DNA of 64,000 nucleotides, from NCBI RefSeq assembly GCF_002915595.1, contig NZ_PQGG01000038.1, positions 1 through 64,000 of the forward strand, read 5' to 3'. A program made the position numbers and the translations under genes. Positions 1-64,000 of the stretch are shown here, one piece after another (position 1 is the stretch's first letter; each line of letters starts with the position of its first letter). The notes beneath the pieces are model-generated. The model was not told the DNA's origin, ran no database searches, and saw only the letters and a program-made list of their open reading frames with translations. Source of the DNA: Zhongshania marina. Lineage in GTDB: Bacteria > Pseudomonadota > Gammaproteobacteria > Pseudomonadales > Spongiibacteraceae.

Positions 1-39
1 TCAGATGCCTGATTTTAGCAAAAAACACTGGTTTTTAAG

Positions 40-135
40 AGAAAATCTACAGCCTCAACGCCGCCAACACAGGCCGAGCGAATGCGAGGTTGCCAACCCA
101 TGCGTTTTTTGCATGGGCGATTGTGGTTGGCCTTG
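40..135 (-). repeat. attC-like imperfect palindrome after the first gene
   Basis: On the minus strand the stretch starts with ACTTAAC, which contains the TAA stop of the neighbouring gene. It continues as AAGGCCAAC, has an internal hairpin (CCCATGC/GCATGGG), and ends with GTTGGC-GGC-GTTGAG. The outer arms pair (CTTAAC with GTTGAG, GCCAAC with GTTGGC). ACTTAAC fits the integron RYYYAAC core; the distal GTTGAGG fits GTTRRRY at only part of its positions. A stop codon inside the first core is typical of gene cassettes. It could also be an ordinary terminator-like structure. No integron integrase is in the window. Confidence 0.35.
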
Positions 136-453
136 TTAAGTTTTTGATACTGCGCCCTCTAATTCAGCAGCATGTTTTTGGATGATTTCAAAGGTCTCTT
201 TGCTAACTTCTTTTTTCTCCCTAAACAGGGAAACTTCAGATTTGACCGTTGCATAGTTGAGACTAAAAGTAGAACTACTAGCACCATGCGCTTTTAAGGT
301 TATATGGAAATTGTAATCATCCCACTGAATATCGACTTCTGGGAAGTTGGTAAATGTGAAGTTATTTACCCTTAAGTCATGTATCAATGCTGTTGCGACA
401 AAGCCACCAACCTCACAACTACTAAATTTTGAACTTGTAAAATATGTTCCCAT
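136..453 (-). CDS. hypothetical protein, 105 aa, possible gene-cassette ORF
   Basis: I do not recognise this protein. It has no signal peptide or membrane segment. The middle is beta-rich (FTFTNFPEVDIQW, YNFHITLKAHG) and the C-terminus is a charged helix. The N-terminal half contains GGFVATALIHDLRV. Its stop codon overlaps the attC-like palindrome to its left. About 25 bp upstream of its start the minus strand reads GTTAAGT, a perfect GTTRRRY core, so the gene may be a single integron-type cassette. Function unknown. Confidence 0.5.
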   Translation of the reverse strand: MGTYFTSSKFSSCEVGGFVATALIHDLRVNNFTFTNFPEVDIQWDDYNFHITLKAHGASSSTFSLNYATVKSEVSLFREKKEVSKETFEIIQKHAAELEGAVSKT

Positions 454-1077
454 GATTACTCCGAAATTCTGGGTGAAACTTAACAGTTTTGTTATGAAGA
501 CTGGGGCCTTATATCACTTTGGCTCCCTATCTCGGAGAGAATATTCGGGAGGTCATTGAAAAAAATGCCCTTCGATCAAAGGCTTGAGTGTGTATCGCAG
601 AAAATTCTGTCGGCGTTAACAAGACTAGCTCCTTATATCTTTTCTATATTCCTTTCTCCTGATCATAAACCCGTTTAAGTATAAATCAACAACTTAGACG
701 ACTGTCCGCAGAATTAGTGAGCCCGCTTCCATTGAACACGCTTTTCATAAGCGAGAATAAGATTTAGCTCTACCGGAAAATAGGTCGATCTGAATGTCCG
801 CTTTACGAACTTTAACCCCATCCGTAACTTTTTAATGGAGGTCGGCTATTGGCACACACCTGCCGACGAATACATCGACCTCAACGGCCGCTATGTGAGG
901 TGGCCATAATATGGGTTAGCTCGCGCTCAATTATCGGTAAATGGGCGCGGCATATTTGGATTTCTAGTATCCAAGAGTCTCAATTTGGCCATTTTGTGGT
1001 TAAAAGTTAGGCCAGTTTTTGGATGAATCGACATTTGGCTTCCTTGTTCAGGCGCTCCCCACTTTGCTAGCGGATAA
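454..1077. other. intergenic stretch without a convincing gene
   Basis: About 620 bp with only short ORFs in conflicting frames. On the plus strand around 832-908 a short open stretch ending in a stop (ending DLNGRYVRWP) looks protein-like and may be a gene remnant, but it has no start region and no recognisable family. I see no promoter or RNA gene I can defend. Confidence 0.4.
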
Positions 1078-1452
1078 CTAAGTCTTTTCTGATTGCTTAT
1101 CAACATTACGGCCAAGAAGAAAAAAGCAAAGCGATGCTGCACCAACTAGACCGACGATCAAATCAAATGCTAGTGCGGTTTTACTGTAAATAGTGACAGT
1201 GGTGATTTTTAGCAATAGCAACGTAAAAAACCACCCGCCAACAGATGCTGCGATGCCAGCGAAAATAAGGAAAACACTTCGATGTGCCTCGCCTCCCCTA
1301 CTGAATGAATAGGTGGCCGCTAGAAGACCAACTATCGAGCCACTAAGCATTGCATAAACGACGTCTCCAATGTCGATTTTTGACATAAGTAAAACAAAAA
1401 TAACAATAACCATAAGGGCAATGCTCGCGACGCCCCAAATAAAACTCTGCAT
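1078..1452 (-). CDS. four-helix membrane protein, 124 aa
   Basis: Unrecognised integral membrane protein with four hydrophobic segments of about 20 residues (first FIWGVASIALMVIVIFVLLM, last ALAFDLIVGLVGAASLCFFLL) and a short charged C-terminal tail (GRNVDKQSEKT). I place the start at the ATG of MQSF because GGAG lies 7 nt upstream; two in-frame starts further upstream lack such a site. It stands alone, downstream of the terminator at 1605-1628, so it is probably not part of the long leftward operon. Function unknown. Confidence 0.55.
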   Translation of the reverse strand: MQSFIWGVASIALMVIVIFVLLMSKIDIGDVVYAMLSGSIVGLLAATYSFSRGGEAHRSVFLIFAGIAASVGGWFFTLLLLKITTVTIYSKTALAFDLIVGLVGAASLCFFLLGRNVDKQSEKT

Positions 1453-1604
1453 TTCATTCTCCATAGCTTGGTATAAACGGTTTGGCACAACAGGAATTAT
1501 ATTCTGATGCGATAACAGAATTGGATAAAATTAGGGCAAAACACTATGCCCACTTTTATGTTAAGTCGGACAGGACATTCCATGAAGTAAATTTCGGGCA
1601 AAAA

Positions 1605-1628
1605 AAGACCCCGCAATTGCAGGGTCTT
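1605..1628 (-). terminator. rho-independent terminator of the leftward recombination operon
   Basis: Perfect 7-bp stem AAGACCC/GGGTCTT with a C-rich base. On the minus strand it is followed by a run of seven T. It lies just past the stop of the 52-aa gene and marks the 3' end of the operon coming from about 13 kb. Confidence 0.8.
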
Positions 1629-1648
1629 GTCTGACTTCACTGAACTAT

Positions 1649-1807
1649 TCAGTCCAGATCATCATCGAGGTTGTTCTCGGAACGCTCACAGATCGTGCGC
1701 CACCGCTTCTTGTCATCCCATTTCTGGTAGGCAAAAATCGCGGTGAAAACGACCGCTAATAATGCGGCTGTAAGTACAAGTTCTGTAGGCATAGGTCCAA
1801 TAAACAT
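1649..1807 (-). CDS. small single-pass membrane protein, 52 aa
   Basis: Short ORF not listed among longer reading frames. It begins MFIGPMPTELVLTAAL, has one hydrophobic helix (about residues 9-26), then a charged tail with a single Cys (KRWRTICERSENN) and an acidic end. The start is backed by AGGAG about 9 nt upstream, the same ribosome-binding pattern as its operon neighbours. It is the last gene before the terminator. A phage-like small membrane accessory role is possible but nothing identifies it. Confidence 0.6.
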   Translation of the reverse strand: MFIGPMPTELVLTAALLAVVFTAIFAYQKWDDKKRWRTICERSENNLDDDLD

Positions 1808-1828
1808 CTCTGTGATCTCCTATATGGT

Positions 1829-2218
1829 TTACTCGGACTTATCTGGTTTGTCAACTTTGGCCGCAGTTTTGCGACGTTTAGCTGATCCAGATTTGCCGGT
1901 GCGGTTCATACGGAAGGCCAACAGATCGATTATCAGTTCCTTCATTCCAAGTTGGTACCCGTGGTTGTAGCGAGCAATCAGAGCCAAAGATGCGGTATAC
2001 ACTGCGACGATCAAAAACCCAATCGCCTTAGCGTCCCACACCATTGTCTCGTCATACACCTTCGGCATCGCATATGCAGCAAAGCTGCCAGTAATGCCTA
2101 GCATCGCAAGCTCGATAAGCTTGAAGATGTTGATTTTCACGGTGCACACAACCTTTTCAGAAAGAAGCTCCATCGTCTTTAAACGGTTGAGCCTCCTGAG
2201 TAGGTCGAGATTTTTCAT
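1829..2218 (-). CDS. two-pass membrane protein with basic tail, 129 aa
   Basis: The N-terminal 30 residues are polar, two hydrophobic helices follow (about 34-52 and 66-84), then a cytoplasmic-type tail very rich in Lys and Arg (GKSGSAKRRKTAAKVDKPDK). I do not recognise the family. The start is preceded by AAGGAAAGC and, further upstream, by CATTCAACC, a variant of the leader motif found before most genes of this operon. Position near the operon end suggests an accessory membrane protein. Confidence 0.6.
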   Translation of the reverse strand: MKNLDLLRRLNRLKTMELLSEKVVCTVKINIFKLIELAMLGITGSFAAYAMPKVYDETMVWDAKAIGFLIVAVYTASLALIARYNHGYQLGMKELIIDLLAFRMNRTGKSGSAKRRKTAAKVDKPDKSE

Positions 2219-2332
2219 GTTGTGCTTTCCTTGGTTGAATGATCTCCAACCTAGAAAGAGCAGATCCCCGAAGGGGAAATGCCCCTCCAGGGAAGAAATC
2301 GGTTAAGTGATAGCCGAAGCTATCGGATGGTT

Positions 2333-2608
2333 CTAGGCTTCGAGAAGCCCTTTCTTTTTCGCCTCGTCAATGCAAGATTGGCGGAAGCGACGTGCGAGGT
2401 TTAAAGCTTCAGCCCGCGTTGGTTTCCGGTAGTGCTCGCCTTTGAGAGAAACAATGTGCCCTCTAAGCGTACCGCCGAACCCCTCCACTAAGGCCTTATT
2501 TTCAACAGTGCAAAGTGGCTTCGTTGCAGCTCTGGGTGCCGTTGCATACCAGAGTAACTTTTCCTCATAGGTTGTGGGTTTCCCCTTTGGTATAGTGCCC
2601 ATTGGCAT
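2333..2608 (-). CDS. hypothetical protein, 91 aa
   Basis: Small soluble, basic protein (IPKGKPTTYEEKLLWYATAP ... ARRFRQSCIDEAKKKGLLEA) without signal peptide or membrane helix. It lies 19 bp downstream of the primase gene and is probably co-transcribed with it. A GC-rich hairpin (CCCC-GAAG-GGG, about 2267-2277) lies just to its left. No family recognised. Confidence 0.5.
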   Translation of the reverse strand: MPMGTIPKGKPTTYEEKLLWYATAPRAATKPLCTVENKALVEGFGGTLRGHIVSLKGEHYRKPTRAEALNLARRFRQSCIDEAKKKGLLEA

Positions 2609-2627
2609 ATCTCCAAGTAGTTTAGCT

Positions 2628-3701
2628 TCAGGCAGCGTGAACGCTGAGATCTCGAAGGAGCTTGTCTAATTCCCAAAATCCTTTAGGGTCTCTGCACCAC
2701 TGATCTGCCCAATCAACGCCTTTTCGATCACTGTCTAAAATGCGTATTGGTGGTAAAAGATTGAATACTCGAATTCCTCGGGAAGTAAGGTTCTGCTCCA
2801 CGATAACAGCCGAATTTTCACTTGCTTTGTTTCTGTCCTTATCTAAGAAATTGATTACTGTGTGGACACCTGTTGGTGGCACAAAGCTCTGCAACATCGT
2901 ATTGGACAGTCCAGGCCAGACTGAGAAAGATCGAGCCTCAAAAACTGACAATGCAGTTTCAAGACCTTCAGCAATTCCCATGACTCCGGCTACTGGTTCC
3001 ATTACGCGAATAACGCGTCCCTTCGATTCTTTTGAAACCGTCGGGGTCAGTTTGCGGGTTTTATAGCCTTCTTCCATCTCTACCTTTAAGCCACCTTTGG
3101 TGATAAAAGTTCGATGAATTCCAACTGGTGAACCTGCGTTATTACGCACCAGGCAAAGTATTGCTGGATATGTTCCCAAGAGAACACCACCCTTGCCTTT
3201 GTAGTTAAGGTTAGGATGAAACCGAATGTCTTTTGAGCGTAAAGCTGCTCTTAAAACACGCCGATACGAGAAGTAAGCCCTTGCGGGATAACTCAGCGTT
3301 TCAGTAAGGGGCATAGATTCTCCCCATATTCGGTTCAACCAGGCACGAAGGGATGTTTCGTCCACTTCTTTTGGTTTAGGTAGATAGACCGGTCCCGGCC
3401 GGACAGACTTGCCATCCAGCCACTCCGAAAGCGCGTCATACGCTTCAGGAAAAGACCAGTCGTTTACCCACATCAACATATCAATCCCTTCCGGGATTAC
3501 ACGCAGAGACTGCTTTACGCCACCTCCAGTGAAGTTGGCGTCTTTGAACAACCGAAAGCCATCAGTACCGCCCGCAACGGGACAGGGCACATTCTCTCCG
3601 AGCTTAGACATCGCTTGAGAAAGTGCCGGTGCCAGCGCATTAAAGGCTGACAACCACCGACCGCTCATACGTCGTTTCATTTCTGTTGAGTTACGCTTCA
3701 T
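2628..3701 (-). CDS. phage P4/TraC-type DNA primase with TOPRIM domain, degenerate zinc ribbon
   Basis: The N-terminus has the layout of the primase zinc-ribbon module (PCPVAGGTDGFRLF at about 41-54, then GGGV and MLMWVNDWSFPEAYDAL). The second CxxC that normally follows GGGV is absent (KQSLR here), so only Cys42 remains of a usual set. The C-terminal part has a TOPRIM-like region with the EG motif (GIAEGLETALSVF) and a later acidic patch (NFLDKDRN). Such primases make primers for plasmid or ICE replication after transfer. Start chosen at the ATG 8-10 nt after AGGAGG; an upstream TTG is possible. The protein may bind DNA without zinc, or may have lost priming. Confidence 0.75.
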   Translation of the reverse strand: MKRNSTEMKRRMSGRWLSAFNALAPALSQAMSKLGENVPCPVAGGTDGFRLFKDANFTGGGVKQSLRVIPEGIDMLMWVNDWSFPEAYDALSEWLDGKSVRPGPVYLPKPKEVDETSLRAWLNRIWGESMPLTETLSYPARAYFSYRRVLRAALRSKDIRFHPNLNYKGKGGVLLGTYPAILCLVRNNAGSPVGIHRTFITKGGLKVEMEEGYKTRKLTPTVSKESKGRVIRVMEPVAGVMGIAEGLETALSVFEARSFSVWPGLSNTMLQSFVPPTGVHTVINFLDKDRNKASENSAVIVEQNLTSRGIRVFNLLPPIRILDSDRKGVDWADQWCRDPKGFWELDKLLRDLSVHAA

Positions 3702-3769
3702 ATCCAAATCCTCCTGTCGATTGGCAGTTAGTTACCCCACCAGCCGTGAAGTGAATATGGCCGAAGCCA

Positions 3770-3925
3770 TTAGTGAAGAGTTCGACGTGTCCAAAAAACG
3801 CGAGCCCAGCCTTCATTGCAACGCTGAAAGCGCTGTTCGATGACTTTGCTACAACTTCGGACAGTCACAGTTACGACCTCATTGCCACGGGCATTACGGG
3901 TCACTTGGTTAAGATCAATAGTCAT
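3770..3925 (-). CDS. small hypothetical protein, 51 aa
   Basis: Begins MTIDLNQVTRNARGNEVVTV and ends in a basic, aromatic tail. The start is chosen because the DNA upstream reads CACTCAACG and then AAAGGTATAGC before ATG, the arrangement seen for the larger genes of this operon; a longer frame would ignore it. No family recognised. Probably a small accessory protein of the recombination operon. Confidence 0.5.
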   Translation of the reverse strand: MTIDLNQVTRNARGNEVVTVTVRSCSKVIEQRFQRCNEGWARVFWTRRTLH

Positions 3926-4018
3926 AGTGCTATACCTTTCGTTGAGTGAGGCGCAGCACTTCCCCAAAGGGCAAAGTGCAAAACGCCCAGTGGGTTGAGT
4001 ATTGTTTTGGTGTACTGA

Positions 4019-4360
4019 TTAATTGAGCTTCTTCCTGTACCAGAAAAGCCACTCAAGTAATTCGTCTGGATTTACTCCAGTCGATAAACAGCAGTTGCGG
4101 AAGGAAAAAGGCGAGCCCTTGTCCTCTGCAGTAATCCACTTCCAGCTATCGTCATCGGGTCTTCTGTCACGACCACCACGACTCACGCCAAACGCAGATC
4201 TCACTGTTTCAATCAGCAGTTTCTCCCGAATAAATGGAATGTCTTCCTCGGGGATTTCGTTGCTTTCCAACTCGGCGGGTATTTCTAAGACGACCCCGTT
4301 TAAAAGGTCAGCCTTATCCAAGCGCTCCAGCAGATCGAAGATCGTCAGTTGAGCTTGCAT
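4019..4360 (-). CDS. hypothetical protein, 113 aa
   Basis: Soluble acidic protein (MQAQLTIFDLLERLDKADLL; then an EIPAELESNEIPEEDIPF stretch; then a Trp/Arg-rich C-terminus GINPDELLEWLFWYRKKLN-like). I cannot assign it. Start chosen at the ATG preceded by TTGGAGATACACCG, the operon's usual ribosome-binding pattern. It lies directly downstream of the CobT-like gene; comparable operons of SXT/IncC elements carry small unknown genes here. Confidence 0.55.
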   Translation of the reverse strand: MQAQLTIFDLLERLDKADLLNGVVLEIPAELESNEIPEEDIPFIREKLLIETVRSAFGVSRGGRDRRPDDDSWKWITAEDKGSPFSFRNCCLSTGVNPDELLEWLFWYRKKLN

Positions 4361-4437
4361 CGGTGTATCTCCAAAAAAATGTGGAGACACACCCGCCCTT
4401 ATGGGGAATGTATCCCCACGAGGGTTGATGAAGCTGG

Positions 4438-6261
4438 CTAGTGCAAATCAAGGAACCTCCCAGCTATGCTAAAAAGCGCAGACTGGAGTTCTTCAACGCT
4501 ATTGATTACAGCGTTTTTCTTGAAATAGTTTCTAACCGCAGTTGAGTTAATGCCGATCGCATAAACATCGACAAAGGGTTCGATAAGCTTGGTCATGTAC
4601 TGCACCGAGTTACCGTCATTTGGTGCTCCATCAGTGATGACAATGAGCACTTTTCGTTCGCTTCTACTCACAGCAAGCTCCCGCCCGGCGTAAAGCATCG
4701 CTTCAGCAAGAGGTGTACCCCCGCTGGAACGAACTGCACATCGCCCAAGGTTGACCCTTACAGGTTGACCGCGGTTGATCATCGGGCTGACTGCGCCGCC
4801 TTTCCCAGGAAACATCGAAACTGCAATGTCGCACTTGGGTATAGACGAGACAGCCAAAGCTAATGACACTGCCGCCTGGTTAGCGATGTCCTGAATGTTC
4901 CCCATAGATCCACTAGCATCAAGGAGCACATGGACTGCTGTATCAGGCCGCTTGGTTTCCTCCCGCTTTTTGAAGACGCGAGTATCACCAGAGACCATGC
5001 GAGTTAACCGCTTGCCATCTACTCGGCGCCCCCTATGATGCAGGAACTCCTTTTGACGGCTTTGGGCTTGCAAGAGACCAGCAAGGCGAGCGCGAATCAT
5101 CGACGAAGACAGAATCCCCGCGTGTAATGAATCGACGTTGCCCGTGTTCCCTACTGTGTCGCCAACTGAGTCTGTATCAAGAGTAAAACTGCTACTCCGG
5201 CCGTTATCTTCAACAGCTTTTTCAGACAGGTCAGCGCGAAGCTGTGAAACAATGTCTTCCGGTAAATCAGTTTCCTGAATCATCCGAGAGTGTGCAGAAG
5301 CACCATTGCCAGCTTGAGTTGAGTCAGAATCGCCCGGCGAGCCGCTTGAGTCTTGACTGGACGACGAATCGGAGCTTGATTGAGGATCGGAGCCTGGTTG
5401 GCCTGGCGTATTCCCATCATCAGTTTTATCAGCTCCTGAATCACCATCACTGGTTTTACCATCCCCGCCATCAGCAGTTTGATCACCTTGGCCAGAATCA
5501 CCACTATCACCATCATCTCCTGAGTCTGAATCGCCCTGAGTACCCGAAGGATCAGCAGAGCTATCGTCACCATTTGAATCTGATTGCCGTGGATTATCAG
5601 CTTCAGCACTATTTTGCTTTTGGCGCTCCTCTTCCTCTGCATCTTTCAACGCGTCAAGGATTCGGCGGGCAAGTATTAAGCAGTCTCTTGAATCTTTGAG
5701 TTTTGGCATGTTCTGTTTAAGCAACACATCCAAACGGACAAAAAAACCTTCAGGGAAAGTTTCTCTAACCACCAAGTCACTGGCCTCGAATAGATCCTTC
5801 TCTACTTCTCTGTTCAATGACTCGTAGTACAGTCGATGAAGCAGATATTGGTGTAGCTGAGTAGCCTCACTGTCTTCAGCGCAAGCCGGAGGGCTCATTC
5901 CACTGTCCACAATGTATGTTTGCATGGCGCTGAGCGTTTCCACTGTTCCCGGAAACAACTCCTGCATCATGCGTTCGATACGAATATCCTCAATAATATT
6001 GAGAAAACTCTTCTCGATTTCTGAAGTGCATAGACCGATTACCGCGAAGTTAGAATCTCTAATGTGAGCAGACTCATGGGCGAGATAACCGAACAGTACG
6101 TCAGACATGCCCCTCATATCGGACAGCATAGGAAGCACAATTGACTCCCCATTAGTGCAAGCGTCGGTCCCCGAGAGAATGACCTTTACACCAAATTGCT
6201 GACCATAAGCGGCTGCGACGATAGGTAAGGCCCTTTCTAGGGCCGATTGCATGGAACTCAT
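4438..6261 (-). CDS. CobT-like von Willebrand factor A protein with HExxH motif
   Basis: 607 aa. The N-terminus contains HESAH (residues 62-66), a zinc-metallopeptidase-type HExxH. The middle (about 215-330) is low-complexity Asp/Ser/Gly/Gln, an acidic linker typical of CobT-like proteins. The C-terminus is a VWA domain with a MIDAS motif DASGSMG and ITDGAPNDG. In SXT/R391 and IncC elements a CobS-like AAA ATPase, a DUF3150 protein and such a VWA protein form a conserved set; the AAA/VWA pair resembles MoxR-VWA chaperone systems. It sits 13 bp after the DUF3150 gene. Cobalamin synthesis itself is not implied. Whether the HExxH is catalytic is unknown. Confidence 0.8.
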   Translation of the reverse strand: MSSMQSALERALPIVAAAYGQQFGVKVILSGTDACTNGESIVLPMLSDMRGMSDVLFGYLAHESAHIRDSNFAVIGLCTSEIEKSFLNIIEDIRIERMMQELFPGTVETLSAMQTYIVDSGMSPPACAEDSEATQLHQYLLHRLYYESLNREVEKDLFEASDLVVRETFPEGFFVRLDVLLKQNMPKLKDSRDCLILARRILDALKDAEEEERQKQNSAEADNPRQSDSNGDDSSADPSGTQGDSDSGDDGDSGDSGQGDQTADGGDGKTSDGDSGADKTDDGNTPGQPGSDPQSSSDSSSSQDSSGSPGDSDSTQAGNGASAHSRMIQETDLPEDIVSQLRADLSEKAVEDNGRSSSFTLDTDSVGDTVGNTGNVDSLHAGILSSSMIRARLAGLLQAQSRQKEFLHHRGRRVDGKRLTRMVSGDTRVFKKREETKRPDTAVHVLLDASGSMGNIQDIANQAAVSLALAVSSIPKCDIAVSMFPGKGGAVSPMINRGQPVRVNLGRCAVRSSGGTPLAEAMLYAGRELAVSRSERKVLIVITDGAPNDGNSVQYMTKLIEPFVDVYAIGINSTAVRNYFKKNAVINSVEELQSALFSIAGRFLDLH

Positions 6262-6274
6262 AGCGAACTCCTTG

Positions 6275-7204
6275 TTAGAAATAACCTACAACACGACCTG
6301 CTGCGGGAGCGGGTGCGGCAATAGATGGTGAGGGTTGAGTTTCCGCCGGAGCAGAGTTTGAGGATGGGCGTTGAACCAACTCGGATACTGAAAAATCTCC
6401 CTGGTACATACGTTCGAGCTTTTCAGCGTCGTCGCACATGGACAGGAAAGTTACAGTGGGCCCGAATTTGGGGTGGTCTTTGTCAATTCGCTCAAGAGGT
6501 ATCATTTGATACAAACTCTTAAACTCTCGCAAAACGGCAAGAATTCTGCCGTTTCCAAAGCTCAACGTATCCAGTTTGTTGCAGAACGGCTCAAGCTGCT
6601 CTCGTAGCTTTTGGCCGCTAATGGCAGTGTTGCGCTCCAACAGTCGTTTGACCATCTGGCGGCAGCCCTGCCCTACTTCGTGTAGTACCTGGTTCGCAAT
6701 CTCTCCCTCATCCGGCTCATAGCCTTCTAGTGGATTGATCTTGTATAGCTTGTAGCTGAAGCCATAGGATTCGGCCACTGTGGTTGAACCAGGTATCTGA
6801 TTCTCCAGTATGTGGGCGAACTCCTTAACCTCTTCATCAAGCAGCCAGGCGTCCCGGTTCTCATCAAACTTTGCCAAGAAATCTGACAAGGAAGCGTCGA
6901 ACTCGGTGTTGATGCTATTGAGCCTAGTAACAAGCTCGTCGATCTCGTGGTCCGGTATTGCGTAGCCACCCATAAAGCGAGTTCCTACTGCCAGACATGC
7001 ACGTTCAGCCGCTTTCCGTTTGTTGTTCATCGGATCGAGAGCTGAGGGTGGGAAAATCTTTTTCCGGCCCAGATCAAGCATTTTTTGAGGAGGGATCTTC
7101 CCATCCTTTCCAAGCTGAATATCCAAATCCCGAGAGGCTTTCTTTTCTCCAGACCAGCAACGGACTTTCAGATGGACGAGTGTAGTTCCACGGATAAATT
7201 CCAT
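6275..7204 (-). CDS. DUF3150 family protein
   Basis: 309 aa. Recognised by the pattern LKVRCWSGEKKASRDLDI near the N-terminus, followed by LDLGRKKIFPPSALDPMNNK and the conserved RACLAVGTRFMGGYAIP, as in DUF3150 proteins of SXT/IncC-like elements. The C-terminus is a Pro/Ala-rich tail. No enzymatic motif is visible. In all such operons it lies between the CobS-like ATPase and the CobT-like VWA protein, as here, so it is probably a partner or substrate of that pair. The ATG follows AGGAGAAACAAC, and two copies of CACTCAACC precede it. Confidence 0.75.
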   Translation of the reverse strand: MEFIRGTTLVHLKVRCWSGEKKASRDLDIQLGKDGKIPPQKMLDLGRKKIFPPSALDPMNNKRKAAERACLAVGTRFMGGYAIPDHEIDELVTRLNSINTEFDASLSDFLAKFDENRDAWLLDEEVKEFAHILENQIPGSTTVAESYGFSYKLYKINPLEGYEPDEGEIANQVLHEVGQGCRQMVKRLLERNTAISGQKLREQLEPFCNKLDTLSFGNGRILAVLREFKSLYQMIPLERIDKDHPKFGPTVTFLSMCDDAEKLERMYQGDFSVSELVQRPSSNSAPAETQPSPSIAAPAPAAGRVVGYF

Positions 7205-7225
7205 GTTGTTTCTCCTAAGAGGTTT

Positions 7226-7277
7226 GGTTGAGTGAGCCGGTTAAGGCGAGGTTGAGTGATTCACCGTTATGGTGAAT
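7226..7277 (-). promoter_or_regulatory. intercistronic leader with doubled CACTCAACC and hairpin
   Basis: Two copies of CACTCAACC (plus-strand GGTTGAGTG at 7226-7234 and 7250-7258) are followed by the ribosome-binding site of the DUF3150 gene. A perfect hairpin ATTCACC/GGTGAAT at 7259-7277 lies directly after the upstream stop. Single, often slightly varied copies occur before other operon genes, at about 2233, 3941, 3992, 9086, 10953, 11003, 11981, 12538 and 13053. Confidence 0.55.
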
Positions 7278-7281
7278 TTTG

Positions 7282-8106
7282 TTAGAAAAAAGCAGCCTTG
7301 CTTGTCGTTTCGATATTTCTGAAACTAAATGGCGCTTCCTTTGAACCCACTTCAATGCAGAGCTGATTAAAGAACACGCGGTCCGCGAGCTTTATGCATG
7401 CGTCCCGTACTTGCTTAGCTACTATCCCGTCGTTTGGCATTGCGGAGTAATCCGAAAGCCATTCAGCGCGAGCTTCGCTAAACAAGTCATCTGCTTTGGT
7501 TGGGCTAGGGTTTACAATCAAGTCATCATTGGAAATCAGCACTTCAAAGCCGTGATCGGCTAATTGGTGCTTCACAACGAAAAGGAACAAAAACGCTAAA
7601 GGTCCCTGGTCGTATTCCACCTCACAATGCAACGAATTTTCTGTCACAGAGTCCGAATAGTCCGGCAAAAAGGCAAAATCCAATTGAGCAAGCGTAGAAT
7701 CAAAATCCTTGACGGACTTGATAAAGCTCGTGCGCAAGCTCAAGACTTCCGATTTCAGATCTACATCTTCGGTAAGCTCGTGGTCAAACGGCCTTACAAC
7801 GAAGAAAGCACTTCTAGACTTCGTGGGTGATCCAGCCAAAGGCGGTAGGTCGGCAACATTTGTCATCTGCACTACCTTTCGGGCGGATCGATCAACCGTT
7901 AGGCTAGACCTCTCCGTGTATCCCTTCTTCAGCTTTCCCTCAGCAATAGAGGCCCAGTGCTTGTTTTCAGATCTCGTGGTGAAGGTTAATGCCGAACCTC
8001 GACGGCCATACCAAATTTCATGGTTTCCGTTTGAGTCCAACTGGTCAGAAATAGCCCAGTATTTATCCGAGCTACCCGCATTAAAATGGTAAACGTGAAT
8101 AGCCAT
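7282..8106 (-). CDS. WGR-domain-like protein of the CobS/CobT operon
   Basis: 274 aa. The first 75 residues resemble a WGR nucleic-acid-binding domain: a YWAISDQLD strand, then EIWYGRRGSALTFTTRS with YGRRG at the position of WGR, then KLKKGYTE. The rest is mixed alpha/beta without a motif I know. The start is the ATG that overlaps the TAA of the upstream CobS-like gene (TAATG), preceded by GGAGGATGC; an earlier start would lie inside the neighbour. The coupling suggests it is made in proportion to the AAA ATPase. WGR domains bind DNA ends and nicks, so a role guiding the AAA/VWA machine to DNA is a plausible inference. Confidence 0.6.
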   Translation of the reverse strand: MAIHVYHFNAGSSDKYWAISDQLDSNGNHEIWYGRRGSALTFTTRSENKHWASIAEGKLKKGYTERSSLTVDRSARKVVQMTNVADLPPLAGSPTKSRSAFFVVRPFDHELTEDVDLKSEVLSLRTSFIKSVKDFDSTLAQLDFAFLPDYSDSVTENSLHCEVEYDQGPLAFLFLFVVKHQLADHGFEVLISNDDLIVNPSPTKADDLFSEARAEWLSDYSAMPNDGIVAKQVRDACIKLADRVFFNQLCIEVGSKEAPFSFRNIETTSKAAFF

Positions 8107-9071
8107 TAAGCATCCTCCTCTGACCAAGAAGGACCAAATACATCTTTGGCTATACGTTGAATCGCGATTTTTTGCTCTGGTTCAGCCTTAGAAAGCAGGG
8201 CTTGGTTCAAAGCGTAGGACAGCGCGTTAGGCGCAGTTCTAAAATCGAGAGTCAGTTTTGCCCAGCGGCACAAGGCGCGTGTGGACATGGTTATCGTTAA
8301 AGGAGTGGCCGTTTCTGCACCACCGATGAAAAGCTGTCTGACCTGGTTTGCAACACGGATCATGTTGTTGCGAATTTCAGCCGGCAGCGAAGGACACTTC
8401 TTCTCAAGAATCGTCATTTCGATTTCAGGGGTGGGATATTCCACCTCGATAACGCGAAAACGATCCATGAAAGCAACGTCAAGTGCGTTAACACCTGCGT
8501 ACAGTCCAGTTGGGTCACCAGATCCCGAAGAGTTACCGTTCATAATGATCCGAAAATCATCGTGAGGGTAAATCACCTTGCCACCATTAGCCGCAATGAC
8601 TAAGGGGTGGCCTTCCAGAATGTCGTGCAATCCTGAAAGCTGGCCGGGGTCAGCGCGATCGCCCTCATTGAGAACGAACAGTCTTCCTTCGATCATGGCG
8701 GTAGTAAGTGGACCGTTGATCCACTCCATGTTGCCATTGACCATTTTCCAAGCACCAACCAGATCGTCAAACTCCATGCGGCTGTGCGCGGTGAAGTGAG
8801 AGATTGGCCAGTTGAGCCTTGCAGCAACTTGGTAAGGTAGGGTTGTCTTGCCAGAACCATAGTGGCCCCAAACATAGAACCCATCTCCATCAGGATCATC
8901 CAAGAAGTTCAGGATGTCCCGAAGAACCTCGCGCCGAAACACGTAGTTCTTGTCAAGCTTGGGAACCGCGTGGCTTCCAATTTCGGCATGAGAGAGGGCT
9001 GTGACTTCAGTGGGTACACCTGGAATACCAAATGCAGTGCCGACTGAGACTTGTTGAGTACGATTAGTCAT
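8106..9071 (-). CDS. CobS/MoxR-type AAA+ ATPase
   Basis: 321 aa. Walker A GHYGSGKTT, a Walker B-like RLFVLNEGDRAD, then a sensor region NGNSSGSGDPTGLYAGV and DVAFMDRFRVIEV, as in CobS/CbbQ-type ATPases. Such proteins remodel a VWA-linked partner with ATP hydrolysis; the CobT-like protein three genes downstream is the expected partner. Start at the ATG (MTNRTQQ) because CACTCAACC and TTTGGAGAAACACC precede it; upstream in-frame starts do not have this. Homologues sit beside recombination genes in SXT/R391 ICEs and IncC plasmids. Confidence 0.85.
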   Translation of the reverse strand: MTNRTQQVSVGTAFGIPGVPTEVTALSHAEIGSHAVPKLDKNYVFRREVLRDILNFLDDPDGDGFYVWGHYGSGKTTLPYQVAARLNWPISHFTAHSRMEFDDLVGAWKMVNGNMEWINGPLTTAMIEGRLFVLNEGDRADPGQLSGLHDILEGHPLVIAANGGKVIYPHDDFRIIMNGNSSGSGDPTGLYAGVNALDVAFMDRFRVIEVEYPTPEIEMTILEKKCPSLPAEIRNNMIRVANQVRQLFIGGAETATPLTITMSTRALCRWAKLTLDFRTAPNALSYALNQALLSKAEPEQKIAIQRIAKDVFGPSWSEEDA

Positions 9072-9420
9072 GGTGTTTCTCCAAAGGTTGAGTGCATAGC
9101 CAAGACCTTCAGACACACCAATAGCCAACAGGCTGATGATGTGCCTGCGGGCGACTACTATTTTGAGTTGAGTTTAAGCATACAGCCGTAGCTGCCGTGA
9201 CTTTTTCAATGCTTGATGAGAGCCACTTATTTTGTCGTGCAAGCACGATCAAAATTCTTTGGAAACCTTTAAGAGTAACTGCCTTTTTTAGGACTATAAC
9301 AGACACCAATCATAGCACTAAAAAAGGCAGACACAATCTCTGTGCCTACCTATTCCGAACGCCGGAGCGAGCGGTTAAACGGCCCTGAGGCCGTTGATGC
9401 AGGTAGTGTTACAACGGCCA
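9072..9420. other. 349-bp leader region with inverted repeats before the CobS-like gene
   Basis: No convincing gene. It holds an almost terminator-like inverted repeat (CTGCCTTTTTTAG at 9279-9291, CTAAAAAAGGCAG at 9318-9330, 26-nt loop) and an AACGGCC/GGCCGTT hairpin near 9374-9392. It also holds a CACTCAACC leader at 9086-9094. It may attenuate or restart transcription between the small Cys protein and the AAA gene. A 66-codon minus-strand ORF with a TTG start overlaps it and I do not accept it. Confidence 0.5.
9279..9330. repeat. 13-bp perfect inverted repeat
   Basis: CTGCCTTTTTTAG and its exact complement CTAAAAAAGGCAG, 26 bp apart. The T-tract lies within the arm, so either strand could form a weak terminator. 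Confidence 0.6.
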
Positions 9421-9663
9421 TTACGCGACGGCCGATTTTGGGTGCGTCTGGAAGATTACGTGCGTAATCTGGGTCTTGTTCGCCAGCGCGGTCCCATCAT
9501 CATAAATACAAATTCCAGCATGCCTTGTTGCAACAACTGACATATCTCGTCCTGTACGGCGAGCCACCTTTGTGGCTAGATCAATTGCGGTTTCCGTGCA
9601 TTTATCACAAACGCACTGGGTACCTTTTGGTGTTGCTGGCTTGGTTACGGTTTCTGTCAACAT
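9421..9663 (-). CDS. small Cys-containing hypothetical protein, 80 aa
   Basis: Starts MLTETVTKPATPKGTQ and carries CVCDKCTE near residue 18, a possible metal-binding knuckle, followed by an alpha/beta stretch (ICIYDDGTALANKTQITHVI). The ATG has AGGAGATGCGAT before it; longer in-frame starts do not. It lies between exonuclease and AAA gene and shares the operon's translation signals. No family recognised. Confidence 0.5.
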   Translation of the reverse strand: MLTETVTKPATPKGTQCVCDKCTETAIDLATKVARRTGRDMSVVATRHAGICIYDDGTALANKTQITHVIFQTHPKSAVA

Positions 9664-9889
9664 ATCGCATCTCCTAAGAATTGGTTTTGTATGAAGTCCG
9701 TGGACTCCCCGAAGCACTCTCAGTAAAAGCACTTTGGGAAGCCCACGAACCTCGCCAATAGATGGAGAAGCGACATGGTTGCCAATCGCAGTTCAGCGAA
9801 GGGCGTGAATTCTTGAGCGGTGGAATGCTCTACAAGAAATAAGCGACAAGGGGATAAAATCCCCCTGCGCGTTTGTCACTAAAATTCGT

Positions 9890-10939
9890 CTAAAAGTAAC
9901 TTGATCGACCTTTCAACTGTTCGGGGATCTCAATGTTGACCAAGGCGTCTTCAGACTTCGTGAAGCGCGACTCGGATCGAGAATCCTTGCGATAGTTTTC
10001 AAGCTCTAACTCAAAATCTTGACCGGGGAACTTGTCCGCCAGAAACGATTTGTAGTCAATGTTACCTTGCTTAACGAATAAAGAGATTTTTACCCCACCG
10101 ACATCCGCCTGCATAAACGGACCCATCATGGTAATCATCTGCTTTTGAACAGCCTTCTGATCTTTGTCCAGCTCAGACAGCTGTTCCTTTAGTGCCTTCA
10201 TGCGGCTATGGTTGTCACGCCATATATCCGCATAGCTCCTCCAAGCGAAATAGTCATCTCCTTCGGCGGGTTCAAAAACATCGCGCTCAGGATCTTTCTC
10301 TGGAGGGGTGTTGGTTTCAACTAAATTCCAAAACCATTTTGCGTGGTTAAGAATTGAGATTTTCTGACCTTCAGACACAGATATAGGGAACTCCATGTCT
10401 TCAGGGCCGTTCTCAGTTTCCCGATAAAACAGCAAAATCCCTTCGTTTTGGCCAGCTACGATGGCTTGAGCTTGAGTTTGTGCCTCATACATAATGTATG
10501 CCGCACTATTCACGCCTTTTGCCTTCACATCTTCCCATTGTGCATCAGAGGGTGCCTTAAACTCATGGGGCTTAAAATTTTCATCTAAGCCATCAAAGCT
10601 TGCTCGGAATGGTCGCCAATCGCGATATTCTCCGCAGGAAGGAACAAGAAGCTGACCAGCTCGGTTTTCTGAGACTTGCCGTGCTTTGTCTTCCAGGCGA
10701 TTACCTCTCTTCACGTTCGGGTTAGCAGAAATATCAGCAGTATTAAAACGGCCGGTTTTTTCTGCCCAAAGCTGGTATGGCGTCTTGTATGGACTAAGCC
10801 CAAGGATTATGGGTATATCTGAAGCAGTAATGCCCTCAGAACGCCATTCAAGCCACTCGTCACTTTTCTGGTTGAGATCCACAACATAGAATGACGCATT
10901 GCCATCAGCTGAAGTGGTTATCTTTGCGGGAGCGCCCAT
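9890..10939 (-). CDS. YqaJ-family viral recombinase exonuclease
   Basis: 349 aa. The N-terminal domain shows the YqaJ/lambda-exonuclease-like layout: SDEWLEWRSEGITASDIPIIL, then SPYKTPYQLWAEKTGR, GNRLEDKAR, FRASFDGLDE and EFKAPSD, which supply the PD-(D/E)xK metal-binding residues, and a later Gln/Tyr-rich helix. The C-terminal part is coiled-coil-like (MKALKEQLSELDKDQKAVQKQM). It should resect double-stranded DNA to give single strands for the RecT annealase encoded next upstream. Order ssb-recT-exo matches SXT/IncC ssb-bet-exo. Confidence 0.85.
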   Translation of the reverse strand: MGAPAKITTSADGNASFYVVDLNQKSDEWLEWRSEGITASDIPIILGLSPYKTPYQLWAEKTGRFNTADISANPNVKRGNRLEDKARQVSENRAGQLLVPSCGEYRDWRPFRASFDGLDENFKPHEFKAPSDAQWEDVKAKGVNSAAYIMYEAQTQAQAIVAGQNEGILLFYRETENGPEDMEFPISVSEGQKISILNHAKWFWNLVETNTPPEKDPERDVFEPAEGDDYFAWRSYADIWRDNHSRMKALKEQLSELDKDQKAVQKQMITMMGPFMQADVGGVKISLFVKQGNIDYKSFLADKFPGQDFELELENYRKDSRSESRFTKSEDALVNIEIPEQLKGRSSYF

Positions 10940-11027
10940 ATCGATACCTCATTAGTTGAGGGGGCATAAACTCCCATAGGGGAGTTTAATTTCCCCCGGT
11001 GGGTTGAGTACGTGTAGAAGTTTAGCG

Positions 11028-11966
11028 TTAACCGACTTCTCGGTAATCGGCCTCTTCTGGTTGAACTTCTTGTAGTCGAGCCAAAGCGAACGCCAAGTAC
11101 GCAGGATCTTTGATTCGATTCTCCATCAACTCCTTGCAAGCCTCGAAAGACTGGCTTTGGACAGCGCGAGTTAGCGCCTGGTTAATGAATGACAGCGTTC
11201 GTGAATCCACATCCTCTTCCTTAGCAGGAGCGGTGATTGCTGCTTGGTTAGCGTTTGAAACGGCCTTTGGTACAAAACCTTCTCCATTCTCAACATTGAG
11301 AAATTCAATGACTTTCGCCATTTTAGGAGACGATGCAGGCCACCATTTTGCTGCGCGTTTTAGAATTGACTTCAACTGCATTTGGGATTCCCATTCGAGC
11401 CAAGGGCCGGAATTGGAATTGTAGGCCTGAGAAGCGTCTCGAATCTGATCCATGTCCGCTTTGGACATATTGTGGATCTGAACCTTGCCGTTTATCAGTT
11501 CTGTAATGCAGTATCCGCCAATCACTTCTCCGCGATCGGTAGAAAAGACATTTGCATCATGATCAGGAATGCGGGTAGGCCCTTTAAACAGATATGAATC
11601 CTGTTTGTAGACCAGCTCGCATACAGCATTGGCTATTACGCCTTCTGCTTGACCAAGAGCAATTAAGCCTCGATAAGAAATATCCAGCTTAACCTTTGGA
11701 GGTGTTCCCTTCTTGTCAGCCCGAGGAATCAAATAAGCAAGTTGCCTTACTGGATTCAGAGAGATGCCAATGGCCGCAACGTTGTACATTGCAAGCCGGA
11801 GAGAGTCTGGATCGTTGACTGCGGTAGTCAGCAAATAATCGTTCTTCATCAGCTGCTGCATCGCAAAGACTTCTTCAGCCTGAAACGATAGATCCGAAGA
11901 TGTGAACTTTACTGCTGCTTGGGCGATTTGATCTTTACAAATCACCAAGGGGTTTTGGTTGCTCAT
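11028..11966 (-). CDS. recT: RecT-family single-strand annealing protein
   Basis: 312 aa. Typical RecT features are ALxxN-type helices followed by YNVAAIGISLNPVRQLAYLIPR, then KVKLDISYRGLIALG, GGYCITELINGKVQIHNMSKADMDQIRDAS and SQMQLKSILKRAAKWWP. It anneals complementary single strands and works with the YqaJ exonuclease directly downstream and SSB directly upstream, giving the element its own homologous recombination. The ATG is preceded by CACTCAACACAGGTAAACTCTC, so its Shine-Dalgarno is weak (AGG). Confidence 0.9.
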   Translation of the reverse strand: MSNQNPLVICKDQIAQAAVKFTSSDLSFQAEEVFAMQQLMKNDYLLTTAVNDPDSLRLAMYNVAAIGISLNPVRQLAYLIPRADKKGTPPKVKLDISYRGLIALGQAEGVIANAVCELVYKQDSYLFKGPTRIPDHDANVFSTDRGEVIGGYCITELINGKVQIHNMSKADMDQIRDASQAYNSNSGPWLEWESQMQLKSILKRAAKWWPASSPKMAKVIEFLNVENGEGFVPKAVSNANQAAITAPAKEEDVDSRTLSFINQALTRAVQSQSFEACKELMENRIKDPAYLAFALARLQEVQPEEADYREVG

Positions 11967-12055
11967 GAGAGTTTACCTGTGTTGAGTGAAGGTGATATAT
12001 CGAAGGTAAAGGAGACGAATCCCAAACTCACAAGGAGTAAGGGATCGTCAATCTG

Positions 12056-12523
12056 CTAAACAGGTACATTTGAACCGTAACCGCTATTCGCAGGCGCTCG
12101 GGTTGACCGCATGTTGCTGCGGCTATTCGGGCGCTGTTGTTGCTGTTGGGCAGGAGGTGCTGCTTGTTGATCGTTACCCTGAGACTCACCCTTGGTGTAG
12201 TACCGAGGAAGCTTTTTAGGAAACGTGTCGCAATACAGCTCGGTGATATACCGAGTCTCGCCGTCCTTTTGGTATTCCCGCGTCCGCAGATCCAACTGGT
12301 CCAGGTGAACTAAGTCGCCAGGAGCCATTTTAGTGTTGAAGTGATCTGCGACATGACCAAAAGCAACCAAACGGTGCCAGTTGTCATACTCTTTAAAACT
12401 ACCGTCTTTCTGCTTCACATTTTTTGTCGTGCAAATAGTGAAGTTTGAAACGCTAGTGTTGTCAGCAAGAGCTGCAGGAGTGATTTGACCGATACGGCCG
12501 ATCAGAATGGTTTGTTGATACAT
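12056..12523 (-). CDS. ssb: single-stranded DNA-binding protein
   Basis: 155 aa with an OB fold. It starts MYQQTILIGRIGQITPAALADNTSVSNFTICT, continues with DNWHRLVAFGHVADHF and GDLVHLDQLDLRTREYQKDGETRYITEL, then a Gln/Pro-rich disordered linker. The C-terminus (NSGYGSNVPV) lacks the acidic DDDIPF tip that binds partner proteins in E. coli SSB, common in element-borne SSBs. Start at the ATG with AAGGAGATACATC upstream; the longer frame adds a leader without signal. Probably coats DNA during transfer and RecT-mediated recombination. Confidence 0.9.
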   Translation of the reverse strand: MYQQTILIGRIGQITPAALADNTSVSNFTICTTKNVKQKDGSFKEYDNWHRLVAFGHVADHFNTKMAPGDLVHLDQLDLRTREYQKDGETRYITELYCDTFPKKLPRYYTKGESQGNDQQAAPPAQQQQQRPNSRSNMRSTRAPANSGYGSNVPV

Positions 12524-12667
12524 GATGTATCTCCTTGAGAGTGTTGAGCGCACAGTCAATCCGCAGAAGCGAATCTGAGTGCTGTGAAAGGCTTTATTGC
12601 CTTAGTTAGGTTTGATTGCATCTCATAGCGGGTGCCACAAGATGCAAGGGTTAAGAACCAAAGGCTC

Positions 12668-13036
12668 TTAGTCGGGTGATTGCTCGATTAAAAGTCCAGA
12701 ATGAACTTTTGGTTGAGCATTTAGGAAGCGTTGATTCCGCAGGTGTTGAAGCGTAAGCGGTGTTACTTCCAGTGTTTCAACAACAGTATGTACCGTCCGA
12801 GCCTCGGGTTTACTCGTAGGGATCAAATAGCATAAGCCTTTTAAACCCAGAACAAATCCCTTGAACAAAGCGCGGAAGACCATTGCCGAAATTCGGAACG
12901 GGAGCATCATTAACGCACCGGCATTATCAATAGTTTTATCCACAAGGGTAAAAGCAATATCAACAAGTCGAGCGGCAAAAAGCTGTCCGAAAATCATGGT
13001 GAATAGCGCCACAAATGTTATTACGCCGTATTCCAT
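12668..13036 (-). CDS. membrane protein, 122 aa, first gene of the leftward operon
   Basis: One strong N-terminal hydrophobic helix (VITFVALFTMIFGQLFAA), a second amphipathic hydrophobic region (LMMLPFRISAMVFRALFKGFVLGLKGLCYLI), then a polar tail. I do not recognise it. The start is the ATG after CTCAACCAATGAAGGAAACATTCCT; the earlier in-frame ATG would read through the CACTCAACC-type leader. It precedes ssb, so the operon promoter should lie to its right. Confidence 0.55.
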   Translation of the reverse strand: MEYGVITFVALFTMIFGQLFAARLVDIAFTLVDKTIDNAGALMMLPFRISAMVFRALFKGFVLGLKGLCYLIPTSKPEARTVHTVVETLEVTPLTLQHLRNQRFLNAQPKVHSGLLIEQSPD

Positions 13037-13483
13037 AGGAATGTTTCCTTCATTGGTTGAGTTAAAGCCAAATGCCGTAGCATCCACACCCGTTTCATGG
13101 CTAGCGAGGGGTGTTTTTCAAGTGCCTTGCAACAGAAGAAGCAAGAGCAACAAGAAACGAAGGAAATCGTGCGAACCACCCGTCAAGGCAGTTTTGGCTG
13201 AGCGCAAGAACGCACAGGCAAAATAACCCTAGGGGATATGACTGGTAGAGACCGAAGTGGTATTGAAGGTTTAGCGGAGAAGAGTAAGCCCAACCCTTGT
13301 GGGTCTGACGCCTCTAGGGGCTTGTTGGGGCGTCGTCAGATAAAGTTATCTAGACTGAATTTAGCCCAGATTGGACAGAGAATCAACTTTCGTCTTTTGG
13401 GGCGCGTGTTTTGCCCCAATTCCGGCTCCGTACCACCATTGTTGGGCGTATCCTCCGTGTAAATTCTAAGGAAATGCCACCCT
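13037..13483. promoter_or_regulatory. divergent control region between leftward and rightward gene sets
   Basis: No gene I can support in about 450 bp. It separates the leftward operon from the rightward aminopropyltransferase gene, so promoters for both are expected here. Visible structure: an inverted repeat GACGCC...GGCGTC around 13307-13334 and a CCCAACC/GGG-type repeat near 13290. I could not define -35/-10 boxes with confidence. Confidence 0.4.
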
Positions 13484-14887
13484 ATGAAGCTCCAATATCG
13501 TGCAGCTGCAATCCTGTTTCTGGAGGGCTTAGCTAGCAGTGGCCTACAAATGATAACTATCCGGCAAACAATACCCTTTGTTGGATCGAGCGTTCTCAGC
13601 ACGAGCATTATTATCAGCACATTTTTAGCCGCCTTAGCACTTGGGTACTACATTGGGGGCAGAGTTCGTAGCGAGGACTACGAGCGAGCACTCTACCGAA
13701 ACATCCTAATAGGCTGCACCATATTCGGCGTGGGCCTCTCATACCCTTTTGTCGAAACCTTCTTTTTCTTACTGTCAAATTTGCTCGGTACGGGTGCAAT
13801 CTTAGGCAACCCTTTACTCCACTTATGTCTGTTTTGCCTGCTTGTAATGGCACCGCTTGTCTTTGCCCTGGCTCAAACCGTTCCTCTCCTTCTCAATACT
13901 ACCGTGGGATTAAGTAATAGCCGTGCTGCTGGAAACGCTACGGCGATTAGTACCGTGGGTAATGTCATTGGCTGCGTTCTCACCTCATTGGTCGTTATGT
14001 ATTTCCTTGGCGTGGGTGCCTCGATAATCCTTAATTGCCTATATTTGATAATTTGCGCATGGCTAACAACAGGCCAGACCAGTAAGTCGAAAGCCACAAC
14101 TTTCGTAGCCACATCAGCAATTATTGCTGTATCCGTCGGGCTTAATGTTCTCATTCCCAGAGCGATCATGTTCTCCGATGGAGCTTATTCAAATATCGAA
14201 GTATTCGATGTCCCCGGTGGTAAGAAAATGGTGATGAATGGAAGCAATTCTTCGTTCATAGGGACTGAGGAGCGAGATGGCTGGCCGTACATCGAGGTTA
14301 TCAAAGAGGTGGTATTCGCTAGCCAGGAAGAGGGGCTGGATGTGCTGGTGCTTGGCGCCGGCGGCTTCACATTAACCACTGGTGATATTGGCTCGGCAAA
14401 GGTCACCTATGTAGATGTTGATCCAGAAGCTAAACGGGCAGCGGAAGAGGCCTTTTTGGGCACACCAATTACAGGCCAATTTATACAGGACGATGCTCGA
14501 CGGTATCTATTGAGATCGACCGAACGATGGGACTTTATTGTGGTGGATGTTTACAGCAATTCTTCTACCATCCCCGCCCACATTTCAACTCTTGAATTTT
14601 TCAACTTAGTGAGCTCGCGACTCAAGCCAGCTGGCAAAGCAATCATGAACATTGTTGCAAAGCCAACGCTAGAAGACAGCTACTCAGCCAGTATGGATAG
14701 AACAATTAGAGAGGCCTTCCCTTACTGTATTACCCACATAAGCGGATTCAGAAATGCACTCGAAAATATTCTCTATTTTTGCCGTAACAAGAACGCTTCC
14801 TCTGAAGTTGCTGGTTTGTATAAAGATGATACAACCAGAGTTGAAGTCGAAGGGTTCATGGCCCTGCACAGAGGAAATTCAAAGTGA
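13484..14887 (+). CDS. membrane-embedded spermidine/spermine synthase-like protein
   Basis: 467 aa. The N-terminal half (about 1-230) has six or seven hydrophobic helices. The C-terminal half is a spermidine-synthase-like Rossmann fold: VLVLGAGGFTLTT, YVDVDPEAK, DDARRYLLRS, WDFIVVDVYS. Members transfer aminopropyl groups or use decarboxylated SAM; the VVDVYS stretch keeps the Asp before the substrate site, but substrate cannot be read off. The membrane-fused form is widespread and poorly characterised. It starts a rightward set and its stop overlaps the next start (GTGA). Confidence 0.75.
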   Translation: MKLQYRAAAILFLEGLASSGLQMITIRQTIPFVGSSVLSTSIIISTFLAALALGYYIGGRVRSEDYERALYRNILIGCTIFGVGLSYPFVETFFFLLSNLLGTGAILGNPLLHLCLFCLLVMAPLVFALAQTVPLLLNTTVGLSNSRAAGNATAISTVGNVIGCVLTSLVVMYFLGVGASIILNCLYLIICAWLTTGQTSKSKATTFVATSAIIAVSVGLNVLIPRAIMFSDGAYSNIEVFDVPGGKKMVMNGSNSSFIGTEERDGWPYIEVIKEVVFASQEEGLDVLVLGAGGFTLTTGDIGSAKVTYVDVDPEAKRAAEEAFLGTPITGQFIQDDARRYLLRSTERWDFIVVDVYSNSSTIPAHISTLEFFNLVSSRLKPAGKAIMNIVAKPTLEDSYSASMDRTIREAFPYCITHISGFRNALENILYFCRNKNASSEVAGLYKDDTTRVEVEGFMALHRGNSK

Positions 14888-15312
14888 GACGCAATAAAGA
14901 TATGAACGATTGGGTGTCCGCCAGCGACATAGGGCGAGCAGAGTTCTGCCCAAAATATCTTGAACACCGCCAAAGAGGCGTCCGGGTCGGAAAGCATGCG
15001 ATAGCTAAGCGAAAAATTGGGGAGATGGGGCATGATGATCTTAACAAAAGCGTGTCTGATAGCCGCTGCTTCGTAGCGTCTCATTTGTATGGCGCGACAG
15101 ACGAAAGAACGGAAAGCCTAAGGGAGTTCAGAGACCAGAAGCTACTCGGTCACCTGCTCGGCCGTGCTTTGATCCATGCCTACTACGCAATATCGCCACC
15201 GCTTGTTGCTCTTTGCCAAAGATTTCCAGTTTTGGATAAGGTAATTAAGCCTTTGGTCGATCGATGCGCATCAGCAGCAAAAAGGAGGATGAAGAAATGC
15301 CAACGCTCGTGA
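14884..15312 (+). CDS. N-terminal partner of a split Cas4-like nuclease (putative)
   Basis: 142 aa. It begins near WVSASDIGRAEFCPKYLEHR, the pattern with which Cas4/Dna2-type PD-(D/E)xK nucleases begin: SxSxI..AEFCP, with the first iron-sulfur Cys. The rest is helical and has a hydrophobic patch (LIHAYYAISPPLVALC). It lacks the nuclease core and the C-terminal Cys triad, which are found in the next gene. GTG start overlaps the upstream stop, with GAGG 9 nt before; an internal ATG at 14902 is possible. Overlaps the next gene by 16 nt. Confidence 0.5.
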   Translation: MRRNKDMNDWVSASDIGRAEFCPKYLEHRQRGVRVGKHAIAKRKIGEMGHDDLNKSVSDSRCFVASHLYGATDERTESLREFRDQKLLGHLLGRALIHAYYAISPPLVALCQRFPVLDKVIKPLVDRCASAAKRRMKKCQRS

Positions 15313-15800
15313 TCGGATACCTGGTATTTGGTCTACTCGCAGTAATTGCTCTTCTACTTCTATTTCATATCTTTCGCTCGAAGGAACAAGGCGATATTTC
15401 CGGAAAGCTGATATGGACTGATTATGGAATAAAGACCAAGCCCTTTTATCATTCGGAATTTCTTGTGTTTGGAAAACCGGATCTAATGTACAAAGTCAGG
15501 CGTGGTGTAAAGGCTGTCGAATATAAACACAGAATGGGGCCGGTATTCGACTCTGATATTGCACAGGCACTGGCTGCAGCACTTGCCGCCAGGGGAAGTG
15601 GTTACCGCGTAATAGAGGTTTTAGTAAAAACCCGATCCACAGAGCTCTCCATTGACCTACGTGAATCTGATTCGGCCGTTTACCGTAAACTTCAGGGGTA
15701 TGTGCTGTTAGTCCGCCAGGCTAAAGATGGCAGAGCTATGCAGAAGAAACCGGAAGCTCGAAAATGCCGAAGCTGCGCTTACAGGGAGGCATGTGCGTGA
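15297..15800 (+). CDS. membrane-anchored Cas4/RecB-like PD-(D/E)xK nuclease
   Basis: 167 aa. A single N-terminal membrane helix (LVIGYLVFGLLAVIALLLLF) precedes a RecB/Cas4 core with FLVFGKPDLMYKV (motif II Asp) and VKAVEYKHR (motif III ExK). A later helix contains a Tyr (RKLQGYVLLVRQ), then a C-terminal KCRSCAYREAC cluster with three Cys. With the N-terminal Cys in the upstream protein this would rebuild the four-Cys iron-sulfur site of Cas4, but across two polypeptides. Strong AAAGGAGGA 8 nt before the ATG. No cas genes or arrays are nearby, so a role in DNA end processing for the element is more likely than CRISPR adaptation. Confidence 0.6.
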   Translation: MPTLVIGYLVFGLLAVIALLLLFHIFRSKEQGDISGKLIWTDYGIKTKPFYHSEFLVFGKPDLMYKVRRGVKAVEYKHRMGPVFDSDIAQALAAALAARGSGYRVIEVLVKTRSTELSIDLRESDSAVYRKLQGYVLLVRQAKDGRAMQKKPEARKCRSCAYREACA

Positions 15801-16099
15801 ACGATGAGGAAGAAAGTCTGGCTCTCCCCGAGTTGGTAGCTGTAGGACAGTATGAACCAAGCTATCCCCTCAAAGATTTGAGCCGGAGTCAGAAAAAGCA
15901 ATTGTGGGCACACCTAAAGCGGTACCATTGCAACATTGCAGCTTCACTGACGGTTGATAGCGGAGACCAAGGTTTCTGTAAATTGATGTCCGAGTTCGAC
16001 GGAAATCTAGTTCTTCATCTTAAGTATTTCCCTGCAGATATTCGTTCCAGTATAGAAAGTGAAATTAATTTCACACATTGCGAAATTGTGGGTTGCTAG
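15797..16099 (+). CDS. hypothetical protein, 100 aa
   Basis: Soluble protein (NDEEESLALPELVAVGQYEP ... FDGNLVLHLKYFPADIRSSI). I choose the GTG overlapping the upstream stop (GTGA) because GGGAGG lies at good spacing; the ATG six bases earlier is almost on top of that site. Last gene before two consecutive terminators, hence probably co-transcribed with the Cas4-like pair. Family unknown. Confidence 0.5.
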   Translation: MNDEEESLALPELVAVGQYEPSYPLKDLSRSQKKQLWAHLKRYHCNIAASLTVDSGDQGFCKLMSEFDGNLVLHLKYFPADIRSSIESEINFTHCEIVGC

Positions 16100-16156
16100 A
16101 TCTAAAAGTCGTGAGAATCTATCTACACGAAGACACGTTGAGTGTGTTGAGTGCTT

Positions 16157-16180
16157 GCCCTGGTCAGCCGGGGCTTTTTT
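16157..16180 (+). terminator. first of two near-identical terminators
   Basis: GCCCTGG/CCGGGGC-type stem with TCAG loop followed by six T. Preceded by two copies of GTTGAGTG. Confidence 0.75.
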
Positions 16181-16218
16181 CTCTACCTGCTCTACCTACC
16201 GAAGGACGTTGAGTGCTT

Positions 16219-16245
16219 GCCCCTTACTCCAGAGGGGCTTTTTTT
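16219..16245 (+). terminator. second terminator, duplicate of the first unit
   Basis: GCCCCT/AGGGGC stem followed by seven T. It is again preceded by GTTGAGTGCTTGCCCC, so the unit GTTGAGTG-CTTGCCC-hairpin-T tract appears duplicated. Confidence 0.75.
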
Positions 16246-16256
16246 GGACCCAATTT

Positions 16257-16514
16257 ATGAATACCGCTACAAAACCAGTTTTTGTTAATTTTGTGGGTTG
16301 GTTTGGCGCCGTCTCGGGGCCTGTGGCAGCCGCAATACTGGCCTTGAATATCCCAGTCAGCCCTTATGCTTACCCTCTATTCCTGCTCTCTTCCCTTTGC
16401 ATGACCGCTCACGGTATAGCAGTAAAGGACAATAAAGTGGTTACACAGAATATGCTTTTTAATATTATAAATTTGATCGGCGTTATCAGGTGGTTGCCGG
16501 GCGGATCTTCATAA
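16257..16514 (+). CDS. small membrane protein, 85 aa
   Basis: Begins MNTATKPVFVNFVGWFG and has two to three hydrophobic segments (GPVAAAILALNIPV, YPLFLLSSLCM, MLFNIINLIGVI). It starts right after the second terminator; no good Shine-Dalgarno is visible. The longer open frame upstream runs through the terminators and is not accepted. Its stop overlaps the next ATG (TAATG). Function unknown; the size recalls phage holins, but nothing else supports that. Confidence 0.45.
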   Translation: MNTATKPVFVNFVGWFGAVSGPVAAAILALNIPVSPYAYPLFLLSSLCMTAHGIAVKDNKVVTQNMLFNIINLIGVIRWLPGGSS

Positions 16515-16723
16515 TGAAGGTTCATCGAAGTATTTTATTTTTAATTAAATTTTTCCTGCTTGTTTTGCTGTCTATTTATATCGGTATTGTGTGGTGGCTG
16601 GCGATTAGAGTATTTCAAGAACACGGGGTTTTCTCCGCTGTCGCCTTGGCGCTTGCGTCCACGGTGTTCGTTAAATGGGGAGCTCTCCCTGCAGTGAAGC
16701 GTTTCTTATCAAAATTGGAGTAA
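16514..16723 (+). CDS. small membrane protein, 69 aa
   Basis: One long hydrophobic helix near the N-terminus (LFLIKFFLLVLLSIYIGIVW) and a second weaker one (VFSAVALALASTVFVKWG). ATG shares bases with the previous stop, so translation is coupled. Unknown family. Confidence 0.45.
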   Translation: MKVHRSILFLIKFFLLVLLSIYIGIVWWLAIRVFQEHGVFSAVALALASTVFVKWGALPAVKRFLSKLE

Positions 16724-16730
16724 TCTAAGA

Positions 16731-17039
16731 ATGAATAAATTAGTAATACTAGTAGCAACTATCGCCATGACTTCGGCTGTATTCGCTGAGTCGGATGCTT
16801 ATAAAATGTACGCCATGGCTTCAGATCTCGCAGGAGGCAGCAATAGCGTCGAAGTGTTCGTCGATGTTGGTAAAAAGTGTGGCGTGGACGCAAGGACGCA
16901 AGAGAACCCCTGGTTCGCGTGGATAGGCTCATCTACAGTCAACCAACCGAGATTTCAAGCGGCGCTATCAGCCAAAGCTGACGGGAACCATTCTGAGTAT
17001 AATCGCGCAATAAAGTCGATTGCTTGTGCCTCTAAATAG
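16731..17039 (+). CDS. secreted hypothetical protein, 102 aa
   Basis: Clear signal peptide (MNKLVILVATIAMTSAVFAE, cleavage after AFA-type box). The mature protein of about 82 aa has two Cys (GKKCGVDA, SIACASK) that could form a disulfide. It lies 8 bp after the preceding gene. Unrecognised; probably periplasmic. Confidence 0.5.
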   Translation: MNKLVILVATIAMTSAVFAESDAYKMYAMASDLAGGSNSVEVFVDVGKKCGVDARTQENPWFAWIGSSTVNQPRFQAALSAKADGNHSEYNRAIKSIACASK

Positions 17040-17113
17040 GCTTTATTTCTTTCAGGGCAGGTCTCTCCTACCCTGCTAATACCGGATATTCGTAAGCGTC
17101 CGGCGAACTCACC

Positions 17114-17262
17114 TTACTTCAGGGCTGCCAATTGTGCGGGGCTAGCCCACTCCACCCCGTCGCCTTTGTGCAGGTAACGCGTTTCTGTTGTGCTGGCACT
17201 GTTGGCGGTACGGTTCTTATAGGTAACAATGGTATTGCCACCGACATGGTGGGGCTTTCTTT
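17114..17262 (-). pseudogene. Rhs core fragment with a different tail
   Basis: The minus strand reads ...VGGNTIVTYKNRTANSA... RYLHK, matching the Rhs core of the large gene at about 22060-22160, then switches to GDGVEWASPAQLAALK and stops. The homology starts abruptly, with no start codon, so it is a broken copy or an exchanged Rhs tail left by recombination. The flanks (17040-17113, 17263-17352) hold no gene. Confidence 0.7.
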
Positions 17263-17352
17263 GTATTTAAAACTGACTGAGGCTTCTTAGTCGTGAGCTA
17301 GTTTTGGACAAACTCAAAAGCCTTTGATTATTAGGTAAGTTACAAGCTATTT

Positions 17353-17748
17353 TCACTTCCATAGCCCACCTCCAGTCGAACTTAAATGGGTTTTTAGCTT
17401 TTTATGGACAAATATCCAATACACAACAACATATATAATTATAGCTATTATAATAATACCTGAGCGCTCAATTTCTGACATCGACTCCCTAACGAAAATA
17501 AATAATAATAGACCATTAAAGATGACCGGAAGAACAAGTAACTTGCCCTTCCAGCCCTCACCAAGGCAGCCTATATGCTGATACACATAAGTACAAACTG
17601 CTAACGCAATCCCCAAAAAAAGTATAAACAGAAATTCGTGACCCTGAGCTAAAAGACCGGGAAGCAGATGCATGCCACCAATAAAACCAAAGCAATATCC
17701 GAGCCCCGACTCTATCGGATTAAACTTAGTCATGATTAGACAATTCAT
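17353..17748 (-). CDS. four-helix membrane protein, candidate immunity protein
   Basis: About 131 aa with four hydrophobic segments (FGFIGGMHLLPGLLA, FLFILFLGIALAVCTYVY, LLVLPVIFNGLLLFIFV, IIIIAIIIYVVVYWIFV) and a basic tail. It directly follows an orphan Rhs tip on the same strand, where Rhs immunity genes normally sit. A membrane location would suit a toxin acting on the membrane or arriving through the periplasm. No sequence family recognised; start uncertain (ATG at 17748 or 17733). Confidence 0.45.
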   Translation of the reverse strand: MNCLIMTKFNPIESGLGYCFGFIGGMHLLPGLLAQGHEFLFILFLGIALAVCTYVYQHIGCLGEGWKGKLLVLPVIFNGLLLFIFVRESMSEIERSGIIIIAIIIYVVVYWIFVHKKLKTHLSSTGGGLWK

Positions 17749-17808
17749 GAAGCGACGTAGTTTTAGCCCAGCCAACCGCGTTTGCCACTGGGTGTCTCGC
17801 AAGATGAG

Positions 17809-18372
17809 TCATACCAAATTCTGCGACGCTATAGATATTAGCAAAATGATCCACACCGTTAGCAGTTCACCACCATAGTCTGAAACTATTTCTTGCCCTA
17901 ACAGAGCGACGTTTAAAGCAGTCTTTCCTGTCACAGCCGCCCAACCTCCAACCGCTAAAGCTCCTACTTTAAAAGTATTTATTGCTATATTCAGATTCCT
18001 ATCGCCTCGATACCTCGTATCTCGGTTGTAAGCATCACCAAAGGATGCTGCTGGAGACCAGCCCGTACCGCTATTTGGAACTACGCAACTTCCATCACTA
18101 CATCCAGGGCCAGTAATTCTGGGCGTTACTATCGAACCCCCACTTCGAAGAAACGCATCGCCGTCTGGATTTTTCTCATCCATATAAACATGCCCGTTGC
18201 CGTGATCAACAGATGGCAACATCGCCTCTTGAAACTCAAAAGCAATGTTCTCCAGTGCACTACTTATCGATGGCACCCCACCCTGAAAAGAACCGCCTAA
18301 ACCACGACCGGTAATCCCAGCAGCAGCCCCAACAGCAGCCCCTTCACCCCATCTATAAAAAATTTACCACCA
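17809..18372 (-). pseudogene. orphan Rhs C-terminal tip
   Basis: Reading starts within [17 protein letters not shown], the Gly/Ala-rich segment also present in the full Rhs protein and the second orphan tip ([18 protein letters not shown]). It then diverges into a unique tail with VDHGNGHVYMDEKNPDGDAF, TGPGCSDGSCVVPNSG and a hydrophobic C-terminus. DNA homology with the large gene begins at about 18369 and lacks everything upstream, so this is a displaced tip without core. The unique tail may be a toxin; I cannot assign an activity. Confidence 0.6.
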
Positions 18373-18415
18373 CACCATTCAATGAAATATTGCAGGACAC
18401 ACCATACCCGTAGGA

Positions 18416-18931
18416 CTATCGGCCAAGACCCGCTACGCCTTTAACAAATTGAAATGGAAATTGGTACTTTTCTGAAAGAAGTCTAAACGCAATAAGGCCA
18501 CAATCGGCAGTGTAAATTAATTCAAACTTCTTGACTTTATTGACACCCAAGTAGTAATCAAGATTCTTAGATACTGAAATGTAATACACATTATTGTATG
18601 TCTTATTTAGAAGACTGAGATTCTCTAACCTGTGAACAACGTCAAAAGTAGTGCCTTGCTCAATCCAACTCTGACCTACAGCGAACGGCACCTTCGGAAT
18701 GACCACATCCAGATTATCTGAAATAAGACAGACTTTATTTTTATCAAGATCACAAGCCTTCACCACTTGAGTAACATCACCTGATTTCACCTCATAGCTA
18801 CTACTAGATACAGACACTACCAGCTCACTTCCAAATGGTGAAATATACGAGTACTCCTGTGCATCAGCCGCGATGGTAAAAATAACTATAAAAACATAAG
18901 CAAATAATCGGATAAACCACTTAATAGCCAT
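18416..18931 (-). CDS. signal-peptide protein, candidate immunity for the HELRH tip
   Basis: 171 aa with a signal peptide ([24 protein letters not shown]). The mature part is beta-rich with two Cys pairs ([18 protein letters not shown]). The ATG lies inside the tail of the upstream Rhs tip (11-bp overlap) after GGAGGGCGT, so it is translated with it. Position and export suggest a periplasmic immunity protein. No family recognised. Confidence 0.5.
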
Positions 18932-20042
18932 ACGCCCTCCTAACAGCTCCCCCAGTCCTTCGGGCATCAGACTCTTGCTCACCATAATATACAGAAACTC
19001 CAGGCGCAGGCCCGTTCATAGCTCGATTTACCGGACTAAGATGCCTTAATTCATGTGTAAATGATTCTATAGCCCCACCTAAAGTCTGTGCCCTCCCTAC
19101 AGCAATGTTGATTTTTACATCCATGACTCGACCCATTGCCCTTCCAGCAATAGACTGATCTGAACTAAACGTCACATCTGCATTAGCACCGTCAATAGAA
19201 GCAACAACCTTAAGCTTTATGCCCTTATCGAAACCTCCCAAAACCTGGTCTTCAACAAGACTAATATCTAGGTCACCACTTCTGATATCAGCAACTACCA
19301 TATCCCTGGCCTGGCTTACATTCTGCTTGGCAAGCTCCCACTGCTCTTCGGTGTATGTTTTGCTATCCAGCTGCCCGCCATTTGATTCAGAGACAGTAAC
19401 TGCCTCAGCAGGCGGTGCAACAGCACTTAAGATCCTACTAATACCATAGCCAATCGCCGCCCCAACCGCAGCCCCCTTGACCCCATCTATAAATTTCTGA
19501 CCGCTTGCTTTTGCAACAACGCCACCCATAAACATCGCGGCCGCAAAATTGCTACCAATAGCGTCACCAACAACACCCGTCAGGCCTCCCCCAATCATTC
19601 CATCCAAACCTGGCACACCACTTGTCACCAAACCCACAGCTATCCCCGTCAGAGCTTGGTCTATGGTGCCACCATTTGCCAGCGTAATCGCTGCGTTTAG
19701 CCCCATCATGATTTTACCCGCCAAAACACAACCCCCAGGGCCGCCCACCCCACAAGCAAACCCAACGATCACAGCAGACAACCCCGGCGTCTCAGCAAAC
19801 GCGCGCCCAATTTTGATAAGACCAGATTTAATTCCATTGGCTATAGAGTCCAAGGCACTGCCGATCGCTTTACCTATTTTCTTAACCAATTTCTTCAAGA
19901 AAAAACCGCTAGGGTCGGTATAACTAAGCGGATTATTCTCCACATAGCTATAGCGGTTTAGCGCTTGTAAGTTGGTACTGTCGCCTACAAATGGATCAGC
20001 ACTTAAGAAACGGCCGATCTCTGCGTCATCAAAACGGGTAAC
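18921..20042 (-). pseudogene. orphan Rhs tip with HExxH (metallopeptidase-like) toxin domain
   Basis: The frame opens within [20 protein letters not shown], the end of the Rhs core, continues through SYTDPSGFF and a Gly/Ala-rich region with hydrophobic helices, then [18 protein letters not shown]. It ends in a unique domain of about 150 aa containing [15 protein letters not shown], an HExxH zinc-binding motif, and a later GEQESDAR acidic stretch that could give the third ligand. DNA is nearly identical to the large rhs gene across about 19,843-20,027 and breaks off exactly at the same GCGTC. It has no start or core of its own, so it is probably silent until recombined into the large gene. Confidence 0.7.
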
Positions 20043-20147
20043 TCTCTCTTTTTCAAGAAGATATGTCAGATCAGATCGAGACTTCTACAGTTAAGATATG
20101 CCAAAATTTTTACCTGCCCCTGATCTCAAATTAGCTCCGTTGATGAC

Positions 20148-20792
20148 CTAATTTAGTAAATCTTTTTCATTCAGATATTCAATAACCGCGTCAAGGGAAA
20201 TACTCTGTTCACGGCCTAATTCCTCAAGTTTAATTTCATATTTTAGAAGCATAGAAGGGTCTCTTTCAAAGCATATATTTCCTTGATATAGGTGAGTCAG
20301 TAACCCTGCCGCAAGGATATTACCCTCCTCAGCGGCGCTACCCAAGAGCTCAACAATAGCGCCTCTATTTTCCACACAGCACTCTTCCAACAAAGTGACA
20401 GCAAGTAAAAATTCATACCGTCCTTTAGATTTAATTTTTTGATTTACTATATGATCAAGCAACTCTCTTCCAATTTCACGTTCAAAATCACCAGCATACG
20501 TATTCAGATAAGAGTTCATATAAATACTCATATCTCTTAAAGCATCCGGATTTCGCCTAGTAATTCCTGAAAGCCTGTCATTAATCAATACCCGAAGCTC
20601 CGTTCTCGATATCTCCTTACCATTAAAGCACCTTAAGCCAATTTCTAAACCATCAACAATATAGTCGCCTTTATTACTGTGGATAGTCTTCTTGACGTCA
20701 ACACAACTTTTTAAACCTTCAACACTAGAGAAAGCATAACCTGAAACTAAATTAAGGAAAATTGCCACTAATAAATATCTAGATAGTTTCAT
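20148..20792 (-). CDS. secreted protein, candidate immunity for the full-length Rhs toxin
   Basis: 214 aa with a signal peptide (MKLSRYLLVAIFLNLVSGYAFS). The mature protein is helical with pairs of Cys (LKSCVDVK, LRCFNG, EECCVENRG, GNICFE), and the C-terminal half resembles alpha-helical repeats (AAEEGNILAAGLLTHLYQGN, Sel1-like). It starts 12 bp after the Rhs stop behind AAAGG, so it is the cognate immunity candidate by position. A periplasmic site fits a toxin acting there. Confidence 0.5.
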   Translation of the reverse strand: MKLSRYLLVAIFLNLVSGYAFSSVEGLKSCVDVKKTIHSNKGDYIVDGLEIGLRCFNGKEISRTELRVLINDRLSGITRRNPDALRDMSIYMNSYLNTYAGDFEREIGRELLDHIVNQKIKSKGRYEFLLAVTLLEECCVENRGAIVELLGSAAEEGNILAAGLLTHLYQGNICFERDPSMLLKYEIKLEELGREQSISLDAVIEYLNEKDLLN

Positions 20793-20804
20793 TTTGAACG
20801 ACCT

Positions 20805-23800
20805 TTAATAACAAGTTACACCAGAATTTTTTGCGTACTCCGTGCAAACCTGATTCGCGTTAACCTTTTCACCCACTGAGATACCAAATCCTACTGAAGG
20901 ATTTTTGAAAAATTTCCACGATTTCCGAAGGATAGAATTTGACTTGTCTACAATTGTCTCCCAGTTTGGATTGTCAATAATATCTGGGCCGTAACCCGCC
21001 TCAACAGCTTTCATACAATCAATATAAGGCGAGCATGCCATTATTCCAGCCTGCTCATCGCCATAAAATACCTTATCCAACAAGATTCTTTCCTCTAAAT
21101 TCATCGCAAGCAGTGGGTTTCCATCTTCATTTAGGAATCGATCCGGATATGCTCTGTTACCATCACTATCCAAAAAGTATCGCTCACCATCCTCATCAGT
21201 ACTAAAGCCCGAGTTAGCGGGCTCAGGATTCAGAATCCTGTGAATACCATAGCCAATCGCCGCCCCCACAGCCGCGCCCTTGACCCCATCTATAAACTTA
21301 CCACCTTGGGCCTTCGCCACACTACCACCAACAAACATAGCTGCACCTACATTTCCTACATTGCCAGCGTCGAAAGCCACGCCCAATTGCGTTGTGAACT
21401 CCCCAGCAATATACCCAACTGCAGCGCCCGTAATAACCTGTTCGATTGTACCGCCATTCGCCGCCGTCATAGCCGCATTAAAAGCCGCAACACAAGCAGC
21501 GGCCGCGCCATTGCATACAATACCTAGACCAATACTGATCGCAGTAGACAAGCCCTCGACTCGACCTATTTCTCGGAAGAATTTCTTGTGGGCAGATAAA
21601 AACGCGTCGGCAACCGCCTTATGGGCCTTACCGATGGCATTACCTATTTTCTTAACCAATTTCTTCAAGAAAAAACCGCTAGGGTCGGTATAACTAAGCG
21701 GATTGTTCTCCACATAGCTATAGCGGTTTAGTGCCTGAAGGTTGGTACTGTCGCCCACAAATGGATCAGCACTTAAGAAACGGCCAATCTCTGCGTCGTA
21801 CACTCGTCCACCCATGTGGATGAGATTGACCCCATCCAGTTGTTCATGACCAGTAAAGCCTTTATTAGTGATATCACTACTCAGTGTCAGCGCTGAGATC
21901 GTGAGATTCCCCTTTTGGTAGGCACTCAGCGTACTCCAGCTACCGAGAATCGATTGAATCTCAGCCAAGGTGGTTGCTCTGCGCTTACCCCAGGGATCAA
22001 AGCTAAAAGACTCTACCTCCTCGCCATTTTCATCAGTGATAAGGACGGTGCTGCCAATATGGTCTTTGTGCAGGTAGCGCGTGTCCACTGTTCCGGCACT
22101 GTTGGCTGTACGATTCTTATAAGTAACAATGGTATTGCCACCGACATAGTGGCGTTCTTTGATATCACCATTAGGCAATGTGACCTTTTCATATAGACCA
22201 CCTACAAACACGGTATTGCTAATGCCCGCAGCGGTTTCGTCCATCCGCGTGATTAGCTGTCTGTCAGCACCGTAGCCCATGGTTGTTTTATTGGTCGTGC
22301 CTTGACTGATAAAAGTCGGTTTATCAAACAGATTCCACGTAATACTACGACCATCGCCACTGAGCATATTGCCATTAAGATCATAACTGTAATTGGTGTT
22401 TTTACTACCGATGCCCCCTCCCGTGATTTGGCAGACAGCATGTGGTCCTGCTCCCCCGTTAGAACAAGTACTACCGTATGTGTAAACGCCAACACCGGTC
22501 TTACTTATAATATTTCCTAGAGGATCATAACGGATATCTACTACCTGCTCCTCACCATTTCCAAAATCGGCTTTGGTTGTAAAAAGTCGATTAAGGACAT
22601 CGTAAACAAAGTCTTCCTCAAAACCATTTACATGGTCTATTCGCTGGTACAAATTCCCAAGCTTATCGAAACTAAACTCCTGATTCTGACGATAATCTAA
22701 AAGCGCGTTCTGGGTAACAACTTGCTCAAGATAGCCGGTAGCGGCGTCATACTGATGTTGAGTGGTCAAGCCATTGCCCAGCAAGGCATTGACTATATTG
22801 CCACGCGCATCCTGTGCGTTGACGGTGTAATAGACCTCATTGTTTGCCGCATTTTTAAGTGCACTGAGATAACCGCGATTATTGTATACATTTTCGATGG
22901 TCAAACGATTGCTTGGCCCGGGGTATTGCACCGTGGCCACTCGATTGAGGCTGTCGTAGGTCGTATTGCTGTAATAGGTTACACCGGAGATTTTTTCCGC
23001 AAGTTGAGTACCGCGCCCAAAGCTGTCGTAGGTCGCTGTTTGCTGATAACCATTTGGGCTTTTCACCCAGTGCAGCTTTCCAATGCCCGCGCCACTGGCA
23101 GTGTCAAATTGCCACGTCGTGGTCTCAACATTCGCAGTATTACCAGCACATTGGTTCGTCGATTGGGCCGTTTGGCCAACATTTCCGATACTGGGCTTAG
23201 TTCCGGTATATGCATCGATGCGCTTAACTTTACGGCCTAATTTATCGTACGCTGAACAGGTGGTTTTTCCAAGTGCATTGGTTTGGGTAATCAGCTGCCC
23301 CAAACCATTGTAGGTATAACTCCACACGCCTTTATCAGGATCATCCATACTGGATTTCCTACCAAGCACGTCGTAGCTGATCGTAGTGGCAGGTGATAAT
23401 GTAACTGGAGTGATCGCAGTCATCTGGCCAAACGCATCGTATTCATACTGTAGCAATCTGTTCGCAGTATCTTTTACTTGAATTAGATTACCTAAGGAAT
23501 CGCGCGTTTCCGTTTTCTTTTGGGGCCAACCATATATGTTCATGGTGGATATAACAGTGAGCCCATTATAATTTACCGTGTCATAGCGGCCATCTGCATT
23601 GACAGTAGTAACGGGCCGACCCAATTGGTCATACACAATCGTATTCCAGCTTGGACTACCCGTTCCCGCTTTATACGGTTCACTGACTTTAACGTTATGA
23701 CCTTTAGCATCGTATTCGTAATCCATCAGAATCCATTCTTCGCTTCCACTAGCAAATCCTAGTACCGCCTTTCTCAACGTTCGGCCAAGTTTGTCGAAAT

Positions 23801-26800
23801 ACTCGTGGCTTTCACTACCATCAGCGCCGAGCGACTGAATATAGTATTCTGCCGTCCAGGTAGGATCACTTGGGCAAAACTCGGTTGAACTGCTGCAGTT
23901 GAGATAAAAAGTGTTAGCAATAACTTGATTGGCAGTACCGTATAGTACAGCCGACTGTCGCAACCGGCGGAAATAATCATATGCAAACGCACTTACCAAT
24001 CCATTTGCATCCGTAGTGCGTGTCCTTAACCCTGCGCCGGCAGAACTGTCATCTAAGTATTCATGACTCACACTTTGGCCAAGCGCGTTAGTTTCGGTCA
24101 TAACATAACGACCGGTGTTATCATAAGTCACTTTGCTAGTCCGGCTGGCAAAATCTGGCCCAGACACGGTGACGGCCAGATTGTGACCAAAGCTATCTAC
24201 CGATGTTTGACCAGCTTCATTAATGCCGTACCGAGTGGTGTGTAAGGCTGTACTCGTGCCGGGCTTCATGATCCGCTCAGCCATTTTTCTGCCCGTAGGA
24301 TTTGAGCCGACAGTGTCATAATCAAATTCAGAGGTACGTGTTAACGCCGGTTTATTTGGTACTACCGTTGTCACAGAGCTGCTGGTTAACATCCCCATCA
24401 ACCAATTAGTCGTGTCGTTTTTATATTTTGACGTCGTCGTTGTCGTCCGAATCGGTGTTGTAGCGCTCGCCGAGCTGTACACCTTACTGACCATGACCCT
24501 TGACGAATTATCTACCTCATAATAGATATCGGCTACGGATGGATTAGTGACAACTTCCTTGTGTAGAAACGCACCATTAAGATCTTTTTTGGTCACCGTC
24601 GTTTTTAATACAGAACGAAAGTAGCGTACGGTATCAATGTCAGTAGGGCCATCAGTGCAGTCGCTACCATCGCCCCCAGCACACAGGTAATTCACTGACC
24701 ACTGATTTTCAGTCTTACTTAATGTAGAGCCAGTTAACGGAGACGTGGTCGTCACCTCTTTCAAAGTGCCTTGTAGCAGGTTTTCATAGTCTTGGCTAAA
24801 AGTAGAGACGGTCTCAATTCCTGTGTCATTGTTAATGATCTTAACTTGCTCAAAGCCGAGATTGCCAAGTCCTTCCTGGTGAATTAATAATTTTTTATAG
24901 CGGTATGAGTTACTATTTTTGCCGCCTATTCCGTTGCTTTGGCTTACTTTCGACACAAGGTAACTGGCATTTTGCACATTAACTAAGGGATATACTGCGT
25001 CGCTACCTCGGTCGTAAAAATAGGGGTCAGTAGGGTCATTCAAGAAACGATACTCAAACTCCGTTTCCACGCCCATACCATTAGAAACCTTAGCGAGGTA
25101 ATCGGGACGTTCGTTATTATGCAGTCGCACCTGCCACGTATTACTAATCGCTAAAATGAGATCCGACATCCCATTACCGGTTATATCAGCCACTTGTGGC
25201 CCCCAATCCCACCCTGTGCTAGGTATACCTGTAGCGGTGTAACTCATTGTTGTGCCATTGGAGGTTAATACACCCCACTGATTCCCATAACTGAAAAGGA
25301 TGTCTGCCTGGCCGTCGGCGTTGTAGTCATAAACTAAAGCATTGTCCCATTGCGAATTTCCAAATATATTTGAAGGATATGCAATTGTAGGCTCTGTAAA
25401 CCCGTGCCCAGTATTGATTCGAAACCAAATTTTAGAATCATAACGAGTAATAAGATCTGGCAAACTGTCGCCATTCACATCGGCGACTTTCATGCCGGAA
25501 AAACCGTCGGGGCCACCGAAACCTGAGCGATATTTAAATACCGGCCCACCTTGAGAATAGTAAACCCCCCAAGATGAGCTAGTGATTTGCTGCAGCACAT
25601 CATCCAAGCCATCGCCATTAAAATCTGCGATCCAGACCTTTCCATTCACAAAGTTATAATACAAATTGGTAATCTGTGGGTCACCAAATCCCCCGTTGGC
25701 CCCTTTACCTAAAAAGCGCACCCAAGTGAAGCCTTGACTATTATCGTAATAAACAAGATCTTTACGGCCATCACCATCGACATCCATAAGACGCGTGGTA
25801 CTGGCATTCGATACATTTATACCCGTGCTAATTTTAGTGAAATTAGGACCACCCGGTATGGTTACTGTGACCGGCTGGCCACCCCACTGAAACGTATATG
25901 TCTGTGGCGTGGTGGTGGTAGCTTGTAGCACATGCCAAACACCACCGTAATCCACCAGTAAATCTTCCTTCAGATCATCGTTATATCTAAAACTATGAGA
26001 TGTTGCGGGGTTACTTGAAGCAATTGCCGTAGTTTGAGTAATTAGCCCGCCACCATTACTTAAAAGGATGCGCCAATACCCACCATAAGACTGCACTAAA
26101 TCATCACGACCATCGCCGTTTACATCCATTACATGCGGGTTTTGGTTACCACCATCTTCAGAACTTCCGCTATTAACTGCTTGCGCAGAAAACCCAGGCT
26201 GTCCATCGTCCCAAGTAAAATAGGTAGCCGGCGCGCACCAATAGGAGACGCACTCTTGTACTGAAGCGACTCGTGATTCACCGGTAGCAGCATTCGTTGT
26301 ATAAGTAAGCTTCATCTCACGCTGCTTTACCCCCAAAGTAGTCGCTGTCGTGAGACCAGTAACAGATTTTAGACGCATTGTATGCCGATTACGTTGACCT
26401 GCAAAAAAGCCGTATGACGTATCGGGCCGTGTCTCATATAAAAATTTAACTTCGTTTTGCGGCTCTGTGCCAACAAAATTATAATTAATGTGACCAATCA
26501 AATACTCGCCATTTTCATCATCGTCGTGGTAATAATATTGAATTTTATTGTCAAATCGATCAACCGATTCCGCGACACGCCACTCGTACGATCGACTCTC
26601 CACATTAACGACCGGATTTTCCAATTGCCCCGTGGGGCTATAACACACAAAATAGGAGTCACTCGGCCCACCAAGTATTACGCTTCCGGCGATTGGGCAA
26701 GTATAAAAAGTTCTCTCAACTGACGCTCTTGCATTACTTGATACATTTGATTCATCGCCATAGATATGTACGCGGCCATCTGCAGTCCAGACTTTAAACC

Positions 26801-27314
26801 ATATGGGATTATGCGCTCCATTAGTGGCTTGAATGTTTGTCTCACCCTCCATCAAAGTCCCTTCGGACCCGTATGAAACTATTTTGGAAATATTATCGTA
26901 CTCTGTACGGTATTCAGTGCCCGCCGCACCGTATTCACCGTTAACTGCGATTAAACGCTGTCCGTCTATACAAAACTGATCATCGTCATCGAAGTTAATA
27001 CCATCATGATATCCATCACGAAAGATAGTCGTAGAGCATCGATGTATGGAAGAAAGTCCTGCAATATCAAATCCCATTCCTACCACACCATTTCCGCCAT
27101 TACTGCTATAAGTAATCGCAATGTCTGGCTTCATACCCTGCACACCCGCAGGCAAATTTACTGGTATATTATATTGGGCACTGCCATCATTTCCGACATC
27201 ATACTGCCCCGAAACAGCGCTAGCTACCATCGTGGCAGCGTGCGATTCCATGGTGAACCCAATAAGTAGCGTAAGAATATTCAGGGCAATGCATCGAGAA
27301 AAGAGTCGGGCCAT
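20805..27314 (-). CDS. SpvB/TcdB-Rhs family polymorphic toxin, 2169 aa
   Basis: Sec-type signal peptide (to about residue 27). An SpvB-like N-terminus follows (GQYDVGNDGSAQYNIPVNLP, ITYSSNGGNGVVGMGFDIAG). FG-GAP/VCBS-type repeats lie at about 395-715 (DVNGDGRDDL, DVDGDGRKDL, DFNGDGLDDV, DVNGDSLPDL), then a TcdB-like middle and many Rhs/YD repeats. The Rhs core end is at about 1765-1880 ([39 protein letters not shown]). The last 290 residues are a variable tip with a Gly/Ala-rich region and a unique C-terminus ending in NQVCTEYAKNSGVTCY. The Rhs shell normally encloses the tip and releases it by self-cleavage. Start has AAGGA 9 nt upstream. The tip's activity is not recognisable. Confidence 0.85.
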   Translation of the reverse strand: MARLFSRCIALNILTLLIGFTMESHAATMVASAVSGQYDVGNDGSAQYNIPVNLPAGVQGMKPDIAITYSSNGGNGVVGMGFDIAGLSSIHRCSTTIFRDGYHDGINFDDDDQFCIDGQRLIAVNGEYGAAGTEYRTEYDNISKIVSYGSEGTLMEGETNIQATNGAHNPIWFKVWTADGRVHIYGDESNVSSNARASVERTFYTCPIAGSVILGGPSDSYFVCYSPTGQLENPVVNVESRSYEWRVAESVDRFDNKIQYYYHDDDENGEYLIGHINYNFVGTEPQNEVKFLYETRPDTSYGFFAGQRNRHTMRLKSVTGLTTATTLGVKQREMKLTYTTNAATGESRVASVQECVSYWCAPATYFTWDDGQPGFSAQAVNSGSSEDGGNQNPHVMDVNGDGRDDLVQSYGGYWRILLSNGGGLITQTTAIASSNPATSHSFRYNDDLKEDLLVDYGGVWHVLQATTTTPQTYTFQWGGQPVTVTIPGGPNFTKISTGINVSNASTTRLMDVDGDGRKDLVYYDNSQGFTWVRFLGKGANGGFGDPQITNLYYNFVNGKVWIADFNGDGLDDVLQQITSSSWGVYYSQGGPVFKYRSGFGGPDGFSGMKVADVNGDSLPDLITRYDSKIWFRINTGHGFTEPTIAYPSNIFGNSQWDNALVYDYNADGQADILFSYGNQWGVLTSNGTTMSYTATGIPSTGWDWGPQVADITGNGMSDLILAISNTWQVRLHNNERPDYLAKVSNGMGVETEFEYRFLNDPTDPYFYDRGSDAVYPLVNVQNASYLVSKVSQSNGIGGKNSNSYRYKKLLIHQEGLGNLGFEQVKIINNDTGIETVSTFSQDYENLLQGTLKEVTTTSPLTGSTLSKTENQWSVNYLCAGGDGSDCTDGPTDIDTVRYFRSVLKTTVTKKDLNGAFLHKEVVTNPSVADIYYEVDNSSRVMVSKVYSSASATTPIRTTTTTSKYKNDTTNWLMGMLTSSSVTTVVPNKPALTRTSEFDYDTVGSNPTGRKMAERIMKPGTSTALHTTRYGINEAGQTSVDSFGHNLAVTVSGPDFASRTSKVTYDNTGRYVMTETNALGQSVSHEYLDDSSAGAGLRTRTTDANGLVSAFAYDYFRRLRQSAVLYGTANQVIANTFYLNCSSSTEFCPSDPTWTAEYYIQSLGADGSESHEYFDKLGRTLRKAVLGFASGSEEWILMDYEYDAKGHNVKVSEPYKAGTGSPSWNTIVYDQLGRPVTTVNADGRYDTVNYNGLTVISTMNIYGWPQKKTETRDSLGNLIQVKDTANRLLQYEYDAFGQMTAITPVTLSPATTISYDVLGRKSSMDDPDKGVWSYTYNGLGQLITQTNALGKTTCSAYDKLGRKVKRIDAYTGTKPSIGNVGQTAQSTNQCAGNTANVETTTWQFDTASGAGIGKLHWVKSPNGYQQTATYDSFGRGTQLAEKISGVTYYSNTTYDSLNRVATVQYPGPSNRLTIENVYNNRGYLSALKNAANNEVYYTVNAQDARGNIVNALLGNGLTTQHQYDAATGYLEQVVTQNALLDYRQNQEFSFDKLGNLYQRIDHVNGFEEDFVYDVLNRLFTTKADFGNGEEQVVDIRYDPLGNIISKTGVGVYTYGSTCSNGGAGPHAVCQITGGGIGSKNTNYSYDLNGNMLSGDGRSITWNLFDKPTFISQGTTNKTTMGYGADRQLITRMDETAAGISNTVFVGGLYEKVTLPNGDIKERHYVGGNTIVTYKNRTANSAGTVDTRYLHKDHIGSTVLITDENGEEVESFSFDPWGKRRATTLAEIQSILGSWSTLSAYQKGNLTISALTLSSDITNKGFTGHEQLDGVNLIHMGGRVYDAEIGRFLSADPFVGDSTNLQALNRYSYVENNPLSYTDPSGFFLKKLVKKIGNAIGKAHKAVADAFLSAHKKFFREIGRVEGLSTAISIGLGIVCNGAAAACVAAFNAAMTAANGGTIEQVITGAAVGYIAGEFTTQLGVAFDAGNVGNVGAAMFVGGSVAKAQGGKFIDGVKGAAVGAAIGYGIHRILNPEPANSGFSTDEDGERYFLDSDGNRAYPDRFLNEDGNPLLAMNLEERILLDKVFYGDEQAGIMACSPYIDCMKAVEAGYGPDIIDNPNWETIVDKSNSILRKSWKFFKNPSVGFGISVGEKVNANQVCTEYAKNSGVTCY

Positions 27315-27509
27315 GTCGGCAGTCCTTTGCTAAAATAAGTTGGCATTTTTATCAGCGAATCAATGTTCTATCTATATGTCGCTAGTCGCGGATGATTCAC
27401 TAAAACGCAAATGAGCCGCAATACGCGTTTTCCCCTAGTGGCTCTCGCATTTGAATTGTGAAAAACTCAGTTTTATAAACCAATGCCTCGTTCTGAAAGG
27501 ACTCGGAAA

Positions 27510-28040
27510 ATGAAAAAAGTGTGTTTCACCAATATTGTAATTTCGACTTTCACCGCAGCTTGCCTATTCACCATAGCCAGCAGCTCCCTATACGCCGCTG
27601 AAAAAGATAGAAATCGTCAAGCAGAAAAATTGGAAGCAAAAGGCATCGAGACGCTTCCTATTCAAGCCTTGATGGACATATACGGAGCGTGTTTACGCTC
27701 AGCGCTCAGCATTGAAGAAAGCGGATTGGAAAGTCTCGCTAAGAGTTCGGCAAAAAAAGAAATAAAGAAGAGTGACCTCAATCGTCACTGCCAAGATGAA
27801 CGCAAAGAACTTAGCAAGCGAACTACAGGTCAATTCGTTGATAAACTAGACGACCTTTTTGAAAAGGAAGCTAATGTCTATTTGCAAGTGAATACCGGTA
27901 AAAAAGATACCAAGCACGGCACTGAAAGCCTCGCTATCGCATCGCCTGTAAGCAAAGATCTCACACCAAAAGCACAGGCTAAACCAAAGATCGGCCGAGA
28001 AATGACGGATGTTAGTGCAGGCCCATTGGTCAGCCAATAG
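27510..28040 (+). CDS. secreted hypothetical protein, 176 aa
   Basis: Signal peptide (MKKVCFTNIVISTFTAAC ... LYAAE). The mature protein is charged and helical, with Cys at LMDIYGACLRS and LNRHCQDER, and a disordered C-terminus rich in Lys, Ala and Pro. AAAGGA precedes the ATG. It is divergent from the rhs gene and convergent with gspM. Unrecognised; periplasmic. Confidence 0.5.
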   Translation: MKKVCFTNIVISTFTAACLFTIASSSLYAAEKDRNRQAEKLEAKGIETLPIQALMDIYGACLRSALSIEESGLESLAKSSAKKEIKKSDLNRHCQDERKELSKRTTGQFVDKLDDLFEKEANVYLQVNTGKKDTKHGTESLAIASPVSKDLTPKAQAKPKIGREMTDVSAGPLVSQ

Positions 28041-28068
28041 CCTAACTGATTACTTTCAGTCATCTCAA

Positions 28069-28572
28069 TTATCGCGCCTCCTGGAGCGCCAATCTTGCTC
28101 GCGCCATACCCGGTTCGGTACGAATTATTGACGCATCCACTGTTATAATATGGTGCTCACTCTGAAGCCGAAAGATAAATTGAAAAAGCTGATCAACGTC
28201 TCCAGGCTCGACCATCACTTGCACACCACCCTCTCGAAAATCTGAGCGGATTAGGCGAATTTGGTTCTGTGTGGCCGCCTGATTCACCCGTGAAAGTAGC
28301 GATTGGCGCTGAAAGTCACTTTGGGAAGCCTCAACGGAGGTTTGGATCTTTTCAAGGGTAGGCGCTGCGCCAGCAAACCACCTAGCCTCTTCCCGTGCAT
28401 TTTCATACATTGCTCTTGCTTCTGTGAAGGCGCTATATGCTTGATTCAACAACAGCATTGCCAACAAGCAGCCGCACCCCATCAACCACTGTGCCTTTGA
28501 TGCACTACGAAGCATGTCGGTAGTTGCATCTAATGCCAAATTTAGCTTGAGGTTTTTTCTAAGGTTGATCAC
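28069..28572 (-). CDS. gspM: type II secretion system protein GspM
   Basis: 167 aa. Short cytoplasmic N-terminus, one membrane helix (WLMGCGCLLAMLLLNQAYSAF), then a periplasmic coiled coil and a ferredoxin-like domain (RLIRSDFREGGVQVMVEPGDVDQLFQFIFRLQ), the standard GspM plan. It forms the inner-membrane platform with GspL. The start overlaps the gspL stop by 4 bp (ATGA), the usual L-M order. Confidence 0.75.
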   Translation of the reverse strand: MINLRKNLKLNLALDATTDMLRSASKAQWLMGCGCLLAMLLLNQAYSAFTEARAMYENAREEARWFAGAAPTLEKIQTSVEASQSDFQRQSLLSRVNQAATQNQIRLIRSDFREGGVQVMVEPGDVDQLFQFIFRLQSEHHIITVDASIIRTEPGMARARLALQEAR

Positions 28573-29822
28573 ATTGCCGCCCCTGCGCGCACCCGAAATC
28601 TAATGACTTGCGCTCCACTTTCTCCTCCCGCATCACTAACAGAAACGATATCCGCCACGTAACCATCCGACCGGAATGCTACTAGCATTGCCTCCGCTAA
28701 CGGCACCGATAATTCGTCAATATCCACATAGGCTTCTCTATTATCAGCCGAGTATTGGATTTGCTTCAGGAGCGGGCCCATTAAATTTGCCGCCTGCCAC
28801 GCGGAAGTTATATCGGCAAGAATCTCTGCGAACGGAAGTACATTTTTTTTGTTTTGCTGCGCTGTATTATAAGCGGCTATTCTCAATTCAGATGCGCGGC
28901 GCACATTAAGCCTAGGGATTGGCTCAGGAAATAATACTTGATAAGCAGAGCGTGTTTCTGCTTGAACTGCCTGAGCGCGACTCTCTAGTTGATTAGCCAT
29001 GAGCACAAAATATATTGCCAGTATCCCCGCCACACCCGTTGTTATTCCAGCAACGCGCTGCCCCCAGCCAAGGCGCTTCTGTCGGTGTATTGGTGTAAGA
29101 TCGCCTTGAAGTAAATTGACAGCATTAGACCTCTGAGCCATGCAGGCAATCCATGTATCAAAGTGCGATTCGCCAATCATGTGAACCTGATCTGGCGAGA
29201 ACTTAGCCGCCCACTCTGGCTTAGCTTCTCGAAGGTAAACACTCACCTGCTCTGGCGAAAATTTCATCAGATAATCTTCTAGCTGCGAAACGGCAGACTC
29301 TGGCCAATTGGCGCCTTCATGCCCATGGCGCATGAGAACGCGAGTACCGTCAATTGCTAGCGTAAGATTCTTTTCATTGGGTAGAATATCTATCTCAGTA
29401 ACCACCTCATCAAGCGGAATGCCCATTTCGGCAAAGCGGGCCACAATGTTAAGCAATAACGAATAGTCGCTTACACGAATTGCACACTCGCCACTATCAT
29501 CGGGGGAGCCGACAGCAATACTCTGCTTGTCAGGATTTTCCACCAGCAGGTCTTCTACCGCATACCCCAAAGCCGACTGATATTTTTTCATCTTGGCATG
29601 TGGTAAAAAACGCGCCAAATGGGTTACAAATATTGCTGGGAGGACAGCGATGATGCGCGCGTATTCTTCCGCTGGGAGAAATGATGTTAGTTCTGTCAGC
29701 TCAATAGTGTCATCCCATTCCCCGTCTGCATGGAAGACAACCGCCGTTGCCACTCCCGGCTTACCTCGCACCCACTGCGTATCAGGGACGATGATTAACG
29801 ACTTCAATTTTTCGGCCAGCAT
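28569..29822 (-). CDS. gspL: type II secretion system protein GspL
   Basis: 417 aa. Actin-like cytoplasmic domain (FLPHAKMKKYQSALGYAVEDLLVEN, VTEIDILPNEKNLTLAIDG), the conserved NLLQGDL before the membrane helix (about 260-280), and a periplasmic ferredoxin-like domain. GspL recruits the ATPase GspE to the inner membrane and binds GspM. It is transcribed away from gspC; the 130-bp gap holds palindromes that could be operators. Confidence 0.8.
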   Translation of the reverse strand: MLAEKLKSLIIVPDTQWVRGKPGVATAVVFHADGEWDDTIELTELTSFLPAEEYARIIAVLPAIFVTHLARFLPHAKMKKYQSALGYAVEDLLVENPDKQSIAVGSPDDSGECAIRVSDYSLLLNIVARFAEMGIPLDEVVTEIDILPNEKNLTLAIDGTRVLMRHGHEGANWPESAVSQLEDYLMKFSPEQVSVYLREAKPEWAAKFSPDQVHMIGESHFDTWIACMAQRSNAVNLLQGDLTPIHRQKRLGWGQRVAGITTGVAGILAIYFVLMANQLESRAQAVQAETRSAYQVLFPEPIPRLNVRRASELRIAAYNTAQQNKKNVLPFAEILADITSAWQAANLMGPLLKQIQYSADNREAYVDIDELSVPLAEAMLVAFRSDGYVADIVSVSDAGGESGAQVIRFRVRAGAAM

Positions 29823-29892
29823 ATCATTTTCTCGCTCGCTAGGGCCTTGTAAGAATGTACCACACTAGTAAAATCCCTTATCACTGTAGTAG

Positions 29893-29904
29893 GTCCAATT
29901 GGAC
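29893..29904. promoter_or_regulatory. palindrome GTCCAATTGGAC between gspL and gspC
   Basis: Perfect 12-bp palindrome in the middle of the divergent promoter region, followed by GTAC-AAT-GTAC at 29915-29925. A likely operator for both transcription units; the binding protein is unknown. An 11/12 copy lies at about 51116. Confidence 0.4.
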
Positions 29905-29952
29905 ATAACACACGGTACAATGTACAAAATATATTAGGTTGGATACAGTATC

Positions 29953-30627
29953 ATGGCTGGAGAGCAATCTTACCACCGACAACAGATTATCCCCATCACG
30001 CTCGGCCTAAGCGCGCTTGTCGCGCTGCTCGTCTTGGTTGCACATTATCATCTCCAGAGTATTTTGAATGATACGAACCTATCAAGTATTACAGAGCCTC
30101 TATATGACCAACTGAACTTGGCAGAAAGCGAGCAAACAGTGCATGGAAATACTAAATTGATGGATTTGAATTCCTACAGTCAATTAGCACTAATGGGCAC
30201 CAAAGCTATCCCATTGGAACCAGAGCCTATGCTCGAATCCATACCAGAAACAGAACTCTCTCTGTCTTTAGCAGGTGTATTTGCCAGCTCAACTCAAGGT
30301 CAATCTGCGGCGTTGATCAGCATCAATGGGGAGCCAGCCAAATACTACCGTAGTGGGATGGAGATTCAACCGGGTCTTGAATTAATTGAGATTCACCCAG
30401 GTAAAGTGACCTTACGTAATCAAGGACGATATGAAAAACTGGCATTCAACGTGGTTTCAATTTGGTCAGAGAGTACGGCTGTGTCAGAATCCAGCCAAAA
30501 GCACAACAAGGACGACTCGGAGGTTTCAAACGAGGATGTGGATACACTTGCTGCATATATTGGAGGAGGCAGCGGCATTTCGCGAAATACCTTGGCGGAA
30601 TTGCTACGCAACTCTCCCCCGCGATAA
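29953..30627 (+). CDS. gspC: type II secretion system protein GspC
   Basis: 224 aa. Short N-terminus, membrane helix (IITLG-type, LGLSALVALLVLVAHYHL), linker, then the HR domain (LSLAGVFASSTQGQSAALISINGEPAKYYRSGMEI, VTLRNQGRYEKLAF) that contacts the secretin GspD. The C-terminus lacks a PDZ domain and ends in a short helical tail. Followed by, and overlapping, gspD. Confidence 0.8.
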   Translation: MAGEQSYHRQQIIPITLGLSALVALLVLVAHYHLQSILNDTNLSSITEPLYDQLNLAESEQTVHGNTKLMDLNSYSQLALMGTKAIPLEPEPMLESIPETELSLSLAGVFASSTQGQSAALISINGEPAKYYRSGMEIQPGLELIEIHPGKVTLRNQGRYEKLAFNVVSIWSESTAVSESSQKHNKDDSEVSNEDVDTLAAYIGGGSGISRNTLAELLRNSPPR

Positions 30628-32572
30628 CAATAAAGCAAGGCGAGATAGACGAGCCACTCAGGATGTAATTTTTCAAACACTTTCGTGCTTTTGCCTAGCA
30701 GGCATAATCCTGCTGGGACTTTTCCACCCACTTCCGGCATTTTCTAAAGAAGCCTCAGATAGCCAGATAGCGGTTGAACTTGAAGATGTAGATATCCGAG
30801 ATTTTGTACGGTGGTGCGCTGAAATCACCGGACAAACTATTGTTGTTCACCCACAAGTATCGGGCAAAGTTACGGTTATTTCAGGCAAGCAGATCTCCAG
30901 CGAGGAGGCTTACCAAGTTTTCCTTGCTACGTTGCAAGTACATGGTTTTACTGTTATTCGCAGCGATGACGTTTTAAAAGTAATCCCTTCCGCACAAGCT
31001 AAAGAAAACGAAATCCCTCTGCTCGAAGGGGACTCAAGCGCTCAATCAGAAGATATCGTTGTTAAAATTCTCTCTGTTAGTAGCATTCCTGCTCGAGAGG
31101 TCGTTGAACTGCTAAAACCGATTTCTTCTGCCACAGCTTATTTGGCTGCGTATGCACCAACCAATGCGCTAATCGTTGCCGATCGCCGTTCAAAGGTTTT
31201 ACAGCTAGAAAAAATCATTGGCCGTATTGACCAAGCTGCTGAAATCGAAGTGCAAATAATACCGCTAGTATTTGCCAATGCTGATGAAGTCTCAGCAACC
31301 ATTAGAGAGCTTATCGGTTCAGCTAAGCAGCAGGGAAACGGACCAGAGTTTCGCCTGTCCGTCGATAGACGAAGCAATAGCATTCTGGTATCTGGGGACG
31401 CAATGACTAAAGCACAAGTTCGCGATCTCGTTAATCAGATGGATAAGCCGGTTAAGGGTACTGGCAATACCTCGGTCATTCGTCTTCAATATGCCGAAGC
31501 TGGTAAGTTGGTACCTATTCTTGAAACCGTTAGTGGAAGTATCCAGCGCGGGGAGAAAGATCAGCGTCTAGCGAACGTAGATATTAAAATTAGTGCCCAC
31601 GAGCCCTTAAATTCCCTAATAATCACAGCTCCACCAAGTGTAATGGAAACCATGCGAGCTGTGATCCAAGAGTTAGACGCTAGGCGCGCCCAAGTTCTGG
31701 TTGAAGCAATTATTGTCGAAGTCAGTGAGGACTTAAGTAAAGATCTTGGGGTGGAGTGGCAAACCAACCTTGAAACTGATGACGCCGTTTTCGGATCGGT
31801 CTCGCTCCTACCAAACGCCATTTCCGACACCATTAATATTTCGGGAGGCGCGGCAAGTGGCGGCGCGGGGTTATCACTAGGGTATTTCAGAAATGGCTCT
31901 TTACGAGCGATGATCAGGGCATTAGAGGGATCGTCTGAAGCCAATATCCTTTCCACACCAAGTATCGTTGCACTAGATAATGAAGAGGCGAAAATATTGG
32001 TGGGGTCAAACGTGCCTTTCGTTACTGGGTCACTGCAACGCGCTGGCGATGAAAATCCTTTCCAAACAATCCAGCGACAAGACATTGGCGTTACTTTAAA
32101 TATACGACCTAGAATCAATAATCGTAATTCACTGACGCTAGATATTTCCCAAAAAGTGGAAAGCATTGGTCAGTCTTCCGTTCAAACCGCCGACATTATC
32201 ACTAATAAGCGGGAATTGAGCACACGCGTATTAATTGAAAATGATGACGTGCTAGTTTTAGGTGGCCTTATCCGTGATGAAGTTATGGAAACCGTAAGTA
32301 AAGTCCCATTTCTCGGCGATATTCCGGTAATAGGCAGAGCTTTTCGTAGTACGAGTAATAGTATGGTCAAACGTAATTTGATGGTATTCATTCACCCGCT
32401 AATTTTGCCTGATCGTGCATCTGGCGTAGCCATCTCAAATGAGCGTTACAATGAAATTAGGGATCAGCAGTTACGTTTTAGAAACCGCGTAGAGACATTC
32501 CTATTACCTGACGCGCTTCCGATATTGCCTGAATTAAAATCGAATACTGTCGATGCTCCAGTTGAACCGTGA
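30536..32572 (+). CDS. gspD: type II secretion system secretin GspD
   Basis: About 678 aa. Signal sequence-like helix (LAGIILLGLFHPLPAFSKEA), N0 domain (VELEDVDIRDFVRWCAEITG), three N-domains (LIVADRRSKVLQLEKIIGRID; RSNSILVSGD; LNSLIITAPP), then the secretin pore (VPFVTGS, VGVTLNIRP-type, LVLGGLIRDE, VPFLGDIPVIGRAFRS). The start is uncertain: no ATG or GTG exists between gspC's stop and the signal helix, so I use the ATG at 30536 inside gspC; a frame extends to 30431. It forms the outer-membrane channel. Confidence 0.85.
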   Translation: MWIHLLHILEEAAAFREIPWRNCYATLPRDNNKARRDRRATQDVIFQTLSCFCLAGIILLGLFHPLPAFSKEASDSQIAVELEDVDIRDFVRWCAEITGQTIVVHPQVSGKVTVISGKQISSEEAYQVFLATLQVHGFTVIRSDDVLKVIPSAQAKENEIPLLEGDSSAQSEDIVVKILSVSSIPAREVVELLKPISSATAYLAAYAPTNALIVADRRSKVLQLEKIIGRIDQAAEIEVQIIPLVFANADEVSATIRELIGSAKQQGNGPEFRLSVDRRSNSILVSGDAMTKAQVRDLVNQMDKPVKGTGNTSVIRLQYAEAGKLVPILETVSGSIQRGEKDQRLANVDIKISAHEPLNSLIITAPPSVMETMRAVIQELDARRAQVLVEAIIVEVSEDLSKDLGVEWQTNLETDDAVFGSVSLLPNAISDTINISGGAASGGAGLSLGYFRNGSLRAMIRALEGSSEANILSTPSIVALDNEEAKILVGSNVPFVTGSLQRAGDENPFQTIQRQDIGVTLNIRPRINNRNSLTLDISQKVESIGQSSVQTADIITNKRELSTRVLIENDDVLVLGGLIRDEVMETVSKVPFLGDIPVIGRAFRSTSNSMVKRNLMVFIHPLILPDRASGVAISNERYNEIRDQQLRFRNRVETFLLPDALPILPELKSNTVDAPVEP

Positions 32573-32573
32573 C

Positions 32574-34073
32574 ATGTCACCTGCCTTATCGGAAGGGGAG
32601 GTTATTCTTCCCTACAGTTATGCTAAAAGGCATCAAGCCATACTGCTCGCCGCCCCAAATTCAACACACTATAAACTAATCTTTCATCAATTCCCGGAAC
32701 TACCTGTTCTAAATGAAATTCAACGGATTGACGTCAGCCCATTGGTCATGGAACAGGTACCAGAGCAAGTATTTGAAAATCTTCTCGTTTCCTTATATCA
32801 GCAGCACAGCGCCAAATCCCTTCAGGAGTCTTCTGGTTTAACTGACAATTTGGATTTGCAGTCGCTTGAGGACGCTATTCCTGATGCAACCGAAGTTCTG
32901 GCTCAAGAAGATGACGCGCCAATAATTAAATTGATAAGCGCCTTAATCGCAGAGGCCATTCGTCTTCGTGCATCTGACATTCACCTAACGACGAATGAAA
33001 ATAAATTAGACGTAAAGTTCAGAATTGATGGCCGCCTGAAACAAACCCTTGAACTAGATAGGGCGCTCTCCCAAATAGTCGTTTCACGAATCAAGGTAAT
33101 GGCAAAGCTGGATATTGCTGAAAAACGTGTTCCTCAAGATGGCCGTATTAGTATTCGCATTGGCGGCAGAGATGTAGATCTACGAATTTCGACTCTTCCT
33201 GCAAGTTTTGGTGAAAGAGTAGTAATGCGTATTCTTGATAAGAATGCTGGACGTTTCGCGTTAGAAGGCCTAGGACTCACCGAACAAAACCTGACGTCAT
33301 TTAAAAATATATTAAAGTTACCTCACGGAATTGTGCTTATTACTGGGCCCACTGGGTCAGGAAAAAGTACAACACTGTATTCAGGACTATCACATATCAA
33401 TAATGGTGAAAGAAATATCCTCACTATTGAAGATCCGCTGGAATACCGCTTGGATGGGATCAGCCAAACGCAGGTGAACTTAAAGACCGGGATGACGTTT
33501 GCAAAAGGCCTACGCTCGATGCTTCGTCAAGACCCTGACGTCATCATGGTTGGGGAAATTCGGGATGAGGATACAATCCGTGTTGCTATTCAAGCGAGCC
33601 TTACAGGACATCTAGTACTATCTACTCTTCACACAAACACCGCGATTGGTGCCATCACACGATTAGAAGATATGGGCGTTGAACCCTACCTAATAGCCTC
33701 GACCCTTAGTGCAGTCATCGCTCAACGATTGGTGAGGGTATTATGCTTAAACTGCCGACAACCGTGCCTACCCGAGGAACTCCCAGATAACCTGCTACGT
33801 GATATTCCGGGTGCGACACCAACAATTTATAAGCCCAACCACGATGGTTGCGAGGTTTGTCAAGCAGATGGCTACAAAGGTCGGACGGCCATCTACGAAG
33901 TAGTTGCAATAAACGTTCAGCTACGGAAGTTAATTCATGACCGGCGATCGGAAGCAGAGCTTTTGGAAGAAGCTAGCAAATCTCGCGCGAGCCTTTATGA
34001 AGACGGTCTAAGAAAGGTGATTGAGGGTGTAACCAGCATAGATGAGGTGCTGCGAGTCACTCGATTTGAATGA
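32574..34073 (+). CDS. gspE: type II secretion system ATPase GspE
   Basis: 499 aa. An N-terminal domain binds GspL. The ATPase core has Walker A GPTGSGKSTT, an Asp box, MVGEIRDEDT (Walker B), a His box STLHTNTA and QRLVRVLC. A tetracysteine zinc knob follows (CLNC ... CEVC). It powers pseudopilus assembly. The start is the ATG one base after the gspD stop; an overlapping ATG at 32553 is possible. No gspF follows, so the operon ends here in this window. Confidence 0.9.
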   Translation: MSPALSEGEVILPYSYAKRHQAILLAAPNSTHYKLIFHQFPELPVLNEIQRIDVSPLVMEQVPEQVFENLLVSLYQQHSAKSLQESSGLTDNLDLQSLEDAIPDATEVLAQEDDAPIIKLISALIAEAIRLRASDIHLTTNENKLDVKFRIDGRLKQTLELDRALSQIVVSRIKVMAKLDIAEKRVPQDGRISIRIGGRDVDLRISTLPASFGERVVMRILDKNAGRFALEGLGLTEQNLTSFKNILKLPHGIVLITGPTGSGKSTTLYSGLSHINNGERNILTIEDPLEYRLDGISQTQVNLKTGMTFAKGLRSMLRQDPDVIMVGEIRDEDTIRVAIQASLTGHLVLSTLHTNTAIGAITRLEDMGVEPYLIASTLSAVIAQRLVRVLCLNCRQPCLPEELPDNLLRDIPGATPTIYKPNHDGCEVCQADGYKGRTAIYEVVAINVQLRKLIHDRRSEAELLEEASKSRASLYEDGLRKVIEGVTSIDEVLRVTRFE

Positions 34074-34335
34074 CTGAATCGACTGCATGCCGGATTACTG
34101 TCGTTTTGCCCTTCCTATTAGCTCTTCATACTCAGCCATATCTACTAAATCTATGAGGCCAAGAATGTACACCGTAGAACATTTTCAACAAGCCCGTTAC
34201 TGACACCAGCCAAACTAACGACCCGATTCAGACTATTTCGTGAGATGCGGCCATAACGGCGAACGATTCAGTTAATCAAAAGTATGGGTTCGTCCGCGAG
34301 ACTTGCTACAAGTCCTGTGTCTTGCGCCACTAGTA
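34074..34335. other. gene-poor stretch after gspE with a possible remnant
   Basis: Where gspF would be expected there is no GspF-like frame. On the minus strand a short frame (VYILGLIDLVDMAEYEELIG, ending KRQ at about 34104) looks like the C-terminus of a lost gene, closed upstream by a stop. Nothing else is supportable. Confidence 0.35.
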
Positions 34336-34914
34336 TTATTTTCGATCTTGATTTCGTAACGCTTCAGCAGCTGCGGGATCTACTTTCATATCAAAACCTT
34401 TGTGATGAAAAAGTGTTGGGCCTAAGTTGATCTTGTTTTTTCCCATAATCATATCGAAAAGGTAGCGAGCGGAAACGACCTGAATCTTTTCTTTCAGTAG
34501 CGCCTTTATTTGCTGTGCGTTGAATTGCTGGAAGGCATAAACCTCGGTCTTGAAGTCAATAAGACTGTCAACTTCATGCCCTAGAAAGCTACCATCAGAA
34601 AGTACAAACGCATTAACGTTCACATAACCATCTGCGCGACCGCCGTTGCGTGAGCTCACATTAATGACACACATAGCTTTAATCATTAGCCCAATCTTTT
34701 CACCGTGGATTGGAAGCGGCTTATTATGTCTTTCAATTCTTTCCTTGACCCATCCAACCATCTCATCCTTTTTCACATCTGCTAGTCGATGGCAACCCTC
34801 GGTAGCGTCAACTCTAAAACTAATGTATGGCCACGGCTCTTGGCTCTGATCAGCATTGGTGGTGATGCTGAGGGTCGTGGTGACAATAAGTAGTGAAAGG
34901 CGAATCCATCGCAT
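34336..34914 (-). CDS. secreted hypothetical protein, 192 aa
   Basis: Signal peptide (MRWIRLSLLIVTTTLSITTNAD). The mature protein has YISFRVDATEGCHRL, then GLMIKAMCVINVSSRNGG, VNVNAFVLSDGS and a basic C-terminus. Two Cys may pair. Unknown family. Its start lies 15 bp after the stop of the 115-aa secreted protein, so the two are probably co-transcribed. Confidence 0.5.
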   Translation of the reverse strand: MRWIRLSLLIVTTTLSITTNADQSQEPWPYISFRVDATEGCHRLADVKKDEMVGWVKERIERHNKPLPIHGEKIGLMIKAMCVINVSSRNGGRADGYVNVNAFVLSDGSFLGHEVDSLIDFKTEVYAFQQFNAQQIKALLKEKIQVVSARYLFDMIMGKNKINLGPTLFHHKGFDMKVDPAAAEALRNQDRK

Positions 34915-34929
34915 GTTGCTCTCCAGTAT

Positions 34930-35277
34930 TTACGGCGAAACAAAATCATAAGTGGCTAGAAAGAAGTACCGTTGTTTCTCAAAGTCCACGTCGAAATCTA
35001 TATCCATGTTAATGATGGTCGTCGCGCCGCGCTTGGCACATTCAGCAGCTTGGTGGGATGCTAGGTTACTTGTGAACATCTTAAGCGCATCTGCAAAATC
35101 CCTGTCAGCGATACCGCCATTGGGTGCGTCGTATCGAGTGAAAATATCCTGGCCAAAGGCGGATGTCCCATTGATTTTGTTAGTCAGCTCAGGCGGTGAG
35201 CTCGTCATAACCGCGCACATGGCTACGCTATACGAACTTAATGCCAGTAGTACAGCACCCAAAAATAATTTGATCAT
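34930..35277 (-). CDS. secreted hypothetical protein, 115 aa
   Basis: Signal peptide (MIKLFLGAVLLALSSYSVAM). The mature part ends with AECAKRGATTIINMDIDFDVDF and FLATYDFV, a fold reminiscent of YbjQ/heavy-metal-binding-like beta-alpha proteins, but I cannot assign it. It forms a small leftward set with its neighbours. Confidence 0.5.
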   Translation of the reverse strand: MIKLFLGAVLLALSSYSVAMCAVMTSSPPELTNKINGTSAFGQDIFTRYDAPNGGIADRDFADALKMFTSNLASHQAAECAKRGATTIINMDIDFDVDFEKQRYFFLATYDFVSP

Positions 35278-35305
35278 TGGCTATCTCCCGGAGAATGGTA
35301 GGCCG

Positions 35306-35497
35306 CTATTCGTCCCAATGGTGAGAGTTGATTGGTTCGTTTCTACTGTAATAATCGTTAATGCCAGCATTGCTGTCAGCTTCAGTAGTGCGTTCTTTGG
35401 CAGATAGAATCCGGCCAAGATCAAAAAAGTGAAAAGAAATAGCGGCGGCAACTATTGCGAATAATGCGAGTATTTGAAAGACCAGTTCCATGTCCAT
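35306..35497 (-). CDS. small membrane protein, 63 aa
   Basis: One N-terminal helix (LVFQILALFAIVAAAISFHFF) followed by a polar tail rich in Asn, Glu and His. The start has AGGAGCTAGTC upstream. Unknown. Confidence 0.45.
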   Translation of the reverse strand: MDMELVFQILALFAIVAAAISFHFFDLGRILSAKERTTEADSNAGINDYYSRNEPINSHHWDE

Positions 35498-35552
35498 GAC
35501 TAGCTCCTGTATATGCGTTTTGTGTCATGACTCGACACGAGCCTACAGGATA

Positions 35553-35735
35553 CTACAACCGGCAGGACTTGCGGCTCCGAATTTCTTCCTCCGAGGGCTC
35601 TGTTGGATCGAAATGCCAGCTGCCGTCGGAGTAATACTCAAGATAACCCCACGTCAGGTCATCCTCGGATTCGTATACTGAGGGCGGCGTCGCCCACCAG
35701 GGTTCCCTTGATATTAGTTTTGCTTCTTCTGCCAT
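35553..35735 (-). CDS. small acidic hypothetical protein, 60 aa
   Basis: Begins MAEEAKLISREPWWATPPSV and is rich in Trp, Tyr and Glu. Start chosen at the ATG after GAGGGTGGCATA; the longer frame has no signal. It lies just downstream of the endonuclease I remnant. Unknown. Confidence 0.4.
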   Translation of the reverse strand: MAEEAKLISREPWWATPPSVYESEDDLTWGYLEYYSDGSWHFDPTEPSEEEIRSRKSCRL

Positions 35736-35836
35736 TATGCCACCCTCAGTGAGAGATACTAAAAACACGTCAACGCAAGCGTTCAATTACAACATTTGGT
35801 TTTTCTCGGTAAGTTAAACTAGCAATACCCTACCAG

Positions 35837-36537
35837 TCATTTGCAATTCCCAGCCTTACGGTAACCAGCCGCAGCGGCTGCTTGTTCACTGCTAAATGCC
35901 ACTCGATTGTGAACTGCTACCCGATCAAAACTTGGGCAGCCCACGGGTAGATGATAGACACTGCTATTTTTGTTGCCACGAACGCCACCTTGATCGGAAA
36001 CATTTGATTCAACCGCGGCGGATTTTCTTTGTATGGGCTGGACGAGGCCAGTGGAAGAATTTTTGTGCCCTTTCTCCCACCGTGCGTTTCCAGTAACGAA
36101 TGGGTTGGAGTGCCCCATCTGAGTCGCAATACGGCGATCTCGCTCTCGCTCCCAGTCGTTTACCGGGTGGAGTTTATGCCAGGCCATAAAGAGCTGTTCC
36201 TGTTGACGGGATAGCCTGAGGTTGTATCGATCAGCCATGTAAAAGCTTATTCTCGCCACCATGCCCCGTACTTCTGGCCGAGGCTCAAATTTACGCCCCT
36301 TAAAATCAGTTTCTGCGTCACAGGCGCCATATTGAGTTGCTTCGCCCGGTATTTCGGAATATCGGAAGTTTGATCGATCGCCGTTCACTTCTCCGATCGC
36401 ATGATAGGTTGTGAAGATCTGATTCCATCACTGAAAAGACAGGATCATTAGCCTTGCAATTTGAACGGCCTCCTTGCTGCCAGCATTGACGCTGATGGCC
36501 AAAATCATACGCAGGTACAACGTGTTCCCACTCTGTC
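35837..36537 (-). pseudogene. C-terminal part of a split endonuclease I with Ada-like tail
   Basis: On the minus strand the reading begins [20 protein letters not shown], the catalytic His motif of the EndA/Dns endonuclease I family. It continues with [13 protein letters not shown] and MESDLHNL, and after a frameshift at about 36401-36404 (four bases where six are expected) with [36 protein letters not shown] and HPVNDWERERDRRIA. The C-terminus (VYHLPVGCPSFDRV ... AGYRKAGNC) resembles the Ada metal-binding tail found on some nucleases. The missing N-terminus is at 51633-51908. The gene is therefore dead twice: split and frameshifted. Confidence 0.85.
36521..36537. repeat. left attachment-site copy (attL) of the 15-kb island
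   Basis: CGTGTTCCCACTCTGTC, encoding the EWEH part of the split endonuclease. It matches 51647-51663 at 15 of 17 positions, including an identical 10-bp core CGTGTTCCCA, in direct orientation. Confidence 0.75.
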
Positions 36538-36921
36538 TTGATAAATAGTTACTTATAGGCAACTAATTTTGCTAATGCACTGATAAATAAGTATTTTTTT
36601 TGCCTGCAAAATAGTCGGCAATGCTATGAGAAAAAATATTGGTAACTACGCCATGCTTGAAGTGAGCTTTTCTCATTTTCTCAACGCCAAAGCCCATCAA
36701 ATCTACTAGCGGCTGTCCGCGTGTAAATCACTGTGTGGGAGATATTTTTGTGCCCCAACCAATCTTGAATTAGCCTGGTATCACTACCTCTGTTTGCTAG
36801 TGTGTATCCGCACGAATGCCTCAGCATATGAGGGTGAACCTTAATCTGTAATCCGGCCTTCTTCGCGGTTGCGTTCAAGAGGTAGTTAATTGCCTGCCGC
36901 GTAAACGGACCTCTCTCTCCT

Positions 36922-36929
36922 ACAAAAAG
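36922..36929. repeat. target-site duplication ACAAAAAG (left)
   Basis: Identical to 38551-38558 and directly abutting the left inverted repeat. Confidence 0.8.
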
Positions 36930-36956
36930 GCCTATTTGCATTCTAAGGTTGGAAAT
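36930..36956 (+). repeat. left terminal inverted repeat
   Basis: Starts GCCTATTTGCATTCTAAGG. Differs from the right repeat at positions 2 and 25. Confidence 0.85.
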
Positions 36957-37138
36957 CAGTTTTTCTGCCAAAGTAATGAGGAAGCGCTGCTGGTTGGAAT
37001 CTAAAATATGAGGGGCGGCATTGTACGTAAAGCAGACATTTTACCTTTCCCATGAAAATACGGAGTATGTTTCTTCAAGGGAAACGGGTGTTACTATGAA
37101 TTCAATCCAATAAGCTATTATGTTTCAAGGAAAGTTGA

Positions 37139-37525
37139 GTGAAGGTATTCTTAGTAGCCGCGCTGGCGCTATCACTAGCAATTAATGTATATCAGCTTAC
37201 GTTCATCCCAAAAGCTGCGAACTTAGTCATAGCCAATTCGTCACAAGCGGAATGCATTAAACAATTACGCTCGTCGTCTAGTGAGACAAATGTTATTGGC
37301 CCTAACTTTCTTTCCGGATATTTAGCACTAGACCTTAACCTCAACTCCAATACCTCTTTCAGTAAAGAAGTATCTGGTTGTTATTTTGACAGTTACATAG
37401 AAAACGTTACTGTAGAGAACCTAGCTGAAAATGTTCAGCTTTTACGCTCAACGGGCAGTAGTAGCGTTACATTTTTCAAAGACGCAACTTCTGACAAGTT
37501 CACTGTATACGGCCGGAGTGAATGA
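37139..37525 (+). CDS. membrane-anchored or secreted hypothetical protein, 128 aa
   Basis: GTG start behind AAGGAAAGTTGA. N-terminal hydrophobic segment (VFLVAALALSLAINVYQL), then a soluble domain with two Cys (AECIKQLRSS; SGCYFDSYIENV). No family recognised. It is cargo of the transposase-less element; a GCCCGCC/GGCGGGC hairpin about 20 bp after its stop may terminate it. Confidence 0.5.
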   Translation: MKVFLVAALALSLAINVYQLTFIPKAANLVIANSSQAECIKQLRSSSSETNVIGPNFLSGYLALDLNLNSNTSFSKEVSGCYFDSYIENVTVENLAENVQLLRSTGSSSVTFFKDATSDKFTVYGRSE

Positions 37526-37743
37526 AACATACAAACAAATTATGGCGCCCGCCGAGGCGGGCTGGGACGCTAACACGCAGGCGGCTTCGCCATTTTCGCC
37601 AGCGCGTCCGCGCCCCATATTTGGGTGTTGATATGATTCCCGCTGTCAATAAGCATGACGACATACCCGCAGACTTCTTTCATTAGCGTTGTGGATCTGA
37701 CTGGCGCTTGATACCCCATGGTTTCAGGGGCACGTTGGCTCGG

Positions 37744-38148
37744 TCAGACGATGAGTTGGTAGCAAACCCAGAAAATCATGCCTACCTGAGCGAGGAAAAA
37801 CGTGGCACGTAACAGCACAAACGCTGGCGCGGTGCTGATGAGGTGTACTAGGCTCTGCCCCACACGCGCGGCCAGGATAAAGGCCGCAAGGCCATCCACA
37901 ACGGGACTCTTACCCATTAGCGCAGCGATCACCACGACGGCAGCGAAGAGCGGAAAGTTTTCCACGCAGTTGAGATGTGCGCCTTTGACGCGGACCATAA
38001 AGGGTGGGTCGCGGTTGACTTCAGCGCGCTCCCAGTCCGCGAAGTTGCGATCCCCGAACAGCGCCATCGGCACGCGGGGAAACGCGTAAGCCAGCATCAG
38101 CAGTTGCATCCACACTACGTAAAACAGCACAGCGATAAAACCGGTCAT
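37744..38148 (-). CDS. MAPEG-family membrane protein
   Basis: 134 aa with four hydrophobic helices. Typical MAPEG signatures are DRNFADWERAEVNRDPP-type N-terminal loop, RVKGAHLNCVENFPLFAAVVV (the RAxxNxxEN-like motif) and AARVGQSLVHLIS. MAPEG proteins handle glutathione or eicosanoid-type lipophilic substrates in eukaryotes; bacterial roles are mostly unknown. Start at the ATG after GGAGAATGCCCA. The gene looks more GC-rich than its surroundings, suggesting separate origin as cargo. Confidence 0.75.
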   Translation of the reverse strand: MTGFIAVLFYVVWMQLLMLAYAFPRVPMALFGDRNFADWERAEVNRDPPFMVRVKGAHLNCVENFPLFAAVVVIAALMGKSPVVDGLAAFILAARVGQSLVHLISTAPAFVLLRATFFLAQVGMIFWVCYQLIV

Positions 38149-38523
38149 TGGGCATTCTCCATAGGTTGGATTGAGACAATCCTTGAACACTAAGCCAGCT
38201 AACAGATGCGGGAATCGCGACTACAGCTGCCAATCTATCATAAAATGCGCTTGTGTTGGAAGCGGAACAATCGGGGTTAGTCCAATTTGTGGTGCTCTCC
38301 CCCAACAACGTAATGCAAGTGACTCACTGGGTCGTTCGCTTTTTTCAGCGGTACACTTGCGTTATCGTTGTTTGCGCTGTTCGAATCCCGTCTCACTCAG
38401 GGCGTTGCCCCCTGAACACAGCGTTGAACGTCTGCTGATTGTCTTTAGGCGACCTTGACTATCAAACCAGTTTCTACCAAGTTTTGCACAAATCGGAAAT
38501 GTCGCTATCTGGATGAAATTTCA
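38149..38523. other. non-coding right part of the transposase-less element
   Basis: About 375 bp between the MAPEG gene and the right inverted repeat. Only short shadow frames are present. A GTTCGAATCCCG string near 38380 resembles a tRNA T-loop, but no tRNA can be folded around it. Confidence 0.4.
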
Positions 38524-38550
38524 ATATCCAACCTTAGAATGCAAATAGCC
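38524..38550 (-). repeat. right terminal inverted repeat
   Basis: On the minus strand starts GGCTATTTGCATTCTAAGG; pairs with 36930-36956. Confidence 0.85.
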
Positions 38551-38558
38551 ACAAAAAG
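38551..38558. repeat. target-site duplication ACAAAAAG (right)
   Basis: Exact copy of 36922-36929. Confidence 0.8.
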
Positions 38559-38883
38559 AAATGGGCTGGGATCGCTGCCTCGAACACGCAACCAGGCGCG
38601 CAATGCTCTAATCTCATCACCCTGCAGGGGCTGAGACGTTGATAAGGACCCCTTGGATCGCCGCACAAAGATTCTTCCGGCCTCCAGGTCGATATCTGAC
38701 ATCCGCACATCTATTAGCTCGGAAACCCGATAACCATGCCTGTACCCGATCAAGAGCATGCAGTAATCCCTGGTGCCATGCCTGTTCCTTTTGGCGGCTT
38801 GGAGTAGTTCCCGCACCTCAGACTCGGTCAGAAACTTTCTATCTAAACCTGACTCATCGACAGTAAGCATTGTTCGCCTCATT

Positions 38884-38898
38884 CGTTACTGGGTAACG
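38884..38898. promoter_or_regulatory. matS-like palindrome 1 at the integrase start
   Basis: CGTTAC-TGG-GTAACG, perfect 6-bp arms and 3-bp spacer, one base from the first integrase ATG. Confidence 0.7.
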
Positions 38899-38981
38899 CT
38901 CAGTATAAAACAGTCAATACCGTTAATACTATTATTATCGTTATAATGGTATTAACAGTTAATGCGGTCTGATTTTTGTTG

Positions 38982-38996
38982 CGTTAGTGGGTAACG
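38982..38996. promoter_or_regulatory. matS-like palindrome 2 (one mismatch)
   Basis: CGTTAG-TGG-GTAACG, 98 bp from palindrome 1. Between the two lies an AT-rich stretch with GTTAATAC/GTATTAAC repeats. Confidence 0.6.
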
Positions 38997-39123
38997 GTGT
39001 TTTGGTGCCGCGAACTCTTTACAGAATGGCGGCTGGGCGCAGCTTTTTTCTTTGCTTGAAAGCTCGTGGTTTCAAGGCTGCTGCTGGGCATCTCTTTACA
39101 TACTGGTCATTATGTTAAGAGTT

Positions 39124-39558
39124 TTATCTCTGACGGAGTAGGTCGATAAAATGCTCCTTCATTCGATACATCGGACAATTCCCCGGCGTGACATCTTCAA
39201 TGTACCCAAGCTCCTCTAAGTAGCTTACTGCAGGACCTATGTCTTCATGAACATCGGTGTGGTATTCGAAACAGGGCTCATCGCGGTTAACGCTCGTTCG
39301 ACTGCTCTTCACGAAGAATTCCCTAACGCCCTGTAGTTCTGGATGTTTGGCATCCTCCATCATTTCCGCAATGATCGCTGGGAATCTATTTTTTACTTCA
39401 TCCCATTGTGCTTGCCGGTTGGAGGATGACTCTTTAATTCTTCTTTTATCCGTATATTTTGCCCCGAGATAATGACCAGCCGCACCTGTGAAAGCGCCGA
39501 CCACAAACCCAACGACTAACGTGAATGGGTCCACCTGTCTCTCCCTAAAATTCACCAA
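39124..39558 (-). CDS. hypothetical protein with glycine-rich N-terminal membrane helix, 144 aa
   Basis: N-terminal hydrophobic helix (FTLVVGFVVGAFTGAAGHYLG) followed by a soluble domain (WDEVKNRFPAIIAEMMEDAK, FEYHTDVHEDIGPAVSYLEELGYIED, CPMYRMKEHFIDLL). The C-terminal half has a winged-helix-like helix-strand pattern but no clear family. Its upstream region carries the palindrome AATAGT-TAAT-ACTATT (39575-39590), a repeat shared with other island control regions. Confidence 0.55.
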   Translation of the reverse strand: MVNFRERQVDPFTLVVGFVVGAFTGAAGHYLGAKYTDKRRIKESSSNRQAQWDEVKNRFPAIIAEMMEDAKHPELQGVREFFVKSSRTSVNRDEPCFEYHTDVHEDIGPAVSYLEELGYIEDVTPGNCPMYRMKEHFIDLLRQR

Positions 39559-39574
39559 CCAAACAAATGGTTTT

Positions 39575-39590
39575 AATAGTTAATACTATT
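39575..39590. promoter_or_regulatory. GTTAATAC-type operator upstream of the 144-aa gene
   Basis: AATAGTTAATACTATT, an inverted repeat. Related GTTAATAC or GTATTAAC strings occur at about 38921-38963, 43732-43744 and 44764-44820, each before an island gene. Confidence 0.4.
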
Positions 39591-39680
39591 TTTAAATCAG
39601 GTTTTTTAGCGGTGTCGTACCCCCATCAGGAACAGTAGCTCTGTGGGAACCTCAATCTTCACAAGCTATCCATCTAGTGC

Positions 39681-40367
39681 CTATGAGCTTAAGCTGCAGG
39701 CAGAAAGCTGCTTTTGGAATATCCTATTTTCGCCTGGCTGCATCGCTAATGAATATTTCCTAAGAACGAGAACCCATCTGGAAAGATATTCACACCGATA
39801 GTTCTGATTTGGCGGCATCCACTCAGTTGGCCCCTTTGCACCCTTCGCCTGATTTAGTGCGTCGTCCACAGCAAGAAGGTTCTCAGGATCGTTCGCAAAC
39901 TTCTCTTTCAGGTTTCGAGGCCATTCCGCCGCCCCATGTATATGGGCCCATTTCAGTGGCACGATATGATCCACATCAAGATCACTAGCTCGGACATAAA
40001 CCTTGCCACTGAATGGGTCATTCCACTGGCCGGAAGATACATAACAACCGTCAGGTGAAATTCTTGTATTACCAACACTGGATGCAGCAAGAATCTCGTG
40101 GCGAGTATTCATGCAATCACCATCCAGATCCGACCAGTGAGGGTAATCCTTTCGATCATAAAGTTGACTAAACGATCGACCCTCTTTTTCTGCGTCTTGA
40201 GTGGCCGACTGGACCTGGTTATGAGCGGCCCTGCAGGAATCTCTATGGCAATGGTATTCGCCAGTGCTCTTGTTTTTATGCCCCCCAAAGGAATCAACGC
40301 CTCCGGGATGAGCAACCACAAGAAGGGGTATCAGAAGAACAGATAAAACAGCATATTCCATTCTCAT
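39681..40367 (-). CDS. secreted YHYH-HNH endonuclease
   Basis: 228 aa. Signal peptide (to about residue 20, VVAHPGG), a YHYH-type segment (FGGHKNKSTGEYHCHRDSC), then an HNH/DUF1524-like nuclease: LDVDHIVPLKWAHIHGA (DH at 133-134), ANDPENLLAVDDALNQAKGAKGPTEWMPPN and a final Tyr/Arg-rich helix. It should cut DNA outside the cytoplasm. Its ATG overlaps the MmeI-like gene's stop (ATGA), so an exported nuclease is translationally coupled to a restriction enzyme, which is unusual. No immunity gene is needed if it folds only after export. Confidence 0.75.
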   Translation of the reverse strand: MRMEYAVLSVLLIPLLVVAHPGGVDSFGGHKNKSTGEYHCHRDSCRAAHNQVQSATQDAEKEGRSFSQLYDRKDYPHWSDLDGDCMNTRHEILAASSVGNTRISPDGCYVSSGQWNDPFSGKVYVRASDLDVDHIVPLKWAHIHGAAEWPRNLKEKFANDPENLLAVDDALNQAKGAKGPTEWMPPNQNYRCEYLSRWVLVLRKYSLAMQPGENRIFQKQLSACSLSS

Positions 40368-43129
40368 GCAGACTTTTTCCGTTTAGCTTTAGGTTTTTCT
40401 GCAGGAAGCAATGAAGTGATTTTCTGGTACAGCTCGAACAAAAATGCTACGCGCTCAGTTTCTGTTGCCCAGGTCTTTTTCCCGCCGCTAGGCACATACG
40501 CCGCATCCACAGCCCGGTCTAACCTTTCATGGGCTTTCACTAGATCAGACGGCATGGTTAGAGGGTCATATAGATCGGCAAGACTGGAATTTTTATGATT
40601 AGATCTGGCATCTAGTACTTCTTGTGCGGCCTTCTTTATAGATTCTTGCTGCTTTTCGTTTGCACTCATGGGCCATGGGAAGTTGTTGTAAACGATAAGC
40701 GCTGAATACTGGTAATCACTTTTTAGCCTGCCTGTCACGCTACGAGTCCAGGACATGTGCATAGAGGAAAGCAAAACACCAAAATGGTAGAGAGTTACAC
40801 CCTCAATTACCCTGAGTTTATCTCCACACATCACACTCTCATCTAAAAATGCGATGGGTATTATTGGTCTTCGCTCCGAAGATACTTGGGGCATTGCAAT
40901 ATATTCCCCCTGCGGGATGAATTCCGTATGAAACCTAGTTGGAGAAGATGCCAATTTCTTTGTCGGGGAACTACTGCTTTTTAACCGAAATTCTCTAACG
41001 CTGGCGACTCTCTTCATTGATTCTGGCAGTTTTTTTAATTCGCCGGGCTCACAGTCGCCGAGCCACAGAATCCACCTTTCAACGTTATTAACAAATTCAT
41101 AGCCGCCTAACCATCTCTTAAAATACTTCGAAGATTGAGGTTCTTTTATCAAAAACTCTGCTTTTTCCTCAGGCGTGAAAAGATAATTCCCCCCATCAAT
41201 CGGCTTGTTCCCGCTTTGCATTTGTGGAACTTCGCAAATAGGGCTTCTTCTTCGTTCAATCAGCGCATTAGGCGCTTCAACTAAGTATGGATTTATTGCT
41301 TTGACTGAGGTTTCTTGAGGTTCTCCTGAAATGCTTTCATAGTCGAATATTTTCTTATTTGGATACCCACATCGACTAAATCCTACAATGACGCAATGGA
41401 CGGCCGCGACGCCTTTGGCCTCGTTTCTCCACTTAAATGTCCGGTGCGCAAAATCAAGCTGAATCCCTTTCGAAAACATCCAGCCCCACAACACCGCCAC
41501 TTGTTCTCCCTGGCAAATGGAGTTCGTGGATACAAATCCGCAACGAGCGCGCGCGGACATATATACCGCAGATTTCGCATACCAAGCCGCAACAAAATCT
41601 AGTAACCCTGCACTTGGTACATCCTGAAATACCACAGCAACATCTTTTCTTTGTTCGGCATCCATGTATTTCGCGCCAACAAATGGCGGGTTGCCGAAAA
41701 CGTAATTGCACCTATCCGAAGGAATTACCTCATTCCAGTCCAATCGCAGCGCGTTCCCGTGCACGACATTTGCCGACTTTACCAGCGGGACTCTTACCAG
41801 CGCCTGACCAAAGGCCTCACCGACCAGAAGGTTCATCTGGTGGTCGATCAGCCACATAGCCACCTGGGCAATCTGGGCGGGCCACTCCTCTATCTCTATC
41901 CCATGAAACTGGTCTACATCGACTCTTACATACTGATCGATAGCGTCCATCGAAAGCTGTTGCTGATCTTTTCCGTAAAGGCGCTTAATCACCTCCAGCT
42001 CCAGAAGCCGTATTTCCCGGTAACTGATGACGAGGAAGTTGCCGCATCCACATGCGGGATCGAAGAAGTTGAGCGACCCCAACTTGTCGTGGAACTCCTG
42101 TAGCTTCTTGGGTTGCGTTTTGACCTTTTCAAACTCCTCTCGCAATTCATCCATGAACAACGGCCCAATCACCTTGAGGATATTCTTCTCGCTGGTGTAG
42201 TGCGCACCCAGATTACGGCGCATATTGGCGTCCATTATGCCCTGAAATAGAGACCCAAATATGGCCGGGCTAATTGCCCCCCAGTCCAGCTCGCAACAGT
42301 CTAGCAAGGTTTCGCGCATAGAGCGGTCAAAACTGGCCTGAGGCAGGAATTCAGCGAATAGCTTGCCGTTCACATAGGGAAACGCCGCGATTTGCTCGTC
42401 GAGGTTTTTAAGGCGCTTTTCAGGAGGCGTATTGAGGGTTTGGAATATCTGATTTAGCCGTGGCGCGAGATCTGAACCATCTTCTGCTGTGCGGTCACGA
42501 ATGAAGTCCTCAAATGCACTTCTCGGCATGAAGATGCCAGTGTCGTCGGCAAACATGCAGAATAAAATCCGAACTAGATACACTTCCAGCTCGTGTCCTT
42601 CGTAGCCTATTTCCTTTAGGGCGTCGTGGAGTTGTGCCAGCTTTTCCGCTGCTTTGGTGTTTACTGGGTCCTGCTCTTTGTACTGTCGGGTTTCGTAGCC
42701 AGCTATGAAACCAAAATGAGACAGGTTCTGAGGCAGCTCAGAAAGCGGAAATTCATCGCTCTCCCCCGTATCTAAATTCCGGATTCGAAAGTTCGCAAAG
42801 TCAGAAACAATGATGTACCTGGGCAGCTCTTTATCGCTTAGACCAGGGAAGTAATCCGTCGCCTGGTCGTAAGCTGAATCCAGATTTTTGCCCCTGGATT
42901 TGTGCTCTGCTAACAGCATGCCCGGCCAGAAAAGATCGATGAAGCCGTCCTTTCCGTCAGCCTTTTTGACGTGTTTTTCAAATGCAGCCAGGCGACGGCG
43001 ACTAACCCCAAACACCTGGAAAAATTCATCCCAGAAGCTCTTTGCCTCTGCATGCTCGGAAGACTCACTCTCCCACTCACGGACAAATGCTACCGACCGA
43101 TCCCTGATCTCATTCCATGAAAGCGGCAT
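40364..43129 (-). CDS. MmeI-like type IIL restriction-modification enzyme
   Basis: 921 aa, the length of MmeI, and similar throughout to what I recall of MmeI (MPLSWNEIRD, LFWPGMLLAEHKSRGK, GYEGHELEVYLVRILFC, SPAIFGSLFQGIMD, RRNLGAHYTSE). N-terminal PD-ExK nuclease: Asp65 ... Glu75-His-Lys77. Adenine methyltransferase motifs: DPACGCGNF (357-365) and NPPF (480-483). A target-recognition domain follows (about 620-830), then a C-terminal helical region. One chain methylates one strand of its site and cuts at a fixed distance, without a separate modification gene. The site cannot be read from sequence here. Its ATG follows the stop of the MatP-like gene with no gap. Confidence 0.9.
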   Translation of the reverse strand: MPLSWNEIRDRSVAFVREWESESSEHAEAKSFWDEFFQVFGVSRRRLAAFEKHVKKADGKDGFIDLFWPGMLLAEHKSRGKNLDSAYDQATDYFPGLSDKELPRYIIVSDFANFRIRNLDTGESDEFPLSELPQNLSHFGFIAGYETRQYKEQDPVNTKAAEKLAQLHDALKEIGYEGHELEVYLVRILFCMFADDTGIFMPRSAFEDFIRDRTAEDGSDLAPRLNQIFQTLNTPPEKRLKNLDEQIAAFPYVNGKLFAEFLPQASFDRSMRETLLDCCELDWGAISPAIFGSLFQGIMDANMRRNLGAHYTSEKNILKVIGPLFMDELREEFEKVKTQPKKLQEFHDKLGSLNFFDPACGCGNFLVISYREIRLLELEVIKRLYGKDQQQLSMDAIDQYVRVDVDQFHGIEIEEWPAQIAQVAMWLIDHQMNLLVGEAFGQALVRVPLVKSANVVHGNALRLDWNEVIPSDRCNYVFGNPPFVGAKYMDAEQRKDVAVVFQDVPSAGLLDFVAAWYAKSAVYMSARARCGFVSTNSICQGEQVAVLWGWMFSKGIQLDFAHRTFKWRNEAKGVAAVHCVIVGFSRCGYPNKKIFDYESISGEPQETSVKAINPYLVEAPNALIERRRSPICEVPQMQSGNKPIDGGNYLFTPEEKAEFLIKEPQSSKYFKRWLGGYEFVNNVERWILWLGDCEPGELKKLPESMKRVASVREFRLKSSSSPTKKLASSPTRFHTEFIPQGEYIAMPQVSSERRPIIPIAFLDESVMCGDKLRVIEGVTLYHFGVLLSSMHMSWTRSVTGRLKSDYQYSALIVYNNFPWPMSANEKQQESIKKAAQEVLDARSNHKNSSLADLYDPLTMPSDLVKAHERLDRAVDAAYVPSGGKKTWATETERVAFLFELYQKITSLLPAEKPKAKRKKSA

Positions 43130-43729
43130 TTAACTCTGTTCCTTTTTTTTGTGTTGAGCAACGAGATCACTCAATAACCCATCCCAAGTTCGATTTCCTT
43201 TTAGTTCTTTAAGGGTGAAAAAAACACCCCGGCTGACAGGGATTTGAACAGCTTTATCATACAAACCCTTTTTCTGCTTATGTTTTCTTTGCCTGATCGT
43301 CCCAAGAACAGCCTCCCAATCCTTATCAGATAGATGTTCCGACACCCACGCCTTAAGCTCTTTAATTGACTCGGGATACACCTCCGAAGGAGCGGTCGAA
43401 TCTATCTCATTAATTGTCTCTTTAGCTCTTTTGAGTGTCCGCTTGTGGCGGTACGTAAGACTCTCATCAGGCTTATCACTTAGATTGGCAACAATATCCA
43501 TTGCCTGCCTTTTCCTCTCGCCACGGACCGCTTCGGAATACATGGGGTGAGGTATCAGGGCCAGTATTGCGGAGAGGGTTGAAGCAATGCTCCCGTCAAA
43601 ATCATAGATAAAACGTCGCTCAATCCGGCGGCTTAACCACTTATCCAGCTCACGACTGATATCGTACGCATTGTCTTTAGTAATTCGTGGGTTAAGCCGC
43701 TTCTTTTCGCCTTCGTGAGAATCTTTCAT
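43130..43729 (-). CDS. MatP-like ribbon-helix-helix DNA-binding protein
   Basis: 199 aa. The C-terminal 70 residues follow the pattern of E. coli MatP as I recall it: LKAWVSEHLSDKDWEAVLGTIRQRKHK corresponds to the MatP helix with W-I-D-K-H and TIRARRKRH. The segment KAVQIPVSRGVFFTLKELKG and then TWDGLLSDLV corresponds to its KKSIDLEF ribbon and two RHH helices. The N-terminal 110 residues are helical and differ from MatP. MatP binds matS (GTGAC-RNY-GTCAC); five palindromes of the same geometry lie nearby, one 48-62 bp upstream of this gene. It heads an operon with the MmeI-like enzyme and the HNH nuclease. It may regulate them or organise the island DNA. Confidence 0.6.
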   Translation of the reverse strand: MKDSHEGEKKRLNPRITKDNAYDISRELDKWLSRRIERRFIYDFDGSIASTLSAILALIPHPMYSEAVRGERKRQAMDIVANLSDKPDESLTYRHKRTLKRAKETINEIDSTAPSEVYPESIKELKAWVSEHLSDKDWEAVLGTIRQRKHKQKKGLYDKAVQIPVSRGVFFTLKELKGNRTWDGLLSDLVAQHKKKEQS

Positions 43730-43776
43730 ATAGTATTAACTGTTGGTATAGTTTTCACTGTTGCCCCAAAATTATT

Positions 43777-43791
43777 CGTTACCAAGTAACG
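43777..43791. promoter_or_regulatory. matS-like palindrome 3, upstream of the MatP-like gene
   Basis: CGTTAC-CAA-GTAACG, perfect arms, 48-62 bp before the start of the MatP-like gene and 3 bp past the stop of the RHH gene. Confidence 0.7.
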
Positions 43792-43793
43792 TC

Positions 43794-44141
43794 TTAATTG
43801 TCTTTTGGCCTGCCGACCTTCACTTTCTCAATCCGGCGAAGCGCCTTTGACAGATCCGCGTCAGACATACTTGCTAAGGCAAGTAGGCCAGCCCGGACAA
43901 CCTCGCTCTTGTTAGCAATAACGCCTGTTTTTGCACAGGCTTCTCGCAGCTCCTGAATTAATGCGTAATCACCAGAAGGGAAAGAGAAAGTATCTTTGAT
44001 AACCTTTTCGTTACTTGGTAACGTAATCTGCCTTTGGGGGTTCGCTTGCTTTGCCGGCGCTTTTTCTGCCTTAGGGGAAGCTTCTTCCTGCTTGTTATTG
44101 ATTCCTTGCCCTCGAAGAGAGAGACCTGCGCGCTTAGCCAT
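43794..44141 (-). CDS. ribbon-helix-helix partner of ParA (ParB-like)
   Basis: 115 aa. Basic, disordered N-terminus (KRAGLSLRGQGINNKQEEA ... KAPAKQANPQ), then a strand IKDTFSFPSGDYALIQELREAC and helices GVIANKSEVVRAGLLALASMSDADL, the pattern of RHH centromere-binding proteins. The ATG lies within the ParA tail (8-nt overlap ATGGCTAA). ParA plus small RHH protein is the type Ib partition arrangement. One matS-like palindrome lies inside this coding sequence and another just after it; either could be its centromere. Confidence 0.75.
   Translation of the reverse strand: MAKRAGLSLRGQGINNKQEEASPKAEKAPAKQANPQRQITLPSNEKVIKDTFSFPSGDYALIQELREACAKTGVIANKSEVVRAGLLALASMSDADLSKALRRIEKVKVGRPKDN
44009..44023. 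promoter_or_regulatory. matS-like palindrome 4, inside the RHH gene
   Basis: CGTTAC-TTG-GTAACG, perfect arms, encoding part of LPSNEK. Confidence 0.65.
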
Positions 44142-44763
44142 TCCACACCTCCTGCAGCCAGCTCCAAAGCCGGTCGATTTCTTTGGCGGCTTTCCCGCCA
44201 GGTTCAAATTCGTAAACGGCTGTGCCGCCATTCAGGGCGTCCGCAAACGCCTCGCGTCGCGTAATATGCAGAGGGGCAACAAAAATTCCCGCATCTTCGA
44301 GCAGCATTCTAGCCTCACGAGTTTTCGACGATTCCTGTCCGTTGAGCCCAACCTGGCAGGCGTTTAAAACCACAGCGAAGGGCGGGGCCACGTTATTGAT
44401 TACGCGGGGCAGGGTACGAATATCAGCGAACCGGGGTTGAGCGGGGATCAGCGTGTAATCAGCAACCTCCGTTGCGACCTTAACCACGTCATCCACATAC
44501 GGCGGGCAGTCAAAGATGAGAAGATCGAACCCCTCGTCTTTTGCCTGGGCCGTAAGCTGCACTATGTCCTGGGTGTTCGCCTTAACCACCAAGGGCGTAT
44601 CAATCTCACGCTCAGAGGCCCATTCCGCGGCTGTTTGGCTGTGCGGATCAAGGTCGGCAACTAACACATCCATACCGCTATTCGCGGCAGCAACAGCCAA
44701 GTGGATGGTCACCGTCGATTTCCCGGACCCTCCCTTTTGACTACTTATCGCTATTGTTTTCAT
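44134..44763 (-). CDS. parA: ParA-family partition ATPase
   Basis: 209 aa. Deviant Walker A KGGSGKST at residues 10-17, then VLVADLDPHSQTAAEW, LLIFDCPPYVDD (Walker B) and the late motif LNACQVG. Short ParA without N-terminal HTH, as in type Ib systems, in which the small partner does the repression. It drives segregation of plasmid copies on the nucleoid. Upstream (44764-44831) are AT-rich GTTAATACC repeats and a matS-like palindrome. Confidence 0.9.
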   Translation of the reverse strand: MKTIAISSQKGGSGKSTVTIHLAVAAANSGMDVLVADLDPHSQTAAEWASEREIDTPLVVKANTQDIVQLTAQAKDEGFDLLIFDCPPYVDDVVKVATEVADYTLIPAQPRFADIRTLPRVINNVAPPFAVVLNACQVGLNGQESSKTREARMLLEDAGIFVAPLHITRREAFADALNGGTAVYEFEPGGKAAKEIDRLWSWLQEVWNG

Positions 44764-44816
44764 ACTGTTAATACCGTTTTAACCATTAATATAATTAATA
44801 ACGTTTATATTAATAC

Positions 44817-44831
44817 CGTTACTGGGTAACG
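44817..44831. promoter_or_regulatory. matS-like palindrome 5, upstream of parA
   Basis: CGTTAC-TGG-GTAACG, identical to palindrome 1, 54-68 bp before the parA ATG, nearly the same distance as palindrome 3 from its gene. Confidence 0.7.
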
Positions 44832-44842
44832 CAAGAAAATTT

Positions 44843-47485
44843 CTACCGTTTAGATTTACTCTCGACCTGTAGTCGCGCGGTCATGATCTCGCAGCCGTTG
44901 TTGCGGTAAGGGCAATCCTGGCACCCTCTACAAAAGTCGTCCGGGCCTTTTGTGCCAGTCTCAATCTCAACGCCTTCCTGCTGAAACTTGTCGCGAACCT
45001 TGCTAACGAACCAATCCGCGATTCCAACCAGGCGGAGATTCTTTCCAAAGATGCGCTTACGGCCTGATGTGCCGTGCTTGGCAAGGTCATTGGATCTCAA
45101 TACTTTTCCGATCCACTCTGGGCGAGACCATTCGGGGATCTCTGTCGAGGCGCTTTGCCCAAAGTTTGCGTCTAGCAGGCTCCGCATCTCCATTCCGATG
45201 TGAGTGAGCGTCACAGTGTCGTACCCTTGAGCCACTATGTTCTCTAGTGCCTCTTTCAGGGTATCGATTGGATCATCGCTCTCAATGGTTTTTTGCGACT
45301 GCCGAGCAAGAGATGCCTCTAGCTGACCTGAAAGGGCAGGATCGCCAACCAGCCGAGCAAAAACGCGGAGCGGTGCGGCTATTTCGGCAGCTCGATTCGA
45401 TCGGTTAGCGAACTCTTTGCTATAGACCTCGGCAACCTGATCAACATTCATAAACGCCCAAGTGTGAAGCTCGTTGCGCAGCGCGGCCATTTTCTGCTCA
45501 TCTTCTGCGGTCAGGTCACGCAGGTGTTCAGACTGAAAGCCCTCTGGAATCGAGCGAGTCTGAACTCGAATCATCCGAGAGCCCAGAATGTCATCAGCAC
45601 CCAGCGTGTTGTTGATCATCTTCACGCCATAAAAATTCAGGCGCTCAGTTTTCATTGTCTTAACGTCGGTCCATACCTTCACGCCGGAGTACTTGTTGTA
45701 AGAAACCTTCAGCGCCTGTACTAGCTCGCTGAACTGCGCATCCTTGCCGCCTTTGGCGCTGATAGCCTCCAAATCGTCCATCACGACGAATCCTCGACAC
45801 TCATCGATGTGTCGGGCTGCTGTGGCAGCAGAAACCTGCCCAATGACGTTACCGTTCGCGCAGAGCTTGGACATGCTAATACCGGTCGCCGTCTTACCGG
45901 ACGCAGCGGGGCCATTCAGCAGGATCAGAGGTACAGACTCAAAAACAGACTGCAAGAACGTGACAGGTACCGTGAAGGCCAGAACGGCGTAATCCTCTTC
46001 GTATGGCAGCCAGACGGATGCCTTTAGAAGATCGACTACATCGCCCACGATCTCGGCAATTGATCTAACTTTGGCCTTTCCATCCACGTATTTGCTGATC
46101 GACTGCCAGCTCCAGGTTGAATACTGATTGGGTTTTGGCTCTTTTGATATCAGAGTCCCATCTGTCAGGCGCAGAACACGCTGGGAGTCGGGCGTACCTT
46201 TTGGAGCAGGGGACTTGTAATAGCTATGCGTTGTCCCGTCAGAGCGCACAACAAGCGTTTCCAGGCGCTCCAGTGGTACCAACTGACCTCTTTCATCGAT
46301 ACCTTGCTCTCGCATCATGACCTGCGCGATGTAGTAGAGGTGACCGCCGTGGTAAGCGCCGTTGATATCAACAGGGTCGTAGCTAACCCGACCAAACTGC
46401 TCTGGCGAGCCGTTGCTGTTCTTAACTTGGACGGAGACGACAGTGGCGTTATTGACCTGCTGATTGAAAAGATGGACATCTCCACCGTTTTGCCAGAAGT
46501 CAGTCCAGTCCTTGCCGAGAGAATCGGGCACCTTGACCCGATGAAGCTCTCTACCAGCGAGCAGTGCAATCCGCTCAGCCATAGCATCGCCTGCCTCGTC
46601 ATTGTCATGCCCCAACAAGACAGCCTCCCAGCGAGACCAGAACTCTGGACCCTTCCATTCCTGAGGAATTCCAGATCCGTGAGTGGAGCTCACAATCAGG
46701 TAATCGCCGAGAATTCCAGCTTCTTCCAATGCCTAGCGATGCCGCCACACATCCTTAATGCCTTCGCAGACAAACATATAGCGCTGGCTATAGACGGCAT
46801 CAGCGTAGTAGCACTGAGGACTTCCTTTCATCCAGCCATTTTTATCAACAGGGTTCTGGGTGACGCCAGGGATGTTGTAATAACCGTACTTTTTGAAAAA
46901 CTCGCCGTTCCGCCGACCCGTCATTGGGAATACTAGGGCGTTTTCCTGAGTAACACCGTCCTTGGGTGTGTACGGCGTTGAAAGCCCGAGCTTGAAACGC
47001 TGTATTGTTTCGACTGACAAGCCTCGACCACGGAGGTACTTGATTGCACTCGGACTTTCCATTAGTCGCTTATGAAGTCTAGCGTTGAACTCTTCGTTCA
47101 AAGGCCTCAGCACTTCTGACGCAAAAGCCGGGGTTCGTTGCTCCGGTTTTTTGATCGGCAGGGATATCACCTCTCCATCTCTAATTCCGAGATACTCTTT
47201 CGCCTCTTTGATGGCATCCGCTTTGCTCCCGCAAACCGCCGCCCACAGTTCCAACAGGTCTCCACTGTCTCTCGGATTAGCAAAATCGCACCACACGCCA
47301 GCCTTGTTTCCTGATATGCGGACTTTTAATGAATTTCCATCATCCCCATGAATGTTTCCAGCAACCCACTCCACGCCATCTTGCTTGCCATTGGGTAGTA
47401 AGTGTTTCGCGACATCAAGGGCGCGGTCAGCCAGCAATGATGCAATTTGGCTGACAGGTACCTTCGTTATCGTTGCGCCGCTCAT
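44843..47485 (-). pseudogene. primase-helicase interrupted by one in-frame amber codon
   Basis: Codons from 47485 to 44843 form one frame of about 880 residues broken only by TAG at 46733-46735. N-terminal part: primase-like VWCDFANPRDSGDLLELW, a TOPRIM start (FVCEGIKDVW) immediately before the TAG. After it the frame resumes at ALEEAGILGDYLIVS with TOPRIM acidic DNDEAG, then a helicase ATPase (GPAASGKT, Walker B VVMDDLEA) and a C-terminal Cys cluster (CRGCQDC ... NGC). The stop falls within TOPRIM, between its conserved Glu and Asp residues, so both halves alone are incomplete. A CAG-to-TAG change would explain it. Readthrough, a TTG restart at 46729 or a sequencing error are alternatives. 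ATG overlaps the upstream stop (TAATG). Confidence 0.8.
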
Positions 47486-50400
47486 TAGGCCGCCTCACTT
47501 TTCTTGTTGTAGTTATCAATGACGCCATTCTGGTAGGCTGAAAAGAACCTAAAGCCATCAGCAACCTGCAGGTGCGCGTAGTTCTTAAGAACCGTTTCAA
47601 GCTTGTCATGCAGGATATGTGCGACGACCTGGTATCCATTAGGGTTGTTTTTAAGATAGTCGGTAGCAATGATGTGCCTCACTCCGTGAGGACCAAATCC
47701 TGGGCAGTCAGGAAGAATTGCCGCCGACCACTCGTCAATTTTGAGTGACAGCCTTTTGGGGATAATGGGGGCCGCTTTATTTTTCTCGCTATTAGCATTT
47801 AGCGCGGGACGGAATACATAGTCGCAGATATCCGCACCTGCAAGATTGGGGCGGTGATTTTTCAGATAGTCCTCGATATCGGGCCACAAGCGTTCAGGAA
47901 GGCCCATATCGTATGGATCTTTAGCTGCACCATGTTCATTCTTAAAGTCCGAAGGAGAAAATCTCAGCCGCCACTCACCAGTTTCTTTGTTTTGGTAGAG
48001 ATTTCCGGAGCCGTTTTCCCGCCAGGTCATAATCGAAAACATTTTTATGCGCAGGGGGTTCGCTGTAATCATTTTAACTACCAGCTCATCGCGCATGTGC
48101 AGCGCAAGTTTAATTGGGGCTCTCTTCTCTGATGGTCGAGAATTCTCCATTCCCTCTATAAGTTCAAGCAGCGCCTCCATAGGGTGTGTGCGAGCCAGTA
48201 TCCCTTGAAGGGGGTCCTTGGGGTCCCGTGTCTGCTTAACGTGATTGCCCTTTTTCAAAGATTTTTCGAAGCGCCTGATTTCTTTATGGCACTCTTCACA
48301 CGCACTTCGCCATTCATCAGGGCTTAGCGATGGGGAAAGTTTTTGTCCGTACTCGGGGTGCTGCCACAAAAACCCAACATCTTTAGCCAGCAGCATTGCA
48401 GCAAAGCCAAGAAAATTTTCTGTATCAGTGTTATACCCGCCAGACCGAAGGCGCTTGAATTCAAGGAACCTGTGAATCACATCAAACCGCGAAAACAGTG
48501 AAAGGGTAAGGTCTTCTTTCGCAAGCCCCTCTCCACAAAGCTTAGGCTCGCTGCAGTCGTTTGGAAGAATCAAGTAACCAAAGAATCGCTGAAGGTTCTG
48601 GCCGCTTATTGCAGCCGAGGCGGAATACTTCCCGTCATCCAAAATGCCGCGCTCCAGCTCTATTGAAGATGGGGCTGCTCGACTCAAGTCAACCGATGAC
48701 CAGCTGGTGTTCCGCTCAATTCCCGGCGGAAGAAATGCTGCCGTTTTATATTTTTTCAGATCACTCCACTCTTTCTCCAATGTAGGGGGGAAGTGTCTGA
48801 GTCCATACGGGTAGTCTCGCAACCCGCGCGCTTTTTTGCGGTAGGGTGTAGCTAACCCCCTTTTCTTCTCCGCTACTTTTTTCTTTGCCTGCCTTTTGGG
48901 AAGCCTCATCTCTAAAGTCCCTTCCTGGACTCCAAGCTCTTTTTCCAGCACCGCAATCTTCGGTCGGCTTCGAAGAGAGGCCGCTACCCCCTTGCACCAG
49001 CCTCCAAATGTGGCGGGGCTAACACCAACTCTCCGCCCTATCTCTTCTTGTGTAACACCCTCTCTGGATCGTTTAATAAGAAGCGCCCGAAGAGCCTCAG
49101 AGAAACTCTCCGGCAAACCATCACCAATGACGGTGTCCCGGTATAAGTCATGCCAGAAGTTAAGGTGTGATGCTCGATCCTTAACTGTCTGATGTGCTCG
49201 ACCTGCATTCCTTAGCATTTCAAGGTGGTTTTCCAATCGATCTTTAAATCCAGGTCCTAGCAAAACGACTGCGTTGTCACTCTTGGATGCCTCAAAGCTT
49301 TCCATGAACCGCTTGAGCGCTGTGAGGCGATTTTTGACGGCTGGTATTTTTCTGGCACTCACCCCCCCTTTGCTCAGAAGGTATCGCTTTCGCAAATCTC
49401 GAAATGTGTGAGACCAGGAAGACGCTTCATTAGATTCAAGGTCAAGCCTGTCAACCAGCGTTCCGGCAGGAGCCCCCAGCAGAGCCTCAAGATTACATAC
49501 AGTTGAGTATTTCGCAGCGGACGGCACAGCTTTTCCGTATCGCCACGAATACAGCGTGCTTTCCATAATACCCAGAGAAGCTGCCAATGGCTGAAGGCTT
49601 TTTCCTGTGCTTTTGTAGCGAATAGCCAGAGCGTTTAGCGCTCCACTAAAAGAATCGGGTAAGTAGTCATTTGCCCGTGTTATCTCATACCCAAGGCGCC
49701 CTACCAGCGTCCCGAGAGGAACATTAAGGGCTTTTTCAAGGTCAGTCAGCATCGGAATAGATTGCACGCCTGGCTTCAACCCCTTGCGCCAGCGAAGCAA
49801 AACAGCATCGAATGTCCCGATGGCTTCACATAAATCGCGCTGTGAATTGCCCGTGGCAATACGGTATCTATCGATAAGCTCAGTAAGGGCTTTACCAAAA
49901 TCGTCCGGCAGATGATCTAGCCCATCATCAACTTTGAATCCAAGGCGTTTTAATAAGGTTCCATGCGGGGAATCCAGCGCCTCTTCTAGGCTAGATATAA
50001 TGGGGAGAGCCTTTATTCCAGGTTTACCTTGGCCAGACCTCCACTTATAGAGCCTCTCTGTATCTGTGCCGCAAGAGGTGGCCAGGTCAGAAAACCCCAG
50101 TCCTGTAATTGCGCGCCAGTTTTTAGCCAGCATATCAAGCGCAGCATGAAAGTCTTCGGGAATATCTTCATCAGGAATGCGCAAACGAAAACCAAGGCGG
50201 CCCGTTAATGATCCTGAAGGCACACCGAGTTCTTCCTCTAGTCCTCTAACAGATGGGCAAGAAACAACCCGTGGAGTGGCCTTTCCATTGCGCCAAGAGT
50301 AGGCGGTGTGGGTAGATAAACCGAGGCGACTTAATACACCCGCAAATGAACCACCCTGAGCTTGAAATCTGCGGATGCTTTCATCCAGAGCCTCATGAAA

Positions 50401-50520
50401 CGAAGCTGGAAGATCATCGATCAAAGCTTGATCTGCAAGATACTGTCTTTGATCACCGCCTTCTTGAAGGCGGTATTCAGCAGCGTTTGGATGGGTTGCA
50501 GGCCCAAAGTTATTGTCCAT
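47485..50520 (-). CDS. five tandem HTH units fused to a tyrosine recombinase domain
   Basis: 1011 aa from the ATG with GGGGA about 9 nt upstream; an earlier ATG at 50583 gives 1032 aa (numbering below). Units of about 75 aa at 58-132, 141-216, 225-299, 308-381 and 489-561 share L-P-x-x-F-x-x-A-L, an HTH-like segment ending W-R-x-G (Trp 97, 181, 265, 347, 529) and LExxLxxPxGTLxxRLG. The C-terminal domain has the recombinase residues R845 (NPLRIKMF), K881, H966-x-x-R969 (PHGVRH), H992 and Y1002 (KNYAHL). Recombinases with several DNA-reading HTH units are not a class I know. Its gene is coupled to the primase-helicase. Might excise the island or act as a regulator-recombinase. Confidence 0.75.
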   Translation of the reverse strand: MDNNFGPATHPNAAEYRLQEGGDQRQYLADQALIDDLPASFHEALDESIRRFQAQGGSFAGVLSRLGLSTHTAYSWRNGKATPRVVSCPSVRGLEEELGVPSGSLTGRLGFRLRIPDEDIPEDFHAALDMLAKNWRAITGLGFSDLATSCGTDTERLYKWRSGQGKPGIKALPIISSLEEALDSPHGTLLKRLGFKVDDGLDHLPDDFGKALTELIDRYRIATGNSQRDLCEAIGTFDAVLLRWRKGLKPGVQSIPMLTDLEKALNVPLGTLVGRLGYEITRANDYLPDSFSGALNALAIRYKSTGKSLQPLAASLGIMESTLYSWRYGKAVPSAAKYSTVCNLEALLGAPAGTLVDRLDLESNEASSWSHTFRDLRKRYLLSKGGVSARKIPAVKNRLTALKRFMESFEASKSDNAVVLLGPGFKDRLENHLEMLRNAGRAHQTVKDRASHLNFWHDLYRDTVIGDGLPESFSEALRALLIKRSREGVTQEEIGRRVGVSPATFGGWCKGVAASLRSRPKIAVLEKELGVQEGTLEMRLPKRQAKKKVAEKKRGLATPYRKKARGLRDYPYGLRHFPPTLEKEWSDLKKYKTAAFLPPGIERNTSWSSVDLSRAAPSSIELERGILDDGKYSASAAISGQNLQRFFGYLILPNDCSEPKLCGEGLAKEDLTLSLFSRFDVIHRFLEFKRLRSGGYNTDTENFLGFAAMLLAKDVGFLWQHPEYGQKLSPSLSPDEWRSACEECHKEIRRFEKSLKKGNHVKQTRDPKDPLQGILARTHPMEALLELIEGMENSRPSEKRAPIKLALHMRDELVVKMITANPLRIKMFSIMTWRENGSGNLYQNKETGEWRLRFSPSDFKNEHGAAKDPYDMGLPERLWPDIEDYLKNHRPNLAGADICDYVFRPALNANSEKNKAAPIIPKRLSLKIDEWSAAILPDCPGFGPHGVRHIIATDYLKNNPNGYQVVAHILHDKLETVLKNYAHLQVADGFRFFSAYQNGVIDNYNKKSEAA

Positions 50521-50613
50521 ATCATCATCCCCATACCTGTCATGGTTGACAGGGCAGTTGGGTGAGGCGAAAATACTGGACATCTGGTCGGCTAAAATCA
50601 GATGTCTTTATAG

Positions 50614-50641
50614 CGGCCCGCGTGTTCCACCACGCGGGCCG
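50614..50641. terminator. GC-rich hairpin between LexA-like and HTH-recombinase genes
   Basis: Perfect 11-bp stem CGGCCCGCGTG/CACGCGGGCCG with 6-nt loop. The T-run (GTTTT) is on the plus-strand side, so for the leftward genes it may act as an attenuator or mRNA end rather than a strict terminator. Confidence 0.6.
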
Positions 50642-50664
50642 TTTTCGCTTCTACCAGTGTTTAA

Positions 50665-51027
50665 TCAATCGTTTCCTTCAAACAGATCTCGCTGTTCCAG
50701 GGGAGCGCCGATGAGTGTTAGTTTTTCAACACCCGCGCTAGTAAACCTTAAATTCCGACGCCTTCCGGCAATCCTCATTACGTATCCTTTTTTTGCCAAG
50801 GCTTCTACATAGCCCTGGGCTGCGGCCGCCTGAACTCCCATTGCTTCACCAATTTGCTTTTGAGTAGGCATATGCCTGTTCTTCGACCAAAACGTAGCCA
50901 AGTACCGCATTACGCCCTCCTGCTTTTTGGTGAGCGGAGGCAGCTCATCTAAAAACTCAGCCATTGTTCCATCTACCCTGTTTTCGGCCTGGTGATTAGC
51001 ATATGCCTCTAGTTCTACAAATGCCAT
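50665..51027 (-). CDS. LexA-type winged-helix regulator without protease domain
   Basis: 120 aa. LTKKQEGVMRYLATFWSKNRHMPTQKQIGEAMGVQAAAAQGYVEALAKKGYVMRIAGRRR-type sequence follows the LexA DNA-binding domain (LTxRQ ... PTxxEIxxxLG ... LxxLxxKGYI). The LexA peptidase half is absent; the tail ends EQRDLFEGND. It therefore cannot self-cleave, and its control must differ from SOS LexA. Two starts are possible (51027, or 50964 after GGAACA). It lies beside the iteron region and is a candidate repressor of island genes or a binder of the iterons. Confidence 0.7.
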   Translation of the reverse strand: MAFVELEAYANHQAENRVDGTMAEFLDELPPLTKKQEGVMRYLATFWSKNRHMPTQKQIGEAMGVQAAAAQGYVEALAKKGYVMRIAGRRRNLRFTSAGVEKLTLIGAPLEQRDLFEGND

Positions 51028-51164
51028 ATATACATACCATGTAAACCGGGGTGCAAATTACTATGTGAACTACTATACCTTATTTATAGCGTCCCGCAAG
51101 GACAAGGTTTATATCGTCCAATTGGATGCCTAAGAAAACTGAACCGGCAGACAAAAAGGTGGTA

Positions 51165-51330
51165 CTGGTACGTGGCGTGTTGCTGGTACAAGATGAGAAA
51201 AATACCCGTAATTCGCGGGGTTGAGGGTGGGTAGCAGCGAACCAGGTAGGGGGACCAGAGGGTACCGCGAAAATTTACCGGTGCAGTGCAACTGGTACGT
51301 TATAAATTCTACTGGTACAAACACTGGTAC
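51165..51330 (+). repeat. five CTGGTAC direct repeats
   Basis: All five are exact; start-to-start spacings 18, 109, 20 and 12 bp. Extended form A/T-CTGGTAC-A/G. Confidence 0.6.
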
Positions 51331-51348
51331 ATACTAATAAATACAATA

Positions 51349-51370
51349 ATATACTTATATATAAGTATAT
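51349..51370. repeat. 22-bp perfect AT palindrome
   Basis: ATATACTTATA and its complement, within an AT-rich stretch of about 300 bp. Confidence 0.65.
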
Positions 51371-51632
51371 TTATCATTATTAAGCCTACTATAAGCAGTG
51401 GGATGAAAAATGCTGGATCACTATCTGGAACTAGAATTATTTGTATATATTTCAAATAGTTAAGTTTTAAATGAACCAGATGCTAGTTGTAATTATTCAC
51501 ATCATTATTTTTTTTCTTTAAAGCCAATTTTCTCTCACTTTCTGTCCTAATAACTAAAATTATTCGGGGTAGTAACTATTAAGATATATAACTTATTGAT
51601 TTATATTTATTTATAATTAAATCTTTCACTTT

Positions 51633-51908
51633 TTATGCGTACAGGGCGTGTTCCCATTCAGTCCGTGCTGCTCTTTTTTCTTGTGCGCGCGTCACATAAC
51701 CGCAGCTAGACAGTTCAGTGCGTCCGCCAGATCGGCCAACCCACTGCCAGTCGCAGCCACAGTAAAAGTCGCCATCATCTGCACGATCAAAATAGACATA
51801 GGTTTTGCCGGCTACTTTCGCTTGCTCAAAATTAGTTGGTGCCGCCAACGATAATCCGTGTCCAAGCAGAACTACGGCTAATAGCGCGAATTGAATGATT
51901 TTTCCCAT
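51633..51908 (-). pseudogene. N-terminal part of split endonuclease I
   Basis: Signal peptide (MGKIIQFALLAVVLLGHGLS), then the family's KVAGKTYVYFDRADDGDFYCGCDWQW, SSCGYVTRAQEKRAARTEWEH. The sequence then leaves the family (ALYA, stop) exactly at the catalytic His, where the C-terminal part at 36537 takes over. Same strand and right order as an intact gene. The periplasmic nuclease would degrade DNA; the fragment cannot. Confidence 0.85.
51647..51663. repeat. right attachment-site copy (attR) of the 15-kb island
   Basis: CGTGTTCCCATTCAGTC, 15 of 17 identical to 36521-36537, direct orientation, at the same codons of the endonuclease gene. Confidence 0.75.
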
Positions 51909-52086
51909 TTTTTACATTCCCTCGAATATCAATAATCGACATATCTACTTTTCCAATTTAACGCAATATTGCTATCCAGCTACCCCCGAAAATTATCAAT
52001 ATTTTGCCACTTGCTGGATTGAGATTCCGTGAGAGTTTGGATGTAAGCGAAAGCAAATATCTACTACAAACACAGGATATACACTC

Positions 52087-53811
52087 ATGACAGCCACCCC
52101 CGCAACGACCCGCGCCCTCGTCCAGCAACTAAAGGATTATGGCCAAGATGAAGAATGGTACCCGACTACAGACGCTATGTTGGCGCGAATTAGGTCAGAT
52201 ATGGATGCCCTAATTATAGAAAATGACCTACCAGACAGGTTCTCTATTCTTGACTGTGGCGCTGGGGATGGCCGAACACTGGAATATCTGGCAAAGGGGG
52301 AAGAGGAAAACCGCGATGGCTCTAAAAGCTTGGTCACTCGCGGGAAAATGTACGCTATTGAAAAATCGCGGCCGCTAATCAATGCACTGGACCCGTCAAT
52401 CTATATCGTTGGCGCCGATTTCTATGAGCAAACGCTTTGTGACAAAGAGATAGCAGTCACTTTCAGCAATCCGCCTTACAGTGATTATGTGCGCTGGACT
52501 GAAAAACTGTTGATGGAGACTCGTTCGGGTCTAGTTTACCTGATCCTTCCTCGACGATGGGAGTCCGACGCTCGAATTGCTCAGGCGATTGAGCTACGCA
52601 AGGCAGAGACTACCGTAATCGACAGCTTTGATTTTTCACAGGCAGAGCGTAAGGCTCGGGCAAAAGTAGACATTATTCGCGTGGAGTTCCGGGGCAAACA
52701 CAGGAGATGGGCTAATGATTGTAAGTCTGCGACAGATCCATTCGAACTATGGTTTGATACTCACTTCAAAATTCAAGCTCCTGCATCCAATGAGTTTGAC
52801 CCAGACCGCCCAACTCCTCGCGGGCCGACTGCGAGCGATGTCAATAAGGAGTTGGTTTCGGGTTCGGATATGGTCGCCGTGCTGGTAAAGCTGTATAACC
52901 GCGATATGGACAAGCTCATTAGCAACTACAAAGCCCTTGAGACAATGGACCCGGAGTTGCTGAGAGAGCTCGGCGTGAACTTTAAAGACATACGCGCTGG
53001 TCTTTACACCAAAATAAAAGGCTGTAAGCAGGGGTACTGGCAAGAGCTTTTCGACCGGTTGCAAAAGATTACCGACCGACTCACCACCGACTCTCGTGAA
53101 GCGATGCTCCATAAGCTGATGTCCAGGATAGATGTCGATTTCAATGCATCAAATGCCTATGCAATTCTAGGCTGGGCATTGAAGAACTGTAATAACTATA
53201 TGGATCAACAGTTGATCGAGGTCTTTGAGCGCATGGTAGAGAAGGCTAACGTCATCAACTACAAGTCGAATAAACGGACATTCGGTGACGAGAAATGGCG
53301 GTATTGTAACCGTCCTGATGACCTCAGCCACTTCACCTTAGATTATCGCGTTGTGCTTGAGCGTGTAGGTGGTCTTTCTAACTCTGACTTCTCCTATGAG
53401 CGGACAAAGCACAATGGTCTTTCCTCTCGCGCTCATTTCTTTTTGCTCGATATTTTGACCATCGCGGGAAATATTGGATTCGACGTGCAGGGGAAAGAGC
53501 GCCCCAGTGATTTTGAATGGGAGTCCAACAAGAAGAAAGTTTTTCACTATCGCGATCATGCGTCTGGCAAGGACAAGGTATTTGCAGAAGTTAGATGCTT
53601 CTTCAATGGCAACATGCACGTAAAATTTGATCAATCTTTCATTCAAAGGCTCGGCATAGAGCATGGGAGACTGAAGGGATGGATCAAGAGTGCCGCCGAA
53701 GCCGCTGAGGAAATGGCCGTGTCGCCCGAGGTGGCCTCCAGCAGCTTTCTTTCAAACATTCAGCTCGGAACCTCTACTCTAAAACTTCTAGGATTTACAT
53801 TAGCCGCGTAA
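52087..53811 (+). CDS. DUF4942 protein with N6-adenine methyltransferase domain
   Basis: 574 aa. Residues 30-200 are a SAM-dependent methyltransferase: ILDCGAGDGRTLEYLA (motif I) and VTFSNPPYSDYVRW (motif IV NPPY, amino-methyltransferase type). The second half carries the DUF4942 pattern (NYKALETMDPELLRELGV, GYWQELFDRLQKITDRLT, FNASNAYAILGWALKNC, INYKSNKRTFGDEKWRYC). Such proteins are common on ICEs and plasmids and may protect the element from restriction or mark its DNA. AGGA precedes the ATG. No cognate nuclease is adjacent. Confidence 0.8.
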   Translation: MTATPATTRALVQQLKDYGQDEEWYPTTDAMLARIRSDMDALIIENDLPDRFSILDCGAGDGRTLEYLAKGEEENRDGSKSLVTRGKMYAIEKSRPLINALDPSIYIVGADFYEQTLCDKEIAVTFSNPPYSDYVRWTEKLLMETRSGLVYLILPRRWESDARIAQAIELRKAETTVIDSFDFSQAERKARAKVDIIRVEFRGKHRRWANDCKSATDPFELWFDTHFKIQAPASNEFDPDRPTPRGPTASDVNKELVSGSDMVAVLVKLYNRDMDKLISNYKALETMDPELLRELGVNFKDIRAGLYTKIKGCKQGYWQELFDRLQKITDRLTTDSREAMLHKLMSRIDVDFNASNAYAILGWALKNCNNYMDQQLIEVFERMVEKANVINYKSNKRTFGDEKWRYCNRPDDLSHFTLDYRVVLERVGGLSNSDFSYERTKHNGLSSRAHFFLLDILTIAGNIGFDVQGKERPSDFEWESNKKKVFHYRDHASGKDKVFAEVRCFFNGNMHVKFDQSFIQRLGIEHGRLKGWIKSAAEAAEEMAVSPEVASSSFLSNIQLGTSTLKLLGFTLAA

Positions 53812-54146
53812 GCTCGCCCACAATGTCTTTATGTTGCTCATTTGGTTATCAGTCGGATTTTGAATATCCATTAGTTGATCAATTCGTGTGGGCTGACCAG
53901 CCAAAAGGCATTGAGGGTTTTCCGGCTTCCTTTTCGCTGTCGAGATTTGACTAATTTCGCGCCTTAATACAACAAAATAAAATAAATAAAAATATTTTTA
54001 TCTAAATATCAACTTTGCTGACTTGCTAGTTTTATAAAGCATGAGAGCCTGAATTTACTGGAAACTTTCCAGAATAAATTAAACGGGTAAAAAGGTGATC
54101 TCATGATAAAACGTACTGATACATTCATCGTGGATTGGAGGACGGT
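53812..54146. other. AT-rich intergenic region
   Basis: 335 bp with no supportable gene. It contains a long A/T tract (about 53970-54010) and probably the promoter for the next gene. I see no clear operator. Confidence 0.4.
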
Positions 54147-54710
54147 ATGAGCTCCAACACATACACTGACTTTCTTGTATTCACCACTGGAATACGCAGT
54201 GAAGTAAATACCCAGCCGATAGATTTATTCTCCAATGGAACCGAAGTTGTGATTGTTATTTCACAAAGTCATGCAAACAACGTGGACACTTCACAAGAAA
54301 CTTGGTCCTGCGATTATATCGGACCAGTATCGACCATGATTTCTGACTACGTGCCAAAAATGGCGTACTTCTTCGACGATGGCCTAGCCAGATCGAACAC
54401 CATTCCAAACGGCACAGAGTTTTCCAAATTAATGTCGAAGCTCTACATGGTGGCCGATCCAATAACGCTGCAGGATTTAGCTAGCAGAGGAGTTCGAGGG
54501 TATTCGTGGTCAATTGAGGAATACCAGCAGGCTCCAGTTGGAGCAGATCCTATTGAATACGACTATTTCTCGACAAAACGAATGGGCTACGTATTCGGCG
54601 GTGAAGAGGATGTTATCAATATGATCCAACAATCTTTAATCATTAGGCAGAAAGCCAATAACCATGTTTGGGCAGGAAGACCCTGGCTCGCTGTTTCTGG
54701 TGATTTCTAG
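54147..54710 (+). CDS. hypothetical protein, 187 aa
   Basis: Soluble; begins MSSNTYTDFLVFTTGIRSEV, middle VVIVISQSHANNVDTSQ and DYVPKMAYFFDDGLARSNTI, end PWLAVSGDF. No motif recognised. ATG chosen because GGAGG lies 7 nt upstream; a TTG four codons earlier is less likely. First of four rightward unknown genes, each with its own ribosome-binding site and gaps of 90-190 bp, so they may have separate promoters. Confidence 0.5.
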   Translation: MSSNTYTDFLVFTTGIRSEVNTQPIDLFSNGTEVVIVISQSHANNVDTSQETWSCDYIGPVSTMISDYVPKMAYFFDDGLARSNTIPNGTEFSKLMSKLYMVADPITLQDLASRGVRGYSWSIEEYQQAPVGADPIEYDYFSTKRMGYVFGGEEDVINMIQQSLIIRQKANNHVWAGRPWLAVSGDF

Positions 54711-54799
54711 CGACCGCACCTCTTGCTGGTTTGGACTTCTATGGGAATCTGTAATTGACCTCGTGTTGAGGTGTCATAATTACCCGTAGGAGCCAGACC

Positions 54800-55321
54800 A
54801 TGACGACAGCACCGTATATAGATAGGTTACAAGCACGATTGGCACACAGGCCCATCGGTGTATTTATCCCGCGCAATCATCAAGCAGAGCCATTCTGCAG
54901 GCTTCTCAAGGGTACAGCGATTGTTTCTGATAGGTCTTTGCTCTCAGGTGGACTTATAGAGGTTTATTACGAAGGCAATAAATATGGAGCTTGCAACCTC
55001 CTTCACTTTGAAGATAAGGCGCTTTGCGCTGTAGGACGACTAATACAGCGCTATCCCACCGTGGCGAAGATGTGGGTTAAGCCAGAATCACTTAAGCAGG
55101 TAGGCTACATTTCCGTTGTTAAGCTGTTGCCCATGCCGCTACCTGAATCCCTAAAGCACATGCACTTGTCGGCCGTTCGCAAGATGCTACCGAAGCACTT
55201 GCTAGACGCGATTGATCCGTGTGAAGAGGCTGTTTGTGTGATTAGCGAGAAGTATGATGCGCAATATCGGTCCTGGTTGGACGTTGAATCCACGTCTCTG
55301 AGAGATGCAGTTTCACCATGA
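54800..55321 (+). CDS. hypothetical protein, 173 aa
   Basis: Mixed alpha/beta: RPIGVFIPRNHQAEPFCRLL, GGLIEVYYEGNKYGACNLLH, VGRLIQRYPTVAKMWVKPES, then a Cys-containing C-terminus (DAIDPCEEAVCVISEKYDAQ). AGGAGCCAGACC before ATG. No family recognised; probably accessory to the ICE. Confidence 0.5.
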   Translation: MTTAPYIDRLQARLAHRPIGVFIPRNHQAEPFCRLLKGTAIVSDRSLLSGGLIEVYYEGNKYGACNLLHFEDKALCAVGRLIQRYPTVAKMWVKPESLKQVGYISVVKLLPMPLPESLKHMHLSAVRKMLPKHLLDAIDPCEEAVCVISEKYDAQYRSWLDVESTSLRDAVSP

Positions 55322-55427
55322 GCGCAGGGTAAGTGGCCACATTTAAAAATATTCGGGATCGGAGTTGCTGGATTTCACTTTAATGAGATAGTGAATACAA
55401 CAACCTAATTCAGAAGGAAAACAGAAA

Positions 55428-55907
55428 ATGCATGCTGAAACATTTACCTACGATGATGTTGAGACCGCAGTTTGTATGATGACCGCGCTTGATGATGAAA
55501 ATTATCCGTTATTCACAGAGCACCAGCATCGCGTGGGCATAGGCCAACTACGGTTTGATATTATCAACGACTGCGCGAAGAAACTTGCAATCGCGTATGC
55601 CGAAATAATCGGGAATGGGAGCTGGGAAACTGAGCTTTGCTTTGATGTGGAGATCATTCCCGCATTGATGCAACACTTGGGCGAAAGTCAGGACACGATC
55701 TTTCTACCGCAGTCCGTCTGGAATGACGCCATGAGACGCATTATGTGGTTTGCGGGATTTGAAGCTGAGATGATCAAGACTTACCAGCTCACTCTTGAAG
55801 ACATTGGTGCGACTGAAGACGCGCTATACAGTAACTATGGAGCATCTGGGTGCGCTGAGGCTGTAGCAGAGTACGGCGAGAAATATGATTTAGACCGGGC
55901 GCCATAG
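55428..55907 (+). CDS. hypothetical acidic protein, 159 aa
   Basis: Mostly helical and acidic (FTYDDVETAVCMMTALDDEN, LRFDIINDCAKKLAIAYAEI, SVWNDAMRRIMWFAGFEAEM). An overall negative charge is compatible with an anti-restriction-type DNA mimic, but no family signature is seen. AAGGA before the ATG. Confidence 0.45.
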   Translation: MHAETFTYDDVETAVCMMTALDDENYPLFTEHQHRVGIGQLRFDIINDCAKKLAIAYAEIIGNGSWETELCFDVEIIPALMQHLGESQDTIFLPQSVWNDAMRRIMWFAGFEAEMIKTYQLTLEDIGATEDALYSNYGASGCAEAVAEYGEKYDLDRAP

Positions 55908-56012
55908 CCCAGTAAACCCGCATTTGCGGTAATTAGCAAAAAAGGAGTACAGTCTGGATTTTGAGGTATTTAGGCAATTGGCTGGCCATTATCCCTGTCA
56001 TAAAAGGGTCAC

Positions 56013-56047
56013 TTATCCACGGATAACGTGGTCAAGGTTGTGGATAA
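56013..56047. promoter_or_regulatory. pair of DnaA-box-like sequences with palindrome
   Basis: TTATCCACG (56013-56021) and, inverted, TGTGGATAA (56039-56047), the latter a perfect DnaA box complement. A palindrome CCACG-GATAA-CGTGG (56017-56031) overlaps the first. Possible origin or DnaA-controlled promoter. Confidence 0.4.
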
Positions 56048-56094
56048 CTCAGAAAATCGCTGGCCCTTCAAAGAACTAAGACGGTGAGCAAAAA

Positions 56095-56574
56095 ATGAAC
56101 ATCACCTTGAAGATCAAACGCTCGATGAGCGCCGATGAAAAAACCTCGACAGGCGCAGGCATGCTGGCGGCTGCCTCCGCAGGCTACAATATCATTCAGA
56201 CCTACCAGCCAAATACGTCATTTCTTAATCTTGCATGCTCATTTGTGTTTAGCGTAGTAGCGGTGTCTTTGCTATACAAAGGATTGAGGCCTTCTGCCGA
56301 GCATATCTATCGAGTCAAAAAGTCAGAGCATGGTAGTAAACTGTGGTTCAAGATCGTGTCTCTCATACTGATTGGCGCAGTGAGTATAGCCAGCTTTTTG
56401 TGGGAGGTTTGCCTAGAATGGATGTTCAGCGGCCGTCGCGCTAACGGCACCACAATCCAAGTCAACCCATACACTGCAGCTGATTGGCGGAACCCGGAGC
56501 AAGCCGAAGCATTCGTTCACGGTGAAGAAATGCCCGCCTCGGCTTATGTCAGTAAATCTTACGATAAATTATAA
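56095..56574 (+). CDS. membrane protein, 159 aa
   Basis: Two clear hydrophobic helices (FLNLACSFVFSVVAVSLLY; IVSLILIGAVSIASFLW), an N-terminal Gly/Ala-rich segment (GAGMLAAASAGYNII) that could be a third, and a polar C-terminus. Unrecognised. It converges with the traG-like gene, and a shared terminator lies between them. Confidence 0.5.
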   Translation: MNITLKIKRSMSADEKTSTGAGMLAAASAGYNIIQTYQPNTSFLNLACSFVFSVVAVSLLYKGLRPSAEHIYRVKKSEHGSKLWFKIVSLILIGAVSIASFLWEVCLEWMFSGRRANGTTIQVNPYTAADWRNPEQAEAFVHGEEMPASAYVSKSYDKL

Positions 56575-56575
56575 A

Positions 56576-56597
56576 AAAGGGGCCTCACAGCCCCTTT
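56576..56597. terminator. bidirectional terminator between convergent genes
   Basis: Perfect 8-bp stem AAAGGGGC/GCCCCTTT with CTCACA loop; T-run on the minus-strand side after the traG-like gene, weaker T-run on the plus side. Confidence 0.8.
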
Positions 56598-56601
56598 CGT
56601 C

Positions 56602-58260
56602 TTAGTTTTTCTTACCACCCCCAGAGCTCGATTCTTTTGCTTTAGCTCTCGCTGCCTGCCGTTTGGAATACACGCTGCTTGCACCTCTAGCAAGTCCAGC
56701 GCCAGCCGCTCCCCCACCTGAACCTGCAACGCCCGCGGCTCCACCACCTGCACCACCACCAGCTGCAGCCAACCCTCTCACCATTCCGCCGCCGGCATAG
56801 GCCATCAAACCTAACCACAGTAATGGCATTAGGAAGATGTTCCCAGCAGATATAATCAGTGCAATCAATGTGTTGGTATAAGTATCGAGGCCTTGCGACT
56901 TTGACAAATATATATCTAGGATATGATTGTCAAACCAGAATGCTGTTGCCCAGATAACGTTGATGAATTCAAAAGAGAAATAGGTCAATGCTAGACTGAA
57001 GAATGTCTCAAATTTGTAGCCGGTCAAAACCATGAGGAATGGGGCAGCAAAGACAATTATCATCTGCACGATTGCTAAGATCATGGGCCCGGCAATTTTG
57101 GCCATCTGCTTCAATGTATTGATCTCAAAAAACTGTTTTGCCCCAGCAAACATCCCAAAAGTATTACTAACCATATCTAGGATTTTCTTCCCCATCGAAC
57201 GGTCAGTGTCAAAGTCATTGCCAAGATCTACTTGAGTGGAAGTGTTTAGATTCAAGGCATCTGCCTCAAGGATCATCTTAATGAGCATATCTCCAGAGTC
57301 CACCGGGGCTATAGCACCCTCAGTAACAACGAAATGCCCCCAATCTTGCCAATCCTGAGTAACGTCCCCCACTTCATCTTCCGGGATCGCGTCTAGAATA
57401 ACGTCTCGTAGACCTAGCGCCGGATTGACGCCGTTCGCCTCGCCTTCCCATATTTCTCGGCATGAAGGATTAGCTCCCGAAACTGGATCGGCGCCCGCGT
57501 CAGAGTCTCGATTCACCTCATCCCGTGTGAATCCATATTGTTCCATGTTGCTCATATAGGCTTCTTCATGCCGATAATATTCATCCGCTTGATTTAGAAA
57601 TATTCTTGACCCGATCCAGTCAATGTCATCCAAAGGCGAAACATCGTTAGGTATCGCAACCGGATTTTCGTTATATCTATCTAATGTCTTTTTATAGCAA
57701 GCCTCATAAAAATCCTGGATACGCTCACGTACTACAGGGTCTTGAATCCTAACCTCAGATAATCTTAGTAGCATAAGTTCATAATTGTTTGCACAACTCA
57801 TTGAGCTAATAGCTGTATGGGTCAAAGCAGTTGATATGTAGTTTACGCCATACCAAGCAACTGGTTGGTGGACAATGCTCCCGGCCATTCCTGCAAAGGT
57901 TGTGTCGTGGATCTCTCCCGTGTTATCGCCATCACCTTCCGTGTTCAACGTAGCATCTGCTCTAACCTGGCAGTCAGGAATTTCCAGCGTGTACTTAACC
58001 GTTGCCAGCGATACTCCGTTATTTGGAAATGGAATCACGCAAAGACTCATCACTAGAATCATGCCCAGTAACTTGCGCTCAACAGCTTGAACGGTGCCCT
58101 GTACGCCTCGTACTTCGTTGTACTTCATCAACGCCTGTGCAACCAAGGCTATAAAGGGTATCAACGCAAGCCCCGTTCCTACCAAAACCTCCCATATAGC
58201 GTTATAGATATTCCAAGAAAAAATAAGCGTGTAAATCTCAATATAATTGTTGGCAATCAT
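56602..58260 (-). CDS. traG: TraG N-terminal domain conjugal transfer protein
   Basis: 552 aa. N-terminal membrane helices (VLVGTGLALIPFIALVAQAL, LLGMILVMSLCVIPF), a long soluble periplasmic region with Cys, then further helices (about 395-510) and a Gly/Ala-rich tail. This is the TraG_N plan found at the end of the transfer operon in PFL_4706-4711-type ICEs. It takes part in mating-pair stabilisation and possibly entry exclusion. It is the last gene of the operon; a terminator follows. Confidence 0.8.
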   Translation of the reverse strand: MIANNYIEIYTLIFSWNIYNAIWEVLVGTGLALIPFIALVAQALMKYNEVRGVQGTVQAVERKLLGMILVMSLCVIPFPNNGVSLATVKYTLEIPDCQVRADATLNTEGDGDNTGEIHDTTFAGMAGSIVHQPVAWYGVNYISTALTHTAISSMSCANNYELMLLRLSEVRIQDPVVRERIQDFYEACYKKTLDRYNENPVAIPNDVSPLDDIDWIGSRIFLNQADEYYRHEEAYMSNMEQYGFTRDEVNRDSDAGADPVSGANPSCREIWEGEANGVNPALGLRDVILDAIPEDEVGDVTQDWQDWGHFVVTEGAIAPVDSGDMLIKMILEADALNLNTSTQVDLGNDFDTDRSMGKKILDMVSNTFGMFAGAKQFFEINTLKQMAKIAGPMILAIVQMIIVFAAPFLMVLTGYKFETFFSLALTYFSFEFINVIWATAFWFDNHILDIYLSKSQGLDTYTNTLIALIISAGNIFLMPLLWLGLMAYAGGGMVRGLAAAGGGAGGGAAGVAGSGGGAAGAGLARGASSVYSKRQAARAKAKESSSGGGKKN

Positions 58261-58266
58261 CGGTAA

Positions 58267-58620
58267 TTACACCCAAAGTTTCTGCGCAAAAAGCACTTCG
58301 TATAACACCAACCCAATAGCGAGCTTCCACCACAAGGTGCGGTAATACTCGGCCCTTTGGATTTCCATGTCTCTTGCTTCGCCCATCTCCTTAATGTCAC
58401 GAGCGGACTTGATTTTTCTGCCCATCCAGATCCACCAAACCGCCACAACAAGTGTATATAGTGCAATACGAAAAATAGTGAGATCTTCAATAATTGTCGC
58501 TGGAACCGTCGTATTCCCATTTTCTGTAAAGAAAATGAGAACAACTGCATACCCGGTAATAAAAACGCCGAGTAGCGTCAAAAAAAATACTTGAACTAAA
58601 CTGGTTTGGTTATCGCTCAT
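58267..58620 (-). CDS. small conjugation membrane protein, 117 aa
   Basis: Two hydrophobic helices near the N-terminus (VFFLTLLGVFITGYAVVLIFF; IALYTLVVAVWWIWMG), a charged coiled stretch and a third C-terminal helix. It lies between the PFL_4711-like and TraG-like genes; its ATG overlaps the upstream stop (TGATG). Related ICEs have a small unnamed membrane gene here. Family not certain. Confidence 0.6.
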   Translation of the reverse strand: MSDNQTSLVQVFFLTLLGVFITGYAVVLIFFTENGNTTVPATIIEDLTIFRIALYTLVVAVWWIWMGRKIKSARDIKEMGEARDMEIQRAEYYRTLWWKLAIGLVLYEVLFAQKLWV

Positions 58621-59984
58621 CAAGGTGCCCCCAAAGGTCCAATGCCAAGTGGACGTCGTGTTCGTGTTCCCTCAGAGTCCTGAGCATCTTTCTCTTCACT
58701 ACCCAGCAAGTAGTAAATTGTGCGCTGAGCGGCATCCTCCTTCATTTCAGTTTCCCGTTTTAAGTTTTCCAATTCACTTTGCAAATCAGAAACTGCATTA
58801 CGCACAACCTTTCGTGCTTCATCATCCCCGCTAATGTTTGGTTCTTTGATGCCCGTGCGGAAAATCTGAATCATATATCGCGTTTGTTCATAGAGCCTTG
58901 CCATCGCAATTTCATCAGCTAACTTTTCGATCATTTGTTCCTGCATTTCTACTTGGCGTTTACGAATCATGAGAATTATTGCTTGATCCACTTTAACGGC
59001 AGGAGGTGCAGATACTCTATTAAGGTTTTGCCAAGTAAGTGTGTCGGCGCCGGACACCAAGTTCTCAAGGCGTAAAATTAATGCTTCTTTGAGATCAGCG
59101 TGCATATAGCTGAGCCCCTTTCCAGGCCTACTTCGCTGTTTCTTGCAGCCATCGCACAGTCGAATCTCCGTTTCACCAAGTACATCCTTCACCCAATCGA
59201 CCGCATGCGTTGGCCCCGTCCAATATTTATACATATCACTTGAATCTACTGGAACGTCAGCGTTGTCACATACATTGGCCCGCTCATGTAGTATGTTGTA
59301 ACCAGCCTTGGCTACATCGGTGAGCGCATTGATTGGTGGCTGACCTGCACCACCATGAAATGCCCCGCATGCCCACTCAATTCCTTCGTCACCATGATCA
59401 CGGTCATCCATATCCGATTTGGCTTGAACCGCATCTCCACCTGATGCTGCTATTTCCTTAGACCAGTTCGTCGTTTTAATAGCGAGCTTGTAATTTTCAA
59501 ACGGAAATGCCTGGTTTCCCATCATTACGTTCGCCATGTCTTCACAGCTTAGTTTTGCATACTCAAAATCAATTTTTCCTTGGAGAATACCCTGCATCAG
59601 GAGGTCATAAAGTCCGGGGTGAACACGTTGTATTGCCAGTGCTGGCAGGCTAGATACAGCCCCAGTTGCAGCACTAATAATGTTGTCCATCATGTTTCGA
59701 AATCCGTCGGTAATGCCGTTTAACTGATTACTTATCGACAGTTGCGGATCAAACTTCCCGCACTCTGCATTGAGATCCCATGAAATCCCCATGTCGAACA
59801 AGTTAACTGTTTCTATCTCTGTTGGTGGGTCAGTGATTAGTGCTCCACCAAAGAGGCCACGATAAACAGGGGCTAGGCGTGGGTTATGGATATTTTGAGC
59901 GAAGGATTGTGCTGCAAGTATCATCAACACCATCCCCGCTATAGCAGATGAAAAAGATTTACGTTGTCTAGGTTTATCATTCAT
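58620..59984 (-). CDS. ICE conjugation protein, PFL_4711 family
   Basis: 454 aa with a signal peptide (AGMVLMILAAQSFAQ). The mature protein has many Cys (AECGKFDP, LSCEDMANVMMGNQ, WACGAFHGGAG, CDGCKKQ) and a C-terminal helical region with coiled-coil (SDLQSELENLKRETEMKEDA). By position between TraU-like and TraG-like genes and by the AECGxFD and MGNQAFPFENYK patterns it fits the PFL_4711 family, probably a TraH-like periplasmic component of mating-pair formation. Confidence 0.75.
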   Translation of the reverse strand: MNDKPRQRKSFSSAIAGMVLMILAAQSFAQNIHNPRLAPVYRGLFGGALITDPPTEIETVNLFDMGISWDLNAECGKFDPQLSISNQLNGITDGFRNMMDNIISAATGAVSSLPALAIQRVHPGLYDLLMQGILQGKIDFEYAKLSCEDMANVMMGNQAFPFENYKLAIKTTNWSKEIAASGGDAVQAKSDMDDRDHGDEGIEWACGAFHGGAGQPPINALTDVAKAGYNILHERANVCDNADVPVDSSDMYKYWTGPTHAVDWVKDVLGETEIRLCDGCKKQRSRPGKGLSYMHADLKEALILRLENLVSGADTLTWQNLNRVSAPPAVKVDQAIILMIRKRQVEMQEQMIEKLADEIAMARLYEQTRYMIQIFRTGIKEPNISGDDEARKVVRNAVSDLQSELENLKRETEMKEDAAQRTIYYLLGSEEKDAQDSEGTRTRRPLGIGPLGAP

Positions 59985-59991
59985 AAAAGCA

Positions 59992-61020
59992 TCAACCTGT
60001 GTGATAGATCAGTTCTTTTCCACGGCGTATGCAGCATTTATGCTTTCGCCAAAAATTCCATACGTACTGTGTTTTTGTATCTCTTTTTCCGGCAGAAGGC
60101 TCGCCGCCATATGGGAACTTAGTGCAGTCGTTTTCCACGTCTGGGTACAGCATCTGGAAAACACCTGTACGTTCATCAGATTCTGATAGAGGTCCCGGTG
60201 GCCAATAGCCTTTACCCGATGGTGCTGTCACTTCGCGATATATGTGCCCTTGGGAAGGCCGTGTGACAATATGTGCAACTCGATAAATACCCAAAACTGA
60301 AGACTTGAATGTGTCCTGCTGTGTCGTCATGGATGTTCTTGGATAAATAGGTCCATAGTTATTTGTTGGTGAACCTAAATCATAAATTCCAAACCCCAAT
60401 CCTTGCGGATAAAAGACCTCTGGAATGCCCCAGCGCCATGAAACAGCATCGAGGTTGGAAATATAATATGGAAGAAGTGGTGTTGCATCTGGATAGCAAA
60501 CGAGGCCCCAAAGAGAGTTCGCGAGTACCATGTATGCAGTAATAGCAGGGTTTCCGTAAGCATCTACACTACGATGGTGTAGGTTAGCGTGTTGACCCTT
60601 GTGCCCAGGAGACGTGAATCCGCCATGAAGATTAAAAGCAGATAAATTAAATCCTTCTACTGCCGATATTAATGTTTTTACAAAGCTAGAGTCTGGAGAT
60701 GCTTGAAGAGCTTCATTGGCAACCTCCGTTTCACCCCAAGGTTCATCTTCGCCATAGTTGTAAGCTTGCATTGTGAGTTCAGGGACAAAGTTTTCTACTT
60801 TTGTTGAGACATCGAATGTGCAAATAAACGTCGCGCATGACATCCAAAGACAGATCCCCTTAAGCTCCCAATCCATGCACGACAAAGCTGCAGCCATTGT
60901 GTGAGTCGTTATTTCAGCGGTGTTAATTACACCATTCCCAGAATCAGCTGAGGCCCTAGAGGAAATGCTCATAATGGCGATAACAAGGTAAAACAGATAT
61001 TTGCGAGCTACGCTTTTCAT
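59992..61020 (-). CDS. traU: TraU-family conjugation protein (PFL_4710 family)
   Basis: 342 aa with a signal peptide. TraU-like Cys-rich periplasmic protein: SCMDWELKGICLWMSC near residue 50, ANSLWGLVCYPDATPLLPYYISNLDAVSWRWGIPE, and a C-terminal MLYPDVENDCTKFPYG ending in KCC. Conserved Trp and Cys suggest disulfide-linked folding. Required for DNA transfer in F-like and ICE systems. Overlaps the upstream gene by 4 bp (ATGA). Confidence 0.85.
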   Translation of the reverse strand: MKSVARKYLFYLVIAIMSISSRASADSGNGVINTAEITTHTMAAALSCMDWELKGICLWMSCATFICTFDVSTKVENFVPELTMQAYNYGEDEPWGETEVANEALQASPDSSFVKTLISAVEGFNLSAFNLHGGFTSPGHKGQHANLHHRSVDAYGNPAITAYMVLANSLWGLVCYPDATPLLPYYISNLDAVSWRWGIPEVFYPQGLGFGIYDLGSPTNNYGPIYPRTSMTTQQDTFKSSVLGIYRVAHIVTRPSQGHIYREVTAPSGKGYWPPGPLSESDERTGVFQMLYPDVENDCTKFPYGGEPSAGKRDTKTQYVWNFWRKHKCCIRRGKELIYHTG

Positions 61021-61457
61021 CGATTCACCTCTCTGCTATAGATTCCTACAGCTTCTTTAAGGGACGTAACGCCATACACGACATATTTCCCATCGAAAAT
61101 AATCGCAGGAATTTTTTCTACTCTTTGCTGAACTGCATTGATGATAATTCCATTGCCTTTTTCTAAGGCCTCTTCATGACTCCGCCAGGCAGGACTATTC
61201 AAAAGCTCAAAAAAAGCTTTCTTGTACCGCTTAGGTGCAGGCCCCGGTGGCTCTCGCTTCACTAACTCGGAGACCGCTGTGTTCAATTCTGCTTTAGCAT
61301 GTGTGATGGCATCCAAATTCTGGATAGGGAGAACAATATCGCCAGGAAGATCAATATCAAGTTGAACAGGATTTGCATCATTGGTGTAAATGGCTACAGA
61401 GCCTGCAACCCCGTCTAGGCTTACCAGAGAAATCATCAGTAGAAGCACAATTCTCAT
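61017..61457 (-). CDS. ICE conjugation protein, PFL_4709 family (DUF1525)
   Basis: 146 aa with a signal peptide (MRIVLLLMISLVSLDGVAGS). The mature part is thioredoxin-like with VAIYTNDANPV at the N-terminus, a central helix of the KAELNTAVSELVKREP type, then KIPAIIFDGKYVVYGVTSLKEAVGIY, like TrbC/TraW-type proteins. 4-bp overlaps with both neighbours show a tightly coupled operon ATPase-PFL_4709-TraU. Confidence 0.8.
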   Translation of the reverse strand: MRIVLLLMISLVSLDGVAGSVAIYTNDANPVQLDIDLPGDIVLPIQNLDAITHAKAELNTAVSELVKREPPGPAPKRYKKAFFELLNSPAWRSHEEALEKGNGIIINAVQQRVEKIPAIIFDGKYVVYGVTSLKEAVGIYSREVNR

Positions 61458-64000
61458 TTTGCCTTCCTGGGTTTGGGATCTGCCGGCTTTTCACCGATAC
61501 CACGGTAGTAATCAAGCATGTTGGCAACATGCTCAGCGGCTTCGACTTCGGAGATGCCAAACTTTCGCATGTAATCCATACGCTCAGCTTTTTCGTGTTT
61601 CTCTGTCATCGCCAGACTAAGATAAATAGAGGGTGGAACACTGCGAAATAGTGCCTCGACTTTCTCAGAAAGGATGACGCCTTCGGTGTATTTTTTCGGC
61701 TCTTTACGAGCTGACAGCATCAAAAACTTTTGCTCATCCGTCAGGCTTTTAAACCTAGCAATTTCCTCGATTTCCTCTTGTGGCATAACCAAGCAGATCC
61801 ACCACTCAATCATGTTGAGCATTTTTTTCGCCGAAGCCGGGAAATCTTCCATGTTCTGCGTGGCGACCCACCACCATGCACCCAACTTCCGCCACATTTT
61901 CACGACCTTGACAACGAAAGGTGCCAAGAGCGGGTTTGTAGTGATGATGTGGCCCTCGTCGGTCAACATGACTATTGGCCGCGAATCGTGTTGGTGCTTT
62001 TCCGCGAGATTGTTTATCCGCATCATGATTGATGTATAAGAAATCGCGAGCTGGGCCCCGTAGCCTTCACGAGCAAACGTACCTAGATCCACGATGGTTA
62101 CATCAGTATCCGGCCACGCCACCCCCGGCCTGTTGAAAACTTCACCTTCAAAGCCGTCGGTGAACATACGCAGAGCTTCGCCCATGTCGTAAACGCGAGG
62201 ACGACGGGATGCAGGTAAATCCTCTGACTTAGAGAGTTCGACAAACCCCCATGCAATATCTTCGGTGAGCGTTTTGCGTCCCTCGGAGACCGCCTTTTCA
62301 GCACCTTTTAGAATAGCGTCACGGATGACCCGCCTGTCCGCTCTGGTCAGCTTTCGAGCTTCTTCCTCTTCACCACCTGTGATCATTAGGGTAGCGATAA
62401 TTTCCATCTCCCCCATAACGTCACGTTCGGCATCTTCTTCGTCATCATTAATATCTGTATCGTCAGAAAGTTGTTCTGCCAAAGCGTCCATCGCTGCTTT
62501 ATTTCTTGCTTTCTTTTGATCAGCATCATTTAACGATGAAAAATCGCCTGGCAAATGCGCCCGAATAGATTCTTCGTCCACGATAGACTGATTACCGCCT
62601 ATAGCTGAGCCCAGAAGTTCGTCGCGATCACTGGACAGGCAAAGGTGGGCATCAGCAAATGGAGGCATCGTCACGCCAGAGCCAGGCTTCAACGAAACCT
62701 TGTTAACTGTCATACCCCTTGTTTCAAAATAATCCGCTAGGAGTCCAAACGAGTTGCCAGCTTCAATGATGAACAGCCGCGGCCTAAGCATGGCCATAAT
62801 CTGAGATGACATCGACGTCAAGAAAGCCGACTTACCGGCCCCGGTTGGACCAAGCACAAGGCCGTGGGCATTCTTCTTACGGTCATCCTGATTAAAGGGG
62901 TCGATCGTTAGTGGCTCCCCGCCCCGGTTAAAGTACATCTGACCCGCGTTACCCGTTCCACGGTGTCTACCAAAGACACTTGAAAGGTTGGCAAGATGTT
63001 GTGACCAGGCTGGACGTGTCGCTTTGAAGTTCTTGTCCATCTTTGGTTCGTAGCACATGGGCAGATTGAAGAGATACGCGTCCAGCCCTAAAGACTCATC
63101 TTCCTCGCGAACCGGAGAAAGATTATTCGTCAGCAGAATGGTGCTCACTGAGTTTGTCTTTTTCCGCAGATCACGCAAATCATCGCCTCGGATGTAGACA
63201 CACATCATCGAACGATAGAGTTTATGACCGCCACCCATCAAATCCTTAGCAATTTCACACGCTTGACGGGTGCCTTCCGCCTCTACCGACTCGCCCTTAG
63301 CTTTCTCATTGATTCTGTTGACGTGGGTTTGGATCTCATCCTGAGGTGTAACAATGATCGTGGTAGCGACTATCGATCCGGCCGGAAGCTGATCCAGCAT
63401 GCAATTAGCCTGGCCACCTTTTTCGGCAGATGCCGACATGCCGGCTACCTCCCCCGCTACTTGACCAATTTTAGGGGTCCGCCTGATTTTGTTAACACGA
63501 ACGCATCGGTGAGGAAGTCCATTGAAAGTCCATGTTTGCGATTTCGCGTCGGACTTCGGCAGCTCAAAGAAAAACGATTCCGCTAGGTCGTCCCCAGCAG
63601 GGAGGTCTTCTGGGTCGGGAAACGACACCAGATTTTTAAATTCACGGCGGTCGCCATTTGTCATTTCAGGGCGAGGATTGAACCAGCCCAGCATCCAATC
63701 TTGGAACCCACTATGGTCTCCTCGTACCAACCCAATTCCAGCAGCTGCAAATGAGGTTTCCATCTTCTGCATCGTGTCATTGAGTTCTTCTTCAGGCGTC
63801 ATGCCCGCATAAGACTTCCAGCCTTTTTCAAGCCTCCGGTAGCAGATCATTTTTACGCGCCGGAGCTTGCCGCCCCAATTAGCACCAAGAACCTCTTTAT
63901 CCTCAAATAACCCCCCCTCCTTGGAGATGGAGATTAAGTGCTTTTCCACATTTTGAAGATATTCTTTGGTGTATCCTGAATCGATGCAGCTCTGATCGGG
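61454..64000 (-). CDS. conjugative transfer ATPase, PFL_4706/TraC family, 5' end outside window
   Basis: About 848 residues visible. The frame stays open to position 64000 with no stop, so the start lies beyond the window; the GTG at 63949 is not the true start. Motifs: Walker A GPTGAGKSAF after VLGLVLGPT-type strand, FIIEAGNSFGLLADYFETRG, a long acidic insert (DDTDINDDEEDAERD), VMLTDEGHIIT (Walker B), WVATQNMEDFP. VirB4/TraC ATPases power pilus assembly and DNA export; the EAGNSFG block is typical of the PFL_4706 group in type-G ICEs. Confidence 0.9.
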   Translation of the reverse strand, partial: PDQSCIDSGYTKEYLQNVEKHLISISKEGGLFEDKEVLGANWGGKLRRVKMICYRRLEKGWKSYAGMTPEEELNDTMQKMETSFAAAGIGLVRGDHSGFQDWMLGWFNPRPEMTNGDRREFKNLVSFPDPEDLPAGDDLAESFFFELPKSDAKSQTWTFNGLPHRCVRVNKIRRTPKIGQVAGEVAGMSASAEKGGQANCMLDQLPAGSIVATTIIVTPQDEIQTHVNRINEKAKGESVEAEGTRQACEIAKDLMGGGHKLYRSMMCVYIRGDDLRDLRKKTNSVSTILLTNNLSPVREEDESLGLDAYLFNLPMCYEPKMDKNFKATRPAWSQHLANLSSVFGRHRGTGNAGQMYFNRGGEPLTIDPFNQDDRKKNAHGLVLGPTGAGKSAFLTSMSSQIMAMLRPRLFIIEAGNSFGLLADYFETRGMTVNKVSLKPGSGVTMPPFADAHLCLSSDRDELLGSAIGGNQSIVDEESIRAHLPGDFSSLNDADQKKARNKAAMDALAEQLSDDTDINDDEEDAERDVMGEMEIIATLMITGGEEEEARKLTRADRRVIRDAILKGAEKAVSEGRKTLTEDIAWGFVELSKSEDLPASRRPRVYDMGEALRMFTDGFEGEVFNRPGVAWPDTDVTIVDLGTFAREGYGAQLAISYTSIMMRINNLAEKHQHDSRPIVMLTDEGHIITTNPLLAPFVVKVVKMWRKLGAWWWVATQNMEDFPASAKKMLNMIEWWICLVMPQEEIEEIARFKSLTDEQKFLMLSARKEPKKYTEGVILSEKVEALFRSVPPSIYLSLAMTEKHEKAERMDYMRKFGISEVEAAEHVANMLDYYRGIGEKPADPKPRKAK

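What the first reader, a model, noticed from the sequence alone, without database searches (positions are those of the whole stretch)
36521..51663. 15.1-kb plasmid-like island inserted exactly in the catalytic motif of an endonuclease I gene
The two halves of one endonuclease I gene lie 15.1 kb apart on the same strand in the right order. One ends and the other begins at EWEH, and each carries a copy of CGTGTTCCCAyTCwGTC. Between them are integrase, ParA/RHH, primase-helicase, recombinase fusion, restriction-modification and an iteron/AT-rich region, but no transfer genes. This looks like an integrative plasmid or satellite that rides on a conjugative element by disabling a nuclease gene, which may itself matter because periplasmic nucleases harm DNA uptake. 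I know of no named element with this set.
Basis: partly seen in the sequence, partly recalled or inferred. Interest (0 to 1): 0.88.

Follow-up and report, generated by a model that had tools for sequence, protein, structure and literature searches.

The report
Small plasmid lodged in a nuclease gene
A small plasmid seems to have inserted itself into a DNA-cutting enzyme gene of a larger, transferable plasmid, exactly at the codons of the enzyme's active site, and both now look broken and stuck together; the docking place is unusual but the event is otherwise of an understandable kind.

Summary
One endonuclease I gene is cut at its EWEH codons by 15,126 bp flanked by 17-bp direct repeats with 2 mismatches. 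It lies on a ~90-kb contig with a conjugative-plasmid backbone. The island carries a module of small circular plasmids: winged-helix gene, HTH-repeat tyrosine recombinase, toprim primase-helicase, ParA; relatives are Acinetobacter plasmids, Thermus pTAYT1_11 and Deinococcus pDrdII. So a small plasmid became integrated into a larger one, most likely through its FimB-like integrase. It now looks immobilised: a 1.6-kb transposon splits the integrase, the primase-helicase has an in-frame stop, and the nuclease C-half a broken frame. Uninterrupted homologues exist, but no exact empty site was found. No second insertion of this kind was found; 0 of 20 family loci carry the core within 3 mismatches. 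Independently, 8 of 15 close copies of the pCAR1-type nuclease gene are cut off at the 5' side, so such genes break without this element. That disabling the nuclease helps transfer is unproven. New variant of a known kind.

The parts
51640..51908 (-). N-terminal half of the endonuclease I gene, ending TEWEH, then 4 codons and a stop from the island (ORF 51633-51908)
   Evidence: tblastn to plasmid endonucleases; 57.6% identity to the intact G018 gene
35837..36537 (-). C-terminal half of the endonuclease I gene, beginning [10 protein letters not shown]; frame broken after LHNL
   Evidence: Pfam Endonuclease_1 102.5 bits; 64% and 78% identity of its two frames to the intact G018 gene
36521..36537 (.). 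17-bp att core copy, C-half side
51647..51663 (.). 17-bp att core copy, N-half side; the two differences between copies are synonymous third-codon changes in T-E-W-E-H
38505..38882 (-). first part of a split FimB-like tyrosine integrase gene (ORF runs on into the transposon)
   Evidence: Pfam Phage_integrase profile 1-98; NCBIfam tyrosine-type DNA invertase 1.3e-25, below its curated cut-off
36681..36971 (-). second part of the split FimB-like integrase gene, about 140 bp from the att core
   Evidence: Pfam Phage_integrase profile 96-170
36930..38550 (.). transposon without a recognised transposase that splits the integrase: perfect 22-bp terminal inverted repeats (36932-36953, 38527-38548), flanked by ACAAAAAG on both sides (boundaries set by eye)
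   Evidence: right end and repeat found on the Alteromonas and Marinobacter plasmids opened
37744..38190 (-). MAPEG-family membrane protein, cargo of the inner transposon
   Evidence: Pfam 1.2e-16
39681..40367 (-). HNH-type nuclease (GmrSD_C and YHYH domains) with a leader-like N-terminus (by eye)
   Evidence: 49% identical over 142 aa to a pTHAF38_a protein
40364..43129 (-). MmeI-type single-chain restriction-modification enzyme, 921 aa, all five MmeI domains
   Evidence: Pfam
43130..43729 (-). protein of unknown function, 199 aa
   Evidence: no Pfam, NCBIfam or PHROGs hit
43794..44231 (-). small ORF downstream of ParA; RHH/CopG-like by position only
   Evidence: no library hit
44134..44763 (-). 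ParA-type partition ATPase
   Evidence: NCBIfam ParA_partition 4.3e-41, below its cut-off; PHROG 164
44843..47485 (-). toprim primase-helicase gene split by an in-frame stop (ORFs 46733-47485 and 44843-46729)
   Evidence: second piece 39-51% identical to 7 plasmid homologues
47485..50583 (-). tyrosine recombinase, 1032 aa, with five HTH repeats
   Evidence: family profile matches XerC-like, XerD and XerA in PDB; no Pfam integrase hit
50665..51027 (-). LexA-type winged-helix DNA-binding protein, first gene of the module
   Evidence: Pfam 1.9e-11; homologues before the recombinase in 13 of 19 family loci
51163..51646 (.). candidate origin: five CTGGTAC repeats (51165-51330) next to an AT-rich stretch (100-bp minimum 19% GC)
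   Evidence: the top 8-mer count (4) is only as high as the maximum in 200 shuffles, so weak

Best explanation
A small, non-conjugative plasmid integrated site-specifically into the endonuclease I gene of a conjugative plasmid of the MOBH/MPF_F kind (contig of 90 kb). The likely agent is the island's own FimB-like tyrosine integrase, recombining a 17-bp core that encodes T-E-W-E-H. Since then the island has travelled as part of the larger plasmid. A transposon has split the integrase, the primase-helicase has a stop codon and the nuclease C-half has a broken frame. The cointegrate therefore now looks fixed: the small plasmid can probably neither excise with its own integrase nor replicate alone. 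Shown: the junction, the gene content, the plasmid relatives, the lesions. Inferred: which recombinase acted, the order of events, that the contig is a plasmid, that the island moves with it.
For: 17-bp repeats at both junctions, with the integrase gene about 140 bp inside one. The repeats differ at 2 positions, both synonymous, as expected if attP and attB were separate copies of nuclease sequence. The recombinase, primase-helicase and ParA genes recur together on 7 closed circular plasmids: Acinetobacter L012, L014, L015, L017; Deinococcus L013; Thermus L016, L019; the LexA-like gene was detected on 5 of these 7 (not L016, L019). The primase-helicase is 39-51% identical to all seven. Host contig has a conjugative-plasmid backbone. 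Lesions.
Against: No circular form or exact empty site seen; no reads available. G+C content hardly differs (island 0.485, rest of contig 0.470). No second element in an EWEH site was recognised among 369 class genomes, 47 of them (own included) with a nuclease above cut-off (table read only). None of 20 family loci has the core. Nearest integrase relatives opened in four genomes show no split nuclease beside them. The best family label for the integrase is 'DNA invertase'. The island has a second tyrosine recombinase with its catalytic residues. The stop and frame lesions could in principle be sequencing errors.
Confidence: 0.72

Rival explanations
1. The large HTH-repeat tyrosine recombinase, not the FimB-like enzyme, carried out the integration; its multiple HTH units help choose the site.
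For: R, K, second R and Y of the tyrosine recombinase set are conserved in 18 of 18 sequences and the H in 17 of 18; the family profile hits Xer recombinases. This copy has five HTH repeats against 0-2 in 17 relatives. It lies about 1.1 kb from one junction.
Against: It is present on all 7 closed circular relatives opened, none of which carries the core, so it more likely serves plasmid maintenance.
Confidence: 0.15
2. The island entered by transposition or illegitimate recombination; the 17-bp repeat is an aged target duplication and EWEH is coincidence.
For: The same codons are split in pWW53 by what look like Tn3-type ends, so unrelated insertions do land there.
Against: No transposase was recognised among the island ORFs scanned, and the sequence at the two island ends shows no evident inverted repeat (by eye); a 17-bp duplication is long for DDE elements (recalled); both differences are synonymous.
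Confidence: 0.1
3. Inactivating a plasmid-borne nuclease is adaptive: it removes an IdeA-like barrier to DNA uptake, or protects DNA during transfer, and the element was selected for it.
For: ICE-borne Dns homologues block natural transformation in Vibrio cholerae (PMC7693049, passages). 8 of 15 close copies of the pCAR1-type gene are cut off at the 5' side.
Against: Truncation fits simple dispensability equally well; 7 of the 15 are full length; the island brings its own HNH nuclease with a leader-like start; competence of this host was not examined.
Confidence: 0.1

Closest known systems
Thermus aquaticus pTAYT1_11 (CP020571; TaqIII)
   Same: Order recombinase, primase-helicase, ParA, small gene (copG in the paper), single-chain R-M (PMC5587805 passages)
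   Different: Free plasmid; one HTH repeat; no FimB-like integrase hit and no core
Deinococcus wulumuqiensis pDrdII (CP031161; DrdII)
   Same: LexA-like, recombinase, primase-helicase, ParA; type IIG R-M (PMC6430315 passages)
   Different: Free plasmid, 40% identity in the primase-helicase; no core
Small Acinetobacter plasmids (pYUSHP14-3, pTT1-3-3, p3_060092, pANC7892.1)
   Same: Same module, 49-51% identity in the primase-helicase
   Different: No FimB-like integrase hit, no core; recombinase lacks detectable HTH repeats
SXT/R391 ICE nucleases IdeA and SxnA
   Same: Dns-type nuclease genes carried by conjugative elements (PMC7693049 passages)
   Different: Intact there, interrupted here; IdeA and SxnA were not aligned with this gene
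IncP-7 plasmids pCAR1 and pWW53
   Same: Plasmid nuclease of the same long type; split within the EWEH codons in pWW53
   Different: The pWW53 insert is about 62 kb with what look like Tn3-type ends, and no 17-bp repeat
[quoted passage not shown]
   Same: Putatively non-mobilizable integrative elements, median 15,688 bp, with two tyrosine recombinases (PMC10214605 passages)
   Different: SE core is intA-tfp-intB-srap with 6-bp spacers; that gene set was not seen here

Membership tests
pTAYT1_11 / pDrdII / Acinetobacter small-plasmid replication family (no name found) | LexA-like, tyrosine recombinase, toprim primase-helicase and ParA genes together, in this cyclic order | tested here: met
pTAYT1_11 / pDrdII / Acinetobacter small-plasmid replication family (no name found) | Autonomous circular replicon | tested here: not met
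   integrated in the assembly; primase-helicase has an in-frame stop; so a former member, not a working replicon as sequenced
Integrative element with site-specific integrase | Direct-repeat att sites with an adjacent integrase gene | tested here: met
Integrative element with site-specific integrase | Intact integrase gene | tested here: not met
   split by a transposon
Integrative element with site-specific integrase | Excision to a circle | not testable with these tools
   no reads available
ICE / IME | Own conjugation genes or relaxase inside the island | tested here: not met
   none among the 14 island ORFs given to Pfam
SE (strand-biased circularizing integrative element) | intA-tfp-intB-srap core | tested here: inconclusive
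   no such set seen in annotation; SE proteins were not aligned
Endonuclease I (PF04231) | Family profile and EWEH motif | tested here: met

The most novel reading that the evidence does not exclude
A plasmid lineage uses the catalytic EWEH codons of plasmid-borne endonuclease I genes as its docking site. It hitch-hikes on conjugative plasmids while switching off their anti-DNA-uptake nuclease. Its core sequence keeps the amino acids TEWEH because it was copied from, and selected to match, this conserved motif across hosts.
Probability: 0.12. Interest if true: 0.75.

Novelty: new variant of a known kind. Interest (0 to 1): 0.45.

Why it matters
It shows a small plasmid family, scattered from Thermus to Acinetobacter, being absorbed into a conjugative plasmid through a conserved protein-coding motif. 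It also suggests that nuclease genes carried by conjugative plasmids are often broken, which bears on whether plasmids gain or lose by blocking DNA uptake. If a second insertion at the same codons is found, endonuclease I would become a recognised integration site; the papers listed by the searches did not seem to describe one, judged by titles and the beginnings of abstracts, in a library of open-licence papers.

Tried and rejected
Scans of viral contigs with the primase-helicase, alone and as an alignment, found no relative. The recombinase has no match in phages; in plasmids it has 66 records, none covered over 80%, mostly rhizobial, and the rows shown are 22.7-27.5% identical over the C-terminal part. 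The island as DNA has no near-identical copy in plasmids: 8 records match, each over about 1%, the transposon end. Samples of order, class and phylum gave only the window's own genome for the recombinase (1 of 293) and the primase-helicase (1 of 274; 1 of 398). The one genome-contig scan gave 12 loci; 11 of them plus 8 plasmid loci were searched for the nuclease halves, with no hit (L042 left out as the same record as L015). L015/L042 are one record, L043/L044, L047/L048 and L015/L018 look like near-duplicates, so '17 relatives' and '20 loci' overstate independence.

Integrase relatives: the C-half in 2 of 293 order genomes (own and G184), the N-half in 4 of 274 class genomes (own, G414, G439, G383), 824 plasmid records and 101 phage records, all under 60%. 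The four genome places opened hold no split nuclease. In G439 a nuclease lies about 8 kb off, but its frame is 305 aa and unsplit. Two plasmids with the nearest C-halves list no endonuclease I gene. A 22-kb spacing in pT75-VIM was two separate nuclease genes. One search was a wasted Pfam query. The AlphaFold job for the recombinase C-terminal part was not finished at the last try, so no predicted fold is claimed.
Full report
What is there. The window is bases 1-64000 of contig C32 of an unnamed 4.13-Mb genome; the contig is 89,996 bp. One endonuclease I gene is interrupted. On the minus strand the N-half runs from 51908 to the core at 51663-51647, and the C-half from the core at 36537-36521 to 35837. 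Core to core is 15,126 bp. The copies are GACTGAATGGGAACACG and GACAGAGTGGGAACACG; both encode T-E-W-E-H, and their two differences are synonymous third-codon positions. EWEH as the catalytic motif of this family is recalled knowledge, not a call.

Host replicon. The contig carries TraC and TraU, and ORFs matching ParA, ParB, MobH relaxase, TraD and other transfer genes of Microbulbifer pTHAF38_a, a plasmid that PLSDB types as conjugative, MOBH, MPF_F. Its TraC ATPase is 70-71% identical to those of seven Vibrio tubiashii, Marinobacter and Microbulbifer plasmids, the best of 294 records. The contig ends show no exact overlap, so circularity is not shown; calling it a plasmid is an inference from the backbone.

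The empty site. Uninterrupted relatives exist. A 322-aa gene on the 84-kb contig G018:C4 (same family, other genus) is 58-78% identical over the pieces. Apart from it, that contig shares only three further frames with C32, at 25-36% identity, two of them ParA- and ParB-like, so the place is not syntenic. Intact genes are annotated on pCAR1 and on a Marinobacter SBY-1 plasmid. An exact empty site at the same locus was not found.

The island as a plasmid. Homologues of the second primase-helicase piece lie on 15 plasmid records, 13 covered over 80% or more. I opened eight of the 15. In these, and in the loci, the recurring cyclic order is LexA-like, tyrosine recombinase, primase-helicase, ParA, at times with other ORFs before ParA. 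Of 19 loci searched, a recombinase hit was found in 17, a LexA-like hit in 13 and a ParA hit in 15; some contigs are short, and in L045 the recombinase follows the primase-helicase. Two relatives are documented plasmids with studied R-M enzymes: pTAYT1_11 with TaqIII (PMC5587805, passages) and pDrdII with DrdII (PMC6430315, passages). The island carries an MmeI-type enzyme. Base composition gives little help: island 0.485 G+C, rest of the contig 0.470.

The recombinase. It has five HTH repeats (residues 58-135, 141-219, 225-302, 308-385, 490-567; 26-41% identical to each other). The 17 homologues compared have none (8), one (8) or two (1), by a profile built from the window's own repeats, which favours the window. 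R845, K881, R969 and Y1002 are conserved in 18 of 18 sequences and H966 in 17 of 18. A profile of nine sequences matches XerC-like, XerD and XerA entries of the PDB, E 2e-4 to 0.12. Pfam alone does not recognise it as an integrase.

The lesions. The FimB-like integrase is in two pieces covering profile positions 1-98 and 96-170. The spacer has perfect 22-bp inverted repeats, found nowhere else in the genome within 3 mismatches, and ACAAAAAG on both sides. The same repeat occurs on the two plasmids opened of the eight that match its right end. The primase-helicase pieces share a frame and are separated by a stop. The nuclease C-half changes frame after LHNL. Intact homologues of all three genes exist.

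Is the site special? In 369 class genomes, 48 had an endonuclease I match and 47 (own included) passed the cut-off; reading the table, I saw no other gene broken at EWEH, but did not inspect the short matches. Among plasmids, 15 of the 46 records matched by the pCAR1 gene are at least 88% identical: 7 are full length, three of them near-identical pCAR1 records, and 8 are cut off at the 5' side. The 8 have 6 distinct breakpoints by alignment, at nucleotides 114, 213, 219, 236, 257 (pWW53 and pDK1) and 795 (two records of one strain); EWEH starts at 256. I looked at the junction in 7 of the 8. One of them, p1160-VIM, still has an annotated endonuclease ORF that is shorter at the start, so not every cut-off gene is proven dead. 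In pWW53 the 5' part lies about 62 kb away, same strand, with what look like Tn3-type ends at both sides (a Tn3 transposase is annotated beside the 3' part). So plasmid nuclease genes are often broken by other mobile DNA, which explains tolerance of the insertion without a strategy. The grouping of four breakpoints within 45 bp is post hoc and may be chance.

Literature. ICE-borne Dns homologues prevent transformation in V. cholerae (PMC7693049, passages), and conflicts between MGEs and hosts over transformation are discussed in PMC11472951 (passages). Searches listed 2, 2, 10 and 9 papers; by title and abstract beginning none describes endonuclease I as an integration site. Where I opened endA hits the passages shown were strain genotypes or a remark on DH5alpha. 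The pWW53 paper (Yano 2007) was seen only as a reference entry, so whether it already describes that nuclease split is unknown to me.

Verdict. An ordinary kind of event, plasmid integration by site-specific recombination, at an unusual site, now degraded. The most novel reading, a dedicated docking site in nuclease catalytic codons, rests on one case.

Noticed in passing
NC_008275.1 (pWW53) 38635-38826 and 100973-101685; reference L037 3634-4602: The IncP-7 nuclease gene is split within its EWEH codons by a ~62-kb stretch with what look like Tn3-type ends; 8 of 15 close copies of this gene are cut off at the 5' side.
   Followed up: partly
window 36930-38550: Transposon without a recognised transposase, 22-bp inverted repeats, carrying a MAPEG gene; the same repeat on an Alteromonas macleodii plasmid (near mer genes) and a Marinobacter plasmid.
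   Followed up: partly
window 47485-50583: Tyrosine recombinase with five HTH repeats against 0-2 in 17 relatives.
   Followed up: partly
window 18921-27314: A 2169-aa ORF that begins like SpvB/RHS-type proteins, beside shorter RHS-like ORFs (by eye, no library search).
   Followed up: no
window 39681-40367: HNH nuclease with a leader-like start in the island, 49% identical over 142 aa to a protein of pTHAF38_a.
   Followed up: no
L040 12890-14470: An Acidobacteriota MAG contig of 186 kb carries the same plasmid module beside a 527-aa frame that looks like a serine recombinase (by eye), which may mean integration by another enzyme.
   Followed up: no
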